IMG/VR virus record: IMGVR_UViG_3300030090_003995
Coordinates: 1-64,000 of that record
Strand: one strand, 5' to 3'
DNA length: 64,000 bases
Origin: a virus
In this document: piece after piece, positions 1 through 64,000 of the stretch
Layout: every line of letters starts with the position of its first letter
Numbering within the stretch: position 1 is the stretch's first letter
Notes under the pieces: generated by a model
Told to the model about the DNA's origin: nothing
What the model saw: only the letters and a program-made list of their open reading frames with translations
The model's database searches: none
Made by a program: the position numbers and the translations under genes

Positions 1-445
1 TGTCAATCGCATCAATTACTTCAAGTTGAGTCTTGTTATAATGTGATGGATGATTTACTGATTGTTCATATGAATATTTATGTTTACAATCTTCTTCAAC
101 AACTGCTTCAATATCACTCTTTTGAAACATATTATTTTCATCAAAATGATAGCCTTCTGCTACTTTTTTCTTTTCAGAAAGAGTTTCAGCCTTATTGAAT
201 TCATTTGCAAATTGTTCTCTTGTATCTTCAACAGTATCGCCCAATTCATTCAATTGAATTGGTGTCATATCCTTTACAAGATTAACCATTGATTTCTTAT
301 ACAATAGCGGCTTACGCCCTTTACCTTCATTAACACCTAGTTTAGTAGATACTAGATTCAGTTTTCTCATTAGAGCGATTTTATTGTCACTCAACCCATA
401 CAGTTCCTTTATTTCTTTTTTCGTTATCCAATGTTTTCTTGTCAT
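1..445 (-). CDS. DUF3310 (SaV-like) family protein, partial
   Basis: The gene is open at the left edge; 148 N-terminal residues are visible. Residues 132-137 read HPSHYN and are followed by LEVIDAID, the hallmark of the DUF3310 nucleotide-kinase-like phage family, whose function is poorly defined. Residues 6-30 look like a small helix-turn-helix (WITKKEIKELYGLS...), then a charged linker. The start is ATG at 445, behind the strong ribosome-binding site GAGGTGAT with 4 bases of spacing. It is the first minus-strand gene left of the non-coding region, so it probably opens an early leftward operon. The motif is seen directly; the family assignment is from memory. Confidence 0.8.
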   Translation of the reverse strand, partial: MTRKHWITKKEIKELYGLSDNKIALMRKLNLVSTKLGVNEGKGRKPLLYKKSMVNLVKDMTPIQLNELGDTVEDTREQFANEFNKAETLSEKKKVAEGYHFDENNMFQKSDIEAVVEEDCKHKYSYEQSVNHPSHYNKTQLEVIDAID

Positions 446-515
446 TTTCAATCACCTCGGTTTCACTTGTCTATCACCCTTCATTATCACGGTTGATATT
501 ATCAAAATGGATATA

Positions 516-546
516 AACTACGGGGTGGTTTGGCATGATTATCATT
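516..546 (+). repeat. 30-base direct repeat, copy A
   Basis: Begins AACTACGGGGTGGTTTGGCA and runs into an ATTATCATTA tract. It is similar to 683-712 and 1649-1680; the common core is GGTGGTTTGG or GGTGGTTCGA followed by CAT and an AT-rich end. It may be a binding site or the remnant of a duplicated promoter. Confidence 0.4.
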
Positions 547-682
547 ATTACCACTTCCCGATTTTTTATTATTATCATTATCACCCCGTAGGGCAGGGGG
601 GTTTGCATAGATAGTGAGGGGGATAAGAAAGGATAGATATAGATAATAATGATAAATATAATAATAATATAAAATTATATCT

Positions 683-712
683 AACTACCCTATGGTTTGG
701 GGTCATTTTATG
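683..712 (+). repeat. 30-base direct repeat, copy B
   Basis: Begins AACTACCCTATGGTTTGGGG and continues TCATTTTATG. It matches copy A in the AACTAC start and the GGTTTGG core, and copy C in the TCATTTT end, so the three copies share different parts with each other. Confidence 0.4.
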
Positions 713-881
713 TATCAAAGACTGATAATGATTGATAATAAGTGCAAATAATTTCATTTTGCTACAATAAGAGAGGGTGGGCATCCTTTAAGTAGAAACG
801 CATACCTCGATTTGTTCATTTTAAGATACATAAAATATCATTTTAATGATATGAGTTATACCAATTGATTTTAAAAAAAAT

Positions 882-931
882 AGGACATAACCGGAAGACA
901 GTGGCTTTAACCACTATCCCCCGATTATGCC
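882..931 (-). terminator. Intrinsic terminator of the 973-1473 gene
   Basis: On the minus strand GGGCATAATCGG pairs with CCGGTTATGTCC, enclosing an inner stem AGTGG/CCACT with loop TTAAAG. The hairpin is followed by TA and a run of eight T. It lies 40 bases past the stop of the leftward gene at 973, which fits a U-run terminator. Confidence 0.8.
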
Positions 932-972
932 CATGTTTGTCATCTTGTTTTTTTAACTTAAAAGAGTTTTAT

Positions 973-1473
973 TTACTCTTCTTCGTCGTGACTTGCTTCA
1001 ACCGCAGGTGCGGCTGAAGTCGAAGATAGTCCTTCAACAGTTCCATCCCATGAACCATCTTTATACATCTTCTTTAGACGGGTTCCAATTTTACTTCCCA
1101 ATGCTTCACCATATTCGGCTCCATCATCATAAGCACCACCGCCGGACTTTGCGTGTTTAAGCAAAACTAGCGATAGTAGAGAATTGGCGTTATACCAATC
1201 TGCTGCCAATGAACCGACTTCACTGGTAATTTGAGCAACTGTTACATTAACGCTTGCAGGAAGATTACTCTTCTTTCCACGTCGAACAGGGCTACCATCT
1301 AATCCGCGAATCATACTCTTAATTGAGTCCCAAACTCGCTCTTGTTGTTCAGGGTTCTGATTTCCAAAAGTGATTTGAAAATCTACTACTTGTCTTAATT
1401 GTGCGTCAAATCCGTCTACTGCGATAAATTCCGCTACTTCTTCAGTTCGTGCTTGCCAACCTTCCATTGTCAT
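973..1473 (-). CDS. Acidic-tailed family protein (copy 1)
   Basis: 166 residues of unknown function. It is homologous to the product of 2708-3280: both have an RVWDSI/RFWTNI helix, a basic-LP step (GKKSNLP; GRESDLP), then LLKHAKSGGG (residues 105-113) or VRKHGKSGGG, a Y-rich segment, and an acidic C-terminus (DEEE here). ATG 1473 is chosen over the longer frame because GGTGA precedes it by 5 bases. A TATA-like TTTATA lies at about 1565-1570 on the minus strand. No known domain recognised; the KSGGG loop could bind nucleic acid or phosphate, but that is a guess. Confidence 0.88.
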   Translation of the reverse strand: MTMEGWQARTEEVAEFIAVDGFDAQLRQVVDFQITFGNQNPEQQERVWDSIKSMIRGLDGSPVRRGKKSNLPASVNVTVAQITSEVGSLAADWYNANSLLSLVLLKHAKSGGGAYDDGAEYGEALGSKIGTRLKKMYKDGSWDGTVEGLSSTSAAPAVEASHDEEE

Positions 1474-1648
1474 CTTTTTCACCTTTTTTGTTGGTTGTGA
1501 TTCTTCAATCAATCTAAATCACATTAGCCCTTGAGGGGCATAATGACCTAGAAGCGGGTAGGGTATAAAGCAATTGGTCCGATTTTACTAAAGTGATAAT
1601 GATGATAGAAATGATATTATGTGTATTTTTATACACATTAAGCCTTTA

Positions 1649-1680
1649 AATCATAGGGTGGTTCGACATCATTTTAATGC
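1649..1680 (+). repeat. 30-base direct repeat, copy C
   Basis: Contains ATAGGGTGGTTCGACATCAT followed by TTTAATG. It shares GGTGGTT with copy A and TCATTTT with copy B. It lies about 175 bases upstream of the leftward gene starting at 1473. Confidence 0.4.
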
Positions 1681-1871
1681 GTTTTCTTAAAGTCACGCCT
1701 GACCTGAAATCCATATCACAGTCCAGTACAAGTTTCGCACGTATCATAAATGGTTTAATACAATCTTTTCATCCATTTTAACACATTCCTATGATGGGGC
1801 TGCACCGGAATTTTATTGCTATGCGCGAGGCGTTTATGTAATATCATATATTGGATATTCTATATTTATAC

Positions 1872-1895
1872 TCTATACTATATTCTATACTATAT
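1872..1895 (+). repeat. 12-base tandem repeat in an AT-rich block
   Basis: Two perfect head-to-tail copies of TCTATACTATAT, embedded in about 65 bases that are almost entirely A and T. Possible unwinding element or clustered TATA boxes. Confidence 0.6.
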
Positions 1896-2048
1896 GGTAT
1901 ATTGTCAATTGGAATGTACCTGAAAGAATGACCTCATTTCTTCAGATGAATATTCTTTGGTGGCTTGCAGTACCCCTTTAATATAGGTTAGCGGCGACCC
2001 ACGCAAAAGAGACACCTCTCACGCGAAAGATATAATTAATTAAATACA

Positions 2049-2090
2049 ACCATATGGTTCCTGATTATGCGAATAGCATAATAACAGGAA
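2049..2090 (+). repeat. CCATATGG site plus GAATA-loop hairpin 1
   Basis: ACCATATGGT (2049-2058) is followed at once by a hairpin: TTCCTG, then ATTATGC, loop GAATA (2071-2075), then GCATAAT, AA and CAGGAA. The stem has 13 paired positions with one 2-base bulge. It is the first of the GAATA-loop family. Confidence 0.85.
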
Positions 2091-2183
2091 GAGCGAAGCG
2101 TTAACCCCAAAAAAGAAAAAATGCGGTACTTGCAGTTTTGCATATTATTAAGACGAATCTTGATTCATTCTTAAAAATAGCGT

Positions 2184-2230
2184 ACCATATGGTATTAGGA
2201 ATGTATGATGTGAATTACACATCATGCTCC
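2184..2230 (+). repeat. CCATATGG site and 8-base hairpin
   Basis: ACCATATGGT at 2184-2193 is followed by the inverted repeat ATGATGTG / CACATCAT with loop AATTA. Same arrangement as other modules here: palindrome first, hairpin directly after. Confidence 0.7.
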
Positions 2231-2312
2231 ATAACCCCAAATTTTCTGAGGAACGCTTCGCTTAGAACAAGCACTTGCATAAGCAAGCATCTAAAAGCTT
2301 TTTTGTCGACAT

Positions 2313-2359
2313 ATGCGCTATTCGCGCGATGCAACGTTAAATACGTTATTCACGCATTT
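2313..2359 (-). repeat. Two weaker GAATA-loop hairpins (2 and 3)
   Basis: Read on the plus strand the loops are TATTC at 2319-2323 and 2347-2351 (GAATA on the minus strand). Hairpin 2 has a GCGC/GCGC core. Hairpin 3 pairs AAATACGT with ACGCATTT with one mismatch. Stem sequences differ from the other copies but the loop is the same. Confidence 0.6.
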
Positions 2360-2388
2360 ACGACTCCAAAAAACCTTTTACCTTCTAT

Positions 2389-2463
2389 CCATATGGTTTT
2401 AGAGTATATGGCGGTGTAACGTAACAAAGGCGTTTAGACTTGTATAATCGGCTTTGTCGCCAT
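2389..2463 (+). repeat. CCATATGG site plus bulged ATGGCG/CGCCAT hairpin, copy 1
   Basis: CCATATGG (2389-2396) is followed by a long hairpin at 2408-2463. ATGGCG and ACAAAGGC on the left pair with GCTTTGTCGCCAT on the right, leaving GTGTAACGTA as an internal bulge. The copy at 4329-4373 keeps ATGGCGGTG, AACGTAACAAAG and GCTTTGTCGCCAT exactly, while the terminal loops differ. Conservation of both arms and bulge suggests a functional RNA or protein-binding structure. Confidence 0.75.
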
Positions 2464-2528
2464 CTCGATTAAAACCCCTTAAGGACAATTTATCGAGTTC
2501 AATTCTTCCTTTATCGAGTTTAATTCTC

Positions 2529-2547
2529 AATGTGTTATTCACACATT
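2529..2547 (-). repeat. GAATA-loop hairpin 4
   Basis: Perfect stem AATGTGT / ACACATT around loop TATTC on the plus strand (GAATA on the minus). Just downstream CACCCGTAAA occurs twice (2566-2588), followed by a TTGC-TTAC-GCAA hairpin abutting the next CCATATGG. Confidence 0.8.
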
Positions 2548-2599
2548 TTCATTTACACCCGTAAAGTCATAATTTCCACCCGTAAATATTGCTTACGCA

Positions 2600-2620
2600 A
2601 CCATATGGTATCACTTTGGG
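2600..2620 (+). promoter_or_regulatory. CCATATGG...CACTTTGGG composite element
   Basis: ACCATATGGT followed three bases later by CACTTTGGG. The same pair occurs at 3682-3707 and 5287-5310 in this orientation and at 3391-3410 and 6729-6748 reversed. Three of the five copies sit just upstream of a start codon region pointing into a gene (3760, and reversed into 3280 and 6676), so a promoter-proximal or operator role is possible. Confidence 0.5.
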
Positions 2621-2640
2621 ATAAATGAAGAGTCCTCAAT

Positions 2641-2679
2641 TTCTAATCCCAACAATTTTTATTATTGTTGGAATTAGAA
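2641..2679 (-). terminator. Hairpin after the 2708-3280 gene
   Basis: TTCTAATCCCAACAAT pairs with ATTGTTGGAATTAGAA (15 of 16) around the loop TTTTATT. It lies about 30 bases past the stop of the leftward gene at 2708 and probably ends its transcript or protects its 3' end; there is no clean T-run after it. Confidence 0.6.
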
Positions 2680-2686
2680 AAAGAGG

Positions 2687-2702
2687 GTGTAGGCGGGGAA
2701 AT
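2687..2702 (-). repeat. 16-base inverted repeat flanking a gene, 3' arm
   Basis: GTGTAGGCGGGGAAAT here is the exact reverse complement of ATTTCCCCGCCTACAC at 3330-3345. The two arms bracket the coding region 2708-3280, one in the 3' end and one in the 5' leader of its transcript, so the mRNA ends could pair. Confidence 0.8.
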
Positions 2703-2707
2703 CACGC

Positions 2708-3280
2708 TTACTCTTCTTCCTCCGAGGAATTATCCTCAGTTTCTACTGTTCCGATAATAACCGGAATGTGACCATCCATGTCACCATTCCAAGAAATCAC
2801 TGAACCAGCCGCTTTCTCGCCCGACGCAATTTTTAGTGAATTGCGGTAGTAAGTTGTTAGACGCGATTTCATTGATTTCTCAAGTGATTCCGCGTATTCG
2901 TCTGCATCCGCATAAGTTCCGCCACCAGACTTTCCATGCTTTCGTACAATTTCAGAAAAGAGCGGGTCCGTAGAAAATACCGCACTGAACGCAGATGCGT
3001 ATTGTGCAGCAATTTGGGTGATTGATTGTTGCACCGCCTCCGGTAAATCTGATTCACGACCTCGCCCAATTGGGTTATTTGGTAGCATAGCGAAAAGATT
3101 TGTAATATTAGTCCAAAATCGCTTTCGGTTATCTGGGTCATTTGTGCCTTGTTCAAGGTTCCACTCAATAACCGCGCGCATACCGCCAACGAGTTCTTCG
3201 TTCGCAGGGTCGTTCATATAAACATTAACCCTGTTTTGATTCTTTGACCACTTTGGGTCATCCATACTGTAATCTGCCAT
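2708..3280 (-). CDS. Acidic-tailed family protein (copy 2)
   Basis: 190 residues of unknown function, homologous to the 973-1473 product. Conserved points are RFWTNI (55-60), GRGRESDLP (72-80), KHGKSGGG (114-121), DADEYAESL, and a C-terminus ending SSEEEE. The start is ATG 3280 with AAAGGAGAT upstream; the longer open frame to 3406 runs through the composite palindrome element and is unlikely to be translated. The gene is bracketed by a 16-base inverted repeat and followed by a hairpin. Small, soluble and acidic; no catalytic motif recognised. Confidence 0.88.
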   Translation of the reverse strand: MADYSMDDPKWSKNQNRVNVYMNDPANEELVGGMRAVIEWNLEQGTNDPDNRKRFWTNITNLFAMLPNNPIGRGRESDLPEAVQQSITQIAAQYASAFSAVFSTDPLFSEIVRKHGKSGGGTYADADEYAESLEKSMKSRLTTYYRNSLKIASGEKAAGSVISWNGDMDGHIPVIIGTVETEDNSSEEEE

Positions 3281-3329
3281 TTTTTTCATCTCCTTTGTTT
3301 TTTGTTTTTTTTTGTTCTCCGTGTAGGTA

Positions 3330-3345
3330 ATTTCCCCGCCTACAC
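3330..3345 (-). repeat. 16-base inverted repeat flanking a gene, 5' arm
   Basis: Perfect complement of 2687-2702; located 50-65 bases upstream of the start codon at 3280, in the presumed leader. Confidence 0.8.
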
Positions 3346-3390
3346 TAGTAGACGGTGGACAGAGTATAAGTTGAGGAATCATTCCATTTG

Positions 3391-3410
3391 CCCAAAGTGC
3401 ATCCATATGG
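3391..3410 (-). promoter_or_regulatory. CCATATGG...CACTTTGGG element, reversed
   Basis: CCCAAAGTG then three bases then CCATATGG on the plus strand, so on the minus strand it reads into the gene starting at 3280. Same spacing as at 2600 and 6729. Confidence 0.5.
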
Positions 3411-3431
3411 GTGGAGAATGTTATGAGTGCT

Positions 3432-3511
3432 GGATATTAATTAGTAGAACAATCTGCGAATAGTAAATGAAACTTTGTGGAATGTGATTGTTCGTAAGCG
3501 GTCTAATATCC
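3432..3511 (+). repeat. Nested inverted repeat with degenerate GAATA hairpin
   Basis: Outer stem GGATATTA / TAATATCC (3432-3439 with 3504-3511) and inner stem GAACAATC / GATTGTTC (3447-3454 with 3486-3493). ATCTGC-GAATA-GTAAAT at 3452-3468 resembles the GAATA-loop family but has one mismatch and one G-T pair and competes with the inner stem. The module lies between two CCATATGG palindromes. Further on there is a perfect 14-base palindrome, GGCAATTAATTGCC, at 3575-3588. Confidence 0.65.
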
Positions 3512-3681
3512 GTCACGAAATAATCAGTCGACAACCCCAGACTTTTTCTTAAAAGAAAAGTTTAAGGTTCTAGGCAATTAATTGCCAAAATGGATGACGT
3601 TGCGTTATTTATAATTCTAATCCACAAAGTTCCTTAGAATAATAAATATACTTACTTACTATCCGCACATCCATTATACAA

Positions 3682-3707
3682 ACCATATGGTAACAAGACA
3701 CTTTGGG
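3682..3707 (+). promoter_or_regulatory. CCATATGG...CACTTTGGG element before 3760
   Basis: ACCATATGGT then eight bases then CACTTTGGG, ending 52 bases before the start at 3760. An AT-rich AATAAATATACTT (about 3640-3653) upstream could be the TATA box of this gene. Confidence 0.5.
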
Positions 3708-3759
3708 GATTGTTACCTTAATAGCAAAACTCGGTCTATTATTGCAGGAGGAACCAAAA

Positions 3760-4206
3760 ATGGTAACAACAAGGCACTTAGGAAGAAAAGCCCTTATGGA
3801 TGCTTTCTTGGCTACCCTTGAAGAAGGTGACAAATTGAAGAAGTCACTTTCTCAAGTGTGGAATTGGGAAGTAACCGACAAGGATGACGAAAAAATGATT
3901 TGGGATTGCACCCGCACAAAATTGAAGGGAGTAAATGACAAATTGTTGGAAGAGATGAAAAACGCAGGTTCAATTGAATTGGCTGTCGGAAATGTCCGAT
4001 TAACGGCACTACGCGCAGCACTTGACCTAATTGAGTCAGAATTCAAGGAATTGCTCAAAACTCGCGGTGATTACGTAAGTTACACCGAAGAGGAAACATG
4101 GGCCATGGAAATGGAAAAGACGATTCTCTCAAGACTGGAAAAAGCAATTTCTGCTGGGTATGAATTGCCCGCAGTTATTGAGGAAATTGGTGAGGAAGAG
4201 GAATAA
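3760..4206 (+). CDS. Acidic-tailed family protein (copy 3, divergent)
   Basis: 148 residues of unknown function, predicted mostly helical. It aligns weakly but colinearly with the 973 and 2708 products: KMIWDCTRTKLKGV corresponds to RVWDSIKSMIRGL, and ELLKTRGDYVSYTEEE to LLKHAKSGGGAYDDG, and it too ends in EEEE. Start ATG 3760 is preceded by a strong GGAGG; the longer frame from 3703 lacks a ribosome-binding site. It is transcribed opposite to the other members and bounded by a palindrome element upstream and a G/C hairpin downstream. Confidence 0.88.
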   Translation: MVTTRHLGRKALMDAFLATLEEGDKLKKSLSQVWNWEVTDKDDEKMIWDCTRTKLKGVNDKLLEEMKNAGSIELAVGNVRLTALRAALDLIESEFKELLKTRGDYVSYTEEETWAMEMEKTILSRLEKAISAGYELPAVIEEIGEEEE

Positions 4207-4222
4207 TCAAACATCCTGCAAC

Positions 4223-4260
4223 GGAGGGGGGGAGAAATCCCCCCTTCCCCAATTTTGGGG
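4223..4260 (+). terminator. Double hairpin after the 3760 gene
   Basis: GGGGGG / CCCCCC with loop AGAAAT, then the palindrome CCCCAATTTTGGGG. It begins 17 bases after the stop codon. There is no long T-run, but strength and position fit transcription termination or 3' protection. Confidence 0.6.
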
Positions 4261-4314
4261 TTATTGTTAATACATCAAAGCATAATTAATTTTGTTCGTT
4301 ACACTACAAAACAT

Positions 4315-4373
4315 TACCATATGGTAGCATGGCGGTGGAACGTAACAAAGTTCCGAAGGTGCTTTGTCGCCAT
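4315..4373 (+). repeat. CCATATGG site plus bulged ATGGCG/CGCCAT hairpin, copy 2
   Basis: ACCATATGGT (4315-4324) then the hairpin at 4329-4373. ATGGCG and ACAAAG pair with CTTTGTCGCCAT, with bulge GTGGAACGTA and loop TTCCGAAGGTG. Compared with 2408-2463 both arms are identical, the bulge differs at one base, and the loop is shorter and unrelated. Confidence 0.75.
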
Positions 4374-4433
4374 TTCTTACCTCATCGGGACATATAATAT
4401 TTAAATGTAAAATCAAAAATCTTTGGCTTCTCT

Positions 4434-4452
4434 AATTTGCTATTCGCAAATT
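4434..4452 (-). repeat. GAATA-loop hairpin 5
   Basis: Perfect stem AATTTGC / GCAAATT around loop TATTC (plus strand). Followed by another perfect hairpin, TTGTGCC-A-GGCACAA, abutting the CCATATGG at 4511. Confidence 0.85.
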
Positions 4453-4510
4453 GTCATTCAAACCTTTTCGCCTATTATCATTTAAATTTATTATTTTGTG
4501 CCAGGCACAA

Positions 4511-4597
4511 CCATATGGGCGGAAATAGTTTTAGGTAGAAGATGTAATCTTCTCCTAATACTGTCGATGGTGCGAATCTGCGAATAGCAGATTGCAC
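4511..4597 (+). repeat. Two-hairpin module with GAATA-loop hairpin 6
   Basis: CCATATGG (4511-4518) is followed by hairpin one (4528-4561): GTTTTAGG pairs with CCTAATAC with one mismatch, AGAAGAT with ATCTTCT, loop GTA. Hairpin two (4570-4597) is GTGC / GCAC then AATCTGC / GCAGATT, loop GAATA. The same two hairpins in the same order occur on the minus strand at 5028-4962 with compensatory base changes. Confidence 0.8.
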
Positions 4598-4674
4598 GGA
4601 CTAATCGTAAGGGAGCCCCCTTCTTATTTTTTTATGTGATAGTTCACACGTAAAGGTTTTATTTCCCTGAAAGC

Positions 4675-4740
4675 GGATTAAAAGAACTTTTAACCACCAA
4701 TCCTAATGCGGCGGTTAAAAACGCCAGGCGCTTTTAATCC
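4675..4740 (+). repeat. Nested inverted repeat
   Basis: Outer perfect stem GGATTAAAAG / CTTTTAATCC (4675-4684 with 4731-4740) enclosing TTTTAACC / GGTTAAAA (4688-4695 with 4713-4720). Next to it is the palindrome CTATCATATGATAG at 4763-4776, a variant of the CCATATGG sites. Confidence 0.75.
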
Positions 4741-4796
4741 TACTAAAAACCATTAACGGCTCCTATCATATGATAGTGGAACATTAATGTTTTTGA

Positions 4797-4863
4797 GCGG
4801 AAAATATATATGGAATTGATTGCCGCCGCATTATTGACTGGTGGTAATTAATTCTATTTCCGC
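4797..4863 (+). repeat. Long bulged hairpin
   Basis: GCGGAAA pairs with TTTCCGC at the base, then GGAATTGATTGCC pairs with GGTAATTAATTC, with asymmetric bulges. Another perfect-looking stem-loop (ACTCCTAAA / TTTAGGAGT) follows at about 4895-4918. Confidence 0.7.
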
Positions 4864-4931
4864 GTCTTTTAGCGAAAACTTTAGTTCCTTGCTACTCCTA
4901 AAGAATTTTTTAGGAGTAACCCGTCACTATT

Positions 4932-5047
4932 CTAATAAAAGCCCATTCTGATTTTGCTCTCTTATATGCTATTCGCATATAACGCAATCTAGCAGTATTA
5001 AGGGAAGATTTCATCTTCCTCTTAAAACTACCATGACCTTTTATTAG
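4932..5047 (-). repeat. Branched module with GAATA-loop hairpin 7
   Basis: Outer perfect 10-base stem CTAATAAAAG / CTTTTATTAG encloses the minus-strand homologue of the 4528-4597 module. Hairpin one is GTTTTAAG...CTTAATAC with inner GGAAGAT / ATCTTCC, and hairpin two (4962-4982) is TTATATGC / GCATATAA around TATTC on the plus strand. It is adjacent to a CATATGG site at 5061. Confidence 0.8.
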
Positions 5048-5076
5048 CCGTTCCTCTTATCATATGGAACGGTAAT

Positions 5077-5163
5077 TTAAGAATGAGTTCAATGTAGGTA
5101 TAGGGCAAAAGAATGGTGATAACATTCTTTTGAGTTAGACCGGCCACGTTGAACTTATCTTAA
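5077..5163 (+). repeat. Branched inverted repeat
   Basis: TTAAGA...GTTCAATGT (5077-5095) pairs with ACGTTGAAC...TCTTAA (5146-5163). Inside, CAAAAGAATG / CATTCTTTTG (5106-5115 with 5123-5132) is a perfect stem. Confidence 0.7.
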
Positions 5164-5230
5164 TTTGTTCTTGAGCGAGGCATTGTGAAGAGAAAGTTCC
5201 CCGCTTTTTTTTATTGGGGGCTTTATCTAT

Positions 5231-5310
5231 GAATTAGCTTACAATTCTGTTATTCACAGAACACGCTAATTCACTAAGTAAATCTTACCATATGGTAATA
5301 GCACTTTGGG
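5231..5310 (-). repeat. GAATA-loop hairpin 8 and composite palindrome element
   Basis: Outer stem GAATTAGC / GCTAATTC (5231-5238 with 5265-5272) and inner TTCTGT / ACAGAA around TATTC (5251-5255). Then TACCATATGGTA (5286-5297) and CACTTTGGG (5302-5310), which face the 3' end of the converging minus-strand operon. Confidence 0.8.
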
Positions 5311-5338
5311 CGTATTGGCCCCGAAGGGCGGAAAAAAC

Positions 5339-5509
5339 TCAAAATTTGAGTTTTCTCCAGATATTCGGCCATTTTTGTTTAGCCTCCTTAATCTCTTGTC
5401 GTCGCTTTTCGGCCTTTTTCTTTTTTGCTTCAAGCCACAACTTCTTACGCTTTTGGTCCTTCAGCCGTTTATTCATTTTAATGCCTGATATTCCACCTGC
5501 TCCTCTCAT
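5339..5509 (-). CDS. Small basic protein
   Basis: 56 residues, extremely rich in Lys and Arg (RLKDQKRKKLWLEAKKKKAE...), probably one long amphipathic helix that could bind nucleic acid. The start ATG 5509 overlaps the upstream stop as ATGA, which is why it is preferred to the in-frame start eight codons earlier. It is the last gene of the coupled minus-strand operon. Function unknown. Confidence 0.75.
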   Translation of the reverse strand: MRGAGGISGIKMNKRLKDQKRKKLWLEAKKKKAEKRRQEIKEAKQKWPNIWRKLKF

Positions 5510-5622
5510 TCTCTCAACACCTTTCTTTTCCAATCTTCATAGACTTTCGGATGATTTACACTAAGCCATAGCACAATCATTTCATATCTATCTGTTCTAG
5601 TTTTTTCGTACTTTGGTTTCAT
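5506..5622 (-). CDS. 38-residue hypothetical protein
   Basis: A tiny gene in the coupled operon: start ATG 5622 overlaps the previous stop and its own stop overlaps the next start, both as ATGA. The sequence MKPKYEKTRTDRYEMIVLWL continues to a charged end. Evidence for translation is the overlap at both ends and a GGAGGAGGAAG ribosome-binding site upstream. Confidence 0.7.
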   Translation of the reverse strand: MKPKYEKTRTDRYEMIVLWLSVNHPKVYEDWKRKVLRE

Positions 5623-5735
5623 TCTTCTTCCTCCTCCATAGCAATTAGCACTTTCGCATTTAATTCGGGCAATCTGTAGTAATACTTACCTGCACCATAA
5701 TCTCTTATTAACTCCCAAATCTCTTGTTTATTCAT
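5619..5735 (-). CDS. 38-residue protein with EEEEE tail
   Basis: Begins MNKQEIWELIRDYG and ends MEEEEE. The last codons GAGGAGGAAGAAGAATGA double as the ribosome-binding site of the next gene, so the acidic tail may partly reflect that constraint. ATGA overlaps occur on both sides. Function unknown. Confidence 0.7.
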   Translation of the reverse strand: MNKQEIWELIRDYGAGKYYYRLPELNAKVLIAMEEEEE

Positions 5736-6226
5736 TCTTCTTCCCCCTTTTTCAAATATCCATCTTCGTCACAGTCTAAGGCAATCAATTCTAATTTGCC
5801 TGTTTCTGCATCTCTCTCAAACTTGAATAATTCTTCACGAACCACTTTACGGATTTTTGCAGTAGTAGCCTTGTAAACTTGTTCTTGATAATAGTCTAAG
5901 GTCATTTTATTATTTCCTGCCTTTGGATGGCACAATAGGAAATCTCCTAAAATGTCCCACTGTGCTTTAGCCGCCGCATAACACAAATCTTTCAAATCCT
6001 CCAAATCCTCATCTAATTTTGAACGCGGTCTGCGTGGCATAGAGTGTGGGCGCATAAGATTTATCATTGTCGAATAAATATTCTTTTTGCCATAGTAATC
6101 CATTTTGTCCCATGTTTTAATGAATGCCTCGATAACTTGAGCCTCATCATCTAACCCCATTTCTAAGCAATACTTCAAACAGGTGGTTAACCCTTCAAAC
6201 ATTCTTGATTCCTTCATCATTTTCAC
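5732..6226 (-). CDS. Acidic-tailed family protein (copy 4)
   Basis: 164 residues of unknown function, mostly helical. It shares the order of features of the 973/2708 proteins: an N-terminal helix (LTTCLKYCLEMG corresponding to MRAVIEWNLEQG), FIKTWDKM, RRPRSKLDED, then LCHPKAGNNK in the KHGKSGGG position, YYQEQVYKATTAKIRKV, and a C-terminal GEEE. Relationship is likely but remote. The start is GTG 6226, overlapping the preceding stop as GTGA; ATG 6220 is an alternative. Confidence 0.85.
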   Translation of the reverse strand: MKMMKESRMFEGLTTCLKYCLEMGLDDEAQVIEAFIKTWDKMDYYGKKNIYSTMINLMRPHSMPRRPRSKLDEDLEDLKDLCYAAAKAQWDILGDFLLCHPKAGNNKMTLDYYQEQVYKATTAKIRKVVREELFKFERDAETGKLELIALDCDEDGYLKKGEEE

Positions 6227-6336
6227 ACCCTATCCCAACAATTTTGACACGTTTGGTATTCTTGGCCTTTTGGACATTTTAGAATACCCCGAAATGGGTT
6301 CCATTCCATAAATTGTCCACAAAACAAACATCTCAT
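6223..6336 (-). CDS. 37-residue zinc-finger protein
   Basis: MRCLFCGQ...CPKGQEYQTCQNC contains two CxxC pairs and one further Cys, a minimal zinc ribbon. ATGA overlap with the upstream gene and GTGA overlap with the downstream gene support translation. Probably a protein- or nucleic-acid-binding microprotein. Confidence 0.75.
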   Translation of the reverse strand: MRCLFCGQFMEWNPFRGILKCPKGQEYQTCQNCWDRV

Positions 6337-6473
6337 TCAACATTCCCCCAATTAGTCAATTCCCACATTTTACCGCAGACAATACATAGTTGTTTAATGT
6401 TAAATTCTACAAACTCACCGTTATAGTGTGCTTTTCTGTCTATTTCAATCAAATTATCACAATTACAATTCAT
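6333..6473 (-). CDS. 46-residue zinc-ribbon protein
   Basis: Cys-x-Cys at residues 3-5 (MNCNCDNL) and CIVCGKMW at 30-37 form a likely four-Cys zinc site. The start ATG 6473 overlaps the stop of the 6470-6676 gene as ATGA. Function unknown. Confidence 0.75.
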   Translation of the reverse strand: MNCNCDNLIEIDRKAHYNGEFVEFNIKQLCIVCGKMWELTNWGNVE

Positions 6474-6676
6474 TCTTTCATCTCTCCTTTAATTAAATCA
6501 AATTTCATTTGGTTGAATTCACTTAGAGCCTCTTTGGTCTTTTCAATCAATTCATCCACATTATTAGCCTTCACGGACAATTCCTTAATAATCAGAATAC
6601 CGTTTCGGTCATGCCCTATCTTTAGGGTAAATTTCGATTCATCATTCAATGCTACAATTTTATTCCTGAAGAACAT
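6470..6676 (-). CDS. 68-residue hypothetical, first gene of coupled operon
   Basis: Alternating strands then a helix (VDELIEKTKEALSEF), a compact alpha/beta pattern without a recognised family. ATG 6676 is chosen because GGAAGTG lies just upstream; the longer frame to 6733 starts with TTG inside the palindrome element and lacks a binding site. It opens a seven-gene operon (6676 to 5339) in which every junction is a 4-base stop/start overlap. Confidence 0.75.
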   Translation of the reverse strand: MFFRNKIVALNDESKFTLKIGHDRNGILIIKELSVKANNVDELIEKTKEALSEFNQMKFDLIKGEMKE

Positions 6677-6728
6677 ATTTTTCACTTCCTTCAATAATAG
6701 ACACCGCCCCCAGTATATCTTAGGGTTG

Positions 6729-6785
6729 CCCAAAGTGCAACCATATGGTTAGGCTAGTATTAGCCTAAATCTGCGAATAGCAGAT
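6729..6785 (+). repeat. Composite palindrome element, hairpin, and GAATA-loop hairpin 9
   Basis: CCCAAAGTG (6729-6737) and ACCATATGGT (6740-6749), read on the minus strand, precede the operon at 6676. On the plus strand the palindrome is followed by the perfect hairpin TTAGGCTA-GTAT-TAGCCTAA (6749-6768) and directly by ATCTGC-GAATA-GCAGAT (6769-6785), the same two-hairpin order as at 4528-4597. Confidence 0.8.
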
Positions 6786-6802
6786 ATATATCCTCAAATT
6801 GC

Positions 6803-6900
6803 GGTCGCTACTATAACTTTATAGCATAAGTATTATAACGTATATATTTCATTATAACTAATAATACTTACTTATAAAGTTCTGTTTGCGACCATATGAT
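6803..6900 (+). repeat. Long inverted repeat ending in a CCATATG site
   Basis: Three successive stems: GGTCGC / GCGACC, AACTTTATA / TATAAAGTT and TAAGTATTAT / ATAATACTTA (outermost 6803-6808 with 6888-6893), separated by short bulges. The right foot overlaps ACCATATGAT at 6891-6900. Confidence 0.8.
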
Positions 6901-6941
6901 AATAAATTAAAAAAAGGTTTTGGGTCGCAGCGAAGCGAGAA

Positions 6942-6960
6942 AATATGCGAATAGCATATT
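6942..6960 (+). repeat. GAATA-loop hairpin 10
   Basis: Perfect AATATGC / GCATATT stem around GAATA (6949-6953). Confidence 0.85.
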
Positions 6961-6988
6961 ACCTTATAAACGTTTTTTTAGTGGGTGC

Positions 6989-7035
6989 AACGAAGTAAAC
7001 CCTTTATATCCCGAGTTTGGGTTTAAAACTTCGTT
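6989..7035 (+). repeat. 14-base-pair hairpin
   Basis: AACGAAGT and AAACCC pair with GGGTTT and ACTTCGTT, with a three-A bulge on the right side. A last CCATATG site follows at 7044-7050. Confidence 0.75.
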
Positions 7036-7091
7036 CTTTACAACCATATGCTTTGCACCAATTTTTTAATTAAATTAAATTAATAGGCTAA

Positions 7092-7271
7092 ATATGTTTA
7101 ATGTTATCTAGAGCGAATGAATCTTTAACCGTAGAAGCGCACACTTAATATGTATAGGCCCACATGAAGATTCAGAGCCAATGACTTCTATTAAACATAT
7201 CTTAATAGTTAAGTGTAATAAATTGCTTTAAACAGCCTTAAACCTAACTATGGCCCTAATCAACCTATACA
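7092..7271 (+). repeat. Interleaved inverted repeats upstream of the late operon
   Basis: Four perfect arm pairs: ATATGTTTAAT (7092-7102 with 7190-7200), TGAATCTT (7118-7125 with 7167-7174), ACACTTAA (7141-7148 with 7209-7216) and TGTATAGG (7151-7158 with 7264-7271). Pairs one and two nest; three and four cross them and each other, so all four cannot form without pseudoknots. Either a switchable or pseudoknotted leader RNA, or paired protein-binding sites. Confidence 0.7.
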
Positions 7272-7310
7272 GGCGTAATGGCGTTAATCGCAAGATGGCA
7301 GAAATGAGTG

Positions 7311-7319
7311 TTATAAAAG
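7311..7319 (+). promoter_or_regulatory. Candidate TATA box of the late operon
   Basis: TTATAAAAG lies 151 bases upstream of the first late gene, in otherwise gene-free AT-rich sequence. It is the best archaeal TATA-like match here, but other AT tracts exist and no initiator can be assigned. Confidence 0.35.
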
Positions 7320-7469
7320 CATTTAATTAAATATCATTTTTTAAAGCATGATAAACATGATAATAAACAAATCAATGCATTCTTATTCTGGAAATAGAAT
7401 CAATTAATTAAAAAAAATTTTGCTAGTGCCTCATAAATTACAGCCCAAAAATGGAGAAAGTGTTTTAAA

Positions 7470-7613
7470 ATGACGAATTGGAACGATATACTTAAACAAG
7501 ATAAATTAGGCATACCTAAAGATGTTGCAAAAGCAATATTAATGCGACTTTTAAAAGAAGAGAATTTTGAAGGTATGAAGCAATTATTAAATGAAAGGGA
7601 AATTGGTCATTAA
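7470..7613 (+). CDS. W-tag protein, 47 residues, first late gene
   Basis: MTNWNDILKQDK carries the N-terminal W-x-x-I-L-K tag shared by about 25 proteins of this operon, here with one extra residue before Trp. The rest (DVAKAILMRLLKEENFEG...) is a short helical domain. The stop TAA is at 7611-7613. Too short to assign; its reality rests on the tag and its position at the head of the operon. Confidence 0.75.
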   Translation: MTNWNDILKQDKLGIPKDVAKAILMRLLKEENFEGMKQLLNEREIGH

Positions 7614-7647
7614 AAAATTTGCCCCAAAAATTTTCGGAGGTTTTTTC

Positions 7648-7971
7648 ATGTGGGAAGTTGTTCTTAAGAAAAAGAGTAAAGTCAATATGAATGTATTACG
7701 AGAATCAGTTGATGAAGTACTAAATAAATATGATAATCCGACTCATATTAGAGTAGCATCCTTTCATGGTAGAGTTTTTCCAATCTATATAGCAAAAATG
7801 AGACAAATGGGTAGTAGAGCCAGAAAAGTAAAATCTTTAAAATCTATTTTGGGTAGAATTTTACAGACTAAAGGATGGGTTAAATCACAATTTATGGAAA
7901 GTAAGAGTGATTTCCTATTAGATACCCCAGTAAAGATTAGTGATTATTGGTATACTAAATACGGTGATTAA
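7648..7971 (+). CDS. W-tag protein, possible winged helix
   Basis: 107 residues. The start ATG 7648 gives MWEVVLKKK, a shortened version of the tag, with CGGAGG 8 bases upstream; the frame extending to 7591 overlaps the previous gene and is rejected. After the tag, helices and SLKSILGRILQTKGW resemble SSILSQMLQNRGY in the 45733 product, suggesting both carry the same small DNA-binding-like fold. Confidence 0.85.
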   Translation: MWEVVLKKKSKVNMNVLRESVDEVLNKYDNPTHIRVASFHGRVFPIYIAKMRQMGSRARKVKSLKSILGRILQTKGWVKSQFMESKSDFLLDTPVKISDYWYTKYGD

Positions 7972-7972
7972 T

Positions 7973-8239
7973 ATGTGGAAAGATGTGCTTAAAGGTCAAA
8001 GGATAACAATGGGTGCTATTAGGCAAGTATATAATGCGTTAGATGAGAACCCTAGAACAATAAAGGAAATATCAGAAGATATAGGAGTGCATTTTAATAC
8101 GGTTATGTTTTCTTTAAGAAAAATAATGGCTAGAGACCATATATATCCGGGTGTTAGGAAAAAAGTTTCTAGTATATATAGGGAAGGAAAGCCCGAAGAA
8201 TATACAAGATATGCTTATTATATAGGTGAGTTAAAATGA
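7973..8239 (+). CDS. W-tag protein with helix-turn-helix
   Basis: 88 residues: tag MWKDVLKGQ, then a helix-turn-helix of the RTIKEISEDIGVHFNTVMFS type (about residues 28-50), the pattern of an ArsR/MarR-like winged helix. It might regulate late transcription or, given the tag, be packaged with DNA. The start codon follows the previous stop by one base, with GGTGAT as ribosome-binding site. Confidence 0.85.
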   Translation: MWKDVLKGQRITMGAIRQVYNALDENPRTIKEISEDIGVHFNTVMFSLRKIMARDHIYPGVRKKVSSIYREGKPEEYTRYAYYIGELK

Positions 8240-8448
8240 GTTGGAAAAATATTATCAAAAGTAGTGATAAAATTAAAATTGATAAATACTTCAAGGAGAC
8301 AAAACAAGGTTTATATGATATGTTACTTCCAACATGGGAGGAAGACCCGAATTTACTAAAAAAGCATATTGAAACAATGTTTGCAGAATTAATGAAAATG
8401 GTATTAGGTGGAACAGCAGAAGAACAATATCATGATTATAAATATTAA
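8236..8448 (+). CDS. W-tag protein, 70 residues
   Basis: Tag MSWKNIIKSS, then a short helical region with no recognised family. The start overlaps the upstream stop by four bases (ATGA). Confidence 0.8.
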   Translation: MSWKNIIKSSDKIKIDKYFKETKQGLYDMLLPTWEEDPNLLKKHIETMFAELMKMVLGGTAEEQYHDYKY

Positions 8449-8458
8449 GGGGAATAAT

Positions 8459-8821
8459 ATGCGTTGGGAAACTATATTAAAAAATGTTAGCCCTGCTACT
8501 CTACTTGCAAGGACTACACAATTAAATGATTCAAAGGCCACAGGTAGAAGTGAAGTTATAAGAATTATGAAAGATAATCGTGATAGAATTGGTAATGATT
8601 ATCCCACACTTGACCATCTTAAAGAGGCTCTGAAAAATTATTATCAAGAATTATATTTAACTAAGACTGAAGAGTGGTTTAATCAAGCGACTTGGATGCA
8701 GAACACATTAAATGATGCTGGATATACTTATAATGATGTAAATTGGGAAGAGGCGTTAATTCCAGTGCTTAATGTTTATGATGAAATTATTGATTCTATT
8801 GAATATGGTGATTTGCAATGA
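8459..8821 (+). CDS. W-tag protein, 120 residues
   Basis: Tag MRWETILKNV. ATG 8459 (AAGGGG upstream) is used rather than the overlapping longer frame from 8408. The body is helical and acidic towards the end, unrecognised. Confidence 0.85.
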   Translation: MRWETILKNVSPATLLARTTQLNDSKATGRSEVIRIMKDNRDRIGNDYPTLDHLKEALKNYYQELYLTKTEEWFNQATWMQNTLNDAGYTYNDVNWEEALIPVLNVYDEIIDSIEYGDLQ

Positions 8822-10191
8822 CTTGGGAATATGTGTTAAAAGCGCCTTGGGTGCAAAATATTGATTTTAAAGCGCATGATGCGCCAAGAATTGGTAGATA
8901 CATAAAGTATTTAGAAAATTTACTTGATGAAAACAATAGAAATAGTTTTAAACGTTGGTGGTCTATGGGTTCAATTAAAACTGGGCCTAGACCTGAAGGT
9001 AGTTATTTTGATTCTTCTGACATATACGGGAAATTTTCAATTCGTCGTTATCCTCCCCTTAGTGAAAAACATGGACAAACGCCCACTAGTTACGAAGATG
9101 TAGTTAATGAATATAGAATTACTTGGCCTAAATTTTTAAAACGACAAACACCGGAAAAAAAAGCAACATACCCAAAAGAGTGGACACCAGAACAAGACCC
9201 CCGTTGGCAACAATTTGAATATAGAACTTCCGATTTACCCGCAAGTGGCGTATTACATATGAAAGCGTATTATGACAGAAATAAAGACATAGATTCTAAT
9301 ATGGATATAGTGTATGAAAAAGAATTTGAGGATGACCCAGATAGTGCTTTAGAAAAGGCGGATAATGAATTCAAAGAGTTAATTGATGATTTAGAACAAC
9401 TAACTACTGATTTACGTAAGCGATATATTGCATACAGAACTGATTCTTACAAAACAGCCCAAAAGTTTACTTTGGAAGAGATTCTCGGTGAAATGGTAAG
9501 AGATGGGATAGTACCTCCTTCTGGCGTAAAAAATTCTAGAGGTGATTATTATACTGTATCAGAAAGTCATCACGGTGTAACTATAAATTTATATCCACAT
9601 TGGCTACCAAGAACAACAAGGTTTGAAGGTGGTAAAGTAGGAAATGTGACTCATTTAAGAGTAAGGGCAAACCCTTCACAGGGGCCGGGAGATTTTGCAT
9701 TATGTTACATGGATGGTAAAAAACAAATTGCGGAAACTTGTACATATAAGGCCGCATACGGAGATACTAGTTATGCAGATGCATTCTCTATGATAATTAG
9801 TGCAACGATGGAATTAGACGAACGAGGGTTTATGACAGCCACAGCATTACCCAATTGGGGAAATACTAGAGAATCCCAACGCACTCAAACAGGTAATATC
9901 AAAGAATGGCATTATTTACCAGTTGACTCATCATGGTATCAAAAAGGAATTACTTTAATTAAACGAACTTTGGAGAATTTGAAAAAAATAGGCCGTGAAT
10001 GGCATTCAGAACTTAGAGCAGTAGTATATACTCATGGCGGTCAAATGCCAAAAGAAGGGGAAAGGCTCACTGGTGAATGGGAAAGGGAAGATATTCTTGC
10101 ACAAAGAAAACCTAGAGTTAGACCGTGGTTTCAACATTTGAGTAGTGAGGAAATAAAACGACGTCTTATGGAAGAAGCAAAAAGGTTGTGA
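8818..10191 (+). CDS. W-tag protein, 457 residues
   Basis: Tag MTWEYVLKAP. Residues about 60-115 are Tyr/Pro rich, followed by a charged helical stretch and a beta-rich region (about 255-355) with HHGVTINLYPHWLP and PGDFALCYMDGKKQIAET. No known domain. The start overlaps the upstream stop as ATGA. Large, with a tag: probably a virion-associated protein, by inference only. Confidence 0.88.
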   Translation: MTWEYVLKAPWVQNIDFKAHDAPRIGRYIKYLENLLDENNRNSFKRWWSMGSIKTGPRPEGSYFDSSDIYGKFSIRRYPPLSEKHGQTPTSYEDVVNEYRITWPKFLKRQTPEKKATYPKEWTPEQDPRWQQFEYRTSDLPASGVLHMKAYYDRNKDIDSNMDIVYEKEFEDDPDSALEKADNEFKELIDDLEQLTTDLRKRYIAYRTDSYKTAQKFTLEEILGEMVRDGIVPPSGVKNSRGDYYTVSESHHGVTINLYPHWLPRTTRFEGGKVGNVTHLRVRANPSQGPGDFALCYMDGKKQIAETCTYKAAYGDTSYADAFSMIISATMELDERGFMTATALPNWGNTRESQRTQTGNIKEWHYLPVDSSWYQKGITLIKRTLENLKKIGREWHSELRAVVYTHGGQMPKEGERLTGEWEREDILAQRKPRVRPWFQHLSSEEIKRRLMEEAKRL

Positions 10192-10197
10192 AATTAA

Positions 10198-10827
10198 ATG
10201 GCTTGGCAAGATATATTAAAAAATCAAAGAAAGGTTAGGCAACCTAGAACATCAACAACAACTGTTGATGTTTCTGGTAGAAAAAGAAATTTGTTACCTA
10301 AGTGGGTTCTAAATAATACTACAAGTGAAATTAGTGCAGGAATTAGAGTACAATATAATACTTTACCAGAAATGTTTAGAATGAATAGTGATAAGGATAA
10401 GATGTTGTTGGCTGCTTGGTATTTAAGAAGTTACATTCCTAGAATACATGGTAGGTTTCAACGCAATCTTAGAGAAAAGAACCCATTTGCGAAAAAAGGC
10501 CCATCTATTGCACCAATGCAGGTAGTTCCTATTAAGAGCATGACAGGAAAATTATTAAGTTACGTATTAATAAAATATGAGAAAAAGTTTCCGAGAATTA
10601 ATTTTTTAAGAATTAAGGGTAAGGCTGCTGATTTCCCGAATCTTGAAGTTATGGATTTAGGAAATGGTAGCCCAGAACTTAATTGGGAAAATAATAATGA
10701 AGCAAAGGATTACTTTAGACAAGTCTTTGGTCCAGCAGAAGTAGGAGAAACTCCGCAACAACCAGAAACAAGAACTATTGGTGATACTGTTGATGAAGAA
10801 ACTAGAAGAACTATGGGAGGTAATTAA
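10198..10827 (+). CDS. W-tag protein, 209 residues
   Basis: Tag MAWQDILKNQ. Basic N-terminal half, then an alpha/beta segment (LLSYVLIKYEKKFPRINFLR) and an acidic, Pro-rich C-terminus. Unrecognised. Confidence 0.87.
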   Translation: MAWQDILKNQRKVRQPRTSTTTVDVSGRKRNLLPKWVLNNTTSEISAGIRVQYNTLPEMFRMNSDKDKMLLAAWYLRSYIPRIHGRFQRNLREKNPFAKKGPSIAPMQVVPIKSMTGKLLSYVLIKYEKKFPRINFLRIKGKAADFPNLEVMDLGNGSPELNWENNNEAKDYFRQVFGPAEVGETPQQPETRTIGDTVDEETRRTMGGN

Positions 10828-10828
10828 A

Positions 10829-11335
10829 ATGAAAATGGCTCCAACTGATGATAATCCTATTGATTACTTGAAGAAGTTAGAAGGTATTCATGCCTTTATT
10901 ACAGAAGTTTTAGATGTAGGTCAATTAGTTGGAAAAACTCCACAACTTATTAGAATGAAAGCACAATTACAAAGTATAAATCGTTCTGCAGAAAAGGCTA
11001 TTAATGCGATTGCAGATAATGATTATATTGCCCCTCCTAATATTAGTGAAAATTTTAATCGTTTTATGAATCATATTTTAGAAATATTCCATGAATATGG
11101 TTTAATAAATAGTTGGAATAATAGTGAATATTCTGGTATGGATAAATTACAAGAGGAATTAAAAAGTGAGAGTTGGTGGAATACCCTTAAGACGGGTGGC
11201 ACTATCACAAGTGGGAAGGCGGGAATCACAAACATGGCTTATGGAAAAGGGGCGCAAAAACCAAAGAAGCCCAAAAAGATAAAAGAAGAAGAGTTTCCTA
11301 TTGTTCCTAAAGATTTAGATTTTTGGAGAGATTAA
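10829..11335 (+). CDS. Hypothetical protein, 168 residues, no tag
   Basis: ATG 10829 follows the preceding stop by one base and has GGAGGT upstream; the longer frame from 10778 is out of frame with the upstream gene and lacks support. Helical body with a Gly/Lys-rich C-terminal segment (GKGAQKPKKPKK) that may be disordered. It lacks the W tag although its neighbours carry it. Confidence 0.85.
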   Translation: MKMAPTDDNPIDYLKKLEGIHAFITEVLDVGQLVGKTPQLIRMKAQLQSINRSAEKAINAIADNDYIAPPNISENFNRFMNHILEIFHEYGLINSWNNSEYSGMDKLQEELKSESWWNTLKTGGTITSGKAGITNMAYGKGAQKPKKPKKIKEEEFPIVPKDLDFWRD

Positions 11336-11336
11336 A

Positions 11337-11723
11337 ATGAGTTGGGAAATCATACTAAAAGAAATGGTTTGCCCTAGAGCAACGCAAGATTTACAATTAA
11401 ACACTAAGAATAGAAATGCAGCAATTAAAGCAGAACATATTAAATATGGCCCACTCAATTTGTCAGACGAACAATATTGGGTAGACGCAGCAAAACATTG
11501 GAAAACAACTACTGAGGTCGCTAAAGATTCAAAATGTTCTAACTGTATTGCGTTTGATATTTCTCCTAGAATGGAAGAATGTATGCCACTCGAAGGAGAT
11601 TTAGGATATTGTTGGATGCACCACTTTAAGTGCCATAAAGATAGAACTTGTTATACTTGGGCCGCTGGTGGACCAATTGATGACGATAAGACTTCAAAAC
11701 AGAATCAAGAAAAGGGTGAGTAA
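11337..11723 (+). CDS. W-tag Cys-rich protein
   Basis: 128 residues: tag MSWEIILKEM, then CSNC (about 61-64), C at about 80, and GYCWMHHFKCHKDRTCYTW (about 88-106). Six or seven Cys and several His are suited to bind a metal or an Fe-S cluster. Similar GYCWMHxFKC motifs occur, as I recall, in uncharacterised marine phage proteins. Confidence 0.87.
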   Translation: MSWEIILKEMVCPRATQDLQLNTKNRNAAIKAEHIKYGPLNLSDEQYWVDAAKHWKTTTEVAKDSKCSNCIAFDISPRMEECMPLEGDLGYCWMHHFKCHKDRTCYTWAAGGPIDDDKTSKQNQEKGE

Positions 11724-13100
11724 ATGTCTTGGCAATCTATTCTTAAATCATATGACCTTGATGATTTTATTATTGTTAAGGAAAAGAAAAAGAAAGTGAC
11801 AGAGAAAAAGAAAAAAACTAAAGATACAATAAAATTACCCAATGGTGATGAAGCCGAGGTTGATTATGTTTCTGAGTTTGAAAATGTTGTGGATGCTTTA
11901 GAAGATTGGAAACAGAAAGTAGAAGACGTTTCAATTGATGATTTACGTATGACTGGTCGCGGGGCAAAACAAAATTTATCTGTTCAAAATTTATTTGAAG
12001 TTATTGATGAACACGTAACACAAAAAGCCAAAAGAGATGGTGTGGGTGATTATGGTCCCGGAGTTAAAGATATAATTGAAGAAATTAAAAAAGCAGTTGA
12101 GTCTAAAAATTTATTAGATGAAAAAAATTTACAAAATTTATCAGATTATACTGCAAACCTTAAAAAGGTAGGTAGACCTAAATCAAAAGTAAACCCTCAA
12201 AATATTGTTTTTACTGTTCCTGATACTGTTGGTAAAGATGGCGCAACAAGTTGGAAAAAAGTGTATGGCCATTATAGAACGCCTGAATATATTAAACATA
12301 GAAAGGCTAAAGGTAAAAAAGAAACTATTACAACTCCAGCAAAGGACTCTTGGTATAATAAAGAAATGGGAGTAGCAAAACCCCCTATGTGGCAAGTTTT
12401 ATTTGGAAAAAATGCTGGAGAAACAGAAGATATTCCGGGTATAAATAAGGGGTTATTGCCGTTATTAGAAGAGTTTGAAGATATTATTGGTGTCCCCGGA
12501 CCAATTGCAGTACTAAAAGATTATGAAATTAAAGGTGCTTTTGAGCGTAAGGCTATTGAGAAATCACCTTCTTTTATGAAAGCCTTAACTGAAGTATTAA
12601 GTGACCAAAGTTCATATAGAGATGCTACTGGTAGTAAACCTTTTGATAGATTATGGATTAATTATGCCGCAGTTAAAAGAGCATTACAAATAAAACCGAT
12701 TGACGTTATTGATGAGAAAGATTCAGATTTCATTTTAGAATTACAAGGGTTAAAAGAATTGAAAGATAATTATGAAATCGACTCATTTAGAATTACTAAT
12801 ATTTCACTTAGATTAATAAGAACTATTTTGAAAAATATTGAAGATAACCCAGTAATCGCTACTGATAATTTCTTAGACACTCATCCACACGGAACAAACC
12901 TTAAAGGTATTTTTCTTGAAAAACCTATTAATAGGTTGAATGATAGAAAGGAATTGTGGGATGATGAAATTAAAAGGTTAAAGGGAGAAAATAAAGAAAT
13001 TCCCCCTTGGGCAAGACCACCAGATATGCCGCCTGAAAGTGGAAGTGATGAAAAGAAAATGCTTAAGTCTCATTGGACAGATTATTTAAGGAGGTATTAA
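11724..13100 (+). CDS. W-tag protein, 458 residues
   Basis: Tag MSWQSILKSY, then a Lys-rich linker (EKKKKVTEKKKKTKD, about 22-36) and a mostly helical body. Start and previous stop are directly adjacent. The composition (basic linker plus helices) would suit DNA contact inside a capsid; no family recognised. Confidence 0.88.
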   Translation: MSWQSILKSYDLDDFIIVKEKKKKVTEKKKKTKDTIKLPNGDEAEVDYVSEFENVVDALEDWKQKVEDVSIDDLRMTGRGAKQNLSVQNLFEVIDEHVTQKAKRDGVGDYGPGVKDIIEEIKKAVESKNLLDEKNLQNLSDYTANLKKVGRPKSKVNPQNIVFTVPDTVGKDGATSWKKVYGHYRTPEYIKHRKAKGKKETITTPAKDSWYNKEMGVAKPPMWQVLFGKNAGETEDIPGINKGLLPLLEEFEDIIGVPGPIAVLKDYEIKGAFERKAIEKSPSFMKALTEVLSDQSSYRDATGSKPFDRLWINYAAVKRALQIKPIDVIDEKDSDFILELQGLKELKDNYEIDSFRITNISLRLIRTILKNIEDNPVIATDNFLDTHPHGTNLKGIFLEKPINRLNDRKELWDDEIKRLKGENKEIPPWARPPDMPPESGSDEKKMLKSHWTDYLRRY

Positions 13101-13101
13101 T

Positions 13102-13764
13102 ATGAGTAAAAAAACACGTAAGCATTGTCGAATGTGTCAATGTGAAGATAGAGAAGAAAAAGAGCGCGCTATTAGTGCTTTATCAATAACGCCCGATGAA
13201 TTAGATGAACAAATGGATTGGCCTTCAGGCACAACAAGTCGGCATATGAGAAATCATGTTGGAGAATATGAAGAAAAATCTAATCCAAGATGTAAATTAT
13301 GTACAGACCCCGGAAGAGAAATGTATGAAAAGGGTTTAGCAGAAGGAAACTTAAAACCTAGTGCATTAGCAGCAGCGTTAGGAACTACAACAGAACAAAT
13401 TAGATTACATATGCAATCTCATTTACAACCATTGGTTCAAAAATCAGCAGCAGCAATTTTGGCTAAGAAAGAAATTGATGAGATTGATTTATTATCAAGA
13501 AATATTCAAAAGGTAGATATGAAATTAGATGAGTTATTCCAAAAGGAAGACTTAGATTTTAAGGAATTAGAAACCTTAACCAAGTTAGCCCGCGAAGTGC
13601 GTGAGAGTTTAAAATATCTTATGGAATTCAAAGGGAAACTTGTTCACAAAAGACAAGATACAATTGTTATTGCGCAGATGCAAATTGTTAAAGAAGTTTT
13701 GGCTCAACAACATCCGACTGTTTGGTTAGATGTTAAGAAAGAAATGGAGAGGAAATTACAATGA
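13102..13764 (+). CDS. Duplicated zinc/HTH protein; candidate small terminase
   Basis: 220 residues. Two tandem modules share the pattern C-x2-C-x35-H-x3-H: C9, C12, H48, H52 and C64, C67, H103, H107. Both look like a zinc-stabilised helix-turn-helix (PDELDEQMDWPSGTTSRHMR; PSALAAALGTTTEQIRLHM). A long coiled coil (about 125-185) follows. DNA-binding modules plus an oligomerising coil fit a terminase small subunit, although the large subunit lies 7 kb away. No W tag. Confidence 0.85.
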   Translation: MSKKTRKHCRMCQCEDREEKERAISALSITPDELDEQMDWPSGTTSRHMRNHVGEYEEKSNPRCKLCTDPGREMYEKGLAEGNLKPSALAAALGTTTEQIRLHMQSHLQPLVQKSAAAILAKKEIDEIDLLSRNIQKVDMKLDELFQKEDLDFKELETLTKLAREVRESLKYLMEFKGKLVHKRQDTIVIAQMQIVKEVLAQQHPTVWLDVKKEMERKLQ

Positions 13765-13826
13765 GTTGGTTATTTAAATACGCACAGTATTTACCACGTT
13801 ATACAATATGGGGAAAAGGATTGTAA
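13761..13826 (+). CDS. 21-residue ORF with partial W tag
   Basis: MSWLFKYAQYLPRYTIWGKG plus one residue. The start overlaps the upstream stop (ATGA) and the stop overlaps the next start (TAATG). It keeps MSW but not the I-L-K part. Probably translated, possibly a degenerate tagged gene or a leader peptide. Confidence 0.55.
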   Translation: MSWLFKYAQYLPRYTIWGKGL

Positions 13827-13966
13827 TGTTCAATTGGGATTATTGGAACGCGCAACTTGAAGGATATAAAAATATAAATAAAAAGAAAATTTGGCGCGAC
13901 CATAAGAACGAACATAAAGATATAATAGATAAAATTTATGAGTGGTATTGGGGTGATGAACAATGA
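13826..13966 (+). CDS. 46-residue hypothetical protein
   Basis: MFNWDYWNAQLEGYKNINKK then a charged, Trp-rich end. Overlapping start and stop signals on both sides (TAATG, ATGA). Unknown function. Confidence 0.65.
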   Translation: MFNWDYWNAQLEGYKNINKKKIWRDHKNEHKDIIDKIYEWYWGDEQ

Positions 13967-14280
13967 GTTGGAAAAATACACTTCAAAAGGGAACAGCAAC
14001 CGCTACTCGTAGTGCAGAACTATGGTCTTTAAACGATAATGACTTTTATGACCATATAAATAATTGGATTAAAGAACGTGTTTTTGAACATAAGGACCAT
14101 ATTGAAATTTTTCAAGAGTTAGTTCAATATTTACCAGAGGCTATGGCACATTTAGATGGTTTTATGGAAGAGTTAGTAGAAGGAAACCCATCAGACAGTA
14201 TTTCAGATGTTGATTGGGAAGAAGTAGCAGAAGGTTATAGACCGGAAATTGAGCAAATGTTAGAAGATTTTGGAGGGTGA
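13963..14280 (+). CDS. W-tag protein, 105 residues
   Basis: Tag variant MSWKNTLQKG (Leu-Gln in place of Leu-Lys). Acidic helical body ending in MLEDFGG. ATGA overlap with the upstream gene. Confidence 0.85.
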   Translation: MSWKNTLQKGTATATRSAELWSLNDNDFYDHINNWIKERVFEHKDHIEIFQELVQYLPEAMAHLDGFMEELVEGNPSDSISDVDWEEVAEGYRPEIEQMLEDFGG

Positions 14281-14285
14281 CTAAT

Positions 14286-15323
14286 ATGAGTTGGAAAGAT
14301 ATTGTAAAGGCAAAAACTGGTTCTAAACGTGGTGGGTCTAAACCCGATAGAAAAAAGGTACTAACTAAACCTAAAGGTTCTGGAACTCTACATGAAGATA
14401 TTAAGGCATTTAAGGAAGGTAAACTTGAAGGTACTGGCCCGTTTGATGAGAAATTATCACCTGAAGAAATTGAAGAAATGAAAGAATTCTATGCACTTTA
14501 TCCCGAATTAGACGAATATGGATTCACAAATGTTCTTGAAAATCCACAATGGGTTAAAGATTTAAAAAAGCCTGATAAACCATATACTGTGGCACATCAT
14601 CTTAATCCAGAACATGATTTCCTTATTAGGGACTTACAGCAAAAAATGGTCAATCACCTTGAAACGCTTTTTTTAGAATTTAATTTGTTTTTAGGAAGTA
14701 GTGGTTTTGAGACCTCAAGACGTGACCCTGAAAATGACCCACACTTTCCGAAAATACCAATAAAACGCGAAGGTAGATTTCAACAGCTTAAATCTTTTAG
14801 TAATTTATTTCCATTATATTCTAAATTAATTAAGCAGTTAACTTGGGATGATAATTGGGAGAAAGAAGCAAATTCAGAAGGGTTTGATGTTTCAAAAAAT
14901 ATTTTGTGGGGCGTTAAAACTATACATTATGATGTAAAAGAAAGAACGGGTGCTAATGTTCGTCATCGGACTAGAGAAAGGTCAAGTGCGTTTGAATATG
15001 AAAGTGAACCAGCAGGGCAACCAAGTATGGTTCATGTATTAGTATTTATGCGAGGCACAATAGATTTTGAAAATTTAAATTATAAATTCTATACTTTAAA
15101 GTATACTACTGGTATGGAAAGAGATATAATACCATCAGGTAAAGTTGCACAAGGCCGTAGGGAATCGGATTACCGAGAAATTAGTGATGAAAATTATAGG
15201 GCATATTATAGGCATATGTTAAATGCTGCCGAAACTGATGTGTTAACAATAAGTGGTGAGGAACCTGATTCTACTATTATTAATAAATTACGGAGTTTCT
15301 TTGGTTATTATTTGAGGTTGTGA
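14286..15323 (+). CDS. W-tag protein, 345 residues
   Basis: Tag MSWKDIVKAK, basic Gly/Lys linker, then an unrecognised body with a beta-rich part around 215-290. ATG 14286 is chosen, with GGAGGGTGA upstream, over GTG 14277, because it places the tag at the N-terminus as in the other members. Confidence 0.87.
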   Translation: MSWKDIVKAKTGSKRGGSKPDRKKVLTKPKGSGTLHEDIKAFKEGKLEGTGPFDEKLSPEEIEEMKEFYALYPELDEYGFTNVLENPQWVKDLKKPDKPYTVAHHLNPEHDFLIRDLQQKMVNHLETLFLEFNLFLGSSGFETSRRDPENDPHFPKIPIKREGRFQQLKSFSNLFPLYSKLIKQLTWDDNWEKEANSEGFDVSKNILWGVKTIHYDVKERTGANVRHRTRERSSAFEYESEPAGQPSMVHVLVFMRGTIDFENLNYKFYTLKYTTGMERDIIPSGKVAQGRRESDYREISDENYRAYYRHMLNAAETDVLTISGEEPDSTIINKLRSFFGYYLRL

Positions 15324-15327
15324 TATT

Positions 15328-17340
15328 ATTAGTTGGGGTCTCATTCTTAAAAGTGTTAGTTTTCCCGGAAAAGGAAAAACGCCGGCTTGGTTAACATTAT
15401 TGGGATATGAAGGTGGTGTTCTTGAAGTATGGATGGATAAGGCAAAAAAGGTTTTAGAGAAAGATGATAGCCCACCTAATTTTTCAACATTTATTAGATT
15501 ACTTAGAGATACTGAGCCTGAATATGCTGCTCAACAGTTACTTCAGTTACAAGACTTTTCAATAGCCGAAAGAAATAGACTCGACGATTTGGCTGAAGAA
15601 AATTTGGCAAAACTTCAGGAAGGGTTTAAAGAATATACTGAACAAAAAGAGGTTAAAGGTATTGCTGAGACTTCACAAAATAGAAGACAAGCAACAATTG
15701 AATTATTTCAACAGGCATCTAAATATATTGAAGCAGAAAGGGAAGTGGATTGGGAAGAAATAGATAAGGAAATTAGCCAAATTACTGATAAAAGAACTTT
15801 AGTTTCTATACTTGAGGCTTTAGGTGATGATGTTAATTTTAATATTGCTACTAACATTCCAGATAAAGGGTTTGAGAATTTAAAGGCGTTTTATAACAAG
15901 TATAGTTTTGGTGAAGGTTATCAAAAAAATTATAACGTTAATAATATCACTAATGAATTAGCATTAGTATATCTTACTGAAATTCAAGAACCAATTGTTC
16001 TTTCTGGAAAACGGCAGTTTGGAGATTTTGCTCAAAGAGGGTTCCTTGCAAATCCTGATAAACCTAATGTTGCTCGAAATCGGCCACCTGCTAAACCATT
16101 TAAAGTGAAGGGTCTACCTAAAATCCAAACAACAAAAGGTCGAAAGAAAAGATTTACTGATTTATTTTTATCGCTTTTTAAGGGTGATTTATCAGAACAA
16201 GAAAATATCACTAATCAATTAGCACAGAATTTAAAAAGTAGAGCGGTCAATAGACAGGCAGTATTAGATGTTGTTTCAGATATTGCGTTTAAAATTAACC
16301 AAGAAATGGTAACTATTGATGAGGCTAATAGAATGTCCGGTTTAAATTTTAATGTTATAGCAGACTTAATTCCTAGTACTAGGGTTGGAGATAAGGAAGA
16401 GTTTATTAAGGATTTTAAAAATACATTATTTTCTAATGGTGCTAAAGGGCAAAGAGATATGACTAGACAGTTTGAAAATAAAATGACACAGTATAGGGCT
16501 GGTGTTCCTAAACTATTTAAAGATTTTATTACTGATTTAATTAGTAAACCCAATGTTTATGAAGATGTTTTTAATTCAATTTATACTAATTCTTATTTAA
16601 AATTTAGACAAGATAGCGATTTAGGTGGGTTTATACAAATGGGAACTATGCCCGGAAAAAGTGGTAAAAGAGTTGCCAGTTGGAAAATACAACCTAATGT
16701 TCCAAACTCAAGAAAGTTAACAAAATTATATGAGTGGCTTGTCAATAGAAATCAATCAATATTAAACGATGCTAATGATAAAGAAAAATCTGGGTTAAGA
16801 GCATTAAGAAAACTTTATCGTAATTTTAGAAGAGATAATGTTGAGGACACTGAAGAAGAATTATTTGGTAATTTATTGAATATAAGTGTTAAAGATGAGT
16901 CTGACTTTTTACGTACTTTTACTGACCCCTTTGAAAAATCCATCGCTAGTTTATTTATAGAAGTTAAAGATGGCACAGTTAATTTAGAAGATTTAACCTC
17001 TACATATAATGTTAGTTTAGATAAGACTATTAATACTGTAGATTTGATTCAAGAACTTCATGAAACTGAACGGGTTGTGGGTGGTTCTAATATAACAAAT
17101 TTATTGACAAAAAAATATCCAGAGCAAATTACTCCTGAAATTACTGATGAACAATTAGCAGGTGTGGTTAGAAGTTTTATTTTAGATTTGAATAAAGTAG
17201 TCAAGAAAATCGTGGTCACAGTTAGGAAATTAATTGAAGAAAAACTTCAATTAATGGCTAATAATCAAGGTAAATATTTACCATTAAATAATGCTATATT
17301 TATTATTTTAGAAGGTAAGGGTTTAATTACGGAAGTGTAA
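15328..17340 (+). CDS. W-tag protein with ATT start codon, 670 residues
   Basis: The open frame has no ATG, GTG or TTG before TTG 15400, but upstream in frame lies ATT AGT TGG GGT CTC ATT CTT AAA (15328-15351), i.e. the tag I/M-S-W-G-L-I-L-K. An in-frame TGA at 15313-15315 limits the extension. I therefore call AUU initiation at 15328 (or an ATG mutated to ATT). The protein is long, helical and unrecognised; residues about 230-280 are very basic. Length and tag suggest an internal virion protein. Confidence 0.82.
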   Translation: MSWGLILKSVSFPGKGKTPAWLTLLGYEGGVLEVWMDKAKKVLEKDDSPPNFSTFIRLLRDTEPEYAAQQLLQLQDFSIAERNRLDDLAEENLAKLQEGFKEYTEQKEVKGIAETSQNRRQATIELFQQASKYIEAEREVDWEEIDKEISQITDKRTLVSILEALGDDVNFNIATNIPDKGFENLKAFYNKYSFGEGYQKNYNVNNITNELALVYLTEIQEPIVLSGKRQFGDFAQRGFLANPDKPNVARNRPPAKPFKVKGLPKIQTTKGRKKRFTDLFLSLFKGDLSEQENITNQLAQNLKSRAVNRQAVLDVVSDIAFKINQEMVTIDEANRMSGLNFNVIADLIPSTRVGDKEEFIKDFKNTLFSNGAKGQRDMTRQFENKMTQYRAGVPKLFKDFITDLISKPNVYEDVFNSIYTNSYLKFRQDSDLGGFIQMGTMPGKSGKRVASWKIQPNVPNSRKLTKLYEWLVNRNQSILNDANDKEKSGLRALRKLYRNFRRDNVEDTEEELFGNLLNISVKDESDFLRTFTDPFEKSIASLFIEVKDGTVNLEDLTSTYNVSLDKTINTVDLIQELHETERVVGGSNITNLLTKKYPEQITPEITDEQLAGVVRSFILDLNKVVKKIVVTVRKLIEEKLQLMANNQGKYLPLNNAIFIILEGKGLITEV

Positions 17341-17342
17341 AG

Positions 17343-19721
17343 ATGACTGAAGAAGCGAAAAATAGAATCTTAGAAGCATTACGTTCCGGCGTAGATGTTG
17401 AAGGTAAATTAGATGATATTGAAGACTATTATGTTGGTGAAAAGGAAGTTATGGAACAAGATGATTGGGACAAACTTCTCGAAGAAACTAAAGAAGAATT
17501 TAGTTCTGACCCTGATGCCCAACTTAAGGCTAATTTTAAAACTGCTTATAAGGAAGTTATTTTTGATAAAGTGCGTTATAATGGTAAACCCCTAAATTAT
17601 GAGGATTTTACTAATCCAAATTTAGACATTGAAGATATTACTATTCTTTCAACCGTGTTAAAAAACCCACCTCAATATGAAAAGTGGTTAAAGAGTGTAG
17701 AAGGTTTTAGACTTGCTCATTCTGAATTTTTAACAGAAAATGATAAAGATTCGTTAGATGCGATTGTTAATAGAATTGCTGAGTTTGTTGAACGTGGAGC
17801 AAGTATTACACAAATAGATAGGGCGGAATTATTACCTGAACAATTAGTGAGGGGCTTTTTGAATTTTGAACTTCAAGAAGATAGGGATGATATTTATGCG
17901 TATTGGAGAAAAATTAGCGTAAGATATTATTCAGTAGTATATGCACTTGCTCGATTCCAAATAGCAGCAGATAATTCTAATTTAGATGAAGGTATGATTG
18001 AAGATATTAACAATTTAAAAATACCTCCTAATTATATTGGGAGTGTTCCTCCTATTAAACGTGATATAAAAAACATTTATGTGAGAATTGGTGAATGGGT
18101 TGCATTTACTGGTCAGGCTATTGCTCAAGCAAAGGAACACGCTTTGAGTGGAGAATTTTTTAGTCGCGGCGAACCTAGAGACTTTAAAGATATGAAACTT
18201 GAAGATAGACTAAAACGGGGTAAAATTGTTCCAGAATGGAGAAGGGAGGATATTGCAGAACGTAGTCAAAGAGAACCTACGCATGAATTAGATGAGCAGG
18301 AATTTGATGAACAAGCGGCAGATTTTGAAGAGTTGGACCCTTATTATGCTTATGAATTAGAAAACCAGTTTAATTTCCCGATTCGAACTCTTGAGGTTGA
18401 AAAGGCTAAAAGAATTTTGAATAAGTGGTTGGAGACAACTAAACGGCGTGGCGATATGAAAGAAATTGAGAAAGTTTTACATAAAAAAATTCTTGAAATC
18501 CAATTACAGGCTCATAAAAGTACTGGCAATAAAACGTACCATCTACCATATACCGATTGGGTATTATCAAGATACACTATTTCTGAATTAGGTGAAGACG
18601 CTGCAAAAATTTCTGAATTGACTGGTAAATTTTTCGATGACCTTTCTAATATTTTATTCGAATTAAAAGGTCAAGAACAAGTTGATTCGCCAAAAGAGGG
18701 TAGTAAATTTACAGGGGTACAGGTTGGTGATAAAGTAAAGGATATTGATATATCAACATATCAACAAGGCATAGAACCGGTTCCCAGAAAGTTTGATGAT
18801 GAAAATTTAAAAGATAGTTTAAAGAGTTTTTTGGAAAAATTAGATGAGTATTATTTTACACCTATTATTGGTAAAGATGATTTATTTGTTGGTGGTATTC
18901 CGCCTAGATTTGCAACTGATTTAGAGGGTGCGCGGTCATTTAATTTAATTGGTATAGAATTTAGTAATCACCCTCCTCTACAACAAACTAAGAATATTCA
19001 TGCGACATTAGAAGATAATATTGATTTGGGTGCTTTAAAGAAGGTTAGGGATTATTTAAAACAGGAAACTACTTCTGAAATACAACAAAATACCCAAAAA
19101 TACATTGATGATTTGGTAGAATTAGTTGCTGCCCTTACTGCTTTATTTGAAGATGAAGATTGGGCTTTGGAGTATGCGGCTTATCAATTAAATTTATATT
19201 TAAGAGGTAAAGGTTCAGTTAATAAATTATCCAATTTAAAAATAAAGGATAAGAATGCCCAAAAATTATTTGATGCCTTTAATAAACGTGGCGGTCGTGG
19301 TAAGTCTATTGTTTATTCTTTAAGGGCTTATCTTACACTCCCTAGGTTTAAGAAATTAATTGCTGAACAGGAAAAAATGGGCATTAGTGTTACCCAATAT
19401 AATACTGTAACTAATGAAATTTTAAATTTGACAGAGCCTGAAAAACAGAACAAAATTCCTGACGTTGCTAAGGCTTTACTTGAAACTCATGATGTTGTTA
19501 GAACAATGAACGGTAAAGAGACTGTTTATGGTAGATTATCTTTATACAATGTTGATGCTATGGATTATATTATTACAAAAATGGATAGTAAATATAACGT
19601 TGATATTACTGCTATGGATGTAATGACTATCGTTAAATCTTGTGATTCTTTCCAATCATTGTCAAATAACCACGGGTTGTCTCAAGAAGTTATTTATGAA
19701 ATTAAGGGGCTGTGTAGATAA
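17343..19721 (+). CDS. Large hypothetical protein, 792 residues
   Basis: Starts MTEEAKNRILEALRSG; mostly helical, acidic, no recognised domain. It lies between another large unknown protein and the acetyltransferase gene, whose product starts with the similar MTEEAAEDR. No W tag. Candidate structural or ejected protein by size and position only. Confidence 0.87.
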   Translation: MTEEAKNRILEALRSGVDVEGKLDDIEDYYVGEKEVMEQDDWDKLLEETKEEFSSDPDAQLKANFKTAYKEVIFDKVRYNGKPLNYEDFTNPNLDIEDITILSTVLKNPPQYEKWLKSVEGFRLAHSEFLTENDKDSLDAIVNRIAEFVERGASITQIDRAELLPEQLVRGFLNFELQEDRDDIYAYWRKISVRYYSVVYALARFQIAADNSNLDEGMIEDINNLKIPPNYIGSVPPIKRDIKNIYVRIGEWVAFTGQAIAQAKEHALSGEFFSRGEPRDFKDMKLEDRLKRGKIVPEWRREDIAERSQREPTHELDEQEFDEQAADFEELDPYYAYELENQFNFPIRTLEVEKAKRILNKWLETTKRRGDMKEIEKVLHKKILEIQLQAHKSTGNKTYHLPYTDWVLSRYTISELGEDAAKISELTGKFFDDLSNILFELKGQEQVDSPKEGSKFTGVQVGDKVKDIDISTYQQGIEPVPRKFDDENLKDSLKSFLEKLDEYYFTPIIGKDDLFVGGIPPRFATDLEGARSFNLIGIEFSNHPPLQQTKNIHATLEDNIDLGALKKVRDYLKQETTSEIQQNTQKYIDDLVELVAALTALFEDEDWALEYAAYQLNLYLRGKGSVNKLSNLKIKDKNAQKLFDAFNKRGGRGKSIVYSLRAYLTLPRFKKLIAEQEKMGISVTQYNTVTNEILNLTEPEKQNKIPDVAKALLETHDVVRTMNGKETVYGRLSLYNVDAMDYIITKMDSKYNVDITAMDVMTIVKSCDSFQSLSNNHGLSQEVIYEIKGLCR

Positions 19722-20596
19722 TGACAGAAGAAGCCGCTGAAGATAGACCACCTAGAATTAAACCCGAAGAGGTTACATTTAAAAAAATGTCTGAAAGTAA
19801 AGCGGTAAAAACGTTTGTTAAAGATGGGTATACTGGTTATCGAAAAAGAAGAATGCGGTTTAAAACTTTATCTAGAGATTCTATTTTTGCTACTGCACCT
19901 GCAACTATGTTTGTTGCCTTTTTAGGTGATACTCCTGTTGGGGTTATAGGTTATTCCAAATATAAAAATTTGTTATTGGATGCTGGGGTTCATGTTAGAG
20001 AAGAGTATAGGGGAAGAGGGCTTACCGGCATATTGATAGATAAAATTATAGAAGAGAAAGGAAACAAAACTTACTTAGTAAATATATCTAATGAACTTAT
20101 AATTCCTTCTTATAGAAATAGAGGGTTTGTTGATATAGATAGAACTAATTTACCTGAAGAAATTTTAGAAGAATTAGATATTGCTAGTGATTTAGAACAA
20201 GTCCAAAAATATATGCAACATTTACCTGAAAGGTGGATGGGAATTTTAAAATTTTCTGCTGCTATGAGGCCTAGCCAAAAAAATAAACCTGAAGAAGTAG
20301 AGGTAGAATTAGATAAAGATACTTTAGCAGAATCTTGTTGTGAACAAGCAAGATTAACATTTATAGAAGGATTCACTAAAATTAATGAGGCTGATAATAA
20401 AAGACATTCAGGCAAGCCGGGACTCAAAAGACTTAATGCGATATATGATAATGTAATTTCTAGTCTTGATGGGGTTCCTTGTGACATGTTTAGGATAATG
20501 TTAAGAAATATGTTAGAAATGCCTAATTTTCAATTAGTACATCCTTTAGCGAAAGATATATTAAAAGATTGGGAGGAATGTGAAAGTGGAAATTGA
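19721..20596 (+). CDS. GNAT-family N-acetyltransferase with C-terminal extension
   Basis: 291 residues. About 60-150 form a GNAT fold: TPVGVIGYSKY strand, LLLDAGVHVREEYRGRGLTG (acetyl-CoA pyrophosphate loop RGRGLTG) and NELIIPSYRNRGFVDI. The extra 140 C-terminal residues are helical and unrecognised. It would transfer an acetyl group from acetyl-CoA to an amine, substrate unknown. The start overlaps the previous stop by one base. Acetyltransferases in virion gene clusters may modify capsid or host proteins, but nothing here says which. Confidence 0.85.
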   Translation: MTEEAAEDRPPRIKPEEVTFKKMSESKAVKTFVKDGYTGYRKRRMRFKTLSRDSIFATAPATMFVAFLGDTPVGVIGYSKYKNLLLDAGVHVREEYRGRGLTGILIDKIIEEKGNKTYLVNISNELIIPSYRNRGFVDIDRTNLPEEILEELDIASDLEQVQKYMQHLPERWMGILKFSAAMRPSQKNKPEEVEVELDKDTLAESCCEQARLTFIEGFTKINEADNKRHSGKPGLKRLNAIYDNVISSLDGVPCDMFRIMLRNMLEMPNFQLVHPLAKDILKDWEECESGN

Positions 20597-22031
20597 TGCT
20601 TTAGATTTTGCATCTGAAATGGATATGGAGATTTCTAAATCTTCATTTCCATATTTTTTCCAACATATTCTTGGATTTGACTTTACGTCTTTTCATCAAG
20701 AGTGGTTAGATTTAATGCACAGTTCAAAACGTGCAGTTATTATTTGTAGTCGTGACCACGGAAAGTCCGTATTTATGCACTCATGGGCAGTATGGAATTT
20801 AGTTTTTCAACCACCACCATTTCAAATGCTATATATTTCTTCTAACCATAAGCAGACTATGGTTCACATGAGAGATATTGATAAGTTATTTAACAAACCT
20901 GCCCTTAAAAGGTTTAGACCAAGTAGAGGATGGGCGGTAGGAAACATTACACTTACTAATGGTAATTCTATTCTTGAGCGTTCAGTTGGTTCACAGATTC
21001 GTGGTTTACACCCACAAGAAATTATTATTGACGACCCTCTAAAGGAATTTAGTCTTAATGGTATTAAGCGTGTAACTGATTGGTTCTTTGGTGATATGAT
21101 TCCGACTCTTCACCATACTGCCTCATTAAGAATGATTGGCACACCATTTACATATACTGATATTTTCACAGAACTTGAAGAAAATGAAGCGTACACCGTT
21201 AGAAAATACCCTTGCCTCAATCAATTAAATGAACCGCTTTGGCCTGAAAGATGGGATTATGATGCGCTAATGCAGCGTAAGTCTGAGGTGGGTTCTTTAA
21301 AGTTTACAAGAGAATATATGTGTATTCCAGTATCAACAGGAACTTCTTTATTTAACCCTGAACATTTAGATGAATGTAAAAAATTGGGTAAGGATAGAAT
21401 CTTGCTTATGCGGCAAAGAAAGAGTCAAGGTTATAAATACTTTGTTGGTGTAGACCCTGCTATTTCTACCGATGGGGATTACAATGTTATTTTAGTTTTA
21501 GAGGTAGATGAGAATAAAAATAAAACTGTGGTGTTTGTAGACCGTTCAAAAAATGTAGAGTTTAGAGAAAATATTAATAAGTTAAAATTGATTGGGCAAT
21601 TATTTCAACCTGAGTCTATATTCTTAGAAACTAACACTTTCGCTAAATCCTTTACACAGGAACTTAGAAATGAAACCGACCTCAATGTTCACGATTTTAC
21701 AACTACTAGAAAGAAGAAAGAAGAAATCATTCTTAATTTACAAATGAATATAGAAAACCACAAAATAATATTTCCAAGAGGAAGCGAAGAAAGCAGAAGG
21801 GTCACAGATAGCATTTTAGAGGAATTATCAATGTTTGCCATCACCGACACCGGAAGGTTTGAAGGCGTAGGGGCGCATGACGATTTGGTTATGGGGCTTG
21901 CCCTTGCTAATGCCGCAACTCATCAATTGATGGATAATTTTATATTATTGGATGATATAGATATTTTTGGCACTAAAGAACAAAAACCTATTAATTCTAT
22001 AGGAGGTGGAGTACTTGGTCTTAATTTCTAA
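20580..22031 (+). CDS. terL: Terminase large subunit
   Basis: 483 residues: the ATP-driven DNA-packaging motor and headful nuclease. The Walker A-like SRDHGKS is at 57-63, Walker B EIIIDDP at 147-153, and the coupling motif region near IGTPF (186-190). The RNase H-fold nuclease has VDPAISTDGD at 291-300, E350, and HDDLVMGLALA at 433-443 as acidic residues. Length is normal. The start is GTG 20580 or GTG 20586; the latter gives better spacing from GGGAGGA. The C-terminus overlaps the following homing-endonuclease-like gene. Confidence 0.96.
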   Translation: MKVEIDALDFASEMDMEISKSSFPYFFQHILGFDFTSFHQEWLDLMHSSKRAVIICSRDHGKSVFMHSWAVWNLVFQPPPFQMLYISSNHKQTMVHMRDIDKLFNKPALKRFRPSRGWAVGNITLTNGNSILERSVGSQIRGLHPQEIIIDDPLKEFSLNGIKRVTDWFFGDMIPTLHHTASLRMIGTPFTYTDIFTELEENEAYTVRKYPCLNQLNEPLWPERWDYDALMQRKSEVGSLKFTREYMCIPVSTGTSLFNPEHLDECKKLGKDRILLMRQRKSQGYKYFVGVDPAISTDGDYNVILVLEVDENKNKTVVFVDRSKNVEFRENINKLKLIGQLFQPESIFLETNTFAKSFTQELRNETDLNVHDFTTTRKKKEEIILNLQMNIENHKIIFPRGSEESRRVTDSILEELSMFAITDTGRFEGVGAHDDLVMGLALANAATHQLMDNFILLDDIDIFGTKEQKPINSIGGGVLGLNF

Positions 22032-23352
22032 GAGTGAGAAGGGAGATAAACTTCGTGAACTTGCGGAGTTAGAAGATGATAAAGAAAGAATCGAGTCTGA
22101 AATTAAATTAGCCTCTTGGTTAAGAGAGCAACCTGTTTCGGATGAATATGAAGTTGCTACTAATATGGCTAAAGCATTTAATATGAATCTTTCTCAGGTT
22201 AAAAAAGAACTTGAGGCGTTTCCTGAAGATTGTGCTTGTGAAGAACAAGATATTCCTAAATTAGTTAAGCAATTAAGAAAACATCGTCGCACTATTAAAG
22301 GTTATGATAAATTTAAATTTACTAAAGGTATTGAGAATTTAATTAATTCCTATAGTTCACATTTAGACAATTGTATTAAATCTATTTATTGGGTATCTAA
22401 ATATGAATACCCTTTAAAACAAATGACGTTTACTGAGATTGATTTAAAAAAGATTCACTCCATCAAGGACTATGATACTAGAAGTCAAGTTATAGATTCT
22501 TTGTGTAAATTTTGGGAGGCAGATTTAGAAATTAAAAATGTCGCATACTCTAAGGATTATTCTAGATTATTTAAACAAAAAAAGGCAGCAAAGAAAGAAT
22601 TTAGACGAGTACTAAAAAACATTTCACATCAGTCAGTTAGAAATAATTTATCAAATCAGGTAGATGATTTTATCAAAAAATCTGTTTGTGATTATCCTGG
22701 AATTTCCTCTAGAGAAATACATGATAGAATGCCAAGTAAACTTTACAAAGTGTCTTCTCCACAAATTATTTCTAAATCTATAAAAAAGATTGGGATAACA
22801 AATATTAACGGGGCTAACTACAAATTACCTGATGAAATTAAAAAAGATTTATATGCGTATACTGCATCATTTATTGACTCTGATGGTTATATTACAATGG
22901 ATAAAAGTTATAATCCGAGAGTGGGATTAGTGGCAACAGGTGATAGAGGAAAAGCATTTATGATTCAAATTCAAAAGGAGTTGGGCATTGGTAAATTACA
23001 TCTTGACCAAAAATCTCCTCAAGGGACTCGACCTGTTAATAGATTAAATTTTTATTCACAATCTGATGTTCATGAATTACTTACAAAGTGTAGGCCACAT
23101 TTTAGAATGAAAGGTAAAAATGCTGATTTATTATTAGAACTGATTAAGATGAAACAAGGTTTTAAGAAAGAAGAATGGTATAAGGGTCGTTGTGAAGAAA
23201 TTTTTAAGTTAATGAAGTGGGAGAATCATAAAGACCATGTTGGTTATAACTTTGCTCAATATGGTATTGACCCAACTATTGTTGCCAAATTACATGACAA
23301 TTGTAAGATGGATATTATGAACGATTTAGAATCTATTAAGAAGGATGAGTAA
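22015..23352 (+). CDS. LAGLIDADG homing-endonuclease-like protein with HTH regions
   Basis: About 445 residues. A LAGLIDADG motif, ASFIDSDGYITM (about 284-295), is followed by a typical LAGLIDADG core (PRVGLVATGDRGKAFMIQIQ, GIGKLHL, NRLNFYSQSDVHELL). The N-terminal 270 residues are helical, with likely helix-turn-helix segments (SSREIHDRMPSKLYKVSS). One LAGLIDADG motif implies a dimer. Such enzymes cut specific DNA sites. TTG 22015 sits 7 bases after GGAGGTG; GTG 22006 is the alternative. Free-standing, overlapping terL, apparently intact. Confidence 0.82.
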   Translation: MVLISKSEKGDKLRELAELEDDKERIESEIKLASWLREQPVSDEYEVATNMAKAFNMNLSQVKKELEAFPEDCACEEQDIPKLVKQLRKHRRTIKGYDKFKFTKGIENLINSYSSHLDNCIKSIYWVSKYEYPLKQMTFTEIDLKKIHSIKDYDTRSQVIDSLCKFWEADLEIKNVAYSKDYSRLFKQKKAAKKEFRRVLKNISHQSVRNNLSNQVDDFIKKSVCDYPGISSREIHDRMPSKLYKVSSPQIISKSIKKIGITNINGANYKLPDEIKKDLYAYTASFIDSDGYITMDKSYNPRVGLVATGDRGKAFMIQIQKELGIGKLHLDQKSPQGTRPVNRLNFYSQSDVHELLTKCRPHFRMKGKNADLLLELIKMKQGFKKEEWYKGRCEEIFKLMKWENHKDHVGYNFAQYGIDPTIVAKLHDNCKMDIMNDLESIKKDE

Positions 23353-23354
23353 TT

Positions 23355-23780
23355 ATGTGGTTCGACCTTCTTAAAAAAGATGATGCGTGTACTCGTAAAG
23401 TAAAAGCGAGTTATGATAAATGGCCTTCTGCGTATGCTTCAGGTGCATTAGTTCAATGTAGAAAAGTTGGAGCCGCTAATTGGGGTAAATCAAAAAAGAA
23501 AAAGAAAAAGGTTAAAAAGTGTAGTGTTTGTGAAGAACATAAACATGATGAAGTTTCTAAGGATTGGGTAAGTTGCGCTTCATGTACTGATGATAAAAAG
23601 GGAACAGAACCTTGTGGTAGAAAAGACGCATCAAAGGGTACAAAGCGTAGATGTAGACCAACTTGTTCAGCCTGTAAAGATTACAAAAGAAGAGGTGGAA
23701 AACCTAAGAGAAGAAAAGCGGGAACTTTTTCAAAAGAAAAAGATGAAGGATTACATGGATGGTTTAAAAGGAGAGGTTAA
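23355..23780 (+). CDS. DUF5872-like basic Cys-rich protein with W tag
   Basis: 141 residues. Tag form MWFDLLKKDD, then CTRKVKASYDKWPSAYASGA and CRKVGAANWG, a motif I recall from DUF5872 proteins of phages and giant viruses, then several Cys clusters (CSVCEEH, CASC, CSACKDY) in a strongly Lys/Arg-rich chain. Probably zinc- and DNA-binding; a packaged DNA-condensing role is an inference. Confidence 0.85.
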   Translation: MWFDLLKKDDACTRKVKASYDKWPSAYASGALVQCRKVGAANWGKSKKKKKKVKKCSVCEEHKHDEVSKDWVSCASCTDDKKGTEPCGRKDASKGTKRRCRPTCSACKDYKRRGGKPKRRKAGTFSKEKDEGLHGWFKRRG

Positions 23781-23782
23781 TT

Positions 23783-24052
23783 ATGGAAGAATGGTTTAAT
23801 ACTTTAAAGGCTGCTTGTACAAAGCGTACTAAAAAAACAAGTTCAGACCGTAAAGGGAAAAAATGGATGGCTTGTGTACCATCAGGTAAAAAAGGTAAAT
23901 ACAAAAAAGTTCATTGGGGTCAAGCAGGAGTTAAGGTTACAGGAGGAAGTGGGAACACTAAAAGAAAAAAATCGTTTAATGCGAGACATAAATGTAAAAC
24001 TTGTAAAAGAGGCGATTATTCAGCAAGATGTATGGCTTGTAGGGATTGGTAA
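23783..24052 (+). CDS. Basic Cys-rich protein with W tag
   Basis: 89 residues: MEEWFNTLKAACTKRTKK is a tag variant with two extra residues, and the chain ends KCKTCKRGDYSARCMACRDW, a four-Cys zinc site. Very basic, with Gly/Lys-rich middle. It shares the CT(K/R)(R/K) start and WxACVPSGKKG (in place of YASGALVQC) with the preceding gene, so the two may be distant duplicates. Confidence 0.83.
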   Translation: MEEWFNTLKAACTKRTKKTSSDRKGKKWMACVPSGKKGKYKKVHWGQAGVKVTGGSGNTKRKKSFNARHKCKTCKRGDYSARCMACRDW

Positions 24053-24054
24053 TT

Positions 24055-24222
24055 ATGTTAGGAATTGTGTTAGCATCATTAATTATTTTGGTTGCCATTT
24101 TTTGGTATAATTTTTGGGTTTCATTAAATGACCTTGTTGATGGTGTTATTGAAGTTGAGGCTGAGGAAATAACAGAAGAGTTATGGAAAAGTCATAAATT
24201 ATTAAGGAGGATTCATAAATGA
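24055..24222 (+). CDS. Small membrane protein, 55 residues
   Basis: Residues 3-22 (GIVLASLIILVAIFWYNF) form one transmembrane helix, followed by an acidic then basic cytoplasmic or lumenal tail. The stop overlaps the portal start as ATGA. Function unknown. Confidence 0.75.
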   Translation: MLGIVLASLIILVAIFWYNFWVSLNDLVDGVIEVEAEEITEELWKSHKLLRRIHK

Positions 24223-25862
24223 GTGAGAAAAGAAGATGGAGGATTGGGAACTTTTTGCGAAGAAAAACTCCTAAACCTGGAGACCGTAAAGTATTTAATT
24301 TAGGAATACAGGAAAGAGAAGCAAATTATTTAATGACAACACCTCTATTATATAACGTTGCATATAATTCAGTTATTACTCGAACCTGTATTACGCAATT
24401 GAAAAATGAAGTGTTTAGACGTGGTTATGAATGGAGAAAGAACTTTGCTCATAAATGTCAAGATTGTGGAAAACAACATGAGAAGCCAGTTGAAGAGTGT
24501 TCAGAATGTGGTTCTAGAAATTTAAAGAAACCTGACCAAAAACAATTAAAGTATGCCAAAAATATGTTTGAGGGTTATGTCAATAAGTCTAATCAAATGT
24601 TGATTGATGTTCTTAAAGAACTTGAAGACGATTTAAATATTGTCGATGATGCTTACCTTGTTCTTGTTAAAGAGTATTATTTAGATGGTAACGGTGAAAT
24701 TAAATTGCACCGTGTTAAAGAAATCTATCGTGCTGACCCAGTTACTATGGCTATTTATTCCGATGAAGTTGGAGAAAGAGGAACCAAAGGGTTTACTGCT
24801 TTGAATGATAGAAATTATATTTCAGAAAATCAATTTGAGTGTCACCCTGAAACACAAGAAATTCTTTATCCTATACATTATGTAAATAGAGTGCATGGTG
24901 AAGACCAGTTCTTTATTGAAGGTGAAGTTTTACACTTTAGTAAATATTCTCCAACAAGGATGTATGGGCAATCTCCTGTTATTACATTGTTTAATCATAT
25001 TACTACTCTTATTGCTATGGAGAACTATGTTAATCAGTCTTATACTAAAAGCCGTATGCCTAAAGGATTGCTCGCTGTTCAAACTAGAAACATTGAATCA
25101 ATGAGAACTTTTTGGCGAGCGGTTAAAGAAAAGATGGAAGAAGACCCACACTTCATTCCTGTTATGGGTATTGAAGCAGAAAATGGAAAGGGTTCAGTTG
25201 AGTGGATTAAATTTATGGATTCATTGAAAGAGATGGATTATGTTGCAGTTAAGGAAGATTTGCGAGATAGGATTGCTGCTTTCTATGGGGTTAGTAAAAT
25301 CTTTATGGCAGACAATTCATCAAGTGGTGGATTGAATAATGAAGGTATGCAAATTCTTGTTACAAATCGTGCGGTAGAAATGGCACAGAACGTTTACAAT
25401 CATTATGTCTTCCCTTGGTTTGTTGGAGAATTTGGAATTACAGATTGGAAGTTAGTATTGCCACCATCAGAAGAAGAAGATGAAATTGCAGTAATGCGAA
25501 AGCGAGAAATTGAAGTTAATATTGCCGCTTCAATTAAAAATCTTGGATTTATTGTTGATATGAATGAAGATGGTGAATTTACATTCAAGAAAGAACCACC
25601 TGCACCACCGGCAGGACAACCACAACAAGGTGATAAAGGTGATAAAGGCGGTAAAATAGAAACCGACCCTTATGCGGGAACAAATATTGATGCAAGTCAA
25701 TTAGGGCAAATGCAAGAACAAATGATGGCGGGTGGAAAAGATTCATCCGGTGGAGGCACAAGGAATAAACCCTCTATGAGCGTTGGACCTGATAAGAGAG
25801 CCACAGGCTTACCAAAAGAAGCCGGAAACCAAAATGTCGATAAAAGAACAGAAAGAAGGTGA
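24219..25862 (+). CDS. Portal protein with inserted zinc ribbon
   Basis: 547 residues: the dodecameric head vertex through which DNA passes. Typical portal sequence follows residue 110 (LKELEDDLNIVDDAYLVLVK, EVLHFSKYSPTRMYGQSP, DRIAAFYGVSKIFMADNSSS). A zinc ribbon, C80-x2-C83...C94-x2-C97, is inserted near the N-terminus. The C-terminal about 95 residues are Gly/Gln/Pro rich and probably disordered. Placed two genes after terL, as expected. The zinc ribbon is the odd part. Confidence 0.93.
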   Translation: MSEKRRWRIGNFLRRKTPKPGDRKVFNLGIQEREANYLMTTPLLYNVAYNSVITRTCITQLKNEVFRRGYEWRKNFAHKCQDCGKQHEKPVEECSECGSRNLKKPDQKQLKYAKNMFEGYVNKSNQMLIDVLKELEDDLNIVDDAYLVLVKEYYLDGNGEIKLHRVKEIYRADPVTMAIYSDEVGERGTKGFTALNDRNYISENQFECHPETQEILYPIHYVNRVHGEDQFFIEGEVLHFSKYSPTRMYGQSPVITLFNHITTLIAMENYVNQSYTKSRMPKGLLAVQTRNIESMRTFWRAVKEKMEEDPHFIPVMGIEAENGKGSVEWIKFMDSLKEMDYVAVKEDLRDRIAAFYGVSKIFMADNSSSGGLNNEGMQILVTNRAVEMAQNVYNHYVFPWFVGEFGITDWKLVLPPSEEEDEIAVMRKREIEVNIAASIKNLGFIVDMNEDGEFTFKKEPPAPPAGQPQQGDKGDKGGKIETDPYAGTNIDASQLGQMQEQMMAGGKDSSGGGTRNKPSMSVGPDKRATGLPKEAGNQNVDKRTERR

Positions 25863-25866
25863 TTAA

Positions 25867-26310
25867 ATGAGTTGGTTTGATATATTAAAAGCCCAACAAA
25901 GGTTATTTAGCGAACCCCCTTTAACAGAAGAAGAGGAAGCAGTTTTAGATGAAGGATTGGAGGAAAATCCATTCTTGAGACCAAGGGAAGGTAAAGTCTT
26001 AGCAGCGACCGAAGACCATAAAAAGCCTAAAAAATCAAAACAATTAAAACTTCCGGGTGCGCCTATTAGAACAAAAGTTCCTATATCTGAATTTAGAGAT
26101 GGTTCTAGTCCAACAGGTGATGATACAAAATTAACCGTTCAACAACAAACAAGACTGGCTCAAAAAGAACCTAGAGGGCATTTTAAAGAATTAGCCAATG
26201 AAATGACAAGATTGGCATTACGTTCTCAAAATTCTGATGGTCAAAAACAAAAGAAATTATTAGGGCGTATGAGAATGCGATTAGAAGAAGAAAATATACC
26301 GAGGGCTTAA
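25867..26310 (+). CDS. W-tag protein, 147 residues
   Basis: Tag MSWFDILKAQ, then an acidic region and a basic C-terminal helix. Immediately after portal. Unrecognised. Confidence 0.85.
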   Translation: MSWFDILKAQQRLFSEPPLTEEEEAVLDEGLEENPFLRPREGKVLAATEDHKKPKKSKQLKLPGAPIRTKVPISEFRDGSSPTGDDTKLTVQQQTRLAQKEPRGHFKELANEMTRLALRSQNSDGQKQKKLLGRMRMRLEEENIPRA

Positions 26311-26311
26311 T

Positions 26312-26530
26312 ATGACAAGTAGAGAAGATGTAGCAAAAATTCGTAGGGAACTACAAGAAACTGAGAGAGTGCTAACTTTAGCAGAACAGAAAAAAACTAT
26401 CAATAAAAATCATGCACCTGTGCAATTACCTGATAAAAAGACTCATTATAATGAGAGGACTTCATCCAATCAAATTGATTATGTTGTTCATTTGCCTAAG
26501 AAGCAAAAGCGTAGCGAAAATAAGTGGTGA
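26312..26530 (+). CDS. 72-residue hypothetical protein
   Basis: N-terminal coiled coil (DVAKIRRELQETERVLTLAE) and a polar tail. Lies between the tagged gene and the 1,126-residue protein; unknown function. Confidence 0.78.
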   Translation: MTSREDVAKIRRELQETERVLTLAEQKKTINKNHAPVQLPDKKTHYNERTSSNQIDYVVHLPKKQKRSENKW

Positions 26531-26535
26531 GTAAA

Positions 26536-29500
26536 ATGACATTACTAAAAGCCTATCTAATGAATAAGCGTGACCCGTTTACATTAGCGAAGGCTTTCCT
26601 TGATGTGCTTAAAGATGAACAAGCATGGAGAGAAGAACAATTAGGTGAGTTAGGTGCAAAATATTTCAGTGATGCGATGGAGTTTTATGAAGATGAACTT
26701 GCTGAAATCAATGGTAAGATTGTAGAAAATAATTCTAAAATTAAAGAGATTAGAACAAGACTTGCCCCTAATTATACTTTTGAAGATAAAATTGAGTATG
26801 AGGGTCCAGATGGTGAAACCTTTATTCGTAGAGAAACTAGAGGTCTTACTGATGAAGAATCTAATTTGGAGCGTTTAGAACTAGAAAGTGCTGAATCTCT
26901 TAATAATGATTATGCTGAAATAAGGGAGTCTGTCAACGGTCACTTATCTGATTTAACTACACACTATACTAATTTAACAGGTGAGGAATACGATAGAAGT
27001 GATGAAAATAAAATACGTTTGACCTTAAAGGGGTTAAAAATATTAGCAGATAGAATAGATGATTTAGGTGAAATTAAGCCACCCGATTCTATAAAACAAT
27101 TGGATGCTAATTTAGAAAATGCTAAGAAACTTTACGAAAGGTCATTAGAAGAATTAAAATCAGATTTACAGGAAAAAAATGCTCCCCAAGATATTATTAC
27201 TAATGCAACTGCTAAATTAAAACGCAAGTTTGATACAAAAATGTCTACATTAGAATCATCAAGAAGTGGTATGTCTAAGAGTTATGAATCTTTACTATCT
27301 CAAAAATATAAACTTGAACAAAGAATTATTAGAGGAAAAAAAGATTTAGAAAGAATGGGTATTGATGTAAAGGAATACGGCCCGAAATATTCAAAAGAAT
27401 CAGACTTTAAAAAACCACAGTCTAAACCTGAAACAGCGGAAGAGAAGAAGGCTAGAGAAGAAAAAGAAGAACAGGAAAATCTTGAAAGAAGAATAGATTT
27501 GAAAAAACAAGCGTTAGTCCGTTTAGCAAAAAGAGCCCTTGAATGGGAAAAACAAGGTTTTATTCCTGGCCCTAAATACAAAGCGGGAAGAAGAAAAACT
27601 ACGGGAAAATTAGATAGAGATTATGCTCGCCCAATTAAAAGTGGAAAATACAAAGGCATTACCCTTAAAGGCGATGAGGTAGAATTAGATGCAAAAATGA
27701 CTAAACTGGTAAATGATAGCAATATTGGTGTCAATGAACTTATTAGTCAGGTTAATAAACTTAATCCAAATTTAACTATTTCTCTTCCTGAAACACAAAA
27801 AACTGTTGACGTAAAGAGGGATATTAGAGGGCTTCCAATAAGAGATAAGGATGGGAATGAAATACCAGTTAAATTTGGTGAAAATAAACCATACACTCAA
27901 GAAGAAATATCTCGCGCTAAGAGTCAAGAACAGAAAGAATATATGGTGCGTATGAATAATTTAGGTATCGGTAAGGGAAAAAGAAAAGTTAAACAAACCG
28001 CTGGTAATTTAAAAAATTGGAAAGAGTGGAGAGAAGAGTTTTCAAGAGTAGTAAGTGATGAAAATCTTCAATTAATGCGCAACCAATTAAATGATTTCTT
28101 TAAAGATTTAGACCCTGAAGTTATGCGTTTATTTGATAAAGATGCACATTCCACTGACACTACTAGATTTGGTTTGGCATCAAGCAAAGAAGGTTCAGAT
28201 GGTAACATTAAATGGACTAAACATGTTAGCAGAAGAAAAACATTACAAATATTAGGTAAGATTTTTTCTGAGGCACTAAGGACTGATATTTTATCTGATA
28301 TACAAAAAGTTAATGCAGAGAAAATTCTGAATGCTATTGACGAGGAGTTAGGGATTTCTGGCGGAAAACAAATTAGAGAACAACCGGTTGCTGACCAGCA
28401 AGTTACTAATATGATGGAATTACTACAAGATTTTTATGATGAGACTCAAATTCTTTTAGAATCTGATACTGATGATGAATGGAATGAAGAACCAGTTGAA
28501 AGGTTAGAAGATTTAACTGAAGAAGTTGCACAATTATTACAGGATATGGATGAAGAAAATCCTTCACAAGAAGATTATGTTAATTTATTAATTAGATACC
28601 ATTTAATAAATGTCACAATTAGGGAATTGGGTAGAGAATTACCAAATCAAGCCTTACAAGCAAAACGTTCTTTAAGAGAATATTTAGATTCATTAGAGAA
28701 TAGATATGAAGATATGTATGGTAATATTGCTGATGATAAGTTACAATCTTTGCAACGTCTTGCTCAAGATTCAACTGATTCCGAAGAAGATAAAAGAAAA
28801 TTAGAACAAGAAATTAGAAGAACATCTACTAAAACTTCTTGGAAACCACCTAAAGGTTATCATGATAAAGATGATACTGTTAGAAGAAGAGAAAGGGTAA
28901 AATTACATAAAGCAGAATTACAGATGCATATTGATATATTTAAACGGTTATCTGAAGGTGGAGAGGTAAAGATAACTAAACCTATTAGACACCCTGACCA
29001 AACTGATAAAGAATATGCAGAAGCAAAACGTAGGTTTGAACCTAAAGTAATTTCAGGTAAAAAAATTCCTAAAAGGCAAGGTAATCAAAGACCTCTAAAA
29101 CAGTTAGCAGAAATGGTAATTCCTAAATTTAAAGTGGATATGGAAAAATCTAGACAAAAGCGATTGTATGGTAAAATTTTAACTCAAGAACGTATTGATG
29201 GTATTAGAAATAATTTGGTTGCAGAATTAGGAAGAGGTGAAGAAGTTGATATTGAGAATTTTGATAGTTTATATTCTTCAGCGGTAGATATTATAGGGCC
29301 AAAATCTTATACTGATAGATATAAACAGGTTAAGACTCTAACAGGTAAAGAATTAGAACAACTTGGTTTAGAGGATGTTAAAGAAGAGTTTTTAGCAAGA
29401 AGAGTTAGAGGTGAAGGTACTGATGACGAAGAATTTATTCCTGATTCTGAAATTAGTGATGCCGATGAATTTGATGCCGCTAATACATTAATGGACCAAG

Positions 29501-29916
29501 CAACTGCTATGGTTATGAATTACAAAGATGACGATGGTAAGATTGTTGAAATACCTGAAGATGCAGCGCCTTATTTAGAAATAGTAGAACAACGATTTAA
29601 ACAGGCTAGAGATGAGGCTTTAAAGGTTCAAGCAGAAAGTGAAGATGATGAACTTCCTAAAGAGTTCCGTTCTAAATCTGGCACAACAATTAATTTTGAT
29701 GAGTGGTTACAAAATATAGAATCGGCAAAGGCTGAAGCGCAATCTAAGAAGTTAGATGAAAGAAAATATGGTGAAGATAAAAAGGTTAAGAGAAAACCTA
29801 AGAGACCTGTTGTTAAATTACCAGAAACAAGAACAATTGATGAAGAGAGAGAAAGAGGAGAAAATTTGTTAGACCCTTCAATTCTAAGAAGACCTGAACA
29901 GGAGGAAGAAGAATGA
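26536..29916 (+). CDS. Very long coiled-coil protein, 1,126 residues
   Basis: Long helical and coiled-coil stretches, heavily charged throughout, including acidic (LESDTDDEWNEEPVERLEDL) and basic (KPRKKARE-like) blocks. No membrane segment, enzyme motif or W tag. ATG 26536 with GGTGAG upstream is preferred to GTG 26524. Its place after portal, where minor head or internal proteins are encoded, makes a head-interior or ejected protein plausible; not recognised. Confidence 0.87.
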   Translation: MTLLKAYLMNKRDPFTLAKAFLDVLKDEQAWREEQLGELGAKYFSDAMEFYEDELAEINGKIVENNSKIKEIRTRLAPNYTFEDKIEYEGPDGETFIRRETRGLTDEESNLERLELESAESLNNDYAEIRESVNGHLSDLTTHYTNLTGEEYDRSDENKIRLTLKGLKILADRIDDLGEIKPPDSIKQLDANLENAKKLYERSLEELKSDLQEKNAPQDIITNATAKLKRKFDTKMSTLESSRSGMSKSYESLLSQKYKLEQRIIRGKKDLERMGIDVKEYGPKYSKESDFKKPQSKPETAEEKKAREEKEEQENLERRIDLKKQALVRLAKRALEWEKQGFIPGPKYKAGRRKTTGKLDRDYARPIKSGKYKGITLKGDEVELDAKMTKLVNDSNIGVNELISQVNKLNPNLTISLPETQKTVDVKRDIRGLPIRDKDGNEIPVKFGENKPYTQEEISRAKSQEQKEYMVRMNNLGIGKGKRKVKQTAGNLKNWKEWREEFSRVVSDENLQLMRNQLNDFFKDLDPEVMRLFDKDAHSTDTTRFGLASSKEGSDGNIKWTKHVSRRKTLQILGKIFSEALRTDILSDIQKVNAEKILNAIDEELGISGGKQIREQPVADQQVTNMMELLQDFYDETQILLESDTDDEWNEEPVERLEDLTEEVAQLLQDMDEENPSQEDYVNLLIRYHLINVTIRELGRELPNQALQAKRSLREYLDSLENRYEDMYGNIADDKLQSLQRLAQDSTDSEEDKRKLEQEIRRTSTKTSWKPPKGYHDKDDTVRRRERVKLHKAELQMHIDIFKRLSEGGEVKITKPIRHPDQTDKEYAEAKRRFEPKVISGKKIPKRQGNQRPLKQLAEMVIPKFKVDMEKSRQKRLYGKILTQERIDGIRNNLVAELGRGEEVDIENFDSLYSSAVDIIGPKSYTDRYKQVKTLTGKELEQLGLEDVKEEFLARRVRGEGTDDEEFIPDSEISDADEFDAANTLMDQATAMVMNYKDDDGKIVEIPEDAAPYLEIVEQRFKQARDEALKVQAESEDDELPKEFRSKSGTTINFDEWLQNIESAKAEAQSKKLDERKYGEDKKVKRKPKRPVVKLPETRTIDEERERGENLLDPSILRRPEQEEEE

Positions 29917-30266
29917 GTTGGAAAAAGATATTAAAATTTCAATCTGACGGTTTAGATGAACATAATGTGGATGAACTTCTTGTTCATCCAATTGAGCGAT
30001 TAGGTTTCCGATTACAAACGAATGAGTCATATATAGTTGGTGATAATCCAGAATCAGGAGAAGCCGGATGGAATACCGGACAGTATTCTTTGGATTTTGC
30101 CCACACAACAGGAACGCGATATACTGTAAAAAGGACACATATACGTGCTACCCCCACATCTCCCCAATATTATATTTTTAGGGGTAATGAGGGAATTGTT
30201 GGTAAACCTTTCAATTATATAGAAGTAGTAGATTGGTTTGAACACGAAGCGGAGAGTTTATCATGA
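29913..30266 (+). CDS. W-tag protein, 117 residues
   Basis: Tag MSWKKILKFQ, then a compact alpha/beta domain with RYTVKRTHIRATPTSPQYYI. ATGA overlaps on both sides. Unrecognised. Confidence 0.87.
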   Translation: MSWKKILKFQSDGLDEHNVDELLVHPIERLGFRLQTNESYIVGDNPESGEAGWNTGQYSLDFAHTTGTRYTVKRTHIRATPTSPQYYIFRGNEGIVGKPFNYIEVVDWFEHEAESLS

Positions 30267-30595
30267 CGTGGTTTGAAGTAATTAAAGAAGATAGTCCGGC
30301 TTTGGCTAGTCTATCACAAAAAGAAAAAAAGAAACTCAAAAAGGTTTTGCAAGCAGCCGAACCTTCAGAATACTTTGGTCAAGACTTTACAAGAATGGGA
30401 GAATTGATTGAATTAATGAGAGAATTAGATTTGGTTAAGGGAGATAAAAAAATGCAAAAGAAAATGAAATCTATTTCTGAGCAAAATGTAGATGTTGTCG
30501 CTATGGCTGCTAAATTGCGAAAAGAATATGAAGAAATGTATAGACAACTTCGACAAATTGTATATCCTAAAAGCAAGGGGTTGAGAAAGAAATGA
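30263..30595 (+). CDS. W-tag protein, 110 residues
   Basis: Tag MTWFEVIKED; all-helical, charged. ATGA overlaps with both neighbours. Unrecognised. Confidence 0.87.
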   Translation: MTWFEVIKEDSPALASLSQKEKKKLKKVLQAAEPSEYFGQDFTRMGELIELMRELDLVKGDKKMQKKMKSISEQNVDVVAMAAKLRKEYEEMYRQLRQIVYPKSKGLRKK

Positions 30596-30855
30596 GTTGG
30601 GAAAATATAATTAAAATGAGAAGAATTATTCCTGAAGTAGAGGAAGTCATGCCCTATTATAATGGGTTAGATGAATTACTCACTATGGTTAAAAAAGATA
30701 TGGAAGAAGTTGTAAGTTTTATTATGAATGATGATTTAGAAAGGGCCGAAATTAAGTGGGATAAAATGAAAGGAGGCATTCTCGATTTAGAAGGAACCTT
30801 TACTGGAATTAAAGACGTTAATGCGTTTATTACTAGATTATTAGGTGATGCTTAA
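30592..30855 (+). CDS. W-tag protein, 87 residues
   Basis: Tag MSWENIIKMR; helical. Starts inside the previous stop and ends inside the next start (TAATG). Unrecognised. Confidence 0.86.
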   Translation: MSWENIIKMRRIIPEVEEVMPYYNGLDELLTMVKKDMEEVVSFIMNDDLERAEIKWDKMKGGILDLEGTFTGIKDVNAFITRLLGDA

Positions 30856-31001
30856 TGAGTAAAATGGATTTCGCTAAAGCGAATAAAGAACTTAGACATC
30901 ATATTATTTTAATGCTTGACCATTTTGATAATCAAGATGAAGAAGGTTGGAACAAACTACTTAAAATTGCAAGATTTGTGGTGGAGGTAGATTATAAATG
31001 A
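30855..31001 (+). CDS. 48-residue hypothetical protein
   Basis: MSKMDFAKANKELRHHIILM and a short helical remainder. Overlapping signals on both sides (TAATG, ATGA) support translation. Confidence 0.7.
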   Translation: MSKMDFAKANKELRHHIILMLDHFDNQDEEGWNKLLKIARFVVEVDYK

Positions 31002-31243
31002 GCGAAAATAAAGATGAAACGCTAGAAGTTCTGAAATTATTAGTGGATAAAATCCAAAAATTAGAAGAAACTGTCTATAACAATGACAACGTATTAATGA
31101 AAGCGGGTCTTGTAAAGGTTGATAGTCCAACACCAAGTATGGGCGGTGGAGATGGGGTTATTCCTGATTCTAAGGCTATTGCTAAGATGAGTTGGGATGA
31201 AATCAATACATTGGTTACTCGATTAGGAGGCGGAACAATATGA
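30998..31243 (+). CDS. Small protein with scaffold-like C-terminal motif
   Basis: 81 residues: N-terminal coiled coil (about 5-35), Gly/Pro linker, then AIAKMSWDEINTLVTRLGG at 60-78. This end closely matches DLAKMDWNEVHLAMARLE at the C-terminus of the prohead protease/scaffold protein (34356), and the MSW part also resembles the N-terminal tags. It may use the same capsid-binding helix as the scaffold. Confidence 0.82.
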   Translation: MSENKDETLEVLKLLVDKIQKLEETVYNNDNVLMKAGLVKVDSPTPSMGGGDGVIPDSKAIAKMSWDEINTLVTRLGGGTI

Positions 31244-31758
31244 ATACTGAAGAAATCTTGAAAAAGTTAAAAGAGATTCAAGTCGAGGCGATTAATAATC
31301 TACATAGTGATGATAAAGAAAGTCAACTTCAAGTCGCTGATAAAGAAAAATTACCGAATGAAGAACTTGTTGGTGGAGAAGAAGTTAAGATTAAAAGACC
31401 AAAGGCTGAAAATGTTAAAGTTCCTGATAGTTTAAGTCGAACAACACCAATGGCCGGCCCAACAAAATTCAATACGCCTGAAGAGGTTTATACAAGTGGT
31501 GAAAAGAAAAGCATTACAATTGAATCAATCCAAGCACAATTAGACGATTTAAAAAAGGATATGAATGCTGATAGATGGGGCGGAGAATTAGGTAATTTAT
31601 TAATGGAGGCTGAATCATATTTAACTGAGCATGAGCAAAACAGGCGAGAAGGTAAAATTAAATATGACCAACAGGATATTGATGAATTAAGGATTGAAAT
31701 TAATAGAAATCCTCCTAGCCCTGGCAATATTAGAAATGTCTTAGCCCGATTTCCGTGA
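31240..31758 (+). CDS. Hypothetical protein, 172 residues
   Basis: Starts MNTEEILKKLKEIQVEA, which has I-L-K but no Trp, so it is not counted as tagged. Middle part Pro-rich and probably disordered, C-terminal half helical. ATGA overlap upstream. Confidence 0.8.
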   Translation: MNTEEILKKLKEIQVEAINNLHSDDKESQLQVADKEKLPNEELVGGEEVKIKRPKAENVKVPDSLSRTTPMAGPTKFNTPEEVYTSGEKKSITIESIQAQLDDLKKDMNADRWGGELGNLLMEAESYLTEHEQNRREGKIKYDQQDIDELRIEINRNPPSPGNIRNVLARFP

Positions 31759-31763
31759 TTAGT

Positions 31764-34319
31764 ATGCCATTAAGCGGTCTTAGTTTTAGAAAAGAGAAAA
31801 ACCCTCTTTCTAGGCGTATTCAACGCCTATTTGAACAGATTAGGGCCGACTATCTATCTGCTAAACAACAACCTAAAGAATTCGCTAAAGATTGGGAAAA
31901 GGCAGTTGATAAACTAATAAACATTTATTCAGATATTGACGACCTTTCTTCTCAATTAAAAACTGTATTAGAAGAGAAAGATTTGAATTCTTCTGAAGCG
32001 AAGGATGCTACCTCTTCAACTGCCCAAAAAGTGTATAATGCTGTTAAAACTTTAAGATACGACAGTGACTACGTTAGAGACCCCTTTGTTAAAAAGTTTG
32101 GTAAAGAGGTTCTTGAGAAATTATTAGAGAGTAAAGCCCATCTTGCTCTATTTATCCATTGGTGTCTTAGAAATGACCGAAATGCACTTCCTAGAGAGTT
32201 TTGGGAGGAATACCTGCCCGAAGGTGACAAAATAACTGACGGGTATGAGGGTCTTGACCTACATGAGAAGGCGATAGTACCCTTCATTACTGAACATTAT
32301 GGGGATGGAAAAAATAGTCAAGGTGTTAAAGCAAAAGTTAAGGGGTCTATGGCCTTATTTAAGGATTTATACACACGTTTCTATTCCAAATCCGAGTGGG
32401 CCGAGTTACTTGGCCTCGATATTGAGAAGTCTGAAAAAGATAAAAGCGATATTAACTTCATGGTTCCAAATAAACCAATGTATAGGATTTTTGAGATTGA
32501 TGATATTAAAGAGTTACGCGGTTTTACTGGAGATTGGGTTGTTCAAGAAAAATATGATGGTATGCGAATACAATTACATAAAATTGATAATAAGGTGAAA
32601 ATCTTCTCATTTAATGGTAATGATATTACAGATAAATGTCCAGAACAAGTTAAAATTCTCAAAGAAAAGAAGTTTGGGGAATGTATCTTAGATGGGGAGT
32701 TAATGTTATCAACGAAAGAAAAGCCTCTTCCCCGCGCTCAAGTTATTGCTCATGTATTTAAGAATAAAGAAGTTGATGGGGAGTTAAAGGTTCATGTTTT
32801 TGATATTATGCGCCATAATGACCGTGATTTAGCAGATTCTCCTTTACAAGATAGAATTAACATTTTATTTCAAAATTATTCCATCCATTCGGATGAAAAA
32901 TTAGCGTTCCCATCTAAGAAAGACACGCGAATTGCAGATAGTTTAGAAGATATTCAACGTTATGGTAAAGAAATTATGAAAATTCCAACATCTGAGGGTG
33001 TTGTCATTAAAGATTTAACTTCTACTTACATTAAAGGTGCGAAAAAGAATCCTAAGTGGATAAAATGGAAAAAATTTGTTGATTTGGACCTTATTGTTTT
33101 AGATAAGAAAACAACTAAGTCTAATCTAAATTCTTATACTCTTGGGGCTGGCCCATTAACTATGGAACAGGCTCGCAGTTTACAATCTGAGAAGATAAAT
33201 GATAGATATTACTTAAATGTTGGGAAGGCTCTTAATACTAAGATAAATGTTGAAGTTGGTAAAATTGTTCGTGTGACTGTTGATGAAGTTAAGAAGAATA
33301 GAAAGGGCCAATATCGAGTATTTACTGCAAAAGTCATTGAGATTCCTGAAGTCGAACATCCTGATAAATTAATCACTTTAGAGTTGTTAGCCGGTGAAGG
33401 TGAAGTTAAAAATTATAAGGCTAAAGCATTAGAAAAGGGATATTCTATTACCGACGATATACATGGTGAAACAGAAGTTATTCTTAAGCATGATTTAGAC
33501 GGCTTTACAATTTATGGATTTAAAGATAATAACTTAATGTCAAAGAACGCGTTAGTAGATTTAGACCTTGTTAAAGAGCAAATTTCTGAATTAATAACAA
33601 AATATTCTAATCAAATGAAATCATTAATTATGACCATAATTAGAAGAAATGGTAATAAAATGACTTTAGAAGATATTATAGAAGAAGGGTTAAGAGATAA
33701 GAATTTTAAGAAGATTTATGAAAAACACTATGGTAGTCCTAAAGAATTAGGAAAGGCTATGAAAGATGACAAAATGGATGGTATAATTTTATTAGACAAT
33801 ATTCATTTTTCTACAGCAAATGAGAAGGAAGCCGAAAAAGTAGAAGTTGAGACTAACCCTGATGTTATTGTTAAGGAGTATAAAACTCCTGAAAAGTATA
33901 GAAAAGGTAATTTTAAATTGTATCTTAGAAAAGATGAAAACTTAAATTTAACCTTTCAATTAGGGGAAGAAGTTATTGGTTGGGAAATTCAAATTGACTC
34001 AATTGATAATGTATTTGATTTATTTGGTAAAGCAGGTAAGTACCCTGCTAGGATTCAAGAAACAGTTTCAAAGGAAAAACTAATTGATAAAGGTTCTGTT
34101 GAGTTAGGCGTACAAAGACATGGTTATCACGAATACATCTTAAAAGGCGAAAAGTTTGATACTAAACTTCATTTAAGAGTTGTCCCATTAAAGGACCAAA
34201 AACAATGGATAGCGTTTTCTAGTTTTGTAAAGGAACCTGTTGAACCCTCCACAGATGATGGTATATGGGATATTAGAGAGGATGAGAACAAGGATTTGTC
34301 CTTTGAAAGTCTTGAATAG
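31764..34319 (+). CDS. lig: ATP-dependent DNA ligase, extended
   Basis: 851 residues. N-terminal helical DNA-binding domain, then the nucleotidyltransferase: adenylated Lys263 in EKYDGMR, motif III ILDGEL (308-313), EGVVIK (411-416) and KWIKWKK (431-437), followed by an OB-fold to about residue 560. It seals nicks with ATP. The last about 290 residues are outside the usual 550-600-residue archaeal enzyme and carry NLNLTFQLGEEVIGWEIQID; unrecognised. ATG 31764 after GTGATT is preferred; GTG 31755 is possible. Odd location among head genes. Confidence 0.93.
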   Translation: MPLSGLSFRKEKNPLSRRIQRLFEQIRADYLSAKQQPKEFAKDWEKAVDKLINIYSDIDDLSSQLKTVLEEKDLNSSEAKDATSSTAQKVYNAVKTLRYDSDYVRDPFVKKFGKEVLEKLLESKAHLALFIHWCLRNDRNALPREFWEEYLPEGDKITDGYEGLDLHEKAIVPFITEHYGDGKNSQGVKAKVKGSMALFKDLYTRFYSKSEWAELLGLDIEKSEKDKSDINFMVPNKPMYRIFEIDDIKELRGFTGDWVVQEKYDGMRIQLHKIDNKVKIFSFNGNDITDKCPEQVKILKEKKFGECILDGELMLSTKEKPLPRAQVIAHVFKNKEVDGELKVHVFDIMRHNDRDLADSPLQDRINILFQNYSIHSDEKLAFPSKKDTRIADSLEDIQRYGKEIMKIPTSEGVVIKDLTSTYIKGAKKNPKWIKWKKFVDLDLIVLDKKTTKSNLNSYTLGAGPLTMEQARSLQSEKINDRYYLNVGKALNTKINVEVGKIVRVTVDEVKKNRKGQYRVFTAKVIEIPEVEHPDKLITLELLAGEGEVKNYKAKALEKGYSITDDIHGETEVILKHDLDGFTIYGFKDNNLMSKNALVDLDLVKEQISELITKYSNQMKSLIMTIIRRNGNKMTLEDIIEEGLRDKNFKKIYEKHYGSPKELGKAMKDDKMDGIILLDNIHFSTANEKEAEKVEVETNPDVIVKEYKTPEKYRKGNFKLYLRKDENLNLTFQLGEEVIGWEIQIDSIDNVFDLFGKAGKYPARIQETVSKEKLIDKGSVELGVQRHGYHEYILKGEKFDTKLHLRVVPLKDQKQWIAFSSFVKEPVEPSTDDGIWDIREDENKDLSFESLE

Positions 34320-34355
34320 GTTTCGCTTTAAGTAGTCAATCGGAGATGGTGATTC

Positions 34356-35693
34356 ATGGCGAGCGCAACGCTTCAACAAAGTGCGACAATTAGAACAAAT
34401 AATCCTTCTGATTTTCAAATAATTAAATCTGATGATTTATACATTGGTGGATATGCTTCTATTGAATTAGTAGATAAGCAAAACGATTTAATTACATTAG
34501 AAGCATTAAATGATGCTGTTAAAAAATTCATGCAAGCACCAAGATACAGAAACGTTATGAATAATCATTCAAATGTTCAAGTTGGTGAAGTAGTCAAAGA
34601 ATATCGAGATAAGACAGGAAAATTATGGAAAACTGATGTTGATGATGTTGGTTTTTTTGTTGTAATAAAATTAAGAGATGATATTGAGAAGGCTAAAGAA
34701 GTTAGTCGGGACATTAGAAAAGGTACTCTTCGTTCTTTCAGCATTGGGGGTCAAGCACTCGAAAAGCGTAAACGAGAGAATGATGAATTAGGAAAGTTTA
34801 ATGAAATTAGTAAATTGGAATTGCATGAAGTAACTATTTGTGAAAAAGGCATTAATCCAGAAGCAAAATTTGATATTCTAAAACAAGACAGTGGTGATAA
34901 CATGACCGAAGTTACAAAAGCGTTAGAAGAACTAAACTCTCTCTTAAAAGAAATTAGAGGAGAAAGTGTATCAAAAGCCCCTAATCCAAAATCGGAAGAG
35001 GGATTTGAAATGCAAGAATTACCGGAAGGTGAAGAAAAAATGACAAGTGAATATTTAGACACTGAAGAAGAAACTGAAGAATCACCTGAAATGCTAGAAA
35101 TGGCAGAAGGTGAAGAAGAGGAAATGATGGAATTAGCCTCAAGCGAAGAAGATGACCCTGAAAAGGAATTAAAGAGCAAAACAAGCCATACCCATGAAAC
35201 ACAATTAGTGGATGAGGCTGGTCTAGAAGTTGTAGTGGGTGGACAACCTTCAACAAAACATGGACAGCGTAAAGATATGGGGATTCCTGCCGGAACTGAA
35301 ACCAAAAAGTCCATTTATGGTGGAGATACACCAACACTCGATTTGAGTCCTGAGAATCTTGAAAAGGCTTATGCTGAATTTAAGGCTGAGCAAATGGAAA
35401 AAATGGCTTACAATGATATTAAGTCGTCTTTCCAAGCACGATTCGATGCTGAAGTTGCAGCAAAAGCAGATTCAATCGAGAAGGCAAACTATGACCCACG
35501 AAGTGAGGTCAACGAACTTAAAAAGCAGTTTAGTGAGTTAATTGACACACTAAAGGGTGAGAAGGAAAATGTTATCCGAAAGCAACAAGAGGCTGTTGAT
35601 AACCTAAACATTCCTTCAGGTGATGATTTGGCTAAGATGGATTGGAATGAAGTCCATTTGGCTATGGCTCGACTAGAGCGCAATTTCCGCTGA
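34356..35693 (+). CDS. Prohead protease (XkdF-like) fused to scaffold
   Basis: 445 residues. About 20-180 is a HK97/XkdF-type serine protease: GGYASIELVDKQNDLI, NNHSN (His71), then RSFSIGG (candidate Ser127/Ser129) and ELHEVTICEKGINPEA. About 190-445 is acidic, helical and disordered, as in scaffolds that form the procapsid core and are digested. It ends DLAKMDWNEVHLAMARLERN. Lies directly before the major capsid gene, as usual. Cleavage sites are not predictable from here. Confidence 0.92.
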   Translation: MASATLQQSATIRTNNPSDFQIIKSDDLYIGGYASIELVDKQNDLITLEALNDAVKKFMQAPRYRNVMNNHSNVQVGEVVKEYRDKTGKLWKTDVDDVGFFVVIKLRDDIEKAKEVSRDIRKGTLRSFSIGGQALEKRKRENDELGKFNEISKLELHEVTICEKGINPEAKFDILKQDSGDNMTEVTKALEELNSLLKEIRGESVSKAPNPKSEEGFEMQELPEGEEKMTSEYLDTEEETEESPEMLEMAEGEEEEMMELASSEEDDPEKELKSKTSHTHETQLVDEAGLEVVVGGQPSTKHGQRKDMGIPAGTETKKSIYGGDTPTLDLSPENLEKAYAEFKAEQMEKMAYNDIKSSFQARFDAEVAAKADSIEKANYDPRSEVNELKKQFSELIDTLKGEKENVIRKQQEAVDNLNIPSGDDLAKMDWNEVHLAMARLERNFR

Positions 35694-35721
35694 ATACGGA
35701 TTAAAAAAAAGGTGATTAAAA

Positions 35722-37086
35722 ATGGTAAAATATATTAACACTATCGCTGACCTTGAACAAGCCACTTACGGTACGTTTGGTGGAAATAGCGACATTCTGA
35801 AAAGTGGTGGGTCTTTACTCGGACTTCACACAGCACACGATACAAACGCAACAAACGCATTTGTTGGAACTGCGGCTTCAAACCTCAGTAACTTGTATAA
35901 CGTAATTTATGGACAGAAAGTTTGGTCAATGCTCAATCAAGAGATTAACCCACTTTCTATTCTTCCTAAGCGACCATACACTTCAAGCGGTTGGCGCGTA
36001 TTAATTGACCGACCTGCTGGTGGAAGTGCTGCGGCTTTTGCGATTGGAACGCAAGATATTACTGCAACTCCAACTGCTGATATGAGCGCACCTTCAGCCG
36101 ATAGTATCGGTGGTGTGAAAGAAAACCACGCTTTGAATAGTGTTGGACTTTCTGAACTATCTCCAGAATATGCGACCTTATTTATGAGTCCTAAGACTGT
36201 TGCGCATATGTTCGGTTATTCCGAAGTTGCAGCAGAAATGGCGAAAATTGATGATGGTATCGGTGATATTCGTAACATTGTTCGTGAAGATATGGGTAAA
36301 TTCCACGCTGAGGTTCAGTCCAAAATGCTTGTAATGCCTCTTGAAAATTACGACCACTCAAGTTATGCAGATATTGAATTAAACTACACTTCATTATTGA
36401 AGATTGTAGCAAGTAGTCAAGAAATGGAGGCTATGATTGATGCAGGTATGCACGGTTCAATGGGTGGTTCTTCATCAACAGGCGGTTTAGTAGACCAAAT
36501 GAGTTATTTGTATGGAAACAATTCTCGTGATTTGGTTGCAAATGCTTACAATGAATCATATATGGATGCTTATGTCAATTATGGTAGTGGATATGCTGCT
36601 GGCGATGTTCGAGCATTAACTCTAACTTTGCTTAATACTACTTTGCAGAACCTCCGAACAAACGGTGGTACGCCAAAGTGTATCTTAACTGGATATGATA
36701 CAATTCAAGCAATTGCTGATTTGTTACAGTCCCAAGAACGATTTATGGAGCGAAAAGAAATTGTTCCTACACATAATGGTGTTCGTGGTGTAAAGGGCCG
36801 AGAAGTCGGTTTCCGAGTAGCGACATATTTCGATATTCCGCTAATTCCATGTAAAGATATGGCAAGCACAGGTGAAGCAACAGGTAAACTAAGCGATTTA
36901 TTGTTCTTAGACACTGACCATCTTTGGATGGCTGTAATGAAACCAACTCAATACTTTGAGGATGGTATTAATTCTGGAAACCCATTCGGTGTTGGCGCAC
37001 TTGGAAACAAGGCCATGTTCCGAACAATGGGCGAAACTGGCTGTACTTTCTTTAAGGGACAAGGCAAGATTACTAACGTGAACTGA
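35722..37086 (+). CDS. Major capsid protein (HK97-fold candidate)
   Basis: 454 residues. Position directly after the protease/scaffold, length, and Gly/Ala/Thr-rich composition identify it. Segments consistent with the HK97 fold are ILPKRPYTSSGWRVLIDRPA and LFLDTDHLWMAVMKPTQYFE near the C-terminus. Ribosome-binding site AGGTGATTAAAAATG is optimal, and the gene uses more C-ending codons than its neighbours, as expected for the most abundant protein. The fold itself cannot be proven from sequence here. Confidence 0.9.
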   Translation: MVKYINTIADLEQATYGTFGGNSDILKSGGSLLGLHTAHDTNATNAFVGTAASNLSNLYNVIYGQKVWSMLNQEINPLSILPKRPYTSSGWRVLIDRPAGGSAAAFAIGTQDITATPTADMSAPSADSIGGVKENHALNSVGLSELSPEYATLFMSPKTVAHMFGYSEVAAEMAKIDDGIGDIRNIVREDMGKFHAEVQSKMLVMPLENYDHSSYADIELNYTSLLKIVASSQEMEAMIDAGMHGSMGGSSSTGGLVDQMSYLYGNNSRDLVANAYNESYMDAYVNYGSGYAAGDVRALTLTLLNTTLQNLRTNGGTPKCILTGYDTIQAIADLLQSQERFMERKEIVPTHNGVRGVKGREVGFRVATYFDIPLIPCKDMASTGEATGKLSDLLFLDTDHLWMAVMKPTQYFEDGINSGNPFGVGALGNKAMFRTMGETGCTFFKGQGKITNVN

Positions 37087-37121
37087 GGCTTTTTAGTCAT
37101 TAAAATAAAAGGTGATTAAAA

Positions 37122-37472
37122 ATGACAACACATACGGTAACTATTTTAACAGACCATAAAGGTGTAGCAAAGCCAAAAGTTAGTGGAGATGAATACGTCG
37201 TTGATGTTTGTGTAGATAGCACAAATATGCCATCAGGTGGAGTGACAGTTTCAGCATCAGAATGTGGATTAGCAACAATTCACTGTGTAACAGTAACAGG
37301 GGCAGAGAACGGTAATCATTACAAAATTGTTCCAGAAATTGCGGCAGAAACAGGGGCTTATGCTTCATCATCATCATTTAAACTACATTATGCTGATGAT
37401 TTAAGTAGCGGTTCAACAACAAGCGATACTAACGTAGGTTCAGTAAGGGTTCGTGTTTGGGGCTTAATTTGA
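37122..37472 (+). CDS. Candidate capsid decoration protein
   Basis: 116 residues, nearly all beta-strand pattern (HTVTILTDHKGVAKPKVSG, VRVRVWGLI), no charged helices. Directly follows the major capsid gene with the same strong ribosome-binding site, as head-decoration proteins do. Assignment by context and composition. Confidence 0.75.
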   Translation: MTTHTVTILTDHKGVAKPKVSGDEYVVDVCVDSTNMPSGGVTVSASECGLATIHCVTVTGAENGNHYKIVPEIAAETGAYASSSSFKLHYADDLSSGSTTSDTNVGSVRVRVWGLI

Positions 37473-37483
37473 GGTGATTTGGT

Positions 37484-37864
37484 TTGGCTAGACTATTGCT
37501 AAAAGACAGTAATCCAGAAAAATACGTGACAACACGTAAAACTGGAAGATTGAAAAGAGGTGAGTCTGCTGAATTATCTGCTGATAACATTGTAGCGTTC
37601 TTAGGAACGGAACATTGGGAAGTAACATTGAGTGAAGAAGAAGTTAATGGGTTAAGTGATAAGAAATTAGCATTAGCACAAAGACTACTTAATTTGAAAT
37701 CGAAAGAAGCGGTGTTAAACGCACTACTTCCTGAAAAGACAATCGTTCAAACGGTTACTTCAGCAGTTACTTCAACGGTAAAATCAGTAACGCCCACTTT
37801 GAATAAAAAGGTGACTAAGGAAGAAACTTCGGATGAGGCTATTTTAGCCGATGATTCCGAATGA
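37484..37864 (+). CDS. Hypothetical head-region protein, 126 residues
   Basis: Start TTG 37484, five bases after GAGGTGAT. The N-terminal half is strand-rich (KYVTTRKTGRLKRGESAEL), the C-terminal half a helix and a Thr/Val-rich tail. Possible head-completion or accessory protein. Confidence 0.78.
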   Translation: MARLLLKDSNPEKYVTTRKTGRLKRGESAELSADNIVAFLGTEHWEVTLSEEEVNGLSDKKLALAQRLLNLKSKEAVLNALLPEKTIVQTVTSAVTSTVKSVTPTLNKKVTKEETSDEAILADDSE

Positions 37865-37890
37865 TTCCGAATGGTTAATATGGTGGTCTG

Positions 37891-37913
37891 CCTCTCCCCA
37901 ATACGGGGAGGGG
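37891..37913 (+). terminator. GC-rich hairpin after capsid genes
   Basis: CCTCTCCCC pairs with GGGGAGGGG (one T-G pair) around AATAC. Strong for this AT-rich genome, lying in a 75-base gap after the capsid genes. No T-run, so it may attenuate transcription or stabilise the capsid mRNA end rather than fully terminate. Confidence 0.55.
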
Positions 37914-37939
37914 TGGCCCCAATTAAATAGGTGATAAAA

Positions 37940-38284
37940 ATGAGTCATGCAGGATGTAGAAGTAGTGGTTTAATTACCGCAGATACGTTAGTTAATACAG
38001 GTCAATGTAAGTTAATTAGTTTTCATGGTTATAATAATCATGCGACCGATGCTTGCACAATTAAAATTTATGATAATACTGCCGCAAGCAATCCACAAAT
38101 AGCAGAAATTTATTTGCCCGGAAAATTGTCATCTGTTATGGATGATACATCAGGTGGCGACCAAGAGGCTAGGACCGCAACGGCGGTTAATTTTGAATGT
38201 GATTTTCATGCTATTCTTTGTAGAAATGGAATTTATGTTGATGTAACAGGTGGAACACCTCGAATATTTATTGAGTTTGCATAA
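37940..38284 (+). CDS. Small beta-rich structural protein candidate
   Basis: 114 residues, beta-rich (CKLISFHGYNNHATDACTIK, IFIEFA at the end). Resembles small head or tail decoration proteins of phages in composition. ATG 37940 with GGTGAT upstream. Confidence 0.75.
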   Translation: MSHAGCRSSGLITADTLVNTGQCKLISFHGYNNHATDACTIKIYDNTAASNPQIAEIYLPGKLSSVMDDTSGGDQEARTATAVNFECDFHAILCRNGIYVDVTGGTPRIFIEFA

Positions 38285-38293
38285 GGTGGTTAA

Positions 38294-38668
38294 ATGGCAG
38301 CAATTAATAAAGATACTAGACTAGTTATGACGATTTTATTCGTCGGTGCAGTAAGTGGAATGAATGTGTATTTCTATGCCAATTATGGCGCAGAATTACC
38401 TTGGACACCATTAAGTCATGCTGTGTTATTTTCTCTAATTACGATTGGGTTTGTAATGGGAATTAAAGCAGTATTTGACTTAATTATGAACGACAGGATG
38501 GAATTATGGTTACTTGATAGAAAAATTAATATGTATTGGGAAAAGCGCAAGAGAGAAGAAACTCAACGAAATAAAATTGTTGATTCTATGCGCCAATATA
38601 ATATGAACCCGTATATGCAAAATAACCAAGAAGTGCCAGCAGTTTTTCTTGAAGGTATTGAGCCTTGA
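38294..38668 (+). CDS. Membrane protein with two spans
   Basis: 124 residues: two hydrophobic helices at about 10-32 and 40-62, then a basic soluble tail. Two spans with a charged tail would suit a holin, but no lysis enzyme is seen in the window, so the role stays open. Confidence 0.8.
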   Translation: MAAINKDTRLVMTILFVGAVSGMNVYFYANYGAELPWTPLSHAVLFSLITIGFVMGIKAVFDLIMNDRMELWLLDRKINMYWEKRKREETQRNKIVDSMRQYNMNPYMQNNQEVPAVFLEGIEP

Positions 38669-38680
38669 TGGGGAATAGAT

Positions 38681-38893
38681 GTGCTTTTAGACTTATTTGG
38701 TTTAGATGAAACGTCTGTTGCTTATGATATGACAAGAGCGCATTCTGCTGATATATTATTTCTAAAAATGAGAGCAATTATGTGGTGTATAACAACAGGT
38801 GTTGGGGCATTATTAATTGGTAATATATGTGGAGTATTTGGAATTAATTTCTTTGGTATGACTTGGGAATGGTTAACAGGGTTGTGGCATTAA
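38681..38893 (+). CDS. Small membrane protein, 70 residues
   Basis: Start GTG 38681. One hydrophobic span, about 33-58 (AIMWCITTGVGALLIGNICG), preceded by a soluble N-terminus. Paired with the preceding two-span protein. Its stop overlaps the next start (TAATG). Confidence 0.75.
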   Translation: MLLDLFGLDETSVAYDMTRAHSADILFLKMRAIMWCITTGVGALLIGNICGVFGINFFGMTWEWLTGLWH

Positions 38894-39249
38894 TGAGTTG
38901 GCAAGATATTTTAAAGAATGATGAAAGAAACCCTAAATTTAGGGAAGGAGATGAATTGGAGGGCTATTGGATTAGTGATTATATTAGTGATTATATTTTT
39001 GAGGGAAATAAATTACGCTCGGGTAATAGTTGGTGGGAAGAAGCCGCTGGTGAAGATTACTTGGATAAGTTATTAAAAGAATTCATAGAAAGTGGTGAAG
39101 AATATACTAAAGAAGCAGTAGATAAATGGTTGGAGAAAAATATAAGTCAAGAAGAATTTAATAGAATGGCTAAAGAAATTAGAGATGATGATTACGGCCC
39201 AGACTATGAAGATTTTGGACCGGTTGAAGGATATAAAGATTATTATTAG
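38893..39249 (+). CDS. W-tag protein, 118 residues
   Basis: Tag MSWQDILKND, then acidic sequence with the direct repeat WISDYISDYIFE. Start at the TAATG overlap; the longer frame from 38863 is rejected. Unrecognised. Confidence 0.86.
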   Translation: MSWQDILKNDERNPKFREGDELEGYWISDYISDYIFEGNKLRSGNSWWEEAAGEDYLDKLLKEFIESGEEYTKEAVDKWLEKNISQEEFNRMAKEIRDDDYGPDYEDFGPVEGYKDYY

Positions 39250-39258
39250 GTGATTAAA

Positions 39259-39432
39259 ATGAGTTGGTTTGATACATTAAAAATGCACTGTGGAACTAAA
39301 CAGAAAGTAGATGATGATTTTGAAAAAACAAAAGGAATTGCTAGACAGTTACGGCCTGATTTCAAACCTGATTTTAAAGAAAAAGATACCAAAAAGTACG
39401 GAATTAAACATCAAATACGTAGAGGTCAATAG
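39259..39432 (+). CDS. W-tag protein, 57 residues
   Basis: Tag MSWFDTLKMH, then a short basic segment. ATG 39259 after AGGTGATTAAA. Unrecognised. Confidence 0.82.
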   Translation: MSWFDTLKMHCGTKQKVDDDFEKTKGIARQLRPDFKPDFKEKDTKKYGIKHQIRRGQ

Positions 39433-39442
39433 GTGATTTCAT

Positions 39443-40111
39443 GTGTCAGTTGTTGCAGGTTTCGCAATTGTTTGTTTAGAAGCGGCAGGTTCATTTTGGA
39501 AAAAATTTCACGCAATTAATTTTGGAGTCTATGGTGCATCAAGAGTTGGAAAAACTACTTTACATAGACAATTACGAACAAGAGGAGAAGTACCTGAAAT
39601 CAAAAAAAGAACGGTCGGTTTAGAAAGAGCAACAAGAAAACTGGTTAAAATTGATAAAGATATGCACACAATCAAAGCCGCAGATATTGGAGGAGAATCA
39701 GCATATTGGAATCTTTGGAAAAAAGATATGAGAAAAAGAAAACCAAAACACGTTATATTCATGATAGACCATCGGCATTTAGAAAGTAATGTAAATATGG
39801 ATAACCAATTAGCATGGCAGTATTTTGTTGATTTAATTTGTGACCCATATTGGAGAGATGGAAAGAAAAAGAAAAGAAAAAAGGATAAAGATTATCCAAA
39901 GTCTATTGGTATATGGGCAAATAAATACGATTTATGGGGGAAAGAAAATGGATTCAACGACATTTCAAAACACCCTATTTTTGAACCATTCGCGTATGGA
40001 ATGCAACGACTTAATGAAATTGGAATACCTTGTTTCAAATATGTCGTTAGTGCAAAATCCGACCCTGAAATGGTATATCGCGGAGTAATGACAATGTGTG
40101 ATGATTATTAA
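39443..40111 (+). CDS. Small Ras/Arf-like GTPase
   Basis: 222 residues with a complete GTPase motif set: G1 GASRVGKT (31-38), G3 DIGGE (81-85), G4 NKYD (160-163), G5 SAK (203-205). DIGGE in place of DxxGQ lacks the usual catalytic Gln. Between G3 and G4 is a Lys-rich loop (about 140-149). It should bind and probably hydrolyse GTP; partner unknown. Start GTG 39443 after AGGTGAT. It has a hydrophobic N-terminus (VVAGFAIVCLEAAG) and lies between tagged genes. Confidence 0.85.
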   Translation: MSVVAGFAIVCLEAAGSFWKKFHAINFGVYGASRVGKTTLHRQLRTRGEVPEIKKRTVGLERATRKLVKIDKDMHTIKAADIGGESAYWNLWKKDMRKRKPKHVIFMIDHRHLESNVNMDNQLAWQYFVDLICDPYWRDGKKKKRKKDKDYPKSIGIWANKYDLWGKENGFNDISKHPIFEPFAYGMQRLNEIGIPCFKYVVSAKSDPEMVYRGVMTMCDDY

Positions 40112-40121
40112 GGTGATTAAA

Positions 40122-40385
40122 ATGAGTTGGCAAGATATATTAAAGGATGATGCAAAATGGGGCAGAATCCATCAACATCTAAAAGATAAATTAGAAGAAT
40201 ATAAACGTGACTACCCGTCTGCAAACACTTTAAGTTTTAATAAATTTGACGAAATTTATGAAGATATTATACAGGCGGCTATTGAGGATGAACAACGTCT
40301 ACAAAAATTGGCTAAATATGCAGGATTTAGTCATTTTAATCCTCAACATCAAGGAAAAAGTGATGTGGTGGCGTTTTACTATTAG
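40122..40385 (+). CDS. W-tag protein, 87 residues
   Basis: Tag MSWQDILKDD; helical body. ATG 40122 with AGGTGATTAAA; the frame extending to 40098 overlaps the GTPase gene. Unrecognised. Confidence 0.86.
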   Translation: MSWQDILKDDAKWGRIHQHLKDKLEEYKRDYPSANTLSFNKFDEIYEDIIQAAIEDEQRLQKLAKYAGFSHFNPQHQGKSDVVAFYY

Positions 40386-40394
40386 GTGATTAAT

Positions 40395-40586
40395 ATGAGT
40401 TGGGATGATATATTAAAATTAGAAACTCCCCTACAAAAACCATTGAATGAAGCGTTAAGATTGTTAGAACCAACCACGCGCTATGAGATGGATGAAAGCA
40501 AGCAACAATACCAAGATTTAAGGAATGCTATTACTAAATTTTTAGAATGGGAACAAACGTTTCTACTGAGCCAAAGAAATAGGTGA
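40395..40586 (+). CDS. W-tag protein, 63 residues
   Basis: Tag MSWDDILKLE; short helical protein. ATG 40395 with AGGTGATTAAT. Unrecognised. Confidence 0.84.
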   Translation: MSWDDILKLETPLQKPLNEALRLLEPTTRYEMDESKQQYQDLRNAITKFLEWEQTFLLSQRNR

Positions 40587-40591
40587 TTAAA

Positions 40592-41149
40592 ATGGGTTGG
40601 GAAGATATTCTAAAATTAAGATACAAGCCACCGAAAAAATTTGGATACGAAAGTGATGCAGATTTCAAGAGAAGATTGGCAGCATACGACCGAAAATATC
40701 AAAGTGACAAAAGTAGAGGTGTTTTAGGAACAAGAGAAGAAATTGAAGCCGATGAGCAACGTAAGAAAGATAAATTTGCTCAAAATCAAAAAGAATTAGA
40801 GGAATCATCAATTGATTGGAATAAAGCACTAAACACTATGGTTTTGCTAGAAAAAGAAGTAAAACGTAGATTTGAACCGAGAGGTAATGACCCCGGAGAA
40901 AGGATGTTACAAAATGTATTTATAAATGCGGCTAATAAACCAATGCGAGAATTAGCAGATATTTACCTCGCTCAACCTAAAGGTTCAGAAGGCGGAATAA
41001 AAGAATGGAATAGAGCAAGAAGGTATCTTGCTCAAGTTTTACTTGACCCTCGATATGTTGGTCTGTTAAATAATTTAAGATTAGCGCGTGATGATGAGTC
41101 ATTAGAAAGGTTTCTTGAAAATAATGGGTTTGGAGATGGTTCTGAATGA
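40592..41149 (+). CDS. W-tag protein, 185 residues
   Basis: Tag MGWEDILKLR (Gly at position 2), then a basic region and a helical body. The leader AGGTGATTAAA before ATG 40592 is identical to those of 40122 and 39259, and the three tags are nearly identical, which suggests local duplication of leader plus tag. Confidence 0.86.
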   Translation: MGWEDILKLRYKPPKKFGYESDADFKRRLAAYDRKYQSDKSRGVLGTREEIEADEQRKKDKFAQNQKELEESSIDWNKALNTMVLLEKEVKRRFEPRGNDPGERMLQNVFINAANKPMRELADIYLAQPKGSEGGIKEWNRARRYLAQVLLDPRYVGLLNNLRLARDDESLERFLENNGFGDGSE

Positions 41150-41802
41150 GTGTTAGTTATTCACCTTCAAATTTAATTGGGATGGGCCAAGGTCAAAATT
41201 CAACAATGGGATTCACACCATTACAAATTGCTAGAATGCCCGGCCCTATTTCACCATACGAATATAAAAATATCAAAGAAAAAAAACAATTAAAGGAGAT
41301 TCGTAAAGTACTCAGTCCCGAGAAAAAGAAATTTTTATTTTTAAAATACGGTTTTAAATTCAATGTTAAACATAGATGTGTTGTTTGTGGTTCATATCAC
41401 GAATGGGAAGCATCAGATACAATGAGGCCACCAATTCCATTATCAGAGGTTCATAAAGGTAGACCATTAAAAGGTACATTATGTCCTAAACACGCGTCAA
41501 TGTACATTCAAATGGAGACTTTAGAACAACAAATTCTCGCAAACAATCACGGTTTAGAATTTAAAAAATACATTCCAAAGGCGAAAGTCCCTAAAATGAT
41601 GCAAAGGGGTCCATTAACAGATTTATCGCCAGCAGACGTTACAACTCTAGTATCAGCAGGTTGGGTTGTTGAACCACCAAAAGGAACAAAAGAAACACCA
41701 CATATGCAATATACTAGAATTATGTTGGAAGTTCAAGGGAAACTTTCACAGATACAAAAAATTATTCCTTTAATTGAGGTTGAAGAAAATGGTGAGAAGT
41801 AG
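41146..41802 (+). CDS. Zinc-binding head-region protein, 218 residues
   Basis: C78-x2-C81...C113-x2-H116 (CVVCGSYHEW; LCPKHASMY) is a probable zinc site. The first 40 residues are Gly/Pro/Met-rich and probably extended. Unknown role between capsid and connector genes. Confidence 0.82.
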   Translation: MSVSYSPSNLIGMGQGQNSTMGFTPLQIARMPGPISPYEYKNIKEKKQLKEIRKVLSPEKKKFLFLKYGFKFNVKHRCVVCGSYHEWEASDTMRPPIPLSEVHKGRPLKGTLCPKHASMYIQMETLEQQILANNHGLEFKKYIPKAKVPKMMQRGPLTDLSPADVTTLVSAGWVVEPPKGTKETPHMQYTRIMLEVQGKLSQIQKIIPLIEVEENGEK

Positions 41803-42442
41803 TACATTAAACTCGGCACTGGCGGATTCTCAGAATCAAAGTTTTAAGAGCATGAACAATCTCTTAACTTTGCAAGAGAACCATGTAGAAGAATTTTTCC
41901 AATATCACGGGCCTGAATTTATGAATGCCCTTGAAAAGTTAATGGAAGATGTTGTTCAAAGAGTAGTATCAAATATGTTAGCAAGTTTGGAATTTGTTTT
42001 AAACCCAGCATCAAACCATATTACATTACAAGAAAAATGTCTTTCAGAATATCAAAAAATTACTCAAGAAAACATTGACTTAGATATTCAAACTATTCTT
42101 GCTACGGCAGTAAATAGTGAAGTTATTCATCAACGTAAGATGGCTAAACAACAATATCTTGAAAGTCAAGGATTTAGCCCGCAAACAACTGGACAACAAT
42201 ATACAGTTGCTCAAGGTGTTGGAATGGGCGCAACATCCGGTGGAATGGCCGGAGGTGTAATGGGTATAAATCAAGGAATGCAGAGTGGTTATCCAATTCC
42301 GCCTAATGGTTACGACCAAATGAATAATCCTTATTGGATTGACCCACAAACAGGCCAAATGTCATATACCCCGCCTAGTGGTGGAATTGGCTTAGGCCAA
42401 AAAATGGCTAAAGCAGCAGCATGGGCAAAGTGGCTAGTGTGA
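41789..42442 (+). CDS. Structural protein candidate with Gly-rich tail
   Basis: 217 residues: N-terminal helical part (about 1-125) and a Gly/Met/Pro-rich C-terminus ending AAAWAKWLV. ATG 41789 overlaps the upstream gene by 14 bases. Its sequence is the sort seen in virion proteins, but no family is recognised. Confidence 0.78.
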   Translation: MVRSSTLNSALADSQNQSFKSMNNLLTLQENHVEEFFQYHGPEFMNALEKLMEDVVQRVVSNMLASLEFVLNPASNHITLQEKCLSEYQKITQENIDLDIQTILATAVNSEVIHQRKMAKQQYLESQGFSPQTTGQQYTVAQGVGMGATSGGMAGGVMGINQGMQSGYPIPPNGYDQMNNPYWIDPQTGQMSYTPPSGGIGLGQKMAKAAAWAKWLV

Positions 42443-42456
42443 GGGGGTAAAATTGG

Positions 42457-44226
42457 ATGGCTCTCAAATATTCTTGGTTTAAACTTGACAAAGATGAAAA
42501 GTTTGAAAGCCATAATTTTGAGCAACAAGAGATTACTGAACCCAAATTAAAATATATTTTTGGTTTGTACTTGTTTGATTTAAAAAATAAAGCGGAGTTA
42601 GATATTGTTCCTGCTAGATTAAAAGATATTAAATCTAGAACTATTGGCGACTATACAGATATTGACGTTAATAATCCGCCTGATTCTGTTTGGTCTGATG
42701 ACCATACCACAGAATTGTTGAGCAAAATTGATAATGCTAGGCGAAGCCTTCTTCAAATGGATTTAGATGATGCGATTAAAAATTATACCGGTGCAAAACA
42801 TAAAGTAAATGTTGGTGGAAAAGAAGAAGAAATATTAGAAGCGTTATATTTAGATGTAGATGAAAAAAGTTGGGATGTTGAGGATGTTGTCAACGAGGAA
42901 TTACATGAAATGTTTTATAGACCAGTTTTTACTACTAAAGATGAAAAATTAAAGAAAAAGCAATTGATGTTATTAAATCCTATAGAGGTTGAAAATAAAC
43001 AAGATTATAAGAGATTAGTTAAATTAGATTTAGATGATTGGCAGAAGATAATTGATTCTAATATTAATATGCCTAAATTTATAAATATTGTTAAAGGTAA
43101 AAAGGGAAATAAAATAACCCTCACATTAAATATAGATTTCTCAAGTTCAGATGCACAAATTAATGCTGTTAAAAAAATCTTTCCCGGCCAAAAAGTAAAA
43201 TTTATGCCTTCTAGAGAAGAACTTAAATCTACTTCAACTGTTGCACAAATTAGAATGCCAGCGCAAAATGCTGAAGGGGCTAAAGGAGAGTATAAACGTG
43301 AATTGGCAAGTCCTGACGAAATTAGAGATTACAATTATCACGCCTTGGAAGATGCTGTAGATTTAAATGAAGATGAAGAAGGGTTAAAAAATGTATTGAT
43401 GGCACTAAATGAATTTTCAAAAGAATCACAGATACAAGAGTCTCTACCGCCCCTAAAAACAACAAGAGTCAAAACTACTTACGGAGATATATTAGTCCAA
43501 GGTGTTCCATTTGATGCTGAAGATTACATAGATGGTTTAGAAGTTGAAATTTCTGATAAAGATAGTGGTGAAATACTCGAAACAGTTTTTGGTACTTTAG
43601 AAGAATTGAAGAAAGACCCTAGATTTGAGAAAGTTTTGGCTAAATATGAAACTTCTAAAAGAAAAGCAGATAGATATATTGATAAACTAAAAAAGGATGC
43701 TAAAAAAATAAGAGATAATTTAGCAAAAACTAAGAAAAAAAGACAAGAGATTAACTTCACTGGCACTTCAAATGTAGCACTAAAAGAAATGTTTCAGAGC
43801 GAAAGTCAAGAGTCTTTAAAGGATATAACATTAAATTGGATAAGAAATATAAATTCTGATGGTAGTTTGTATAGATTATTTCAACAAATACTTTTACCAA
43901 TGAGTGTAACTTCTCAAGGTGATTACAAAATAGTTATTCAATTGAATAAGAAAGGTTTAAATTATTCCGGACAAGTTAAAAGGTGGCAATATATTCAAAC
44001 TGCAGAATTAGATACTAAATTTTTAAGTATGCCTTCAGGCCGCCAATCAAGGGTTAAATTAGATATTGGTAGAAAAACCGATAAAGGAAAAACTGAAAGT
44101 ATGCGGGGTGATTATCGTACAGATATGGGTTTAGGGTATAATCCAGTAAGACAGTTTTTAACTAAATTTGTAACAAATAGGCTATCAAAACTAGATAAAG
44201 CAATCGAATCTTTAAGGAGGAATTAA
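42457..44226 (+). CDS. Large hypothetical protein, 589 residues
   Basis: Starts MALKYSWFKLDKDEKF, without the tag arrangement. Alternating helical and beta segments, very basic stretch at about 390-435. Directly precedes the connector gene; possibly a minor virion protein. Confidence 0.84.
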   Translation: MALKYSWFKLDKDEKFESHNFEQQEITEPKLKYIFGLYLFDLKNKAELDIVPARLKDIKSRTIGDYTDIDVNNPPDSVWSDDHTTELLSKIDNARRSLLQMDLDDAIKNYTGAKHKVNVGGKEEEILEALYLDVDEKSWDVEDVVNEELHEMFYRPVFTTKDEKLKKKQLMLLNPIEVENKQDYKRLVKLDLDDWQKIIDSNINMPKFINIVKGKKGNKITLTLNIDFSSSDAQINAVKKIFPGQKVKFMPSREELKSTSTVAQIRMPAQNAEGAKGEYKRELASPDEIRDYNYHALEDAVDLNEDEEGLKNVLMALNEFSKESQIQESLPPLKTTRVKTTYGDILVQGVPFDAEDYIDGLEVEISDKDSGEILETVFGTLEELKKDPRFEKVLAKYETSKRKADRYIDKLKKDAKKIRDNLAKTKKKRQEINFTGTSNVALKEMFQSESQESLKDITLNWIRNINSDGSLYRLFQQILLPMSVTSQGDYKIVIQLNKKGLNYSGQVKRWQYIQTAELDTKFLSMPSGRQSRVKLDIGRKTDKGKTESMRGDYRTDMGLGYNPVRQFLTKFVTNRLSKLDKAIESLRRN

Positions 44227-44228
44227 TA

Positions 44229-45323
44229 ATGGTTAAGTTATCATCACCATCTGACTATACGGCAGTAAATCCTAACTATGCTATTGGGCAAGGGTATTAC
44301 ACTAACGAAGATAAAATAGCAGATTTACTACAAATACCATCTTTCTCCGCCACGACCAATCCATCTTACGACCAAGTGGGCGACATTATTAAGGATGTAG
44401 AAGACGAAATAGATGAAAAAACCGGAATGTCGTTTAGACCAATCATTTACGCGAATGAGATGCACAATTTTCGTAGTCCAACGGGCGGGTCTTTGCGAAA
44501 GTGGCCCTCATGGTGGTCAGACTACGTTGGTTTTTGCCAACTAAACCACAGACATATCCGCAAAATGATTAGAATAGAAGTTTGGCAGGGAAATAGGTGG
44601 ACAGACCTTTGTTCGGCAACTGCAAAGGTTAGCGTGTCTAATGACCAAGTTGGTTCTAGCGGTTCTATTACACTAACATTACCTAATAACGTAACATTCG
44701 TTTTAAATAAAGGAACGACAAATAGCCAATACAATAATGCCTATGGTGCTAAAACTATTGCTCAAGAAATTTGTCATTTAATAAATGAAACCTTTCCTTC
44801 AATAACTGCTAGATTTACAGGTGCTACTGCTTCTAAATCTTTAGTGGGTTCAGATGGAACTAATGTTTCTGATTTCTTTTATGCTACTGTAAATACAGAA
44901 GATGAAACTGAAGTTATAATTTCTTCATTATTACCCGGCGATGATGGGTCACAATGTTCTATTGCAGTAACAGGTTCGGGTTTAACTAAAAGCGATTTTA
45001 CAGATAATGAAGAAATGAAACGTCTTGGTACATGGTGGAAAGTAGATGAAGAAGGCCGTATTTTCTTTAGAACCAAATTTCCTTATATGGAAAAAAATTC
45101 AATTCGTATGACTTATATTGCAGGTAATCCTAGAGTTCCCGGAATTATTTCTCAAGCAGCAACAAAAATGTCAGCGATGGAAATTTTACGGCATGATGAC
45201 CAAACAGTGTTAATTGCAGAATCAGGTTCACAAATTGATATTAAAACTAAATACGACTTGTTAAAACAAGAAGCCGCAGAATTATTGAAACTTACAAGAG
45301 AAACTATCTTTTTGATTGAGTGA
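44229..45323 (+). CDS. Head-tail connector candidate
   Basis: 364 residues. N-terminal VGDIIKDVEDEIDEKTGM and the C-terminal helices (AAELLKLTRETIF) resemble HK97 gp6-type adaptor proteins. A beta-rich insertion of about 130 residues (VSVSNDQVGSSGSITLTLPN ... SLLPGDDGSQCSIAV) makes it much longer than the usual 100-200. Its position between head and tail genes fits. Confidence 0.7.
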   Translation: MVKLSSPSDYTAVNPNYAIGQGYYTNEDKIADLLQIPSFSATTNPSYDQVGDIIKDVEDEIDEKTGMSFRPIIYANEMHNFRSPTGGSLRKWPSWWSDYVGFCQLNHRHIRKMIRIEVWQGNRWTDLCSATAKVSVSNDQVGSSGSITLTLPNNVTFVLNKGTTNSQYNNAYGAKTIAQEICHLINETFPSITARFTGATASKSLVGSDGTNVSDFFYATVNTEDETEVIISSLLPGDDGSQCSIAVTGSGLTKSDFTDNEEMKRLGTWWKVDEEGRIFFRTKFPYMEKNSIRMTYIAGNPRVPGIISQAATKMSAMEILRHDDQTVLIAESGSQIDIKTKYDLLKQEAAELLKLTRETIFLIE

Positions 45324-45328
45324 TTAAT

Positions 45329-45733
45329 ATGTCATGGACTAATATTCTAAAAAATGAGTCTCATTTTATTTGGAATGCAGATATATTTTCTTGGTCTGAT
45401 AAGCACAAAGAGTGGCTTGAAAGTTTAGATTGGGGTCAAATTAGACAATACAAAACAGGATTTCCAATTTGGCAGATAGAAAAACACTTCAATTCTCAAA
45501 TTACTGACTTAAAGGGAATTATGGATAAGGCATGGGAAGCCCTTTCAGAAAATCTTGAAGATAAAAAAGAGTTACAGCAATTAAGTGATAGTTTAGGTAA
45601 TCAATATCAAGAGATGATAACAGGGATTCTTAATCATGCTAATGATGCATTTAGACAAATAGCAGGAATTCAATATGATTTGGCAAGTCAAGATGAAGCA
45701 ACAGGAGCAGTTAAACTAAAGTGGGTGGAATAA
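45329..45733 (+). CDS. W-tag protein, 134 residues
   Basis: Tag MSWTNILKNE, helical body with Trp-rich segment (WSDKHKEWLESLDWGQIR). ATG 45329 after GTGATTAAT. Unrecognised. Confidence 0.86.
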   Translation: MSWTNILKNESHFIWNADIFSWSDKHKEWLESLDWGQIRQYKTGFPIWQIEKHFNSQITDLKGIMDKAWEALSENLEDKKELQQLSDSLGNQYQEMITGILNHANDAFRQIAGIQYDLASQDEATGAVKLKWVE

Positions 45734-46011
45734 TGACGTGGGATACTGTTCTTAAAGTTAGAAGAAAAATAAATATGCCTCATTTAAAAAGAATTGTAGA
45801 CCATATTTTACCAAACATGGTTGAAGATGAATTTGCGTTATCAGATTTAGCAAAAATGGTTACAACGACTTATTTAGAATATAATCCTAATACTAAACGG
45901 GCGTTAAATATATCCTCTATTTTAAGTCAAATGTTACAAAATAGAGGATATGAGCAGTTTTATAAATATTCTAAGGGTCAACGTTTAACTTATTATAGGA
46001 AAGTGCAATAA
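45733..46011 (+). CDS. W-tag protein, 92 residues, possible winged helix
   Basis: Tag MTWDTVLKVR, then a helical domain whose NISSILSQMLQNRGYEQF and final beta segment parallel SLKSILGRILQTKGW in the 7648 product. TAATG overlaps on both sides. It is the last tagged gene of the operon. Confidence 0.85.
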   Translation: MTWDTVLKVRRKINMPHLKRIVDHILPNMVEDEFALSDLAKMVTTTYLEYNPNTKRALNISSILSQMLQNRGYEQFYKYSKGQRLTYYRKVQ

Positions 46012-46220
46012 TGGTTACAATTAAAGATATAGAAATTAGACTTAGAAATGGTCAAACTTTAATTGATGATTTAATTAAAAAGGAGAGAGACTTGGAAACT
46101 CTTTATCAAGAAACTATGGGCGTTTCATTTGAAATAGATGAAGATAAAATAGCACAAAAGTTTTATGATGAAATATTAAAAGATTTACAAAAATTCGCAA
46201 AAGAGCGGGGGATTTATTAA
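46011..46220 (+). CDS. 69-residue hypothetical protein
   Basis: Helical: MVTIKDIEIRLRNGQTLIDD, acidic middle. One-base overlaps with both neighbours. Unknown. Confidence 0.8.
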   Translation: MVTIKDIEIRLRNGQTLIDDLIKKERDLETLYQETMGVSFEIDEDKIAQKFYDEILKDLQKFAKERGIY

Positions 46221-46801
46221 TGGATGAAACTACATATTTAGTGGCATTAATTGACCCATCAGGTTATTCAGATGATGGCGCAACAGTATCTTCAATAAAT
46301 GGTGCTGCTTTCTCTTCGACAAATACTTGGGCTAAATCAGCAGAAGCAGTATTAGGTGGTTCTTGGGCTACTTTAGTAGGAACACCAACAGTGGTTGATA
46401 TTAGAAATATGACTAAAAATAAAGCCATGCGATATGATTTATCAGCAGGTGATATTATTATTGTATATGAAAGTGGTCAAACGATTGAATATCCTACTAT
46501 TTCTTGGGATGTTCGTAATGAATTTTATAACATGACAATAGATATTAGAACCCTTCAAGACGAAAGAGGTGCTTCCGACGCAAACTTTGCCCGCAGCAGA
46601 TTGGAAAACCTTTACAAAGTCTTACGACATAGATTGGAACAGAACCGCAAGGGTGCGACAATTACATTATCCGATGGCGAATCTTTAAAGATGAATCAAT
46701 TATTTGTAGGAAATAGAACTGAATCAAATAATAGAAACAAAAGATTATTCGGATATAAATTAACCGCTGATATGAAAAAGTACGCGGTGGCTTTACCTTA
46801 G
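46220..46801 (+). CDS. Tail completion/terminator-like protein
   Basis: 193 residues with an alpha/beta pattern (TIEYPTISWDVRNEFYNMTI ... LENLYKVLRHRLEQNR) typical of tail terminators or neck proteins, placed directly before the tail tube gene. Context-based. Confidence 0.6.
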   Translation: MDETTYLVALIDPSGYSDDGATVSSINGAAFSSTNTWAKSAEAVLGGSWATLVGTPTVVDIRNMTKNKAMRYDLSAGDIIIVYESGQTIEYPTISWDVRNEFYNMTIDIRTLQDERGASDANFARSRLENLYKVLRHRLEQNRKGATITLSDGESLKMNQLFVGNRTESNNRNKRLFGYKLTADMKKYAVALP

Positions 46802-46829
46802 TAAGTAAGTAAAAAAAAGGTGATTAAAA

Positions 46830-48368
46830 ATGGCAATTAATAGCGAAGTATTTCTGGGTAGTGGCGCAAGTTTAATGTTTGTGCCAGAATTAGATTTTTA
46901 TGTGAAACCAAGCGCAAATCCGGCAACAGATGATACATCAGTTGCTTTCCATAGTGATATAACTTGGGCTAAATTAGTAACTAATTTATACACTGGTTGT
47001 ACATTAGAACTGCGTAATGCTTCAAATAATTTTATTTCCTCACATAAAGTAACTAGTAATACATATAATACTCTACATTTTACACCAAAAGTTACTGCAA
47101 CAGGAACATTAACTAATTATTACTATATTTTAAAAGGTTTTGCTGCTCCATTACCCGCACCTGATGGTTCAGGACACGCAAGACTATGTGCAGACAATTG
47201 GTTAGGTTTAGTAGAAAGTGCTACTTTTCCTAACATTGATATTGAAATGAGACAAATGAATAATCAATTAGGTGGGACTAGAAATTTTAGTCATCAATTT
47301 AAAGGGATTGAAACTACTTCAGGAGGAAATCTTGGACTTGTTCTTACTCACCCATGTTGGCTATATTATTTCTTAGGCAAAGCCGGGACTGTAACACCTC
47401 ATACTGATTTAATTACTGCTAACACAGGTCTTAATTCTGATGTTAGGGCATCATCTACAAATGGTTTATTTATTGATAATGGGGCGCATTTAGCACAAGG
47501 TCCGATTTTCTACCGTTCTATTGGTGATAAAGTAGTTCCACCACTTATGAAAGGGGCAGATGCTTATGGAAGTATGGATTTAGTGGCTTTACCAACATTG
47601 GCTAATAAATTAATTACATACGCTTTTACAGAAGCAAATGGTGTAAGTTTACCTTCCTTTTCACTTGAACAAAATTTAAGTAAATTGGAAGATAGTGATG
47701 CGTATGTTGATTCTACTGAAACTAATGAATCTCATAACTTTGTTCGAATCGCAAGAGGAAATAGAGTTAATACATTGACATTAACTGCTAATGAAAATGA
47801 AGAAGTTAAAATGACTTTAGATTTAAATAGTAGCACTATTGATACACCAACAACTGATTATACATATCAAGGGAGAAGAGGTGTAACTGCTGATTCTAGT
47901 TTATTTAACAATAATGCTAGCCAAGATTCATATAATGAACCATATTTCTTTACTGACGGTGTTATTTCTATTTATGGTCAAACCTTTTTAAAGATTCAAT
48001 CTTTCTCATTAACAATGAATAATAACTTAATGGATAAGAGATATGTTGGTATGGCAAATAAAAAAGTCAAAGATTCTATCCCAGCACAAAGAACATATGA
48101 AATATCATTCAGTGCTTTAGTTACAGATTCAAAATTATTTAATGAATTAAGACAAGCCGGTGAAAATACTAGTAATGATATGACATTGACCTTTACTAAG
48201 GCAAATAATACTAATGAAACATTTAATATTACTTTCCAAAATTATATCACAAATTCTGCAAATTGGACTATTCCGGAAGATAGAGGCCCAGTTACTGTTG
48301 ATATGACAGTAAATCCTAGAACGATGAGTAGTTGCACAGCAACAACAAATTGGGTTTTACAGGGGTGA
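46830..48368 (+). CDS. Major tail tube protein
   Basis: 512 residues, beta-rich. Contains the phrase FPNIDIEMRQMNNQLGGTRN and SFSLEQNLSKLED typical of siphovirus tube proteins, a NNNLMDKRYVGMA-type loop, and a C-terminal FNITFQNYITN strand region. The strong leader GGTGATTAAAA matches that of the capsid gene, consistent with high expression. Longer than the usual 200-350, so it probably has extra surface domains; about 65-110 resembles a module repeated in the hub protein. Confidence 0.8.
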   Translation: MAINSEVFLGSGASLMFVPELDFYVKPSANPATDDTSVAFHSDITWAKLVTNLYTGCTLELRNASNNFISSHKVTSNTYNTLHFTPKVTATGTLTNYYYILKGFAAPLPAPDGSGHARLCADNWLGLVESATFPNIDIEMRQMNNQLGGTRNFSHQFKGIETTSGGNLGLVLTHPCWLYYFLGKAGTVTPHTDLITANTGLNSDVRASSTNGLFIDNGAHLAQGPIFYRSIGDKVVPPLMKGADAYGSMDLVALPTLANKLITYAFTEANGVSLPSFSLEQNLSKLEDSDAYVDSTETNESHNFVRIARGNRVNTLTLTANENEEVKMTLDLNSSTIDTPTTDYTYQGRRGVTADSSLFNNNASQDSYNEPYFFTDGVISIYGQTFLKIQSFSLTMNNNLMDKRYVGMANKKVKDSIPAQRTYEISFSALVTDSKLFNELRQAGENTSNDMTLTFTKANNTNETFNITFQNYITNSANWTIPEDRGPVTVDMTVNPRTMSSCTATTNWVLQG

Positions 48369-48372
48369 TTAA

Positions 48373-48501
48373 ATGGGTAAAGGATATTCATATGATGAAA
48401 TTGTTAAACGTAATTTGGCTGAAAAAAGTAAGCCAAAAAAGAAATCAATTAATAAAAAAACTGAAACTAAAAAGGAGACTGAAGAGAAACCTGAAGAGTA
48501 A
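48373..48501 (+). CDS. 42-residue Lys-rich protein
   Basis: MGKGYSYDEIVKRNLAEKSK, then alternating Lys/Glu. Starts with GGGGTGATTAA upstream, directly after the tail tube gene. Likely disordered; function unknown. Confidence 0.68.
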   Translation: MGKGYSYDEIVKRNLAEKSKPKKKSINKKTETKKETEEKPEE

Positions 48502-48558
48502 ACATAATTTTCCACCACAGTATGTGTGTATGTAAAAGTGGTAGGTGGAAGTGATGAA

Positions 48559-48930
48559 ATGTTTGATGAAAAGAAAATTGTAACGAACAAAGAGACCTTA
48601 TTTGTGTTGAATGAGAGTGAACTACATTATATTAAAGTAGCACCTGATTCAGAAGAATATTTAAAAATATGGATTAAACAACCAACTTGGCTACAAGTAG
48701 AACAAGCAGTTAATTCTGTTCTAAAACTTAATGCTAGGACTCAAGACATGGATTTAGATTTAAACGCCATGTATAAATATATGGTTGATAATTTTATTGA
48801 CAAGACTGAGCCTCATCTCAGTTCTGTCGATTTACTACGACTCACGCCCTTTGTGGGCAATCAGATTAAAGAGATTCTCCCAAATCCTTTCAAGGATTTA
48901 CAGGGGGATGAAGTAAAAAACGAAGATTGA
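48559..48930 (+). CDS. Tail assembly chaperone, first part (G-like)
   Basis: 123 residues. Its place between tail tube and tape measure, small size and helical C-terminus match gpG-type chaperones. Near its 3' end lies the slippery heptamer A AAA AAC (48915-48921) in the correct phase; a -1 shift there enters the 48927-49133 frame. ATG 48559 is preferred over the longer upstream frame. Confidence 0.75.
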   Translation: MFDEKKIVTNKETLFVLNESELHYIKVAPDSEEYLKIWIKQPTWLQVEQAVNSVLKLNARTQDMDLDLNAMYKYMVDNFIDKTEPHLSSVDLLRLTPFVGNQIKEILPNPFKDLQGDEVKNED

Positions 48931-48960
48931 AGGCGGCGATTAAAGGTGGAAAATCCACAC
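48915..48960 (+). promoter_or_regulatory. Programmed -1 ribosomal frameshift site
   Basis: Slippery sequence A AAA AAC in phase X XXY YYZ relative to the G-like frame (GTA AAA AAC). It is followed 22 bases on by the small hairpin GTGGA-AAA-TCCAC (48945-48957), which could act as stimulator. After slippage the next codons (CGA AGA TTG AAG) run into the T-like frame without a stop. Such shifts between tail chaperone genes are conserved in long-tailed phages. Confidence 0.75.
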
Positions 48961-49133
48961 CTCAAGACGCTTCCCTAATTATCGTTTATACCTTAGCGAA
49001 AGCATTAGCAATTAGCCCATTAGAAGTTTATAAGATGCCGGCACCATTAGTGCAAGATTTATTATCAGTTCATTTTGTTATGGAAGAAATTAAATCTGAT
49101 GAAATGCAAAAATCTTTAAAAAGTGTGAAGTGA
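48927..49133 (+). CDS. Tail assembly chaperone, second part (T-like)
   Basis: 68 residues if started at TTG 48927, but better seen as the C-terminal domain of a G-T fusion made by -1 frameshifting at 48915-48921. The frame is open upstream only back to TGA 48909-48911, exactly spanning the slippery site. Helical (ASLIIVYTLAKALAISPLEV). In tailed phages the fusion recruits tape measure during tail assembly. Confidence 0.75.
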   Translation: MKAAIKGGKSTPQDASLIIVYTLAKALAISPLEVYKMPAPLVQDLLSVHFVMEEIKSDEMQKSLKSVK

Positions 49134-49138
49134 TTTAT

Positions 49139-51190
49139 ATGGCAGCGGAGCAAAAAGAAATGCTAGAAGCGTTAAACACTTTAATTGGCTTGCATAAAGA
49201 CGCAGCGAAAAAAACAGAACAACATAGAATAGAACAAGAAAAAGCAGAATTGGGATTAGTCGCATACAAAGATAGTATGAGAGGTCTGTCTGCTGAAATT
49301 CAAAATGTTAATAATTATTCAAAAGAAATGGGCCGAACAATGGCTCAAGCCGCTCAAGAAAGTAAAGTTTGGACCGCTGCTTCTCGGCTGCTATCGGGAA
49401 CAGGGCTATGGTCTATTCAAAATGGTATTCGTGGTATTATTGACGTGTTTGCTATTTATGACACTTCACAACAAAAAGCAATGAATAGACAAAATCAGGC
49501 TGCTAAAGTAATGGAAAACTACGCTGATGTTCTTGAAAAATATAAAGAAGAACAAATCAAATTAAACGACGCTATTGAAGCGGGTGCTGATGCAACATAT
49601 TGGGAAACAAATGCTGCATATAAATTAATGAAAGCAAAGGGTATTTCTCATGAAACCTCCATTAAACTTCTTAAAGAAGAAATGGATGTTATGGATGATA
49701 TGATTAAAAAACAAAAACGTTTAATAGAAGGAAGTTGGTTTTCCAAAAAAACAGCGGATTTGAGGGCAAGAATTGGATTAAAAATTAGAGGAAGACTAAA
49801 AAAGGATTTTCAAGATAGGGAAAAATATATTGAACAAGTCAATAAAGGTAGATTTTTAGTAAATCAGGGTTCTGTCAATACCGGCGCAAGGGTAACAGCA
49901 TATCATGGTCAGGATGCTAAAGCACTACATCATTTTACGGAAATGATTAAACCATTTGAAATGGGTTTATCGGCAATAGGAAAAACTGCGGAAATGTTAG
50001 GTAAAGGTGCTACAAAGGGGGTTTCACAAGCATTTGGTGTAGGTAAAGCGATTTGGGATATGGGGCCGGATAGTTCAGAACAAAGACGAGCAAAAAGACT
50101 AGAAAAACAAAAAATGGCTGAATTTAAAGAGGGGCAAGGAATAGGGTTTAGTGGTCAACAATTCGCTAACTTGTTTGATATTCCTGATGTTAAAGCAAAA
50201 AAACCCGGAGGATGGGATAGTTGGGCTAATTTCAAAAAGCGTGTGGCATTTGAAAGAGGACAATTTAATAGAAGTAAATTTGGTAAAAAAATGTTGGAGT
50301 TTCAAGAATTTATAAAAAAGAAAGTTATTCCCAATATAATGTTCGTGTTTAGTAAATTAAAAATGGCTATGCTTTATTTCGTAGCAGCATTAGTAGTTGT
50401 TATGGCACTAATGCCATTAATTAAAAGTTTATGGGAAGGTGTAAAAGAAACGGCTGGGTTATTATCAGCAATAGGAATTGGAGTATGGGACCAAGTAAAG
50501 AGTATTTGGGGAGATGCTGTTAAATTACTTGAAGTAACATGGGGTATGATTTATTCAGCATTTACTGGAGATGCGGAAGCACTTGTAGGTTATACTTTAG
50601 ACTTTTTATGGGTAAGTGCTAAATTGATTTTTAAACTTGCCGCATTAACATTTACTGTGGCAATTGGCGCGGCAGTAGCATTAGGATTAGGTATTTGGAA
50701 TTGGATTGTAACTAACGGTCCCGGCAAATTAATAAAAATCTTACTATATGCAGGACTCATTTTAATTGTTTATCATATAGCAGCACAAGCAATAGCGATG
50801 ATTGCTTCAATAATAGCAGGTATTATTGGTGTAATTCCTGTTGGTATTGCTTTGCTTGTTATTGCACTTGGCGTTGTATTGCATCAATTTGGTCGATGGA
50901 TTGGGAAAAATTTATTTGGATTTTCAGAAGGTGGTGTGGTCAATCATACCGGAATGTCTTTAGTTGGTGAAAAGGGTCCAGAATTTGTAAACTTACCAAG
51001 GGGTTCTAGAGTCTTCAGTAATAAAGATAGTAAAAAAATGGTTGGTGGTAATGTAACTAATAATATTTCAGTAAATGTTCAAGGAAGAGTGGGCGCATCA
51101 GATTCAGAAATTAGAGATATTGCTAGAAAGGTTGGTGTTCAGATTAATAGAGAAATAAATAGGACAACATCTTCAGCAACAAGGTCGTGA
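49139..51190 (+). CDS. Tail tape measure protein
   Basis: 683 residues: sets tail length and is ejected during infection. N-terminal coiled coil, a central region, three or four hydrophobic segments (about 400-590: LYFVAALVVVMALMPLI; ALTFTVAIGAAVALGLGIW; IIAGIIGVIPVGIALLVIA), and the typical end GFSEGGVVN, GEKGPEFVNLPRGSRV. At about 1.5 angstrom per residue the tail would be near 100 nm. ATG 49139 after GTGATTTAT. Confidence 0.93.
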   Translation: MAAEQKEMLEALNTLIGLHKDAAKKTEQHRIEQEKAELGLVAYKDSMRGLSAEIQNVNNYSKEMGRTMAQAAQESKVWTAASRLLSGTGLWSIQNGIRGIIDVFAIYDTSQQKAMNRQNQAAKVMENYADVLEKYKEEQIKLNDAIEAGADATYWETNAAYKLMKAKGISHETSIKLLKEEMDVMDDMIKKQKRLIEGSWFSKKTADLRARIGLKIRGRLKKDFQDREKYIEQVNKGRFLVNQGSVNTGARVTAYHGQDAKALHHFTEMIKPFEMGLSAIGKTAEMLGKGATKGVSQAFGVGKAIWDMGPDSSEQRRAKRLEKQKMAEFKEGQGIGFSGQQFANLFDIPDVKAKKPGGWDSWANFKKRVAFERGQFNRSKFGKKMLEFQEFIKKKVIPNIMFVFSKLKMAMLYFVAALVVVMALMPLIKSLWEGVKETAGLLSAIGIGVWDQVKSIWGDAVKLLEVTWGMIYSAFTGDAEALVGYTLDFLWVSAKLIFKLAALTFTVAIGAAVALGLGIWNWIVTNGPGKLIKILLYAGLILIVYHIAAQAIAMIASIIAGIIGVIPVGIALLVIALGVVLHQFGRWIGKNLFGFSEGGVVNHTGMSLVGEKGPEFVNLPRGSRVFSNKDSKKMVGGNVTNNISVNVQGRVGASDSEIRDIARKVGVQINREINRTTSSATRS

Positions 51191-51194
51191 TTAA

Positions 51195-51944
51195 ATGGTT
51201 AGTAATAGTTCAATAGGTGATGTTGGCGGGCATTCTGTGTTGTTAAATTTGGCATCGAGGTCAGGTTTAAGTTCTGGAGAAAATTGGACTCAAAATAGAA
51301 TTTCGTTAAAGGCGGATAATATCACCTTTAACACTTCAAAAGATGTTCTCGCTTTACCATTACCTTTGAGCGGTTGGGCAACAGGTGAATCAACAAAAGT
51401 AGCATTAGATTTTGGCGTTGCCACTAAAAATATTTCACTTAGCGGGATTATTACCGAACAAAATATTCTTAAGAAGTTTAAAGATGACGATACTTCTTAT
51501 AATAGATTCATGACAGCACATGAAGTTTCTCAACTGATTCATTCTTATGTTGATTCATCTTTTCTACAACAGCAGCAAAATCTAAATTCAATTATTATTT
51601 TGATGCCTTCTAGAGTAAATAAAAATTGGGATTATTATACTACATCTGTTGATGGTGTCTCAGCAAATGTAGATGCAAACACCGCAACTGAAGATGCACC
51701 ATTAATTCCTTTTTCATATAAAGTCCGTGGTGGCGGTTCTTCAGGTTCAGGTATTACTTCTCGTAGCACTACCTTTGATGCCGCACCTTTACAATTAGGA
51801 AATTTTCCTGTTCCAGTTACAACCACTGATGAATCAGAAAATTTAGAAGGATTTATTAGAAACTTTAGCACAACTATGGTGGGTGGACAACCATATCTTG
51901 ATTTTACTATGGATTTTGAAATAGCAAAGAGTCCTTTGGGGTGA
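51195..51944 (+). CDS. Tail protein, distal-tail candidate
   Basis: 249 residues, beta-rich, with ALPLPLSGW near residue 55 and VATKNISLSGIITEQ, then a Gly/Ser-rich segment (RGGGSSGSGITSRS). Order after tape measure suggests a distal tail or baseplate protein. Confidence 0.65.
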   Translation: MVSNSSIGDVGGHSVLLNLASRSGLSSGENWTQNRISLKADNITFNTSKDVLALPLPLSGWATGESTKVALDFGVATKNISLSGIITEQNILKKFKDDDTSYNRFMTAHEVSQLIHSYVDSSFLQQQQNLNSIIILMPSRVNKNWDYYTTSVDGVSANVDANTATEDAPLIPFSYKVRGGGSSGSGITSRSTTFDAAPLQLGNFPVPVTTTDESENLEGFIRNFSTTMVGGQPYLDFTMDFEIAKSPLG

Positions 51945-51948
51945 TTAA

Positions 51949-53142
51949 ATGTCTTATCAGGTGTTAATTGGTGAAAGGAAATCATTAGTATTTCCTGTCA
52001 TGTGTTATGGTTATTTAACTGTTGATTATGATGATGAGATTGCCGGACAAAATTATGGTTTATTTGGTCACGACGATTCGATAACTTTACAGGCTATTAT
52101 TACACCTTATGATATAAATGGTTTCGGGCATGAATATACAGGATTAGACAATGCGATTGGTGAACATGGAATTGTTGATTCTGTTAAAACTTTGCCCGCT
52201 AGACAGGCCCGCGATGATGCTTCATCAGCATTATATTACAAAAAAAATGGTACGGGTTCGACAGAAGTTATAGAGACCAAGACTCAAAGATATAATTATT
52301 TAACACCGGCTGCTGCTTTAACACATGAAATGACTATTTTTTACAATGAAGTTTTTCATTTATCACTATTAAACGCTACAAGTGTTCATACTAACCAGCC
52401 AGCAGAATATAAATTAAGACTAAGAGTTGCCGCTGATGGTGTAGTCGATACTTTAACAAGTGATATTGCAATATCAGCAGATTTTGAATTATTGAAAAGT
52501 GCAGATATTGGCGTTGAAACATACCATAGTAGTAGCCTAGTTAGCAAATATAAAGGTTTAGCAACAATTGAATCTAGCGGAAATAGCGGTGTTAGTGGGA
52601 ATACAATTAAAATTACTGGCGGAACTAATACTGATGAGTTATTTTATGTGGACCAAAAACTCTATACTTTAAGTGGACAAACTTTTACACACGCGGCAAC
52701 GGTAGCAAGTGTTGGTACAAATGTAAAAACCTTTACAGTAGATTCTTCTCCAACTCACTCATTGACAAATGACGCAATAATTTATACTGAAATTCCAAAA
52801 GAAGCATTATATTTAGAATCAGCAATTCATATTGCCGCGTCTTTTAATCCAGCAACAGGAAGAATGGCAGTATTTAGAGGTGGTAATATGATAGCGAATA
52901 AAGTCCATAGTGCCGCACCAATTTCCCAATTTCAACTTGCTGGGCAAGATTCATACATAGGTGCAAAAATTACTGGGGAATCTGCTGATGCAAATGCTAG
53001 TGATAGACAACAATTTATGGGAGAATTGCATGAATTATCTATTAGTGGAAATGATATTCAAAGTTTTCTTAGTACAGAAACTTTAACACCACAATACTCA
53101 GACTTGTTATTATATTTTAGATTTGAAGAGGTGGATTTATAA
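51949..53142 (+). CDS. Tail protein with LamG/concanavalin-like end
   Basis: 397 residues. The C-terminus (MAVFRGGNMIANK, SYIGAKI, GELHELSISG, LLLYFRFEE) has the pattern of a laminin-G/concanavalin-type carbohydrate-binding fold. Residues about 225-285 (FYVDQKLYTLSGQTFTHAAT ... NDAIIYTEI) resemble a module repeated in the hub protein. Possible receptor-binding role. Confidence 0.7.
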   Translation: MSYQVLIGERKSLVFPVMCYGYLTVDYDDEIAGQNYGLFGHDDSITLQAIITPYDINGFGHEYTGLDNAIGEHGIVDSVKTLPARQARDDASSALYYKKNGTGSTEVIETKTQRYNYLTPAAALTHEMTIFYNEVFHLSLLNATSVHTNQPAEYKLRLRVAADGVVDTLTSDIAISADFELLKSADIGVETYHSSSLVSKYKGLATIESSGNSGVSGNTIKITGGTNTDELFYVDQKLYTLSGQTFTHAATVASVGTNVKTFTVDSSPTHSLTNDAIIYTEIPKEALYLESAIHIAASFNPATGRMAVFRGGNMIANKVHSAAPISQFQLAGQDSYIGAKITGESADANASDRQQFMGELHELSISGNDIQSFLSTETLTPQYSDLLLYFRFEEVDL

Positions 53143-56100
53143 TGACTAATGATAAGTTATTTATTATGAAAAAAGGGTCAAAACCCGGTGACACACCAAC
53201 ATTAGGAACAAACGTGTACTACGATACTGCAACAAATCCATTAGTTATTTGTGATGATGACACAATTGATGATGCTGCTACTATCGCTTGTTATGAAGTT
53301 AGAAATGATTGGGTTTTACCGCTTAAAGGAATAAGAACTCATACTTCAGGTGTTGCAGTTGATAATGGAAGTGGTTATGCTACAAGTGTTGATACGATTA
53401 ATGTTGATGGTGGCGACCCAAGAGATTTACTTGAAGTAGGTTGGCATACATACAAAAGTGATGGAACATTTATTGGGACTATCAAAAGTATGGCTTATGA
53501 TGGAACACATGGAACAATCGTTTTTACAACAAATATACAAACTGCTTTAGCAAATAATGATGTTATTCATAGAGCATGGGGTGTATCTAATTCTAAAACT
53601 TACAATGTATTAAATAGAATATACCCAAATGATTCAACAAGTGTTGATTTATATTTAGAAAATTTAAACAATACACCTGGATATAGAATTGATTGCGCAT
53701 CATACAAAAGTGATGGTTCTACATTAAGTGTGGGTGTATCATTGGCATCATTAGATATAGCAACAAATGATTATTTTGTTATGATTAACAATTTAGACCC
53801 ATTGAAACATCACATCGCTAAAATAACAGAAATTACAACTAATGATGTTGCTGGGGATTCTTTTGAGTTTAGCCCTAAATACGGTTCAGAAATTCCTAAA
53901 GGGACTAAATTTGCTATTTATAAGGGTCCACTTGTAACTGATACAGGCGTTGTTGCTGTTGGTTACGGGTTATATGGAAATACTCAAAATTATGGAACTG
54001 ATTCTGATGAAACCGATGGAACAGGAACGGCTACTGATGCAAGACACGCAGGATTAACACAAATTTCTGCACCTAATTTTTACTTCTATAATGATAGGCT
54101 AAACAAAAAAAATGAATTAAATCATAATACAAAATATATGCTTCATTATTCTAGGACTACAAGTGCGGCTACTCATTATTTTAGAGCATTTTTAACTTGT
54201 CAAGATTACGGACTGAAAGTTGTTGATTATGGGCCATACACAATGAACGCAACACTAACAGATAAATCTAGAGAATTTGATTCTATTAGTTCTACTCCAC
54301 AATCTACTGACCATTACTCGGCTTCAGTAAGTGAAACATACACTGTTGATGTTGAGGATTGGGATAGATGTTTTACAAATAATAAAAGGAATACAAAAAA
54401 TTTAATTAGACAGTGGTCTAATAATAGAGTTTTTACTGCCACTTCACAAGATGCAAATGCTTATCCTGAAGGAACCTTTACAGGCCCAACGAGATATTTA
54501 CATTATACTACTTCACCAAATGCTTGTAGTTCTATTCCTGATGTATTAGAAATGGAAGTTTTTGATTCTATTAATGAAAGTGGAAGTTATGTAGATATGG
54601 TTATTGCTGATGCGAAAAGAATATATGGTAGAAAATTAAAACAGCATGATAAAATTACAATTAAAAAAATAATTGGTAGAGACAATTTAGATGAAAATTT
54701 TAAAGCACTTCCCGGAAAATGGAGTGGAAATTCTGGCGGAACTGATTTTACTGTCGAATTAGATACAGGTCAAGATTTAAGAATTTTATTACAAAAAACG
54801 ACAGCATCAGGAACAAAATATGAAACGTTTTTAATTGGTAATTATTACTATTTTATCACCGGCATAGACGCCCCTGTTAATGCTAATATTAGAACACAAT
54901 CAATTACAATAGGTGGATATAAAGGTAAAACTGATGCAGAATTTGTTGGTGGGGGAACCATTCAGGAAACATTTACAGATAGTACAGGATATAGGAGAGC
55001 ATGGTCAGTTTTAACTGAATCATTACTAACAGATGTATCAATTGATACAGATGTTACATATAGTAATATTGGAACCGCCACACAATCTTCAACAATCACT
55101 TATGCAAATCAGACTATTAGTTCTAATAATTCTAGACTATATAATTCAGAATTACTTTTACAAGGAGGTTACCTTTTTAATTATTCTATACCAATAGAGT
55201 ATGGGGATAAAACTCATAAAATTTTAAAATTACAATCGCCTAGAAAACAAATGTACCAAGATGAAACTTTAGGTAATGAAAGTTTACTAGAATATTTTAT
55301 TGGTGATTATGCTATAATGAAGACAATATTTGTTGGTAGAATTGAAAGTTTAGAGGATTATATTGAACAAGGAATGTTTAAATATAAATTATCGGGAAGA
55401 GGAAATATAAATAAATTATTGGGCCCAATTGTAAATAAAGATTATAAGCATACGGAAGATATTATATATTCTACTTATGGTCCTATTTTCAATATGAAAG
55501 ATAGTGGTTATGATGTTAATTTATCTACTGGAGCATACGCTTGGTCGCCTACTCCAGTTATTTTTGATGGAAGTGGTTCTTGGGGCTCAACAGTAAAAAG
55601 GTTATTATTTAAACAAGATGGAAATTTACTCGGTAATGTTTCTAGCACATCATCTAACCAATTAAACTTTGTTGGTGCTAGTGGGGCGTTACAAACATCA
55701 GTTGATAATAACGATTCTATTTATGAAGGTTTAACAGATAGAAATATTATTAGTCTATCAAAGTCTTTAGAAGCCAATCCAACATTGAATATTTCCCCCT
55801 TGTCTTTACGAGGAACTGCTGGAAAGGGGTTAATTTTTACATCTGGCCAAAAATTAGATGTTAATGATTATGGGGTTCCAACAACGGAATTATCTACTTT
55901 AGTTGGGACTTCCGCCCATTCTCATTCTAGGGCTTTAGGTTATAATATTCATAATCCACAGTCGGTAAATGAAGGTGTTGATTTACCATTTATGTTTAAT
56001 GTTAAAGATGAAGTAACTACTGGTGGAACATTTTCTAAAATAAATACAGTTAATAGTTTAACAGAATATGAAGTCGTTAGTATAGATTCTGGCGTAGGCT

Positions 56101-59100
56101 CATCAATTATAGAAATAGCACCTAATTGCCCAGTAATTATGGGTAGAGTAGATGATAACCCTAATGATGTTAGGTTTGAAACGTTAACCGCCACAACTAT
56201 AAACCCTGACGATAATTATGCTATTGGTCATAATTATGCTATTGAGGTGAATGATAATTATTCCAATACAAACTCAGCCATTAATGGTAAGTATATTTAC
56301 AATTCTGCTGGAATTTTATTAGGAAAGGTGTTAAATGTTATTGATGATGGGGATTCTGGTTATGGGTGTTTAATAATATTAGATAGACCATTAACAGTTG
56401 CCATCACCACTTCTACTTTATTTTACACTTCAACTAGTAAAACTCATGGTTTGTATTTAATTAATACTCAAGGATTAAGAAATGGCGGAATATTACAATT
56501 AACTAATTCTATATTAAACACTTTATATCAACCAACAATTTTTAACCTTTCGCAAACACCTGATGGTACACACACATTAGATGCTCTTAACCGTCATTAT
56601 TGTGCAGTAGATAGATATGGTTCATATTTTTGGAGATATTTGGATTTACAAAAAGGAAAAAAGGGTTCAATTTCCTACGCTAAAAGGCAAAATATTAGTG
56701 GAGATTTAACTGATATTTATTCTGCGCAATTAGGTGAATTTAATGCTTACGCACCAGCATTTAGATTTAATCCCGGAAGCGACGTATCTCTTAATTTAAC
56801 AGATTTTAATTATGATTCAGATTATAGTAATGATTACCAAAAAATGGGTTCCCATGAAACTAGAAATGTATTTCCGGTATTGGGTAGTAATTTTGCTGAT
56901 TATGATAAATATAGTTCTAATTCTGCAACACACCCAACAGGTTATAATTTAATACCTAAAAAGTATAGTACAACATTAGGTGGGCCTTGGAATATTGATT
57001 GGGATGGCGCAGTATGGGATTCAACGGCTATTAGAAAGGTTGCTTCAGGAATAAAGGCTAATGCTGTTAAAGCAACTAGGGATAGGCTAGAACTTATTGA
57101 CCCTAAAGTAATAACACCATTTTTATTTACAACCGCTGATTTATTTCCCGATAGCCTAACAAGAACAAATCATATTGGGAATGTTGAGAGAGATTTTAGT
57201 AATTATAGTATTATGTTAAAATCAAAACCGACTCAAATTAAAAGTTCCACAGAACATGATAAATATGTTGGTAAATTAAATCAATTAGAATTAAGTGATG
57301 ATTCTTACGAAACGTTATTAATTAATTCCGCATCAATTAAAACTAATCAAATGAGAAGATTAGGTTTAATGCGATTAACAGAAATTACATTTGATTGGCA
57401 TTTTAATATGATTGACCCTGAAAATATTAAAGAAAAGGATAAAAACAATGTACCTTTTTTCAAATACGCTAGATATCAAAAAGTAACTGATAGTTCAGAA
57501 ACAATTAGTAGTATTTCAGGGGCAGTAATTACTTGTACAAATTCCGTTACTGCTAGTAAATTCCCTGACGGTTCTTATGTTTTTGATTCTAATGGTAATT
57601 ACTTGGGTACAGTTAATTCTAGCGGTGTAAGCGGAAGTAATATTACACTTACCGCTGATGTTAAATTAGTTAATGGTGCGGCAGCAACTGGTAATTTATA
57701 TTATATAGAAAAGGGCCACACTAATAATCAGTCATACTATGAGTATTTTATTGGCGGAAAGGATGGAGATGACTCATTTACAAACTTTACTGAAGAATCA
57801 GCAAACAGTACTAATGATGCTGATGATTCATGGGGTAATACTCCAAGACCATTAAATATGTTACAGATGGCTATTTTTAATGGTTATGGTTCTTGTACTG
57901 AAACTCTTAATGAATCTACATCTTCTGCTGAAGAGGCTAATAATGAAGGATATGGAGCATCAGATTCTAGTGCATTTAAAAAATATTTTATTAGAAAAAT
58001 GGATATGGCTGCAAATGGTAATCATGAAATAGGTTATTTAAATCATATTACTTTACCACCTGTTTTTGAAGGATTTGTTTTAGAAAAATTATATCAAGCA
58101 GGTTCTTCAGGAACAAGATTAAGACCATCAGGTTCAGGAAGTTATATTAGCGGAACGACTATCGCTACAAATGGTGCATCACAAGGAGATATTCAAAATC
58201 AACTTAAGTATGGTGATAAAATTTATACTGATAATGGAGAATTCGTTGGAACATTCGCTTCAGTCGATGCAAGCGCAGTAATTACTATCGTTGAAAATTT
58301 AAATACAACAACCACTTTAAATCGTGGTGGAGATGATGCTACTTTCTTATGTAAGGGTGGTACACAAATAACAGATTACCATTCATCAGGTAATCATATT
58401 GATATTGCAACAGGTAAAGGTGGTAATGAAAGTGGTGGACACGCATTATCATCTAAAGAACACGTTGCTAAATATTCTTATGCTGCTACTGCTTCTACAA
58501 TTCCTGATGCAGAATATGTTCATCCTTCAAGAGTTTTAGAAGGAATTTTTAACTTTTTCCAAGATACTAGAATACAAAACCCATATGCTAACTTAAGAGC
58601 AGTAGCACTAACTAGACATAAAGTAGAAAATAGTGGAGGAAAATTGGGTTGGAATGTAACAGAAGATATTAAACCGAAAATAGGCGCGGGAATGTCTGCA
58701 TTATTAGGTTCAGTTGGAAATGGTGGAGGACTAGATGGTGAGGACAAGCAACAACAATTAAAAATAAAAGTTGGGTCTGATTTAGACTATGTTCAACAGG
58801 ATTATCCACCAATGTTTATTGCTGCTAGATTATTTGATAGTCATACTTTTCCAGATGGTTTTTCTACTCACGATGACTTTAGGGGAGAATTTGCTAAATT
58901 TACTAGAACTAAATCTGCAACAGGACAAGTTTTCAAAAATAGGGGTGAACAGGGTGGAAAACAAACCCTTTGCGATGGTGGAGAATTTGTATTTAAGCCT
59001 ATATTTAACACTCAAGGAACAAATACTAGTATTACTTATGATACTACAACGCCAAATGGAAGTAGTATGGCTAGAATTAGAATTCGCCCAGATACAGATG

Positions 59101-64000: not shown

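What the first reader, a model, noticed from the sequence alone, without database searches (positions are those of the whole stretch)
7470..46011. A shared N-terminal W-x-x-I-L-K peptide on about 25 unrelated late proteins
Seen: after start correction, proteins at 7470, 7648, 7973, 8236, 8459, 8818, 10198, 11337, 11724, 13963, 14286, 15328, 23355, 23783, 25867, 29913, 30263, 30592, 38893, 39259, 40122, 40395, 40592, 45329 and 45733 begin with variants such as MSWQDILK, MSWKNIIK, MTWEYVLK, MWKDVLK. The bodies that follow are different (HTH, Cys-rich, helical, 47 to 670 residues). Terminase, portal, capsid, protease, GTPase and tail proteins lack it. Known parallel: T4 internal proteins and Alt share a roughly 10-residue N-terminal capsid-targeting leader removed by the prohead protease. 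Inference: this is a capsid-targeting tag and the tagged set is a large packaged protein cargo.
Basis: partly seen in the sequence, partly recalled or inferred. Interest (0 to 1): 0.92.

Follow-up and report, generated by a model that had tools for sequence, protein, structure and literature searches.

The report
Shared address tag on viral cargo
A large group of uncultured marine viruses of archaea puts the same eight-residue leader (about M-S-W-x-D-I-L-K) on dozens of otherwise unrelated proteins; it is probably an address label that loads them into the forming virus head for delivery with the DNA, like the short head-targeting leader of phage T4 but on a far larger scale and in a different kind of virus.

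Summary
All 25 listed starts carry W-x-x-[IVLT]-[LIT]-K or a close variant (21 strict of 64 late-strand proteins; residue-shuffling gives 0.05, maximum 2). One start is an ATT codon. The tag is lineage-wide: 36 of 36 large tagged IMG/VR contigs tested carry this virus's capsid protein, terminase or DNA polymerase, so it marks the magroviruses (Magrovirales, predicted hosts Poseidoniales). About 670 tagged proteins fall into 353 unrelated body clusters. They lie on the late strand only, mostly upstream of or among the head genes. The tag is not enriched in cellular genomes or in the closest characterised relatives. Homologues in tag-free phages lack it. Tandem arrays keep a near-invariant 31-residue leader on bodies that barely align; a CCA-adding enzyme and a PAP2 phosphatase bear the tag. 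Its end, [ILM][LIM]K, recurs in a variable linker near the N-terminus of every major capsid protein examined (95 of 95). Best reading: an N-terminal head-targeting propeptide, working like T4's capsid-targeting sequence, possibly ending at the prohead-protease site. Virion location, cleavage and delivery are inferred, not shown. I found no description of it in the papers searched.

The parts
7470..7613 (+). tagged protein, 47 aa, MTNWNDILK
7648..7971 (+). tagged protein, 107 aa, MWEVVLK
7973..8239 (+). tagged protein, 88 aa, MWKDVLK; weak HTH match (PF13542, E 0.005)
8236..8448 (+). tagged protein, 70 aa, MSWKNIIK
8459..8821 (+). tagged protein, 120 aa, MRWETILK
8818..10191 (+). tagged protein, 457 aa, MTWEYVLK; no Pfam match
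10198..10827 (+). tagged protein, 209 aa, MAWQDILK
11337..11723 (+). tagged Cys-rich protein of the family annotated 'high potential iron-sulfur protein' in phages, MSWEIILK; tagged in all 13 clustered magrovirus copies, untagged in bacterial phages
11724..13100 (+). tagged protein, 458 aa, MSWQSILK
13963..14280 (+). tag variant, 105 aa, MSWKNTLQ
14286..15323 (+). tagged protein, 345 aa, MSWKDIVK
15328..17340 (+). tagged protein, 670 aa, ISWGLILK, ATT start codon; L022 homologue (31% identity) starts MSWQILLK
23355..23780 (+). tagged Cys/Lys-rich protein, 141 aa, MWFDLLK
23783..24052 (+). tag variant, 89 aa basic protein, MEEWFNTLK
25867..26310 (+). tagged protein, 147 aa, MSWFDILK, directly after portal
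29913..30266 (+). tagged protein, 117 aa, MSWKKILK
30263..30595 (+). tagged helical protein, 110 aa, MTWFEVIK; a relative lies between portal and protease in all five long genomes; all 65 distinct homologue N-termini recovered have W at residue 2-4 (start choice favoured W), some with a split tag
30592..30855 (+). tagged protein, 87 aa, MSWENIIK
34356..35693 (+). prohead protease (Peptidase_S78), untagged; candidate for cutting the tag
35722..37086 (+). major capsid protein (SU10_MCP-like), untagged; D-I-L-K at residues 24-27 (35791-35802), an [ILM][LIM]K site kept in 95/95 relatives
38893..39249 (+). tagged protein, 118 aa, MSWQDILK
39259..39432 (+). tag variant, 57 aa, MSWFDTLKMHCGT
40122..40385 (+). 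tagged protein, 87 aa, MSWQDILK
40395..40586 (+). tagged protein, 63 aa, MSWDDILK
40592..41149 (+). tagged protein, 185 aa, MGWEDILK
45329..45733 (+). tagged protein, 134 aa, MSWTNILK
45733..46011 (+). tagged protein, 92 aa, MTWDTVLK

Best explanation
The tag is an N-terminal sorting signal of a magrovirus tailed virus that brings late-made, non-structural proteins into the assembling prohead, so that they are packaged with the genome and delivered to the next host cell. W3 and the hydrophobic pair I6-L7 would form a short docking motif for a partner inside the prohead (capsid protein, the C-terminal part of the protease protein, or another core protein). The end of the tag, [I/V/L]-[L/I]-K, may also be the site where the S78 prohead protease removes the leader, because the same kind of tripeptide sits in a variable linker about 25-29 residues into every capsid protein examined. 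Shown: the tag, its independence from the bodies, its lineage-wide presence, its confinement to the late strand, and constraint on the peptide rather than the DNA. Inferred: head location, docking partner, cleavage after K8, and delivery to the host.
For: (2) Not an effect of selection by tag: loci found through the capsid protein alone carry tags in 34 of 36 cases of at least 15 kb, 161 tags on the capsid-gene strand, 2 opposite, reversed-order control 2. (3) Modular: 672 tagged ORFs, 353 body clusters; 150 aligned representatives share only M-S-W-x-D-I-L-K; homologues in tag-free phages start at the body; a variable linker separates tag and body; a complete CCA-adding enzyme and a PAP2 phosphatase carry it. 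(4) Selected at protein level: silent sites of I6, L7 and K8 are used diversely and roughly as in the bodies. (5) Tandem arrays keep a 31-residue leader nearly invariant while bodies barely align. (6) Position: tags lie upstream of or among TerL-portal-MCP; in four of five long genomes none lies downstream of MCP. (7) A helical gene between portal and protease keeps a tag or tag variant in all 65 recovered homologue N-termini. (8) [ILM][LIM]K in 95/95 capsid N-termini with variable spacing on both sides, against 0.05 expected per 20 residues. (9) Precedent: in T4 the first 10 residues of IPIII suffice, targeting depends mainly on residues 4 and 7 and processing on 8 and 10 (PMC9026906); here W3 and I6 have the same spacing.
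Against: No virion proteome or measured N-terminus exists for these uncultured viruses. The tagged set is not generally basic (mean net charge +0.015 per residue, 27% basic, 26% acidic), unlike T4 internal proteins. Some conserved carriers have altered ends (TLQK, ELRK) or a tag split by about ten residues, so a strict cleavage site is not universal. The F-x-ILK in the protease N-terminus may just be the first strand of its fold (my judgement), and the LLK in the capsid protein may be structural. Structure prediction did not help (pLDDT 34 and 65). Eight of the window's tagged or tag-variant genes lie downstream of the capsid gene.
Confidence: 0.6

Rival explanations
1. The tag sends proteins to some other virus-made assembly (replication or packaging centre, terminase motor, tail) rather than the head interior; they act in the same cell and are not carried to the next one.
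For: Only a docking function follows from sequence. Many tags lie next to TerL, and two in the window lie among connector and tail genes (45329, 45733).
Against: Tagged genes sit with structural genes on the late strand and never with the replication module. The match to a motif in the capsid protein would be unexplained.
Confidence: 0.2
2. The tag is a handle for a chaperone or protease (for example the virus-coded GroEL), controlling folding or turnover of late proteins.
For: The virus codes for a Cpn60 chaperonin (PF00118, E 2e-43), and the tag is a short hydrophobic motif.
Against: G012 has 25 tags but no detectable relative of this GroEL. Large untagged late proteins lack it, and N-terminal position and fixed W-x-x-I-L-K spacing are more specific than chaperone binding needs.
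Confidence: 0.08
3. The shared start is a translation-initiation element, not a peptide signal.
For: AGT is strongly preferred at codon 2 (0.89 against 0.29 in bodies), and most starts have SD-like sequences.
Against: W3, I6, L7 and K8 are kept while the silent positions of I6, L7 and K8 vary roughly as in the bodies. Capsid and portal, expected to be abundant, lack it.
Confidence: 0.04
4. The shared N-terminus is a leftover of gene birth: small late genes were made by recombination at a common 5' end, with no function for the peptide.
For: Tandem arrays and fusions with internal tag remnants show that 5' ends have been copied and shuffled.
Against: Conservation of W, I/L and K across virus groups whose capsid proteins are often only 51-67% identical, with silent sites diversified, needs selection.
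Confidence: 0.03

Closest known systems
Phage T4 capsid-targeting sequence (CTS) of internal proteins and Alt
   Same: About 10-residue N-terminal leader on diverse proteins; key positions three residues apart (T4 4 and 7; here W3 and I6); related phages carry varied small proteins sharing only the leader (PMC9026906, PMC3012670).
   Different: No sequence match was tested or is claimed; 17-26 tagged genes in each long genome here; archaeal virus; S78-type prohead protease; bodies not generally basic.
Phage P1 Dar system (DarA, DarB and others)
   Same: Injected anti-restriction proteins enter the head; the N-terminal 30 residues of DarB suffice for packaging (PMC9024508).
   Different: P1 Dar N-termini show no consensus by BLAST (PMC9024508); here one tag is common to all.
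SPN3US / phiKZ-type ejection-protein propeptides
   Same: N-terminal propeptides of head proteins removed by the prohead protease; two diverged paralogues share an identical 15-residue N-terminus (PMC5694885).
   Different: Several propeptides are over 100 residues long, and there is no common tag over unrelated proteins.
Magrovirales (Aoguangviridae, Apasviridae)
   Same: 90-110 kb genomes, two oppositely transcribed modules, PolB in two parts, PCNA, RFC, TFB, GroEL/GroES (PMC10768690).
   Different: The magrovirus texts that could be read do not mention a shared N-terminal tag; two key papers were not held.

Membership tests
T4-type capsid-targeting sequence | short N-terminal leader shared by otherwise unrelated proteins | tested here: met
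   353 body clusters, common MSWxDILK
T4-type capsid-targeting sequence | bearers are inside the virion head and are injected | not testable with these tools
   no virion proteome; uncultured viruses
T4-type capsid-targeting sequence | leader removed by the prohead protease at a defined site | tested here: inconclusive
   tag ends in [IVL][LI]K, as does a floating motif in the capsid N-terminus; no measured N-terminus
T4-type capsid-targeting sequence | T4-type protease (gp21) and core (gp22) | tested here: not met
   protease matches Peptidase_S78 (PF04586, E 2e-9) and capsid SU10_MCP; that T4 gp21 is of another family is from general knowledge
T4-type capsid-targeting sequence | sequence homology with the T4 leader | not tested
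   T4 leader letters were not found in the papers searched; only spacing of key residues compared
Magrovirales | capsid protein, TerL or PolB shared with the tagged viral group | tested here: met
   36/36 large tagged contigs and 35 of 48 further records, mostly fragments, by TerL
Magrovirales | opposed replication and structural modules with split PolB, RFC, TFB, chaperonin | tested here: met
   (PF00136 in two ORFs, PF08542, PF00382, PF00118); PCNA assigned by eye and synteny, no Pfam match
Magrovirales | phylogenetic placement with named members | not tested
   OR863078, ON649702 and PP497040 not in the collections

The most novel reading that the evidence does not exclude
A whole order of archaeal viruses uses one universal, probably cleavable N-terminal address to load some 20 kinds of rapidly changing effector protein into the virion, including tandem arrays with a constant 31-residue leader and variable bodies: a protein-delivery system carried in the head of an archaeal virus, whose end motif is also the capsid maturation site.
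Probability: 0.35. Interest if true: 0.9.

Novelty: new variant of a known kind. Interest (0 to 1): 0.8.

Why it matters
If right, the many unknown genes of one of the commonest groups of marine archaeal viruses get a first functional assignment: head cargo, readable from sequence alone. It gives a simple rule for picking candidate effectors against archaeal cells, predicts the maturation site of the capsid protein, and offers a short tag to test for packaging foreign proteins into an archaeal-virus head. Even if the destination is wrong, a single conserved address on hundreds of unrelated viral proteins is a clear biological question that can be tested directly.

Tried and rejected
Chance or composition (shuffles, reversed patterns): rejected. 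Host feature (scan of 257 Gb of cellular genomes): rejected. Full-length homology: rejected. Feature of tailed archaeal viruses in general: HVTV-1, vir335, DSL-LC01 and two spring metagenome phages have no hit. Autocleavage site in the protease (F-x-ILK): considered, but it may be the first strand of the S78 fold, so not counted. Structure prediction of two tagged families gave low or middling confidence and no PDB match. Searches of 150 tagged representatives against Pfam, PHROGs, NCBIfam and PADLOC named few functions. Literature searches for the tag letters and for capsid targeting in archaeal viruses found nothing. Published magrovirus genomes could not be fetched by accession.

Full report
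WHAT WAS CLAIMED AND CHECKED. The window is bases 1-64,000 of an 87,979-base IMG/VR virus record. Late genes run on the + strand from about 7.4 to 63 kb; replication and transcription genes run on the - strand from 63 to 88 kb: PolB in two ORFs, an RFC small subunit, a TFIIB-type factor and a Cpn60 chaperonin have Pfam support, and a PCNA-like gene is assigned by eye and synteny only. This is the layout published for magroviruses, tailed viruses associated with marine Poseidoniales (PMC10768690; PMC12999244). All 25 listed starts carry the tag or a near variant. Of 64 late-strand proteins 21 fit the strict form; shuffling residues 2-12 gives 0.05 on average. The core occurs once inside these proteins and 21 times at their starts. 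One start, 15328, is an ATT codon behind a Shine-Dalgarno-like sequence.

HOW WIDESPREAD. In 36 large records a looser pattern gives 407 hits, 405 on the main strand of each genome, against 4 for its reversal. All 36 carry this virus's capsid protein, terminase or polymerase; capsid identity is 51-90%. Of 48 further records, most of them fragments, 35 have the terminase. Choosing loci by the capsid protein alone, without regard to the tag, 34 of 36 loci of at least 15 kb have tags, 161 on the capsid strand and 2 opposite. In cellular genomes the pattern gives 52 hits in 257 Gb, scattered over unrelated bacteria and archaea; the fetched loci hold six tag-like ORF starts in all, and none is titled as Poseidoniales. 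The tag is absent from HVTV-1, vir335 and DSL-LC01. It is a lineage-specific viral feature.

WHAT THE TAG IS ATTACHED TO. The 672 tagged ORFs form 353 body clusters, 269 of them single. A MAFFT alignment of 150 representatives has the consensus MSWxDILK and almost nothing after it. At positions not fixed by the search, residue 2 is S/T/N, 4 is E/K/Q/F and 5 is D/N/E (many of these contigs were found with a pattern that itself fixed D5 and I6-L7, so frequencies there are inflated). I6, L7 and K8 use their synonymous codons diversely, roughly as in the bodies, whereas codon 2 is mostly AGT. So the peptide is under selection. Homologues show modularity: a Cys-rich family is tagged in all 13 clustered magrovirus copies but starts without the tag in bacterial phages, and a basic family is tagged here but not in roseophages and cyanophages. 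A complete CCA-adding enzyme (L078:875-2122) and a PAP2 phosphatase (L122:4356-4925) have the tag in front of the catalytic domain. Fused genes keep the tag inside as a remnant (KKSWKDILKKDPKKGTG). In arrays of tandem genes (G009, G012/L042, L040/L113) the first 31 residues are nearly invariant within an array, for example MSWVDILKETITQGRVKEIEDIDIDIEDDDC, while most bodies no longer align to each other.

WHERE IT LIES. In five long genomes there are 17-26 tags by regular expression, all on the late strand, in the block leading to and around terminase and portal. Capsid, portal, protease, terminase and tail proteins are untagged. A 110-residue helical protein between portal and protease has W at residue 2-4 in all 65 distinct homologue N-termini recovered: 36 standard tags, 19 split or lengthened tags such as MTWDFYGEGKDFILKE, 10 altered tags (the start choice favoured W, so this is not independent evidence for W).

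LINK TO HEAD MATURATION. The capsid protein has a conserved N-terminal stretch (YINTIxDLExATYG), then a Gly-rich linker of varying length, then [ILM][LIM]K, then another linker of varying length. The tripeptide is present in 95 of 95 capsid N-termini with a clear anchor, although spacing to conserved motifs on both sides varies; the rest of the protein would give 0.05 per 20 residues. In the window it reads SDILK-S, like the end of the tag. A motif fixed in a variable linker fits a processing site. If the S78 protease cuts after it, tag and capsid propeptide are cut alike. This is inference; no N-terminus has been measured. The similar F-x-ILK in the protease was not counted, since it may be part of the fold.

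MECHANISM. Most likely W3 and I6-L7 dock tagged proteins to the prohead interior, and K8 marks the cut. T4 is the precedent: ten residues of IPIII suffice, residues 4 and 7 matter for targeting and 8 and 10 for processing, and T4-like phages vary the cargo behind a common leader (PMC9026906; PMC3012670). P1 DarB also enters the head by an N-terminal signal (PMC9024508). The system here works like these but is not shown to be a member: protease and capsid types differ and localisation is untested. The few recognisable bodies (CCA addition, phosphatase, weak helix-turn-helix matches, pentapeptide repeats) could act in a freshly infected cell, which fits delivery but does not prove it.

LIMITS. 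Viruses are uncultured. The records were found by a strict pattern, so counts are lower bounds. IMG/VR records may be fragments. The two structure predictions were weak. Two key magrovirus papers were not held, so novelty is judged from those that could be read and from word searches.

Noticed in passing
window 15328-17340: Probable ATT start codon on a 670-residue late protein, revealed by the tag (ISWGLILK) and by a homologue that starts with M.
   Followed up: partly
window 31755-34319: ATP-dependent DNA ligase (PF01068, E 1e-31) placed inside the head-gene block between portal and prohead protease, in the same place in all five long genomes.
   Followed up: partly
window 39443-40111: Small GTPase-like protein (Roc, E 2e-4) downstream of the capsid gene, 61-64% identical in G007, G009 and G022.
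   Followed up: no
L196:12476-15890, L042:2201-7966, L040:2792-6437: Tandem arrays of tagged genes with a constant 31-residue leader ending in an acidic stretch and Cys, and strongly diverged bodies; looks like a diversifying effector cassette.
   Followed up: partly
L079, L090, L121 and G009 minus strand: Fused proteins with an internal tag remnant (KKSWKDILKKDPKKGTG), showing joining of formerly separate tagged genes.
   Followed up: partly
L048 and L060: EF-hand-like loop (DKNKNGKLDAEDF) inserted between a tagged Cys-rich segment and the basic KKHPALKRAGVSGF domain.
   Followed up: no
G010 (IMGVR_UViG_3300021958_000021, 184,733 bp): Record holds two different capsid genes about 91 kb apart; probably two virus genomes joined in assembly.
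   Followed up: no
window 1-7400: No long + strand ORFs, higher G+C and negative GC skew; only scattered - strand ORFs up to 232 aa.
   Followed up: no
window 35722-35775: Capsid N-terminus YINTIxDLExATYG is strongly conserved ahead of the variable linker; possibly the part of a capsid propeptide that contacts the scaffold.
   Followed up: partly
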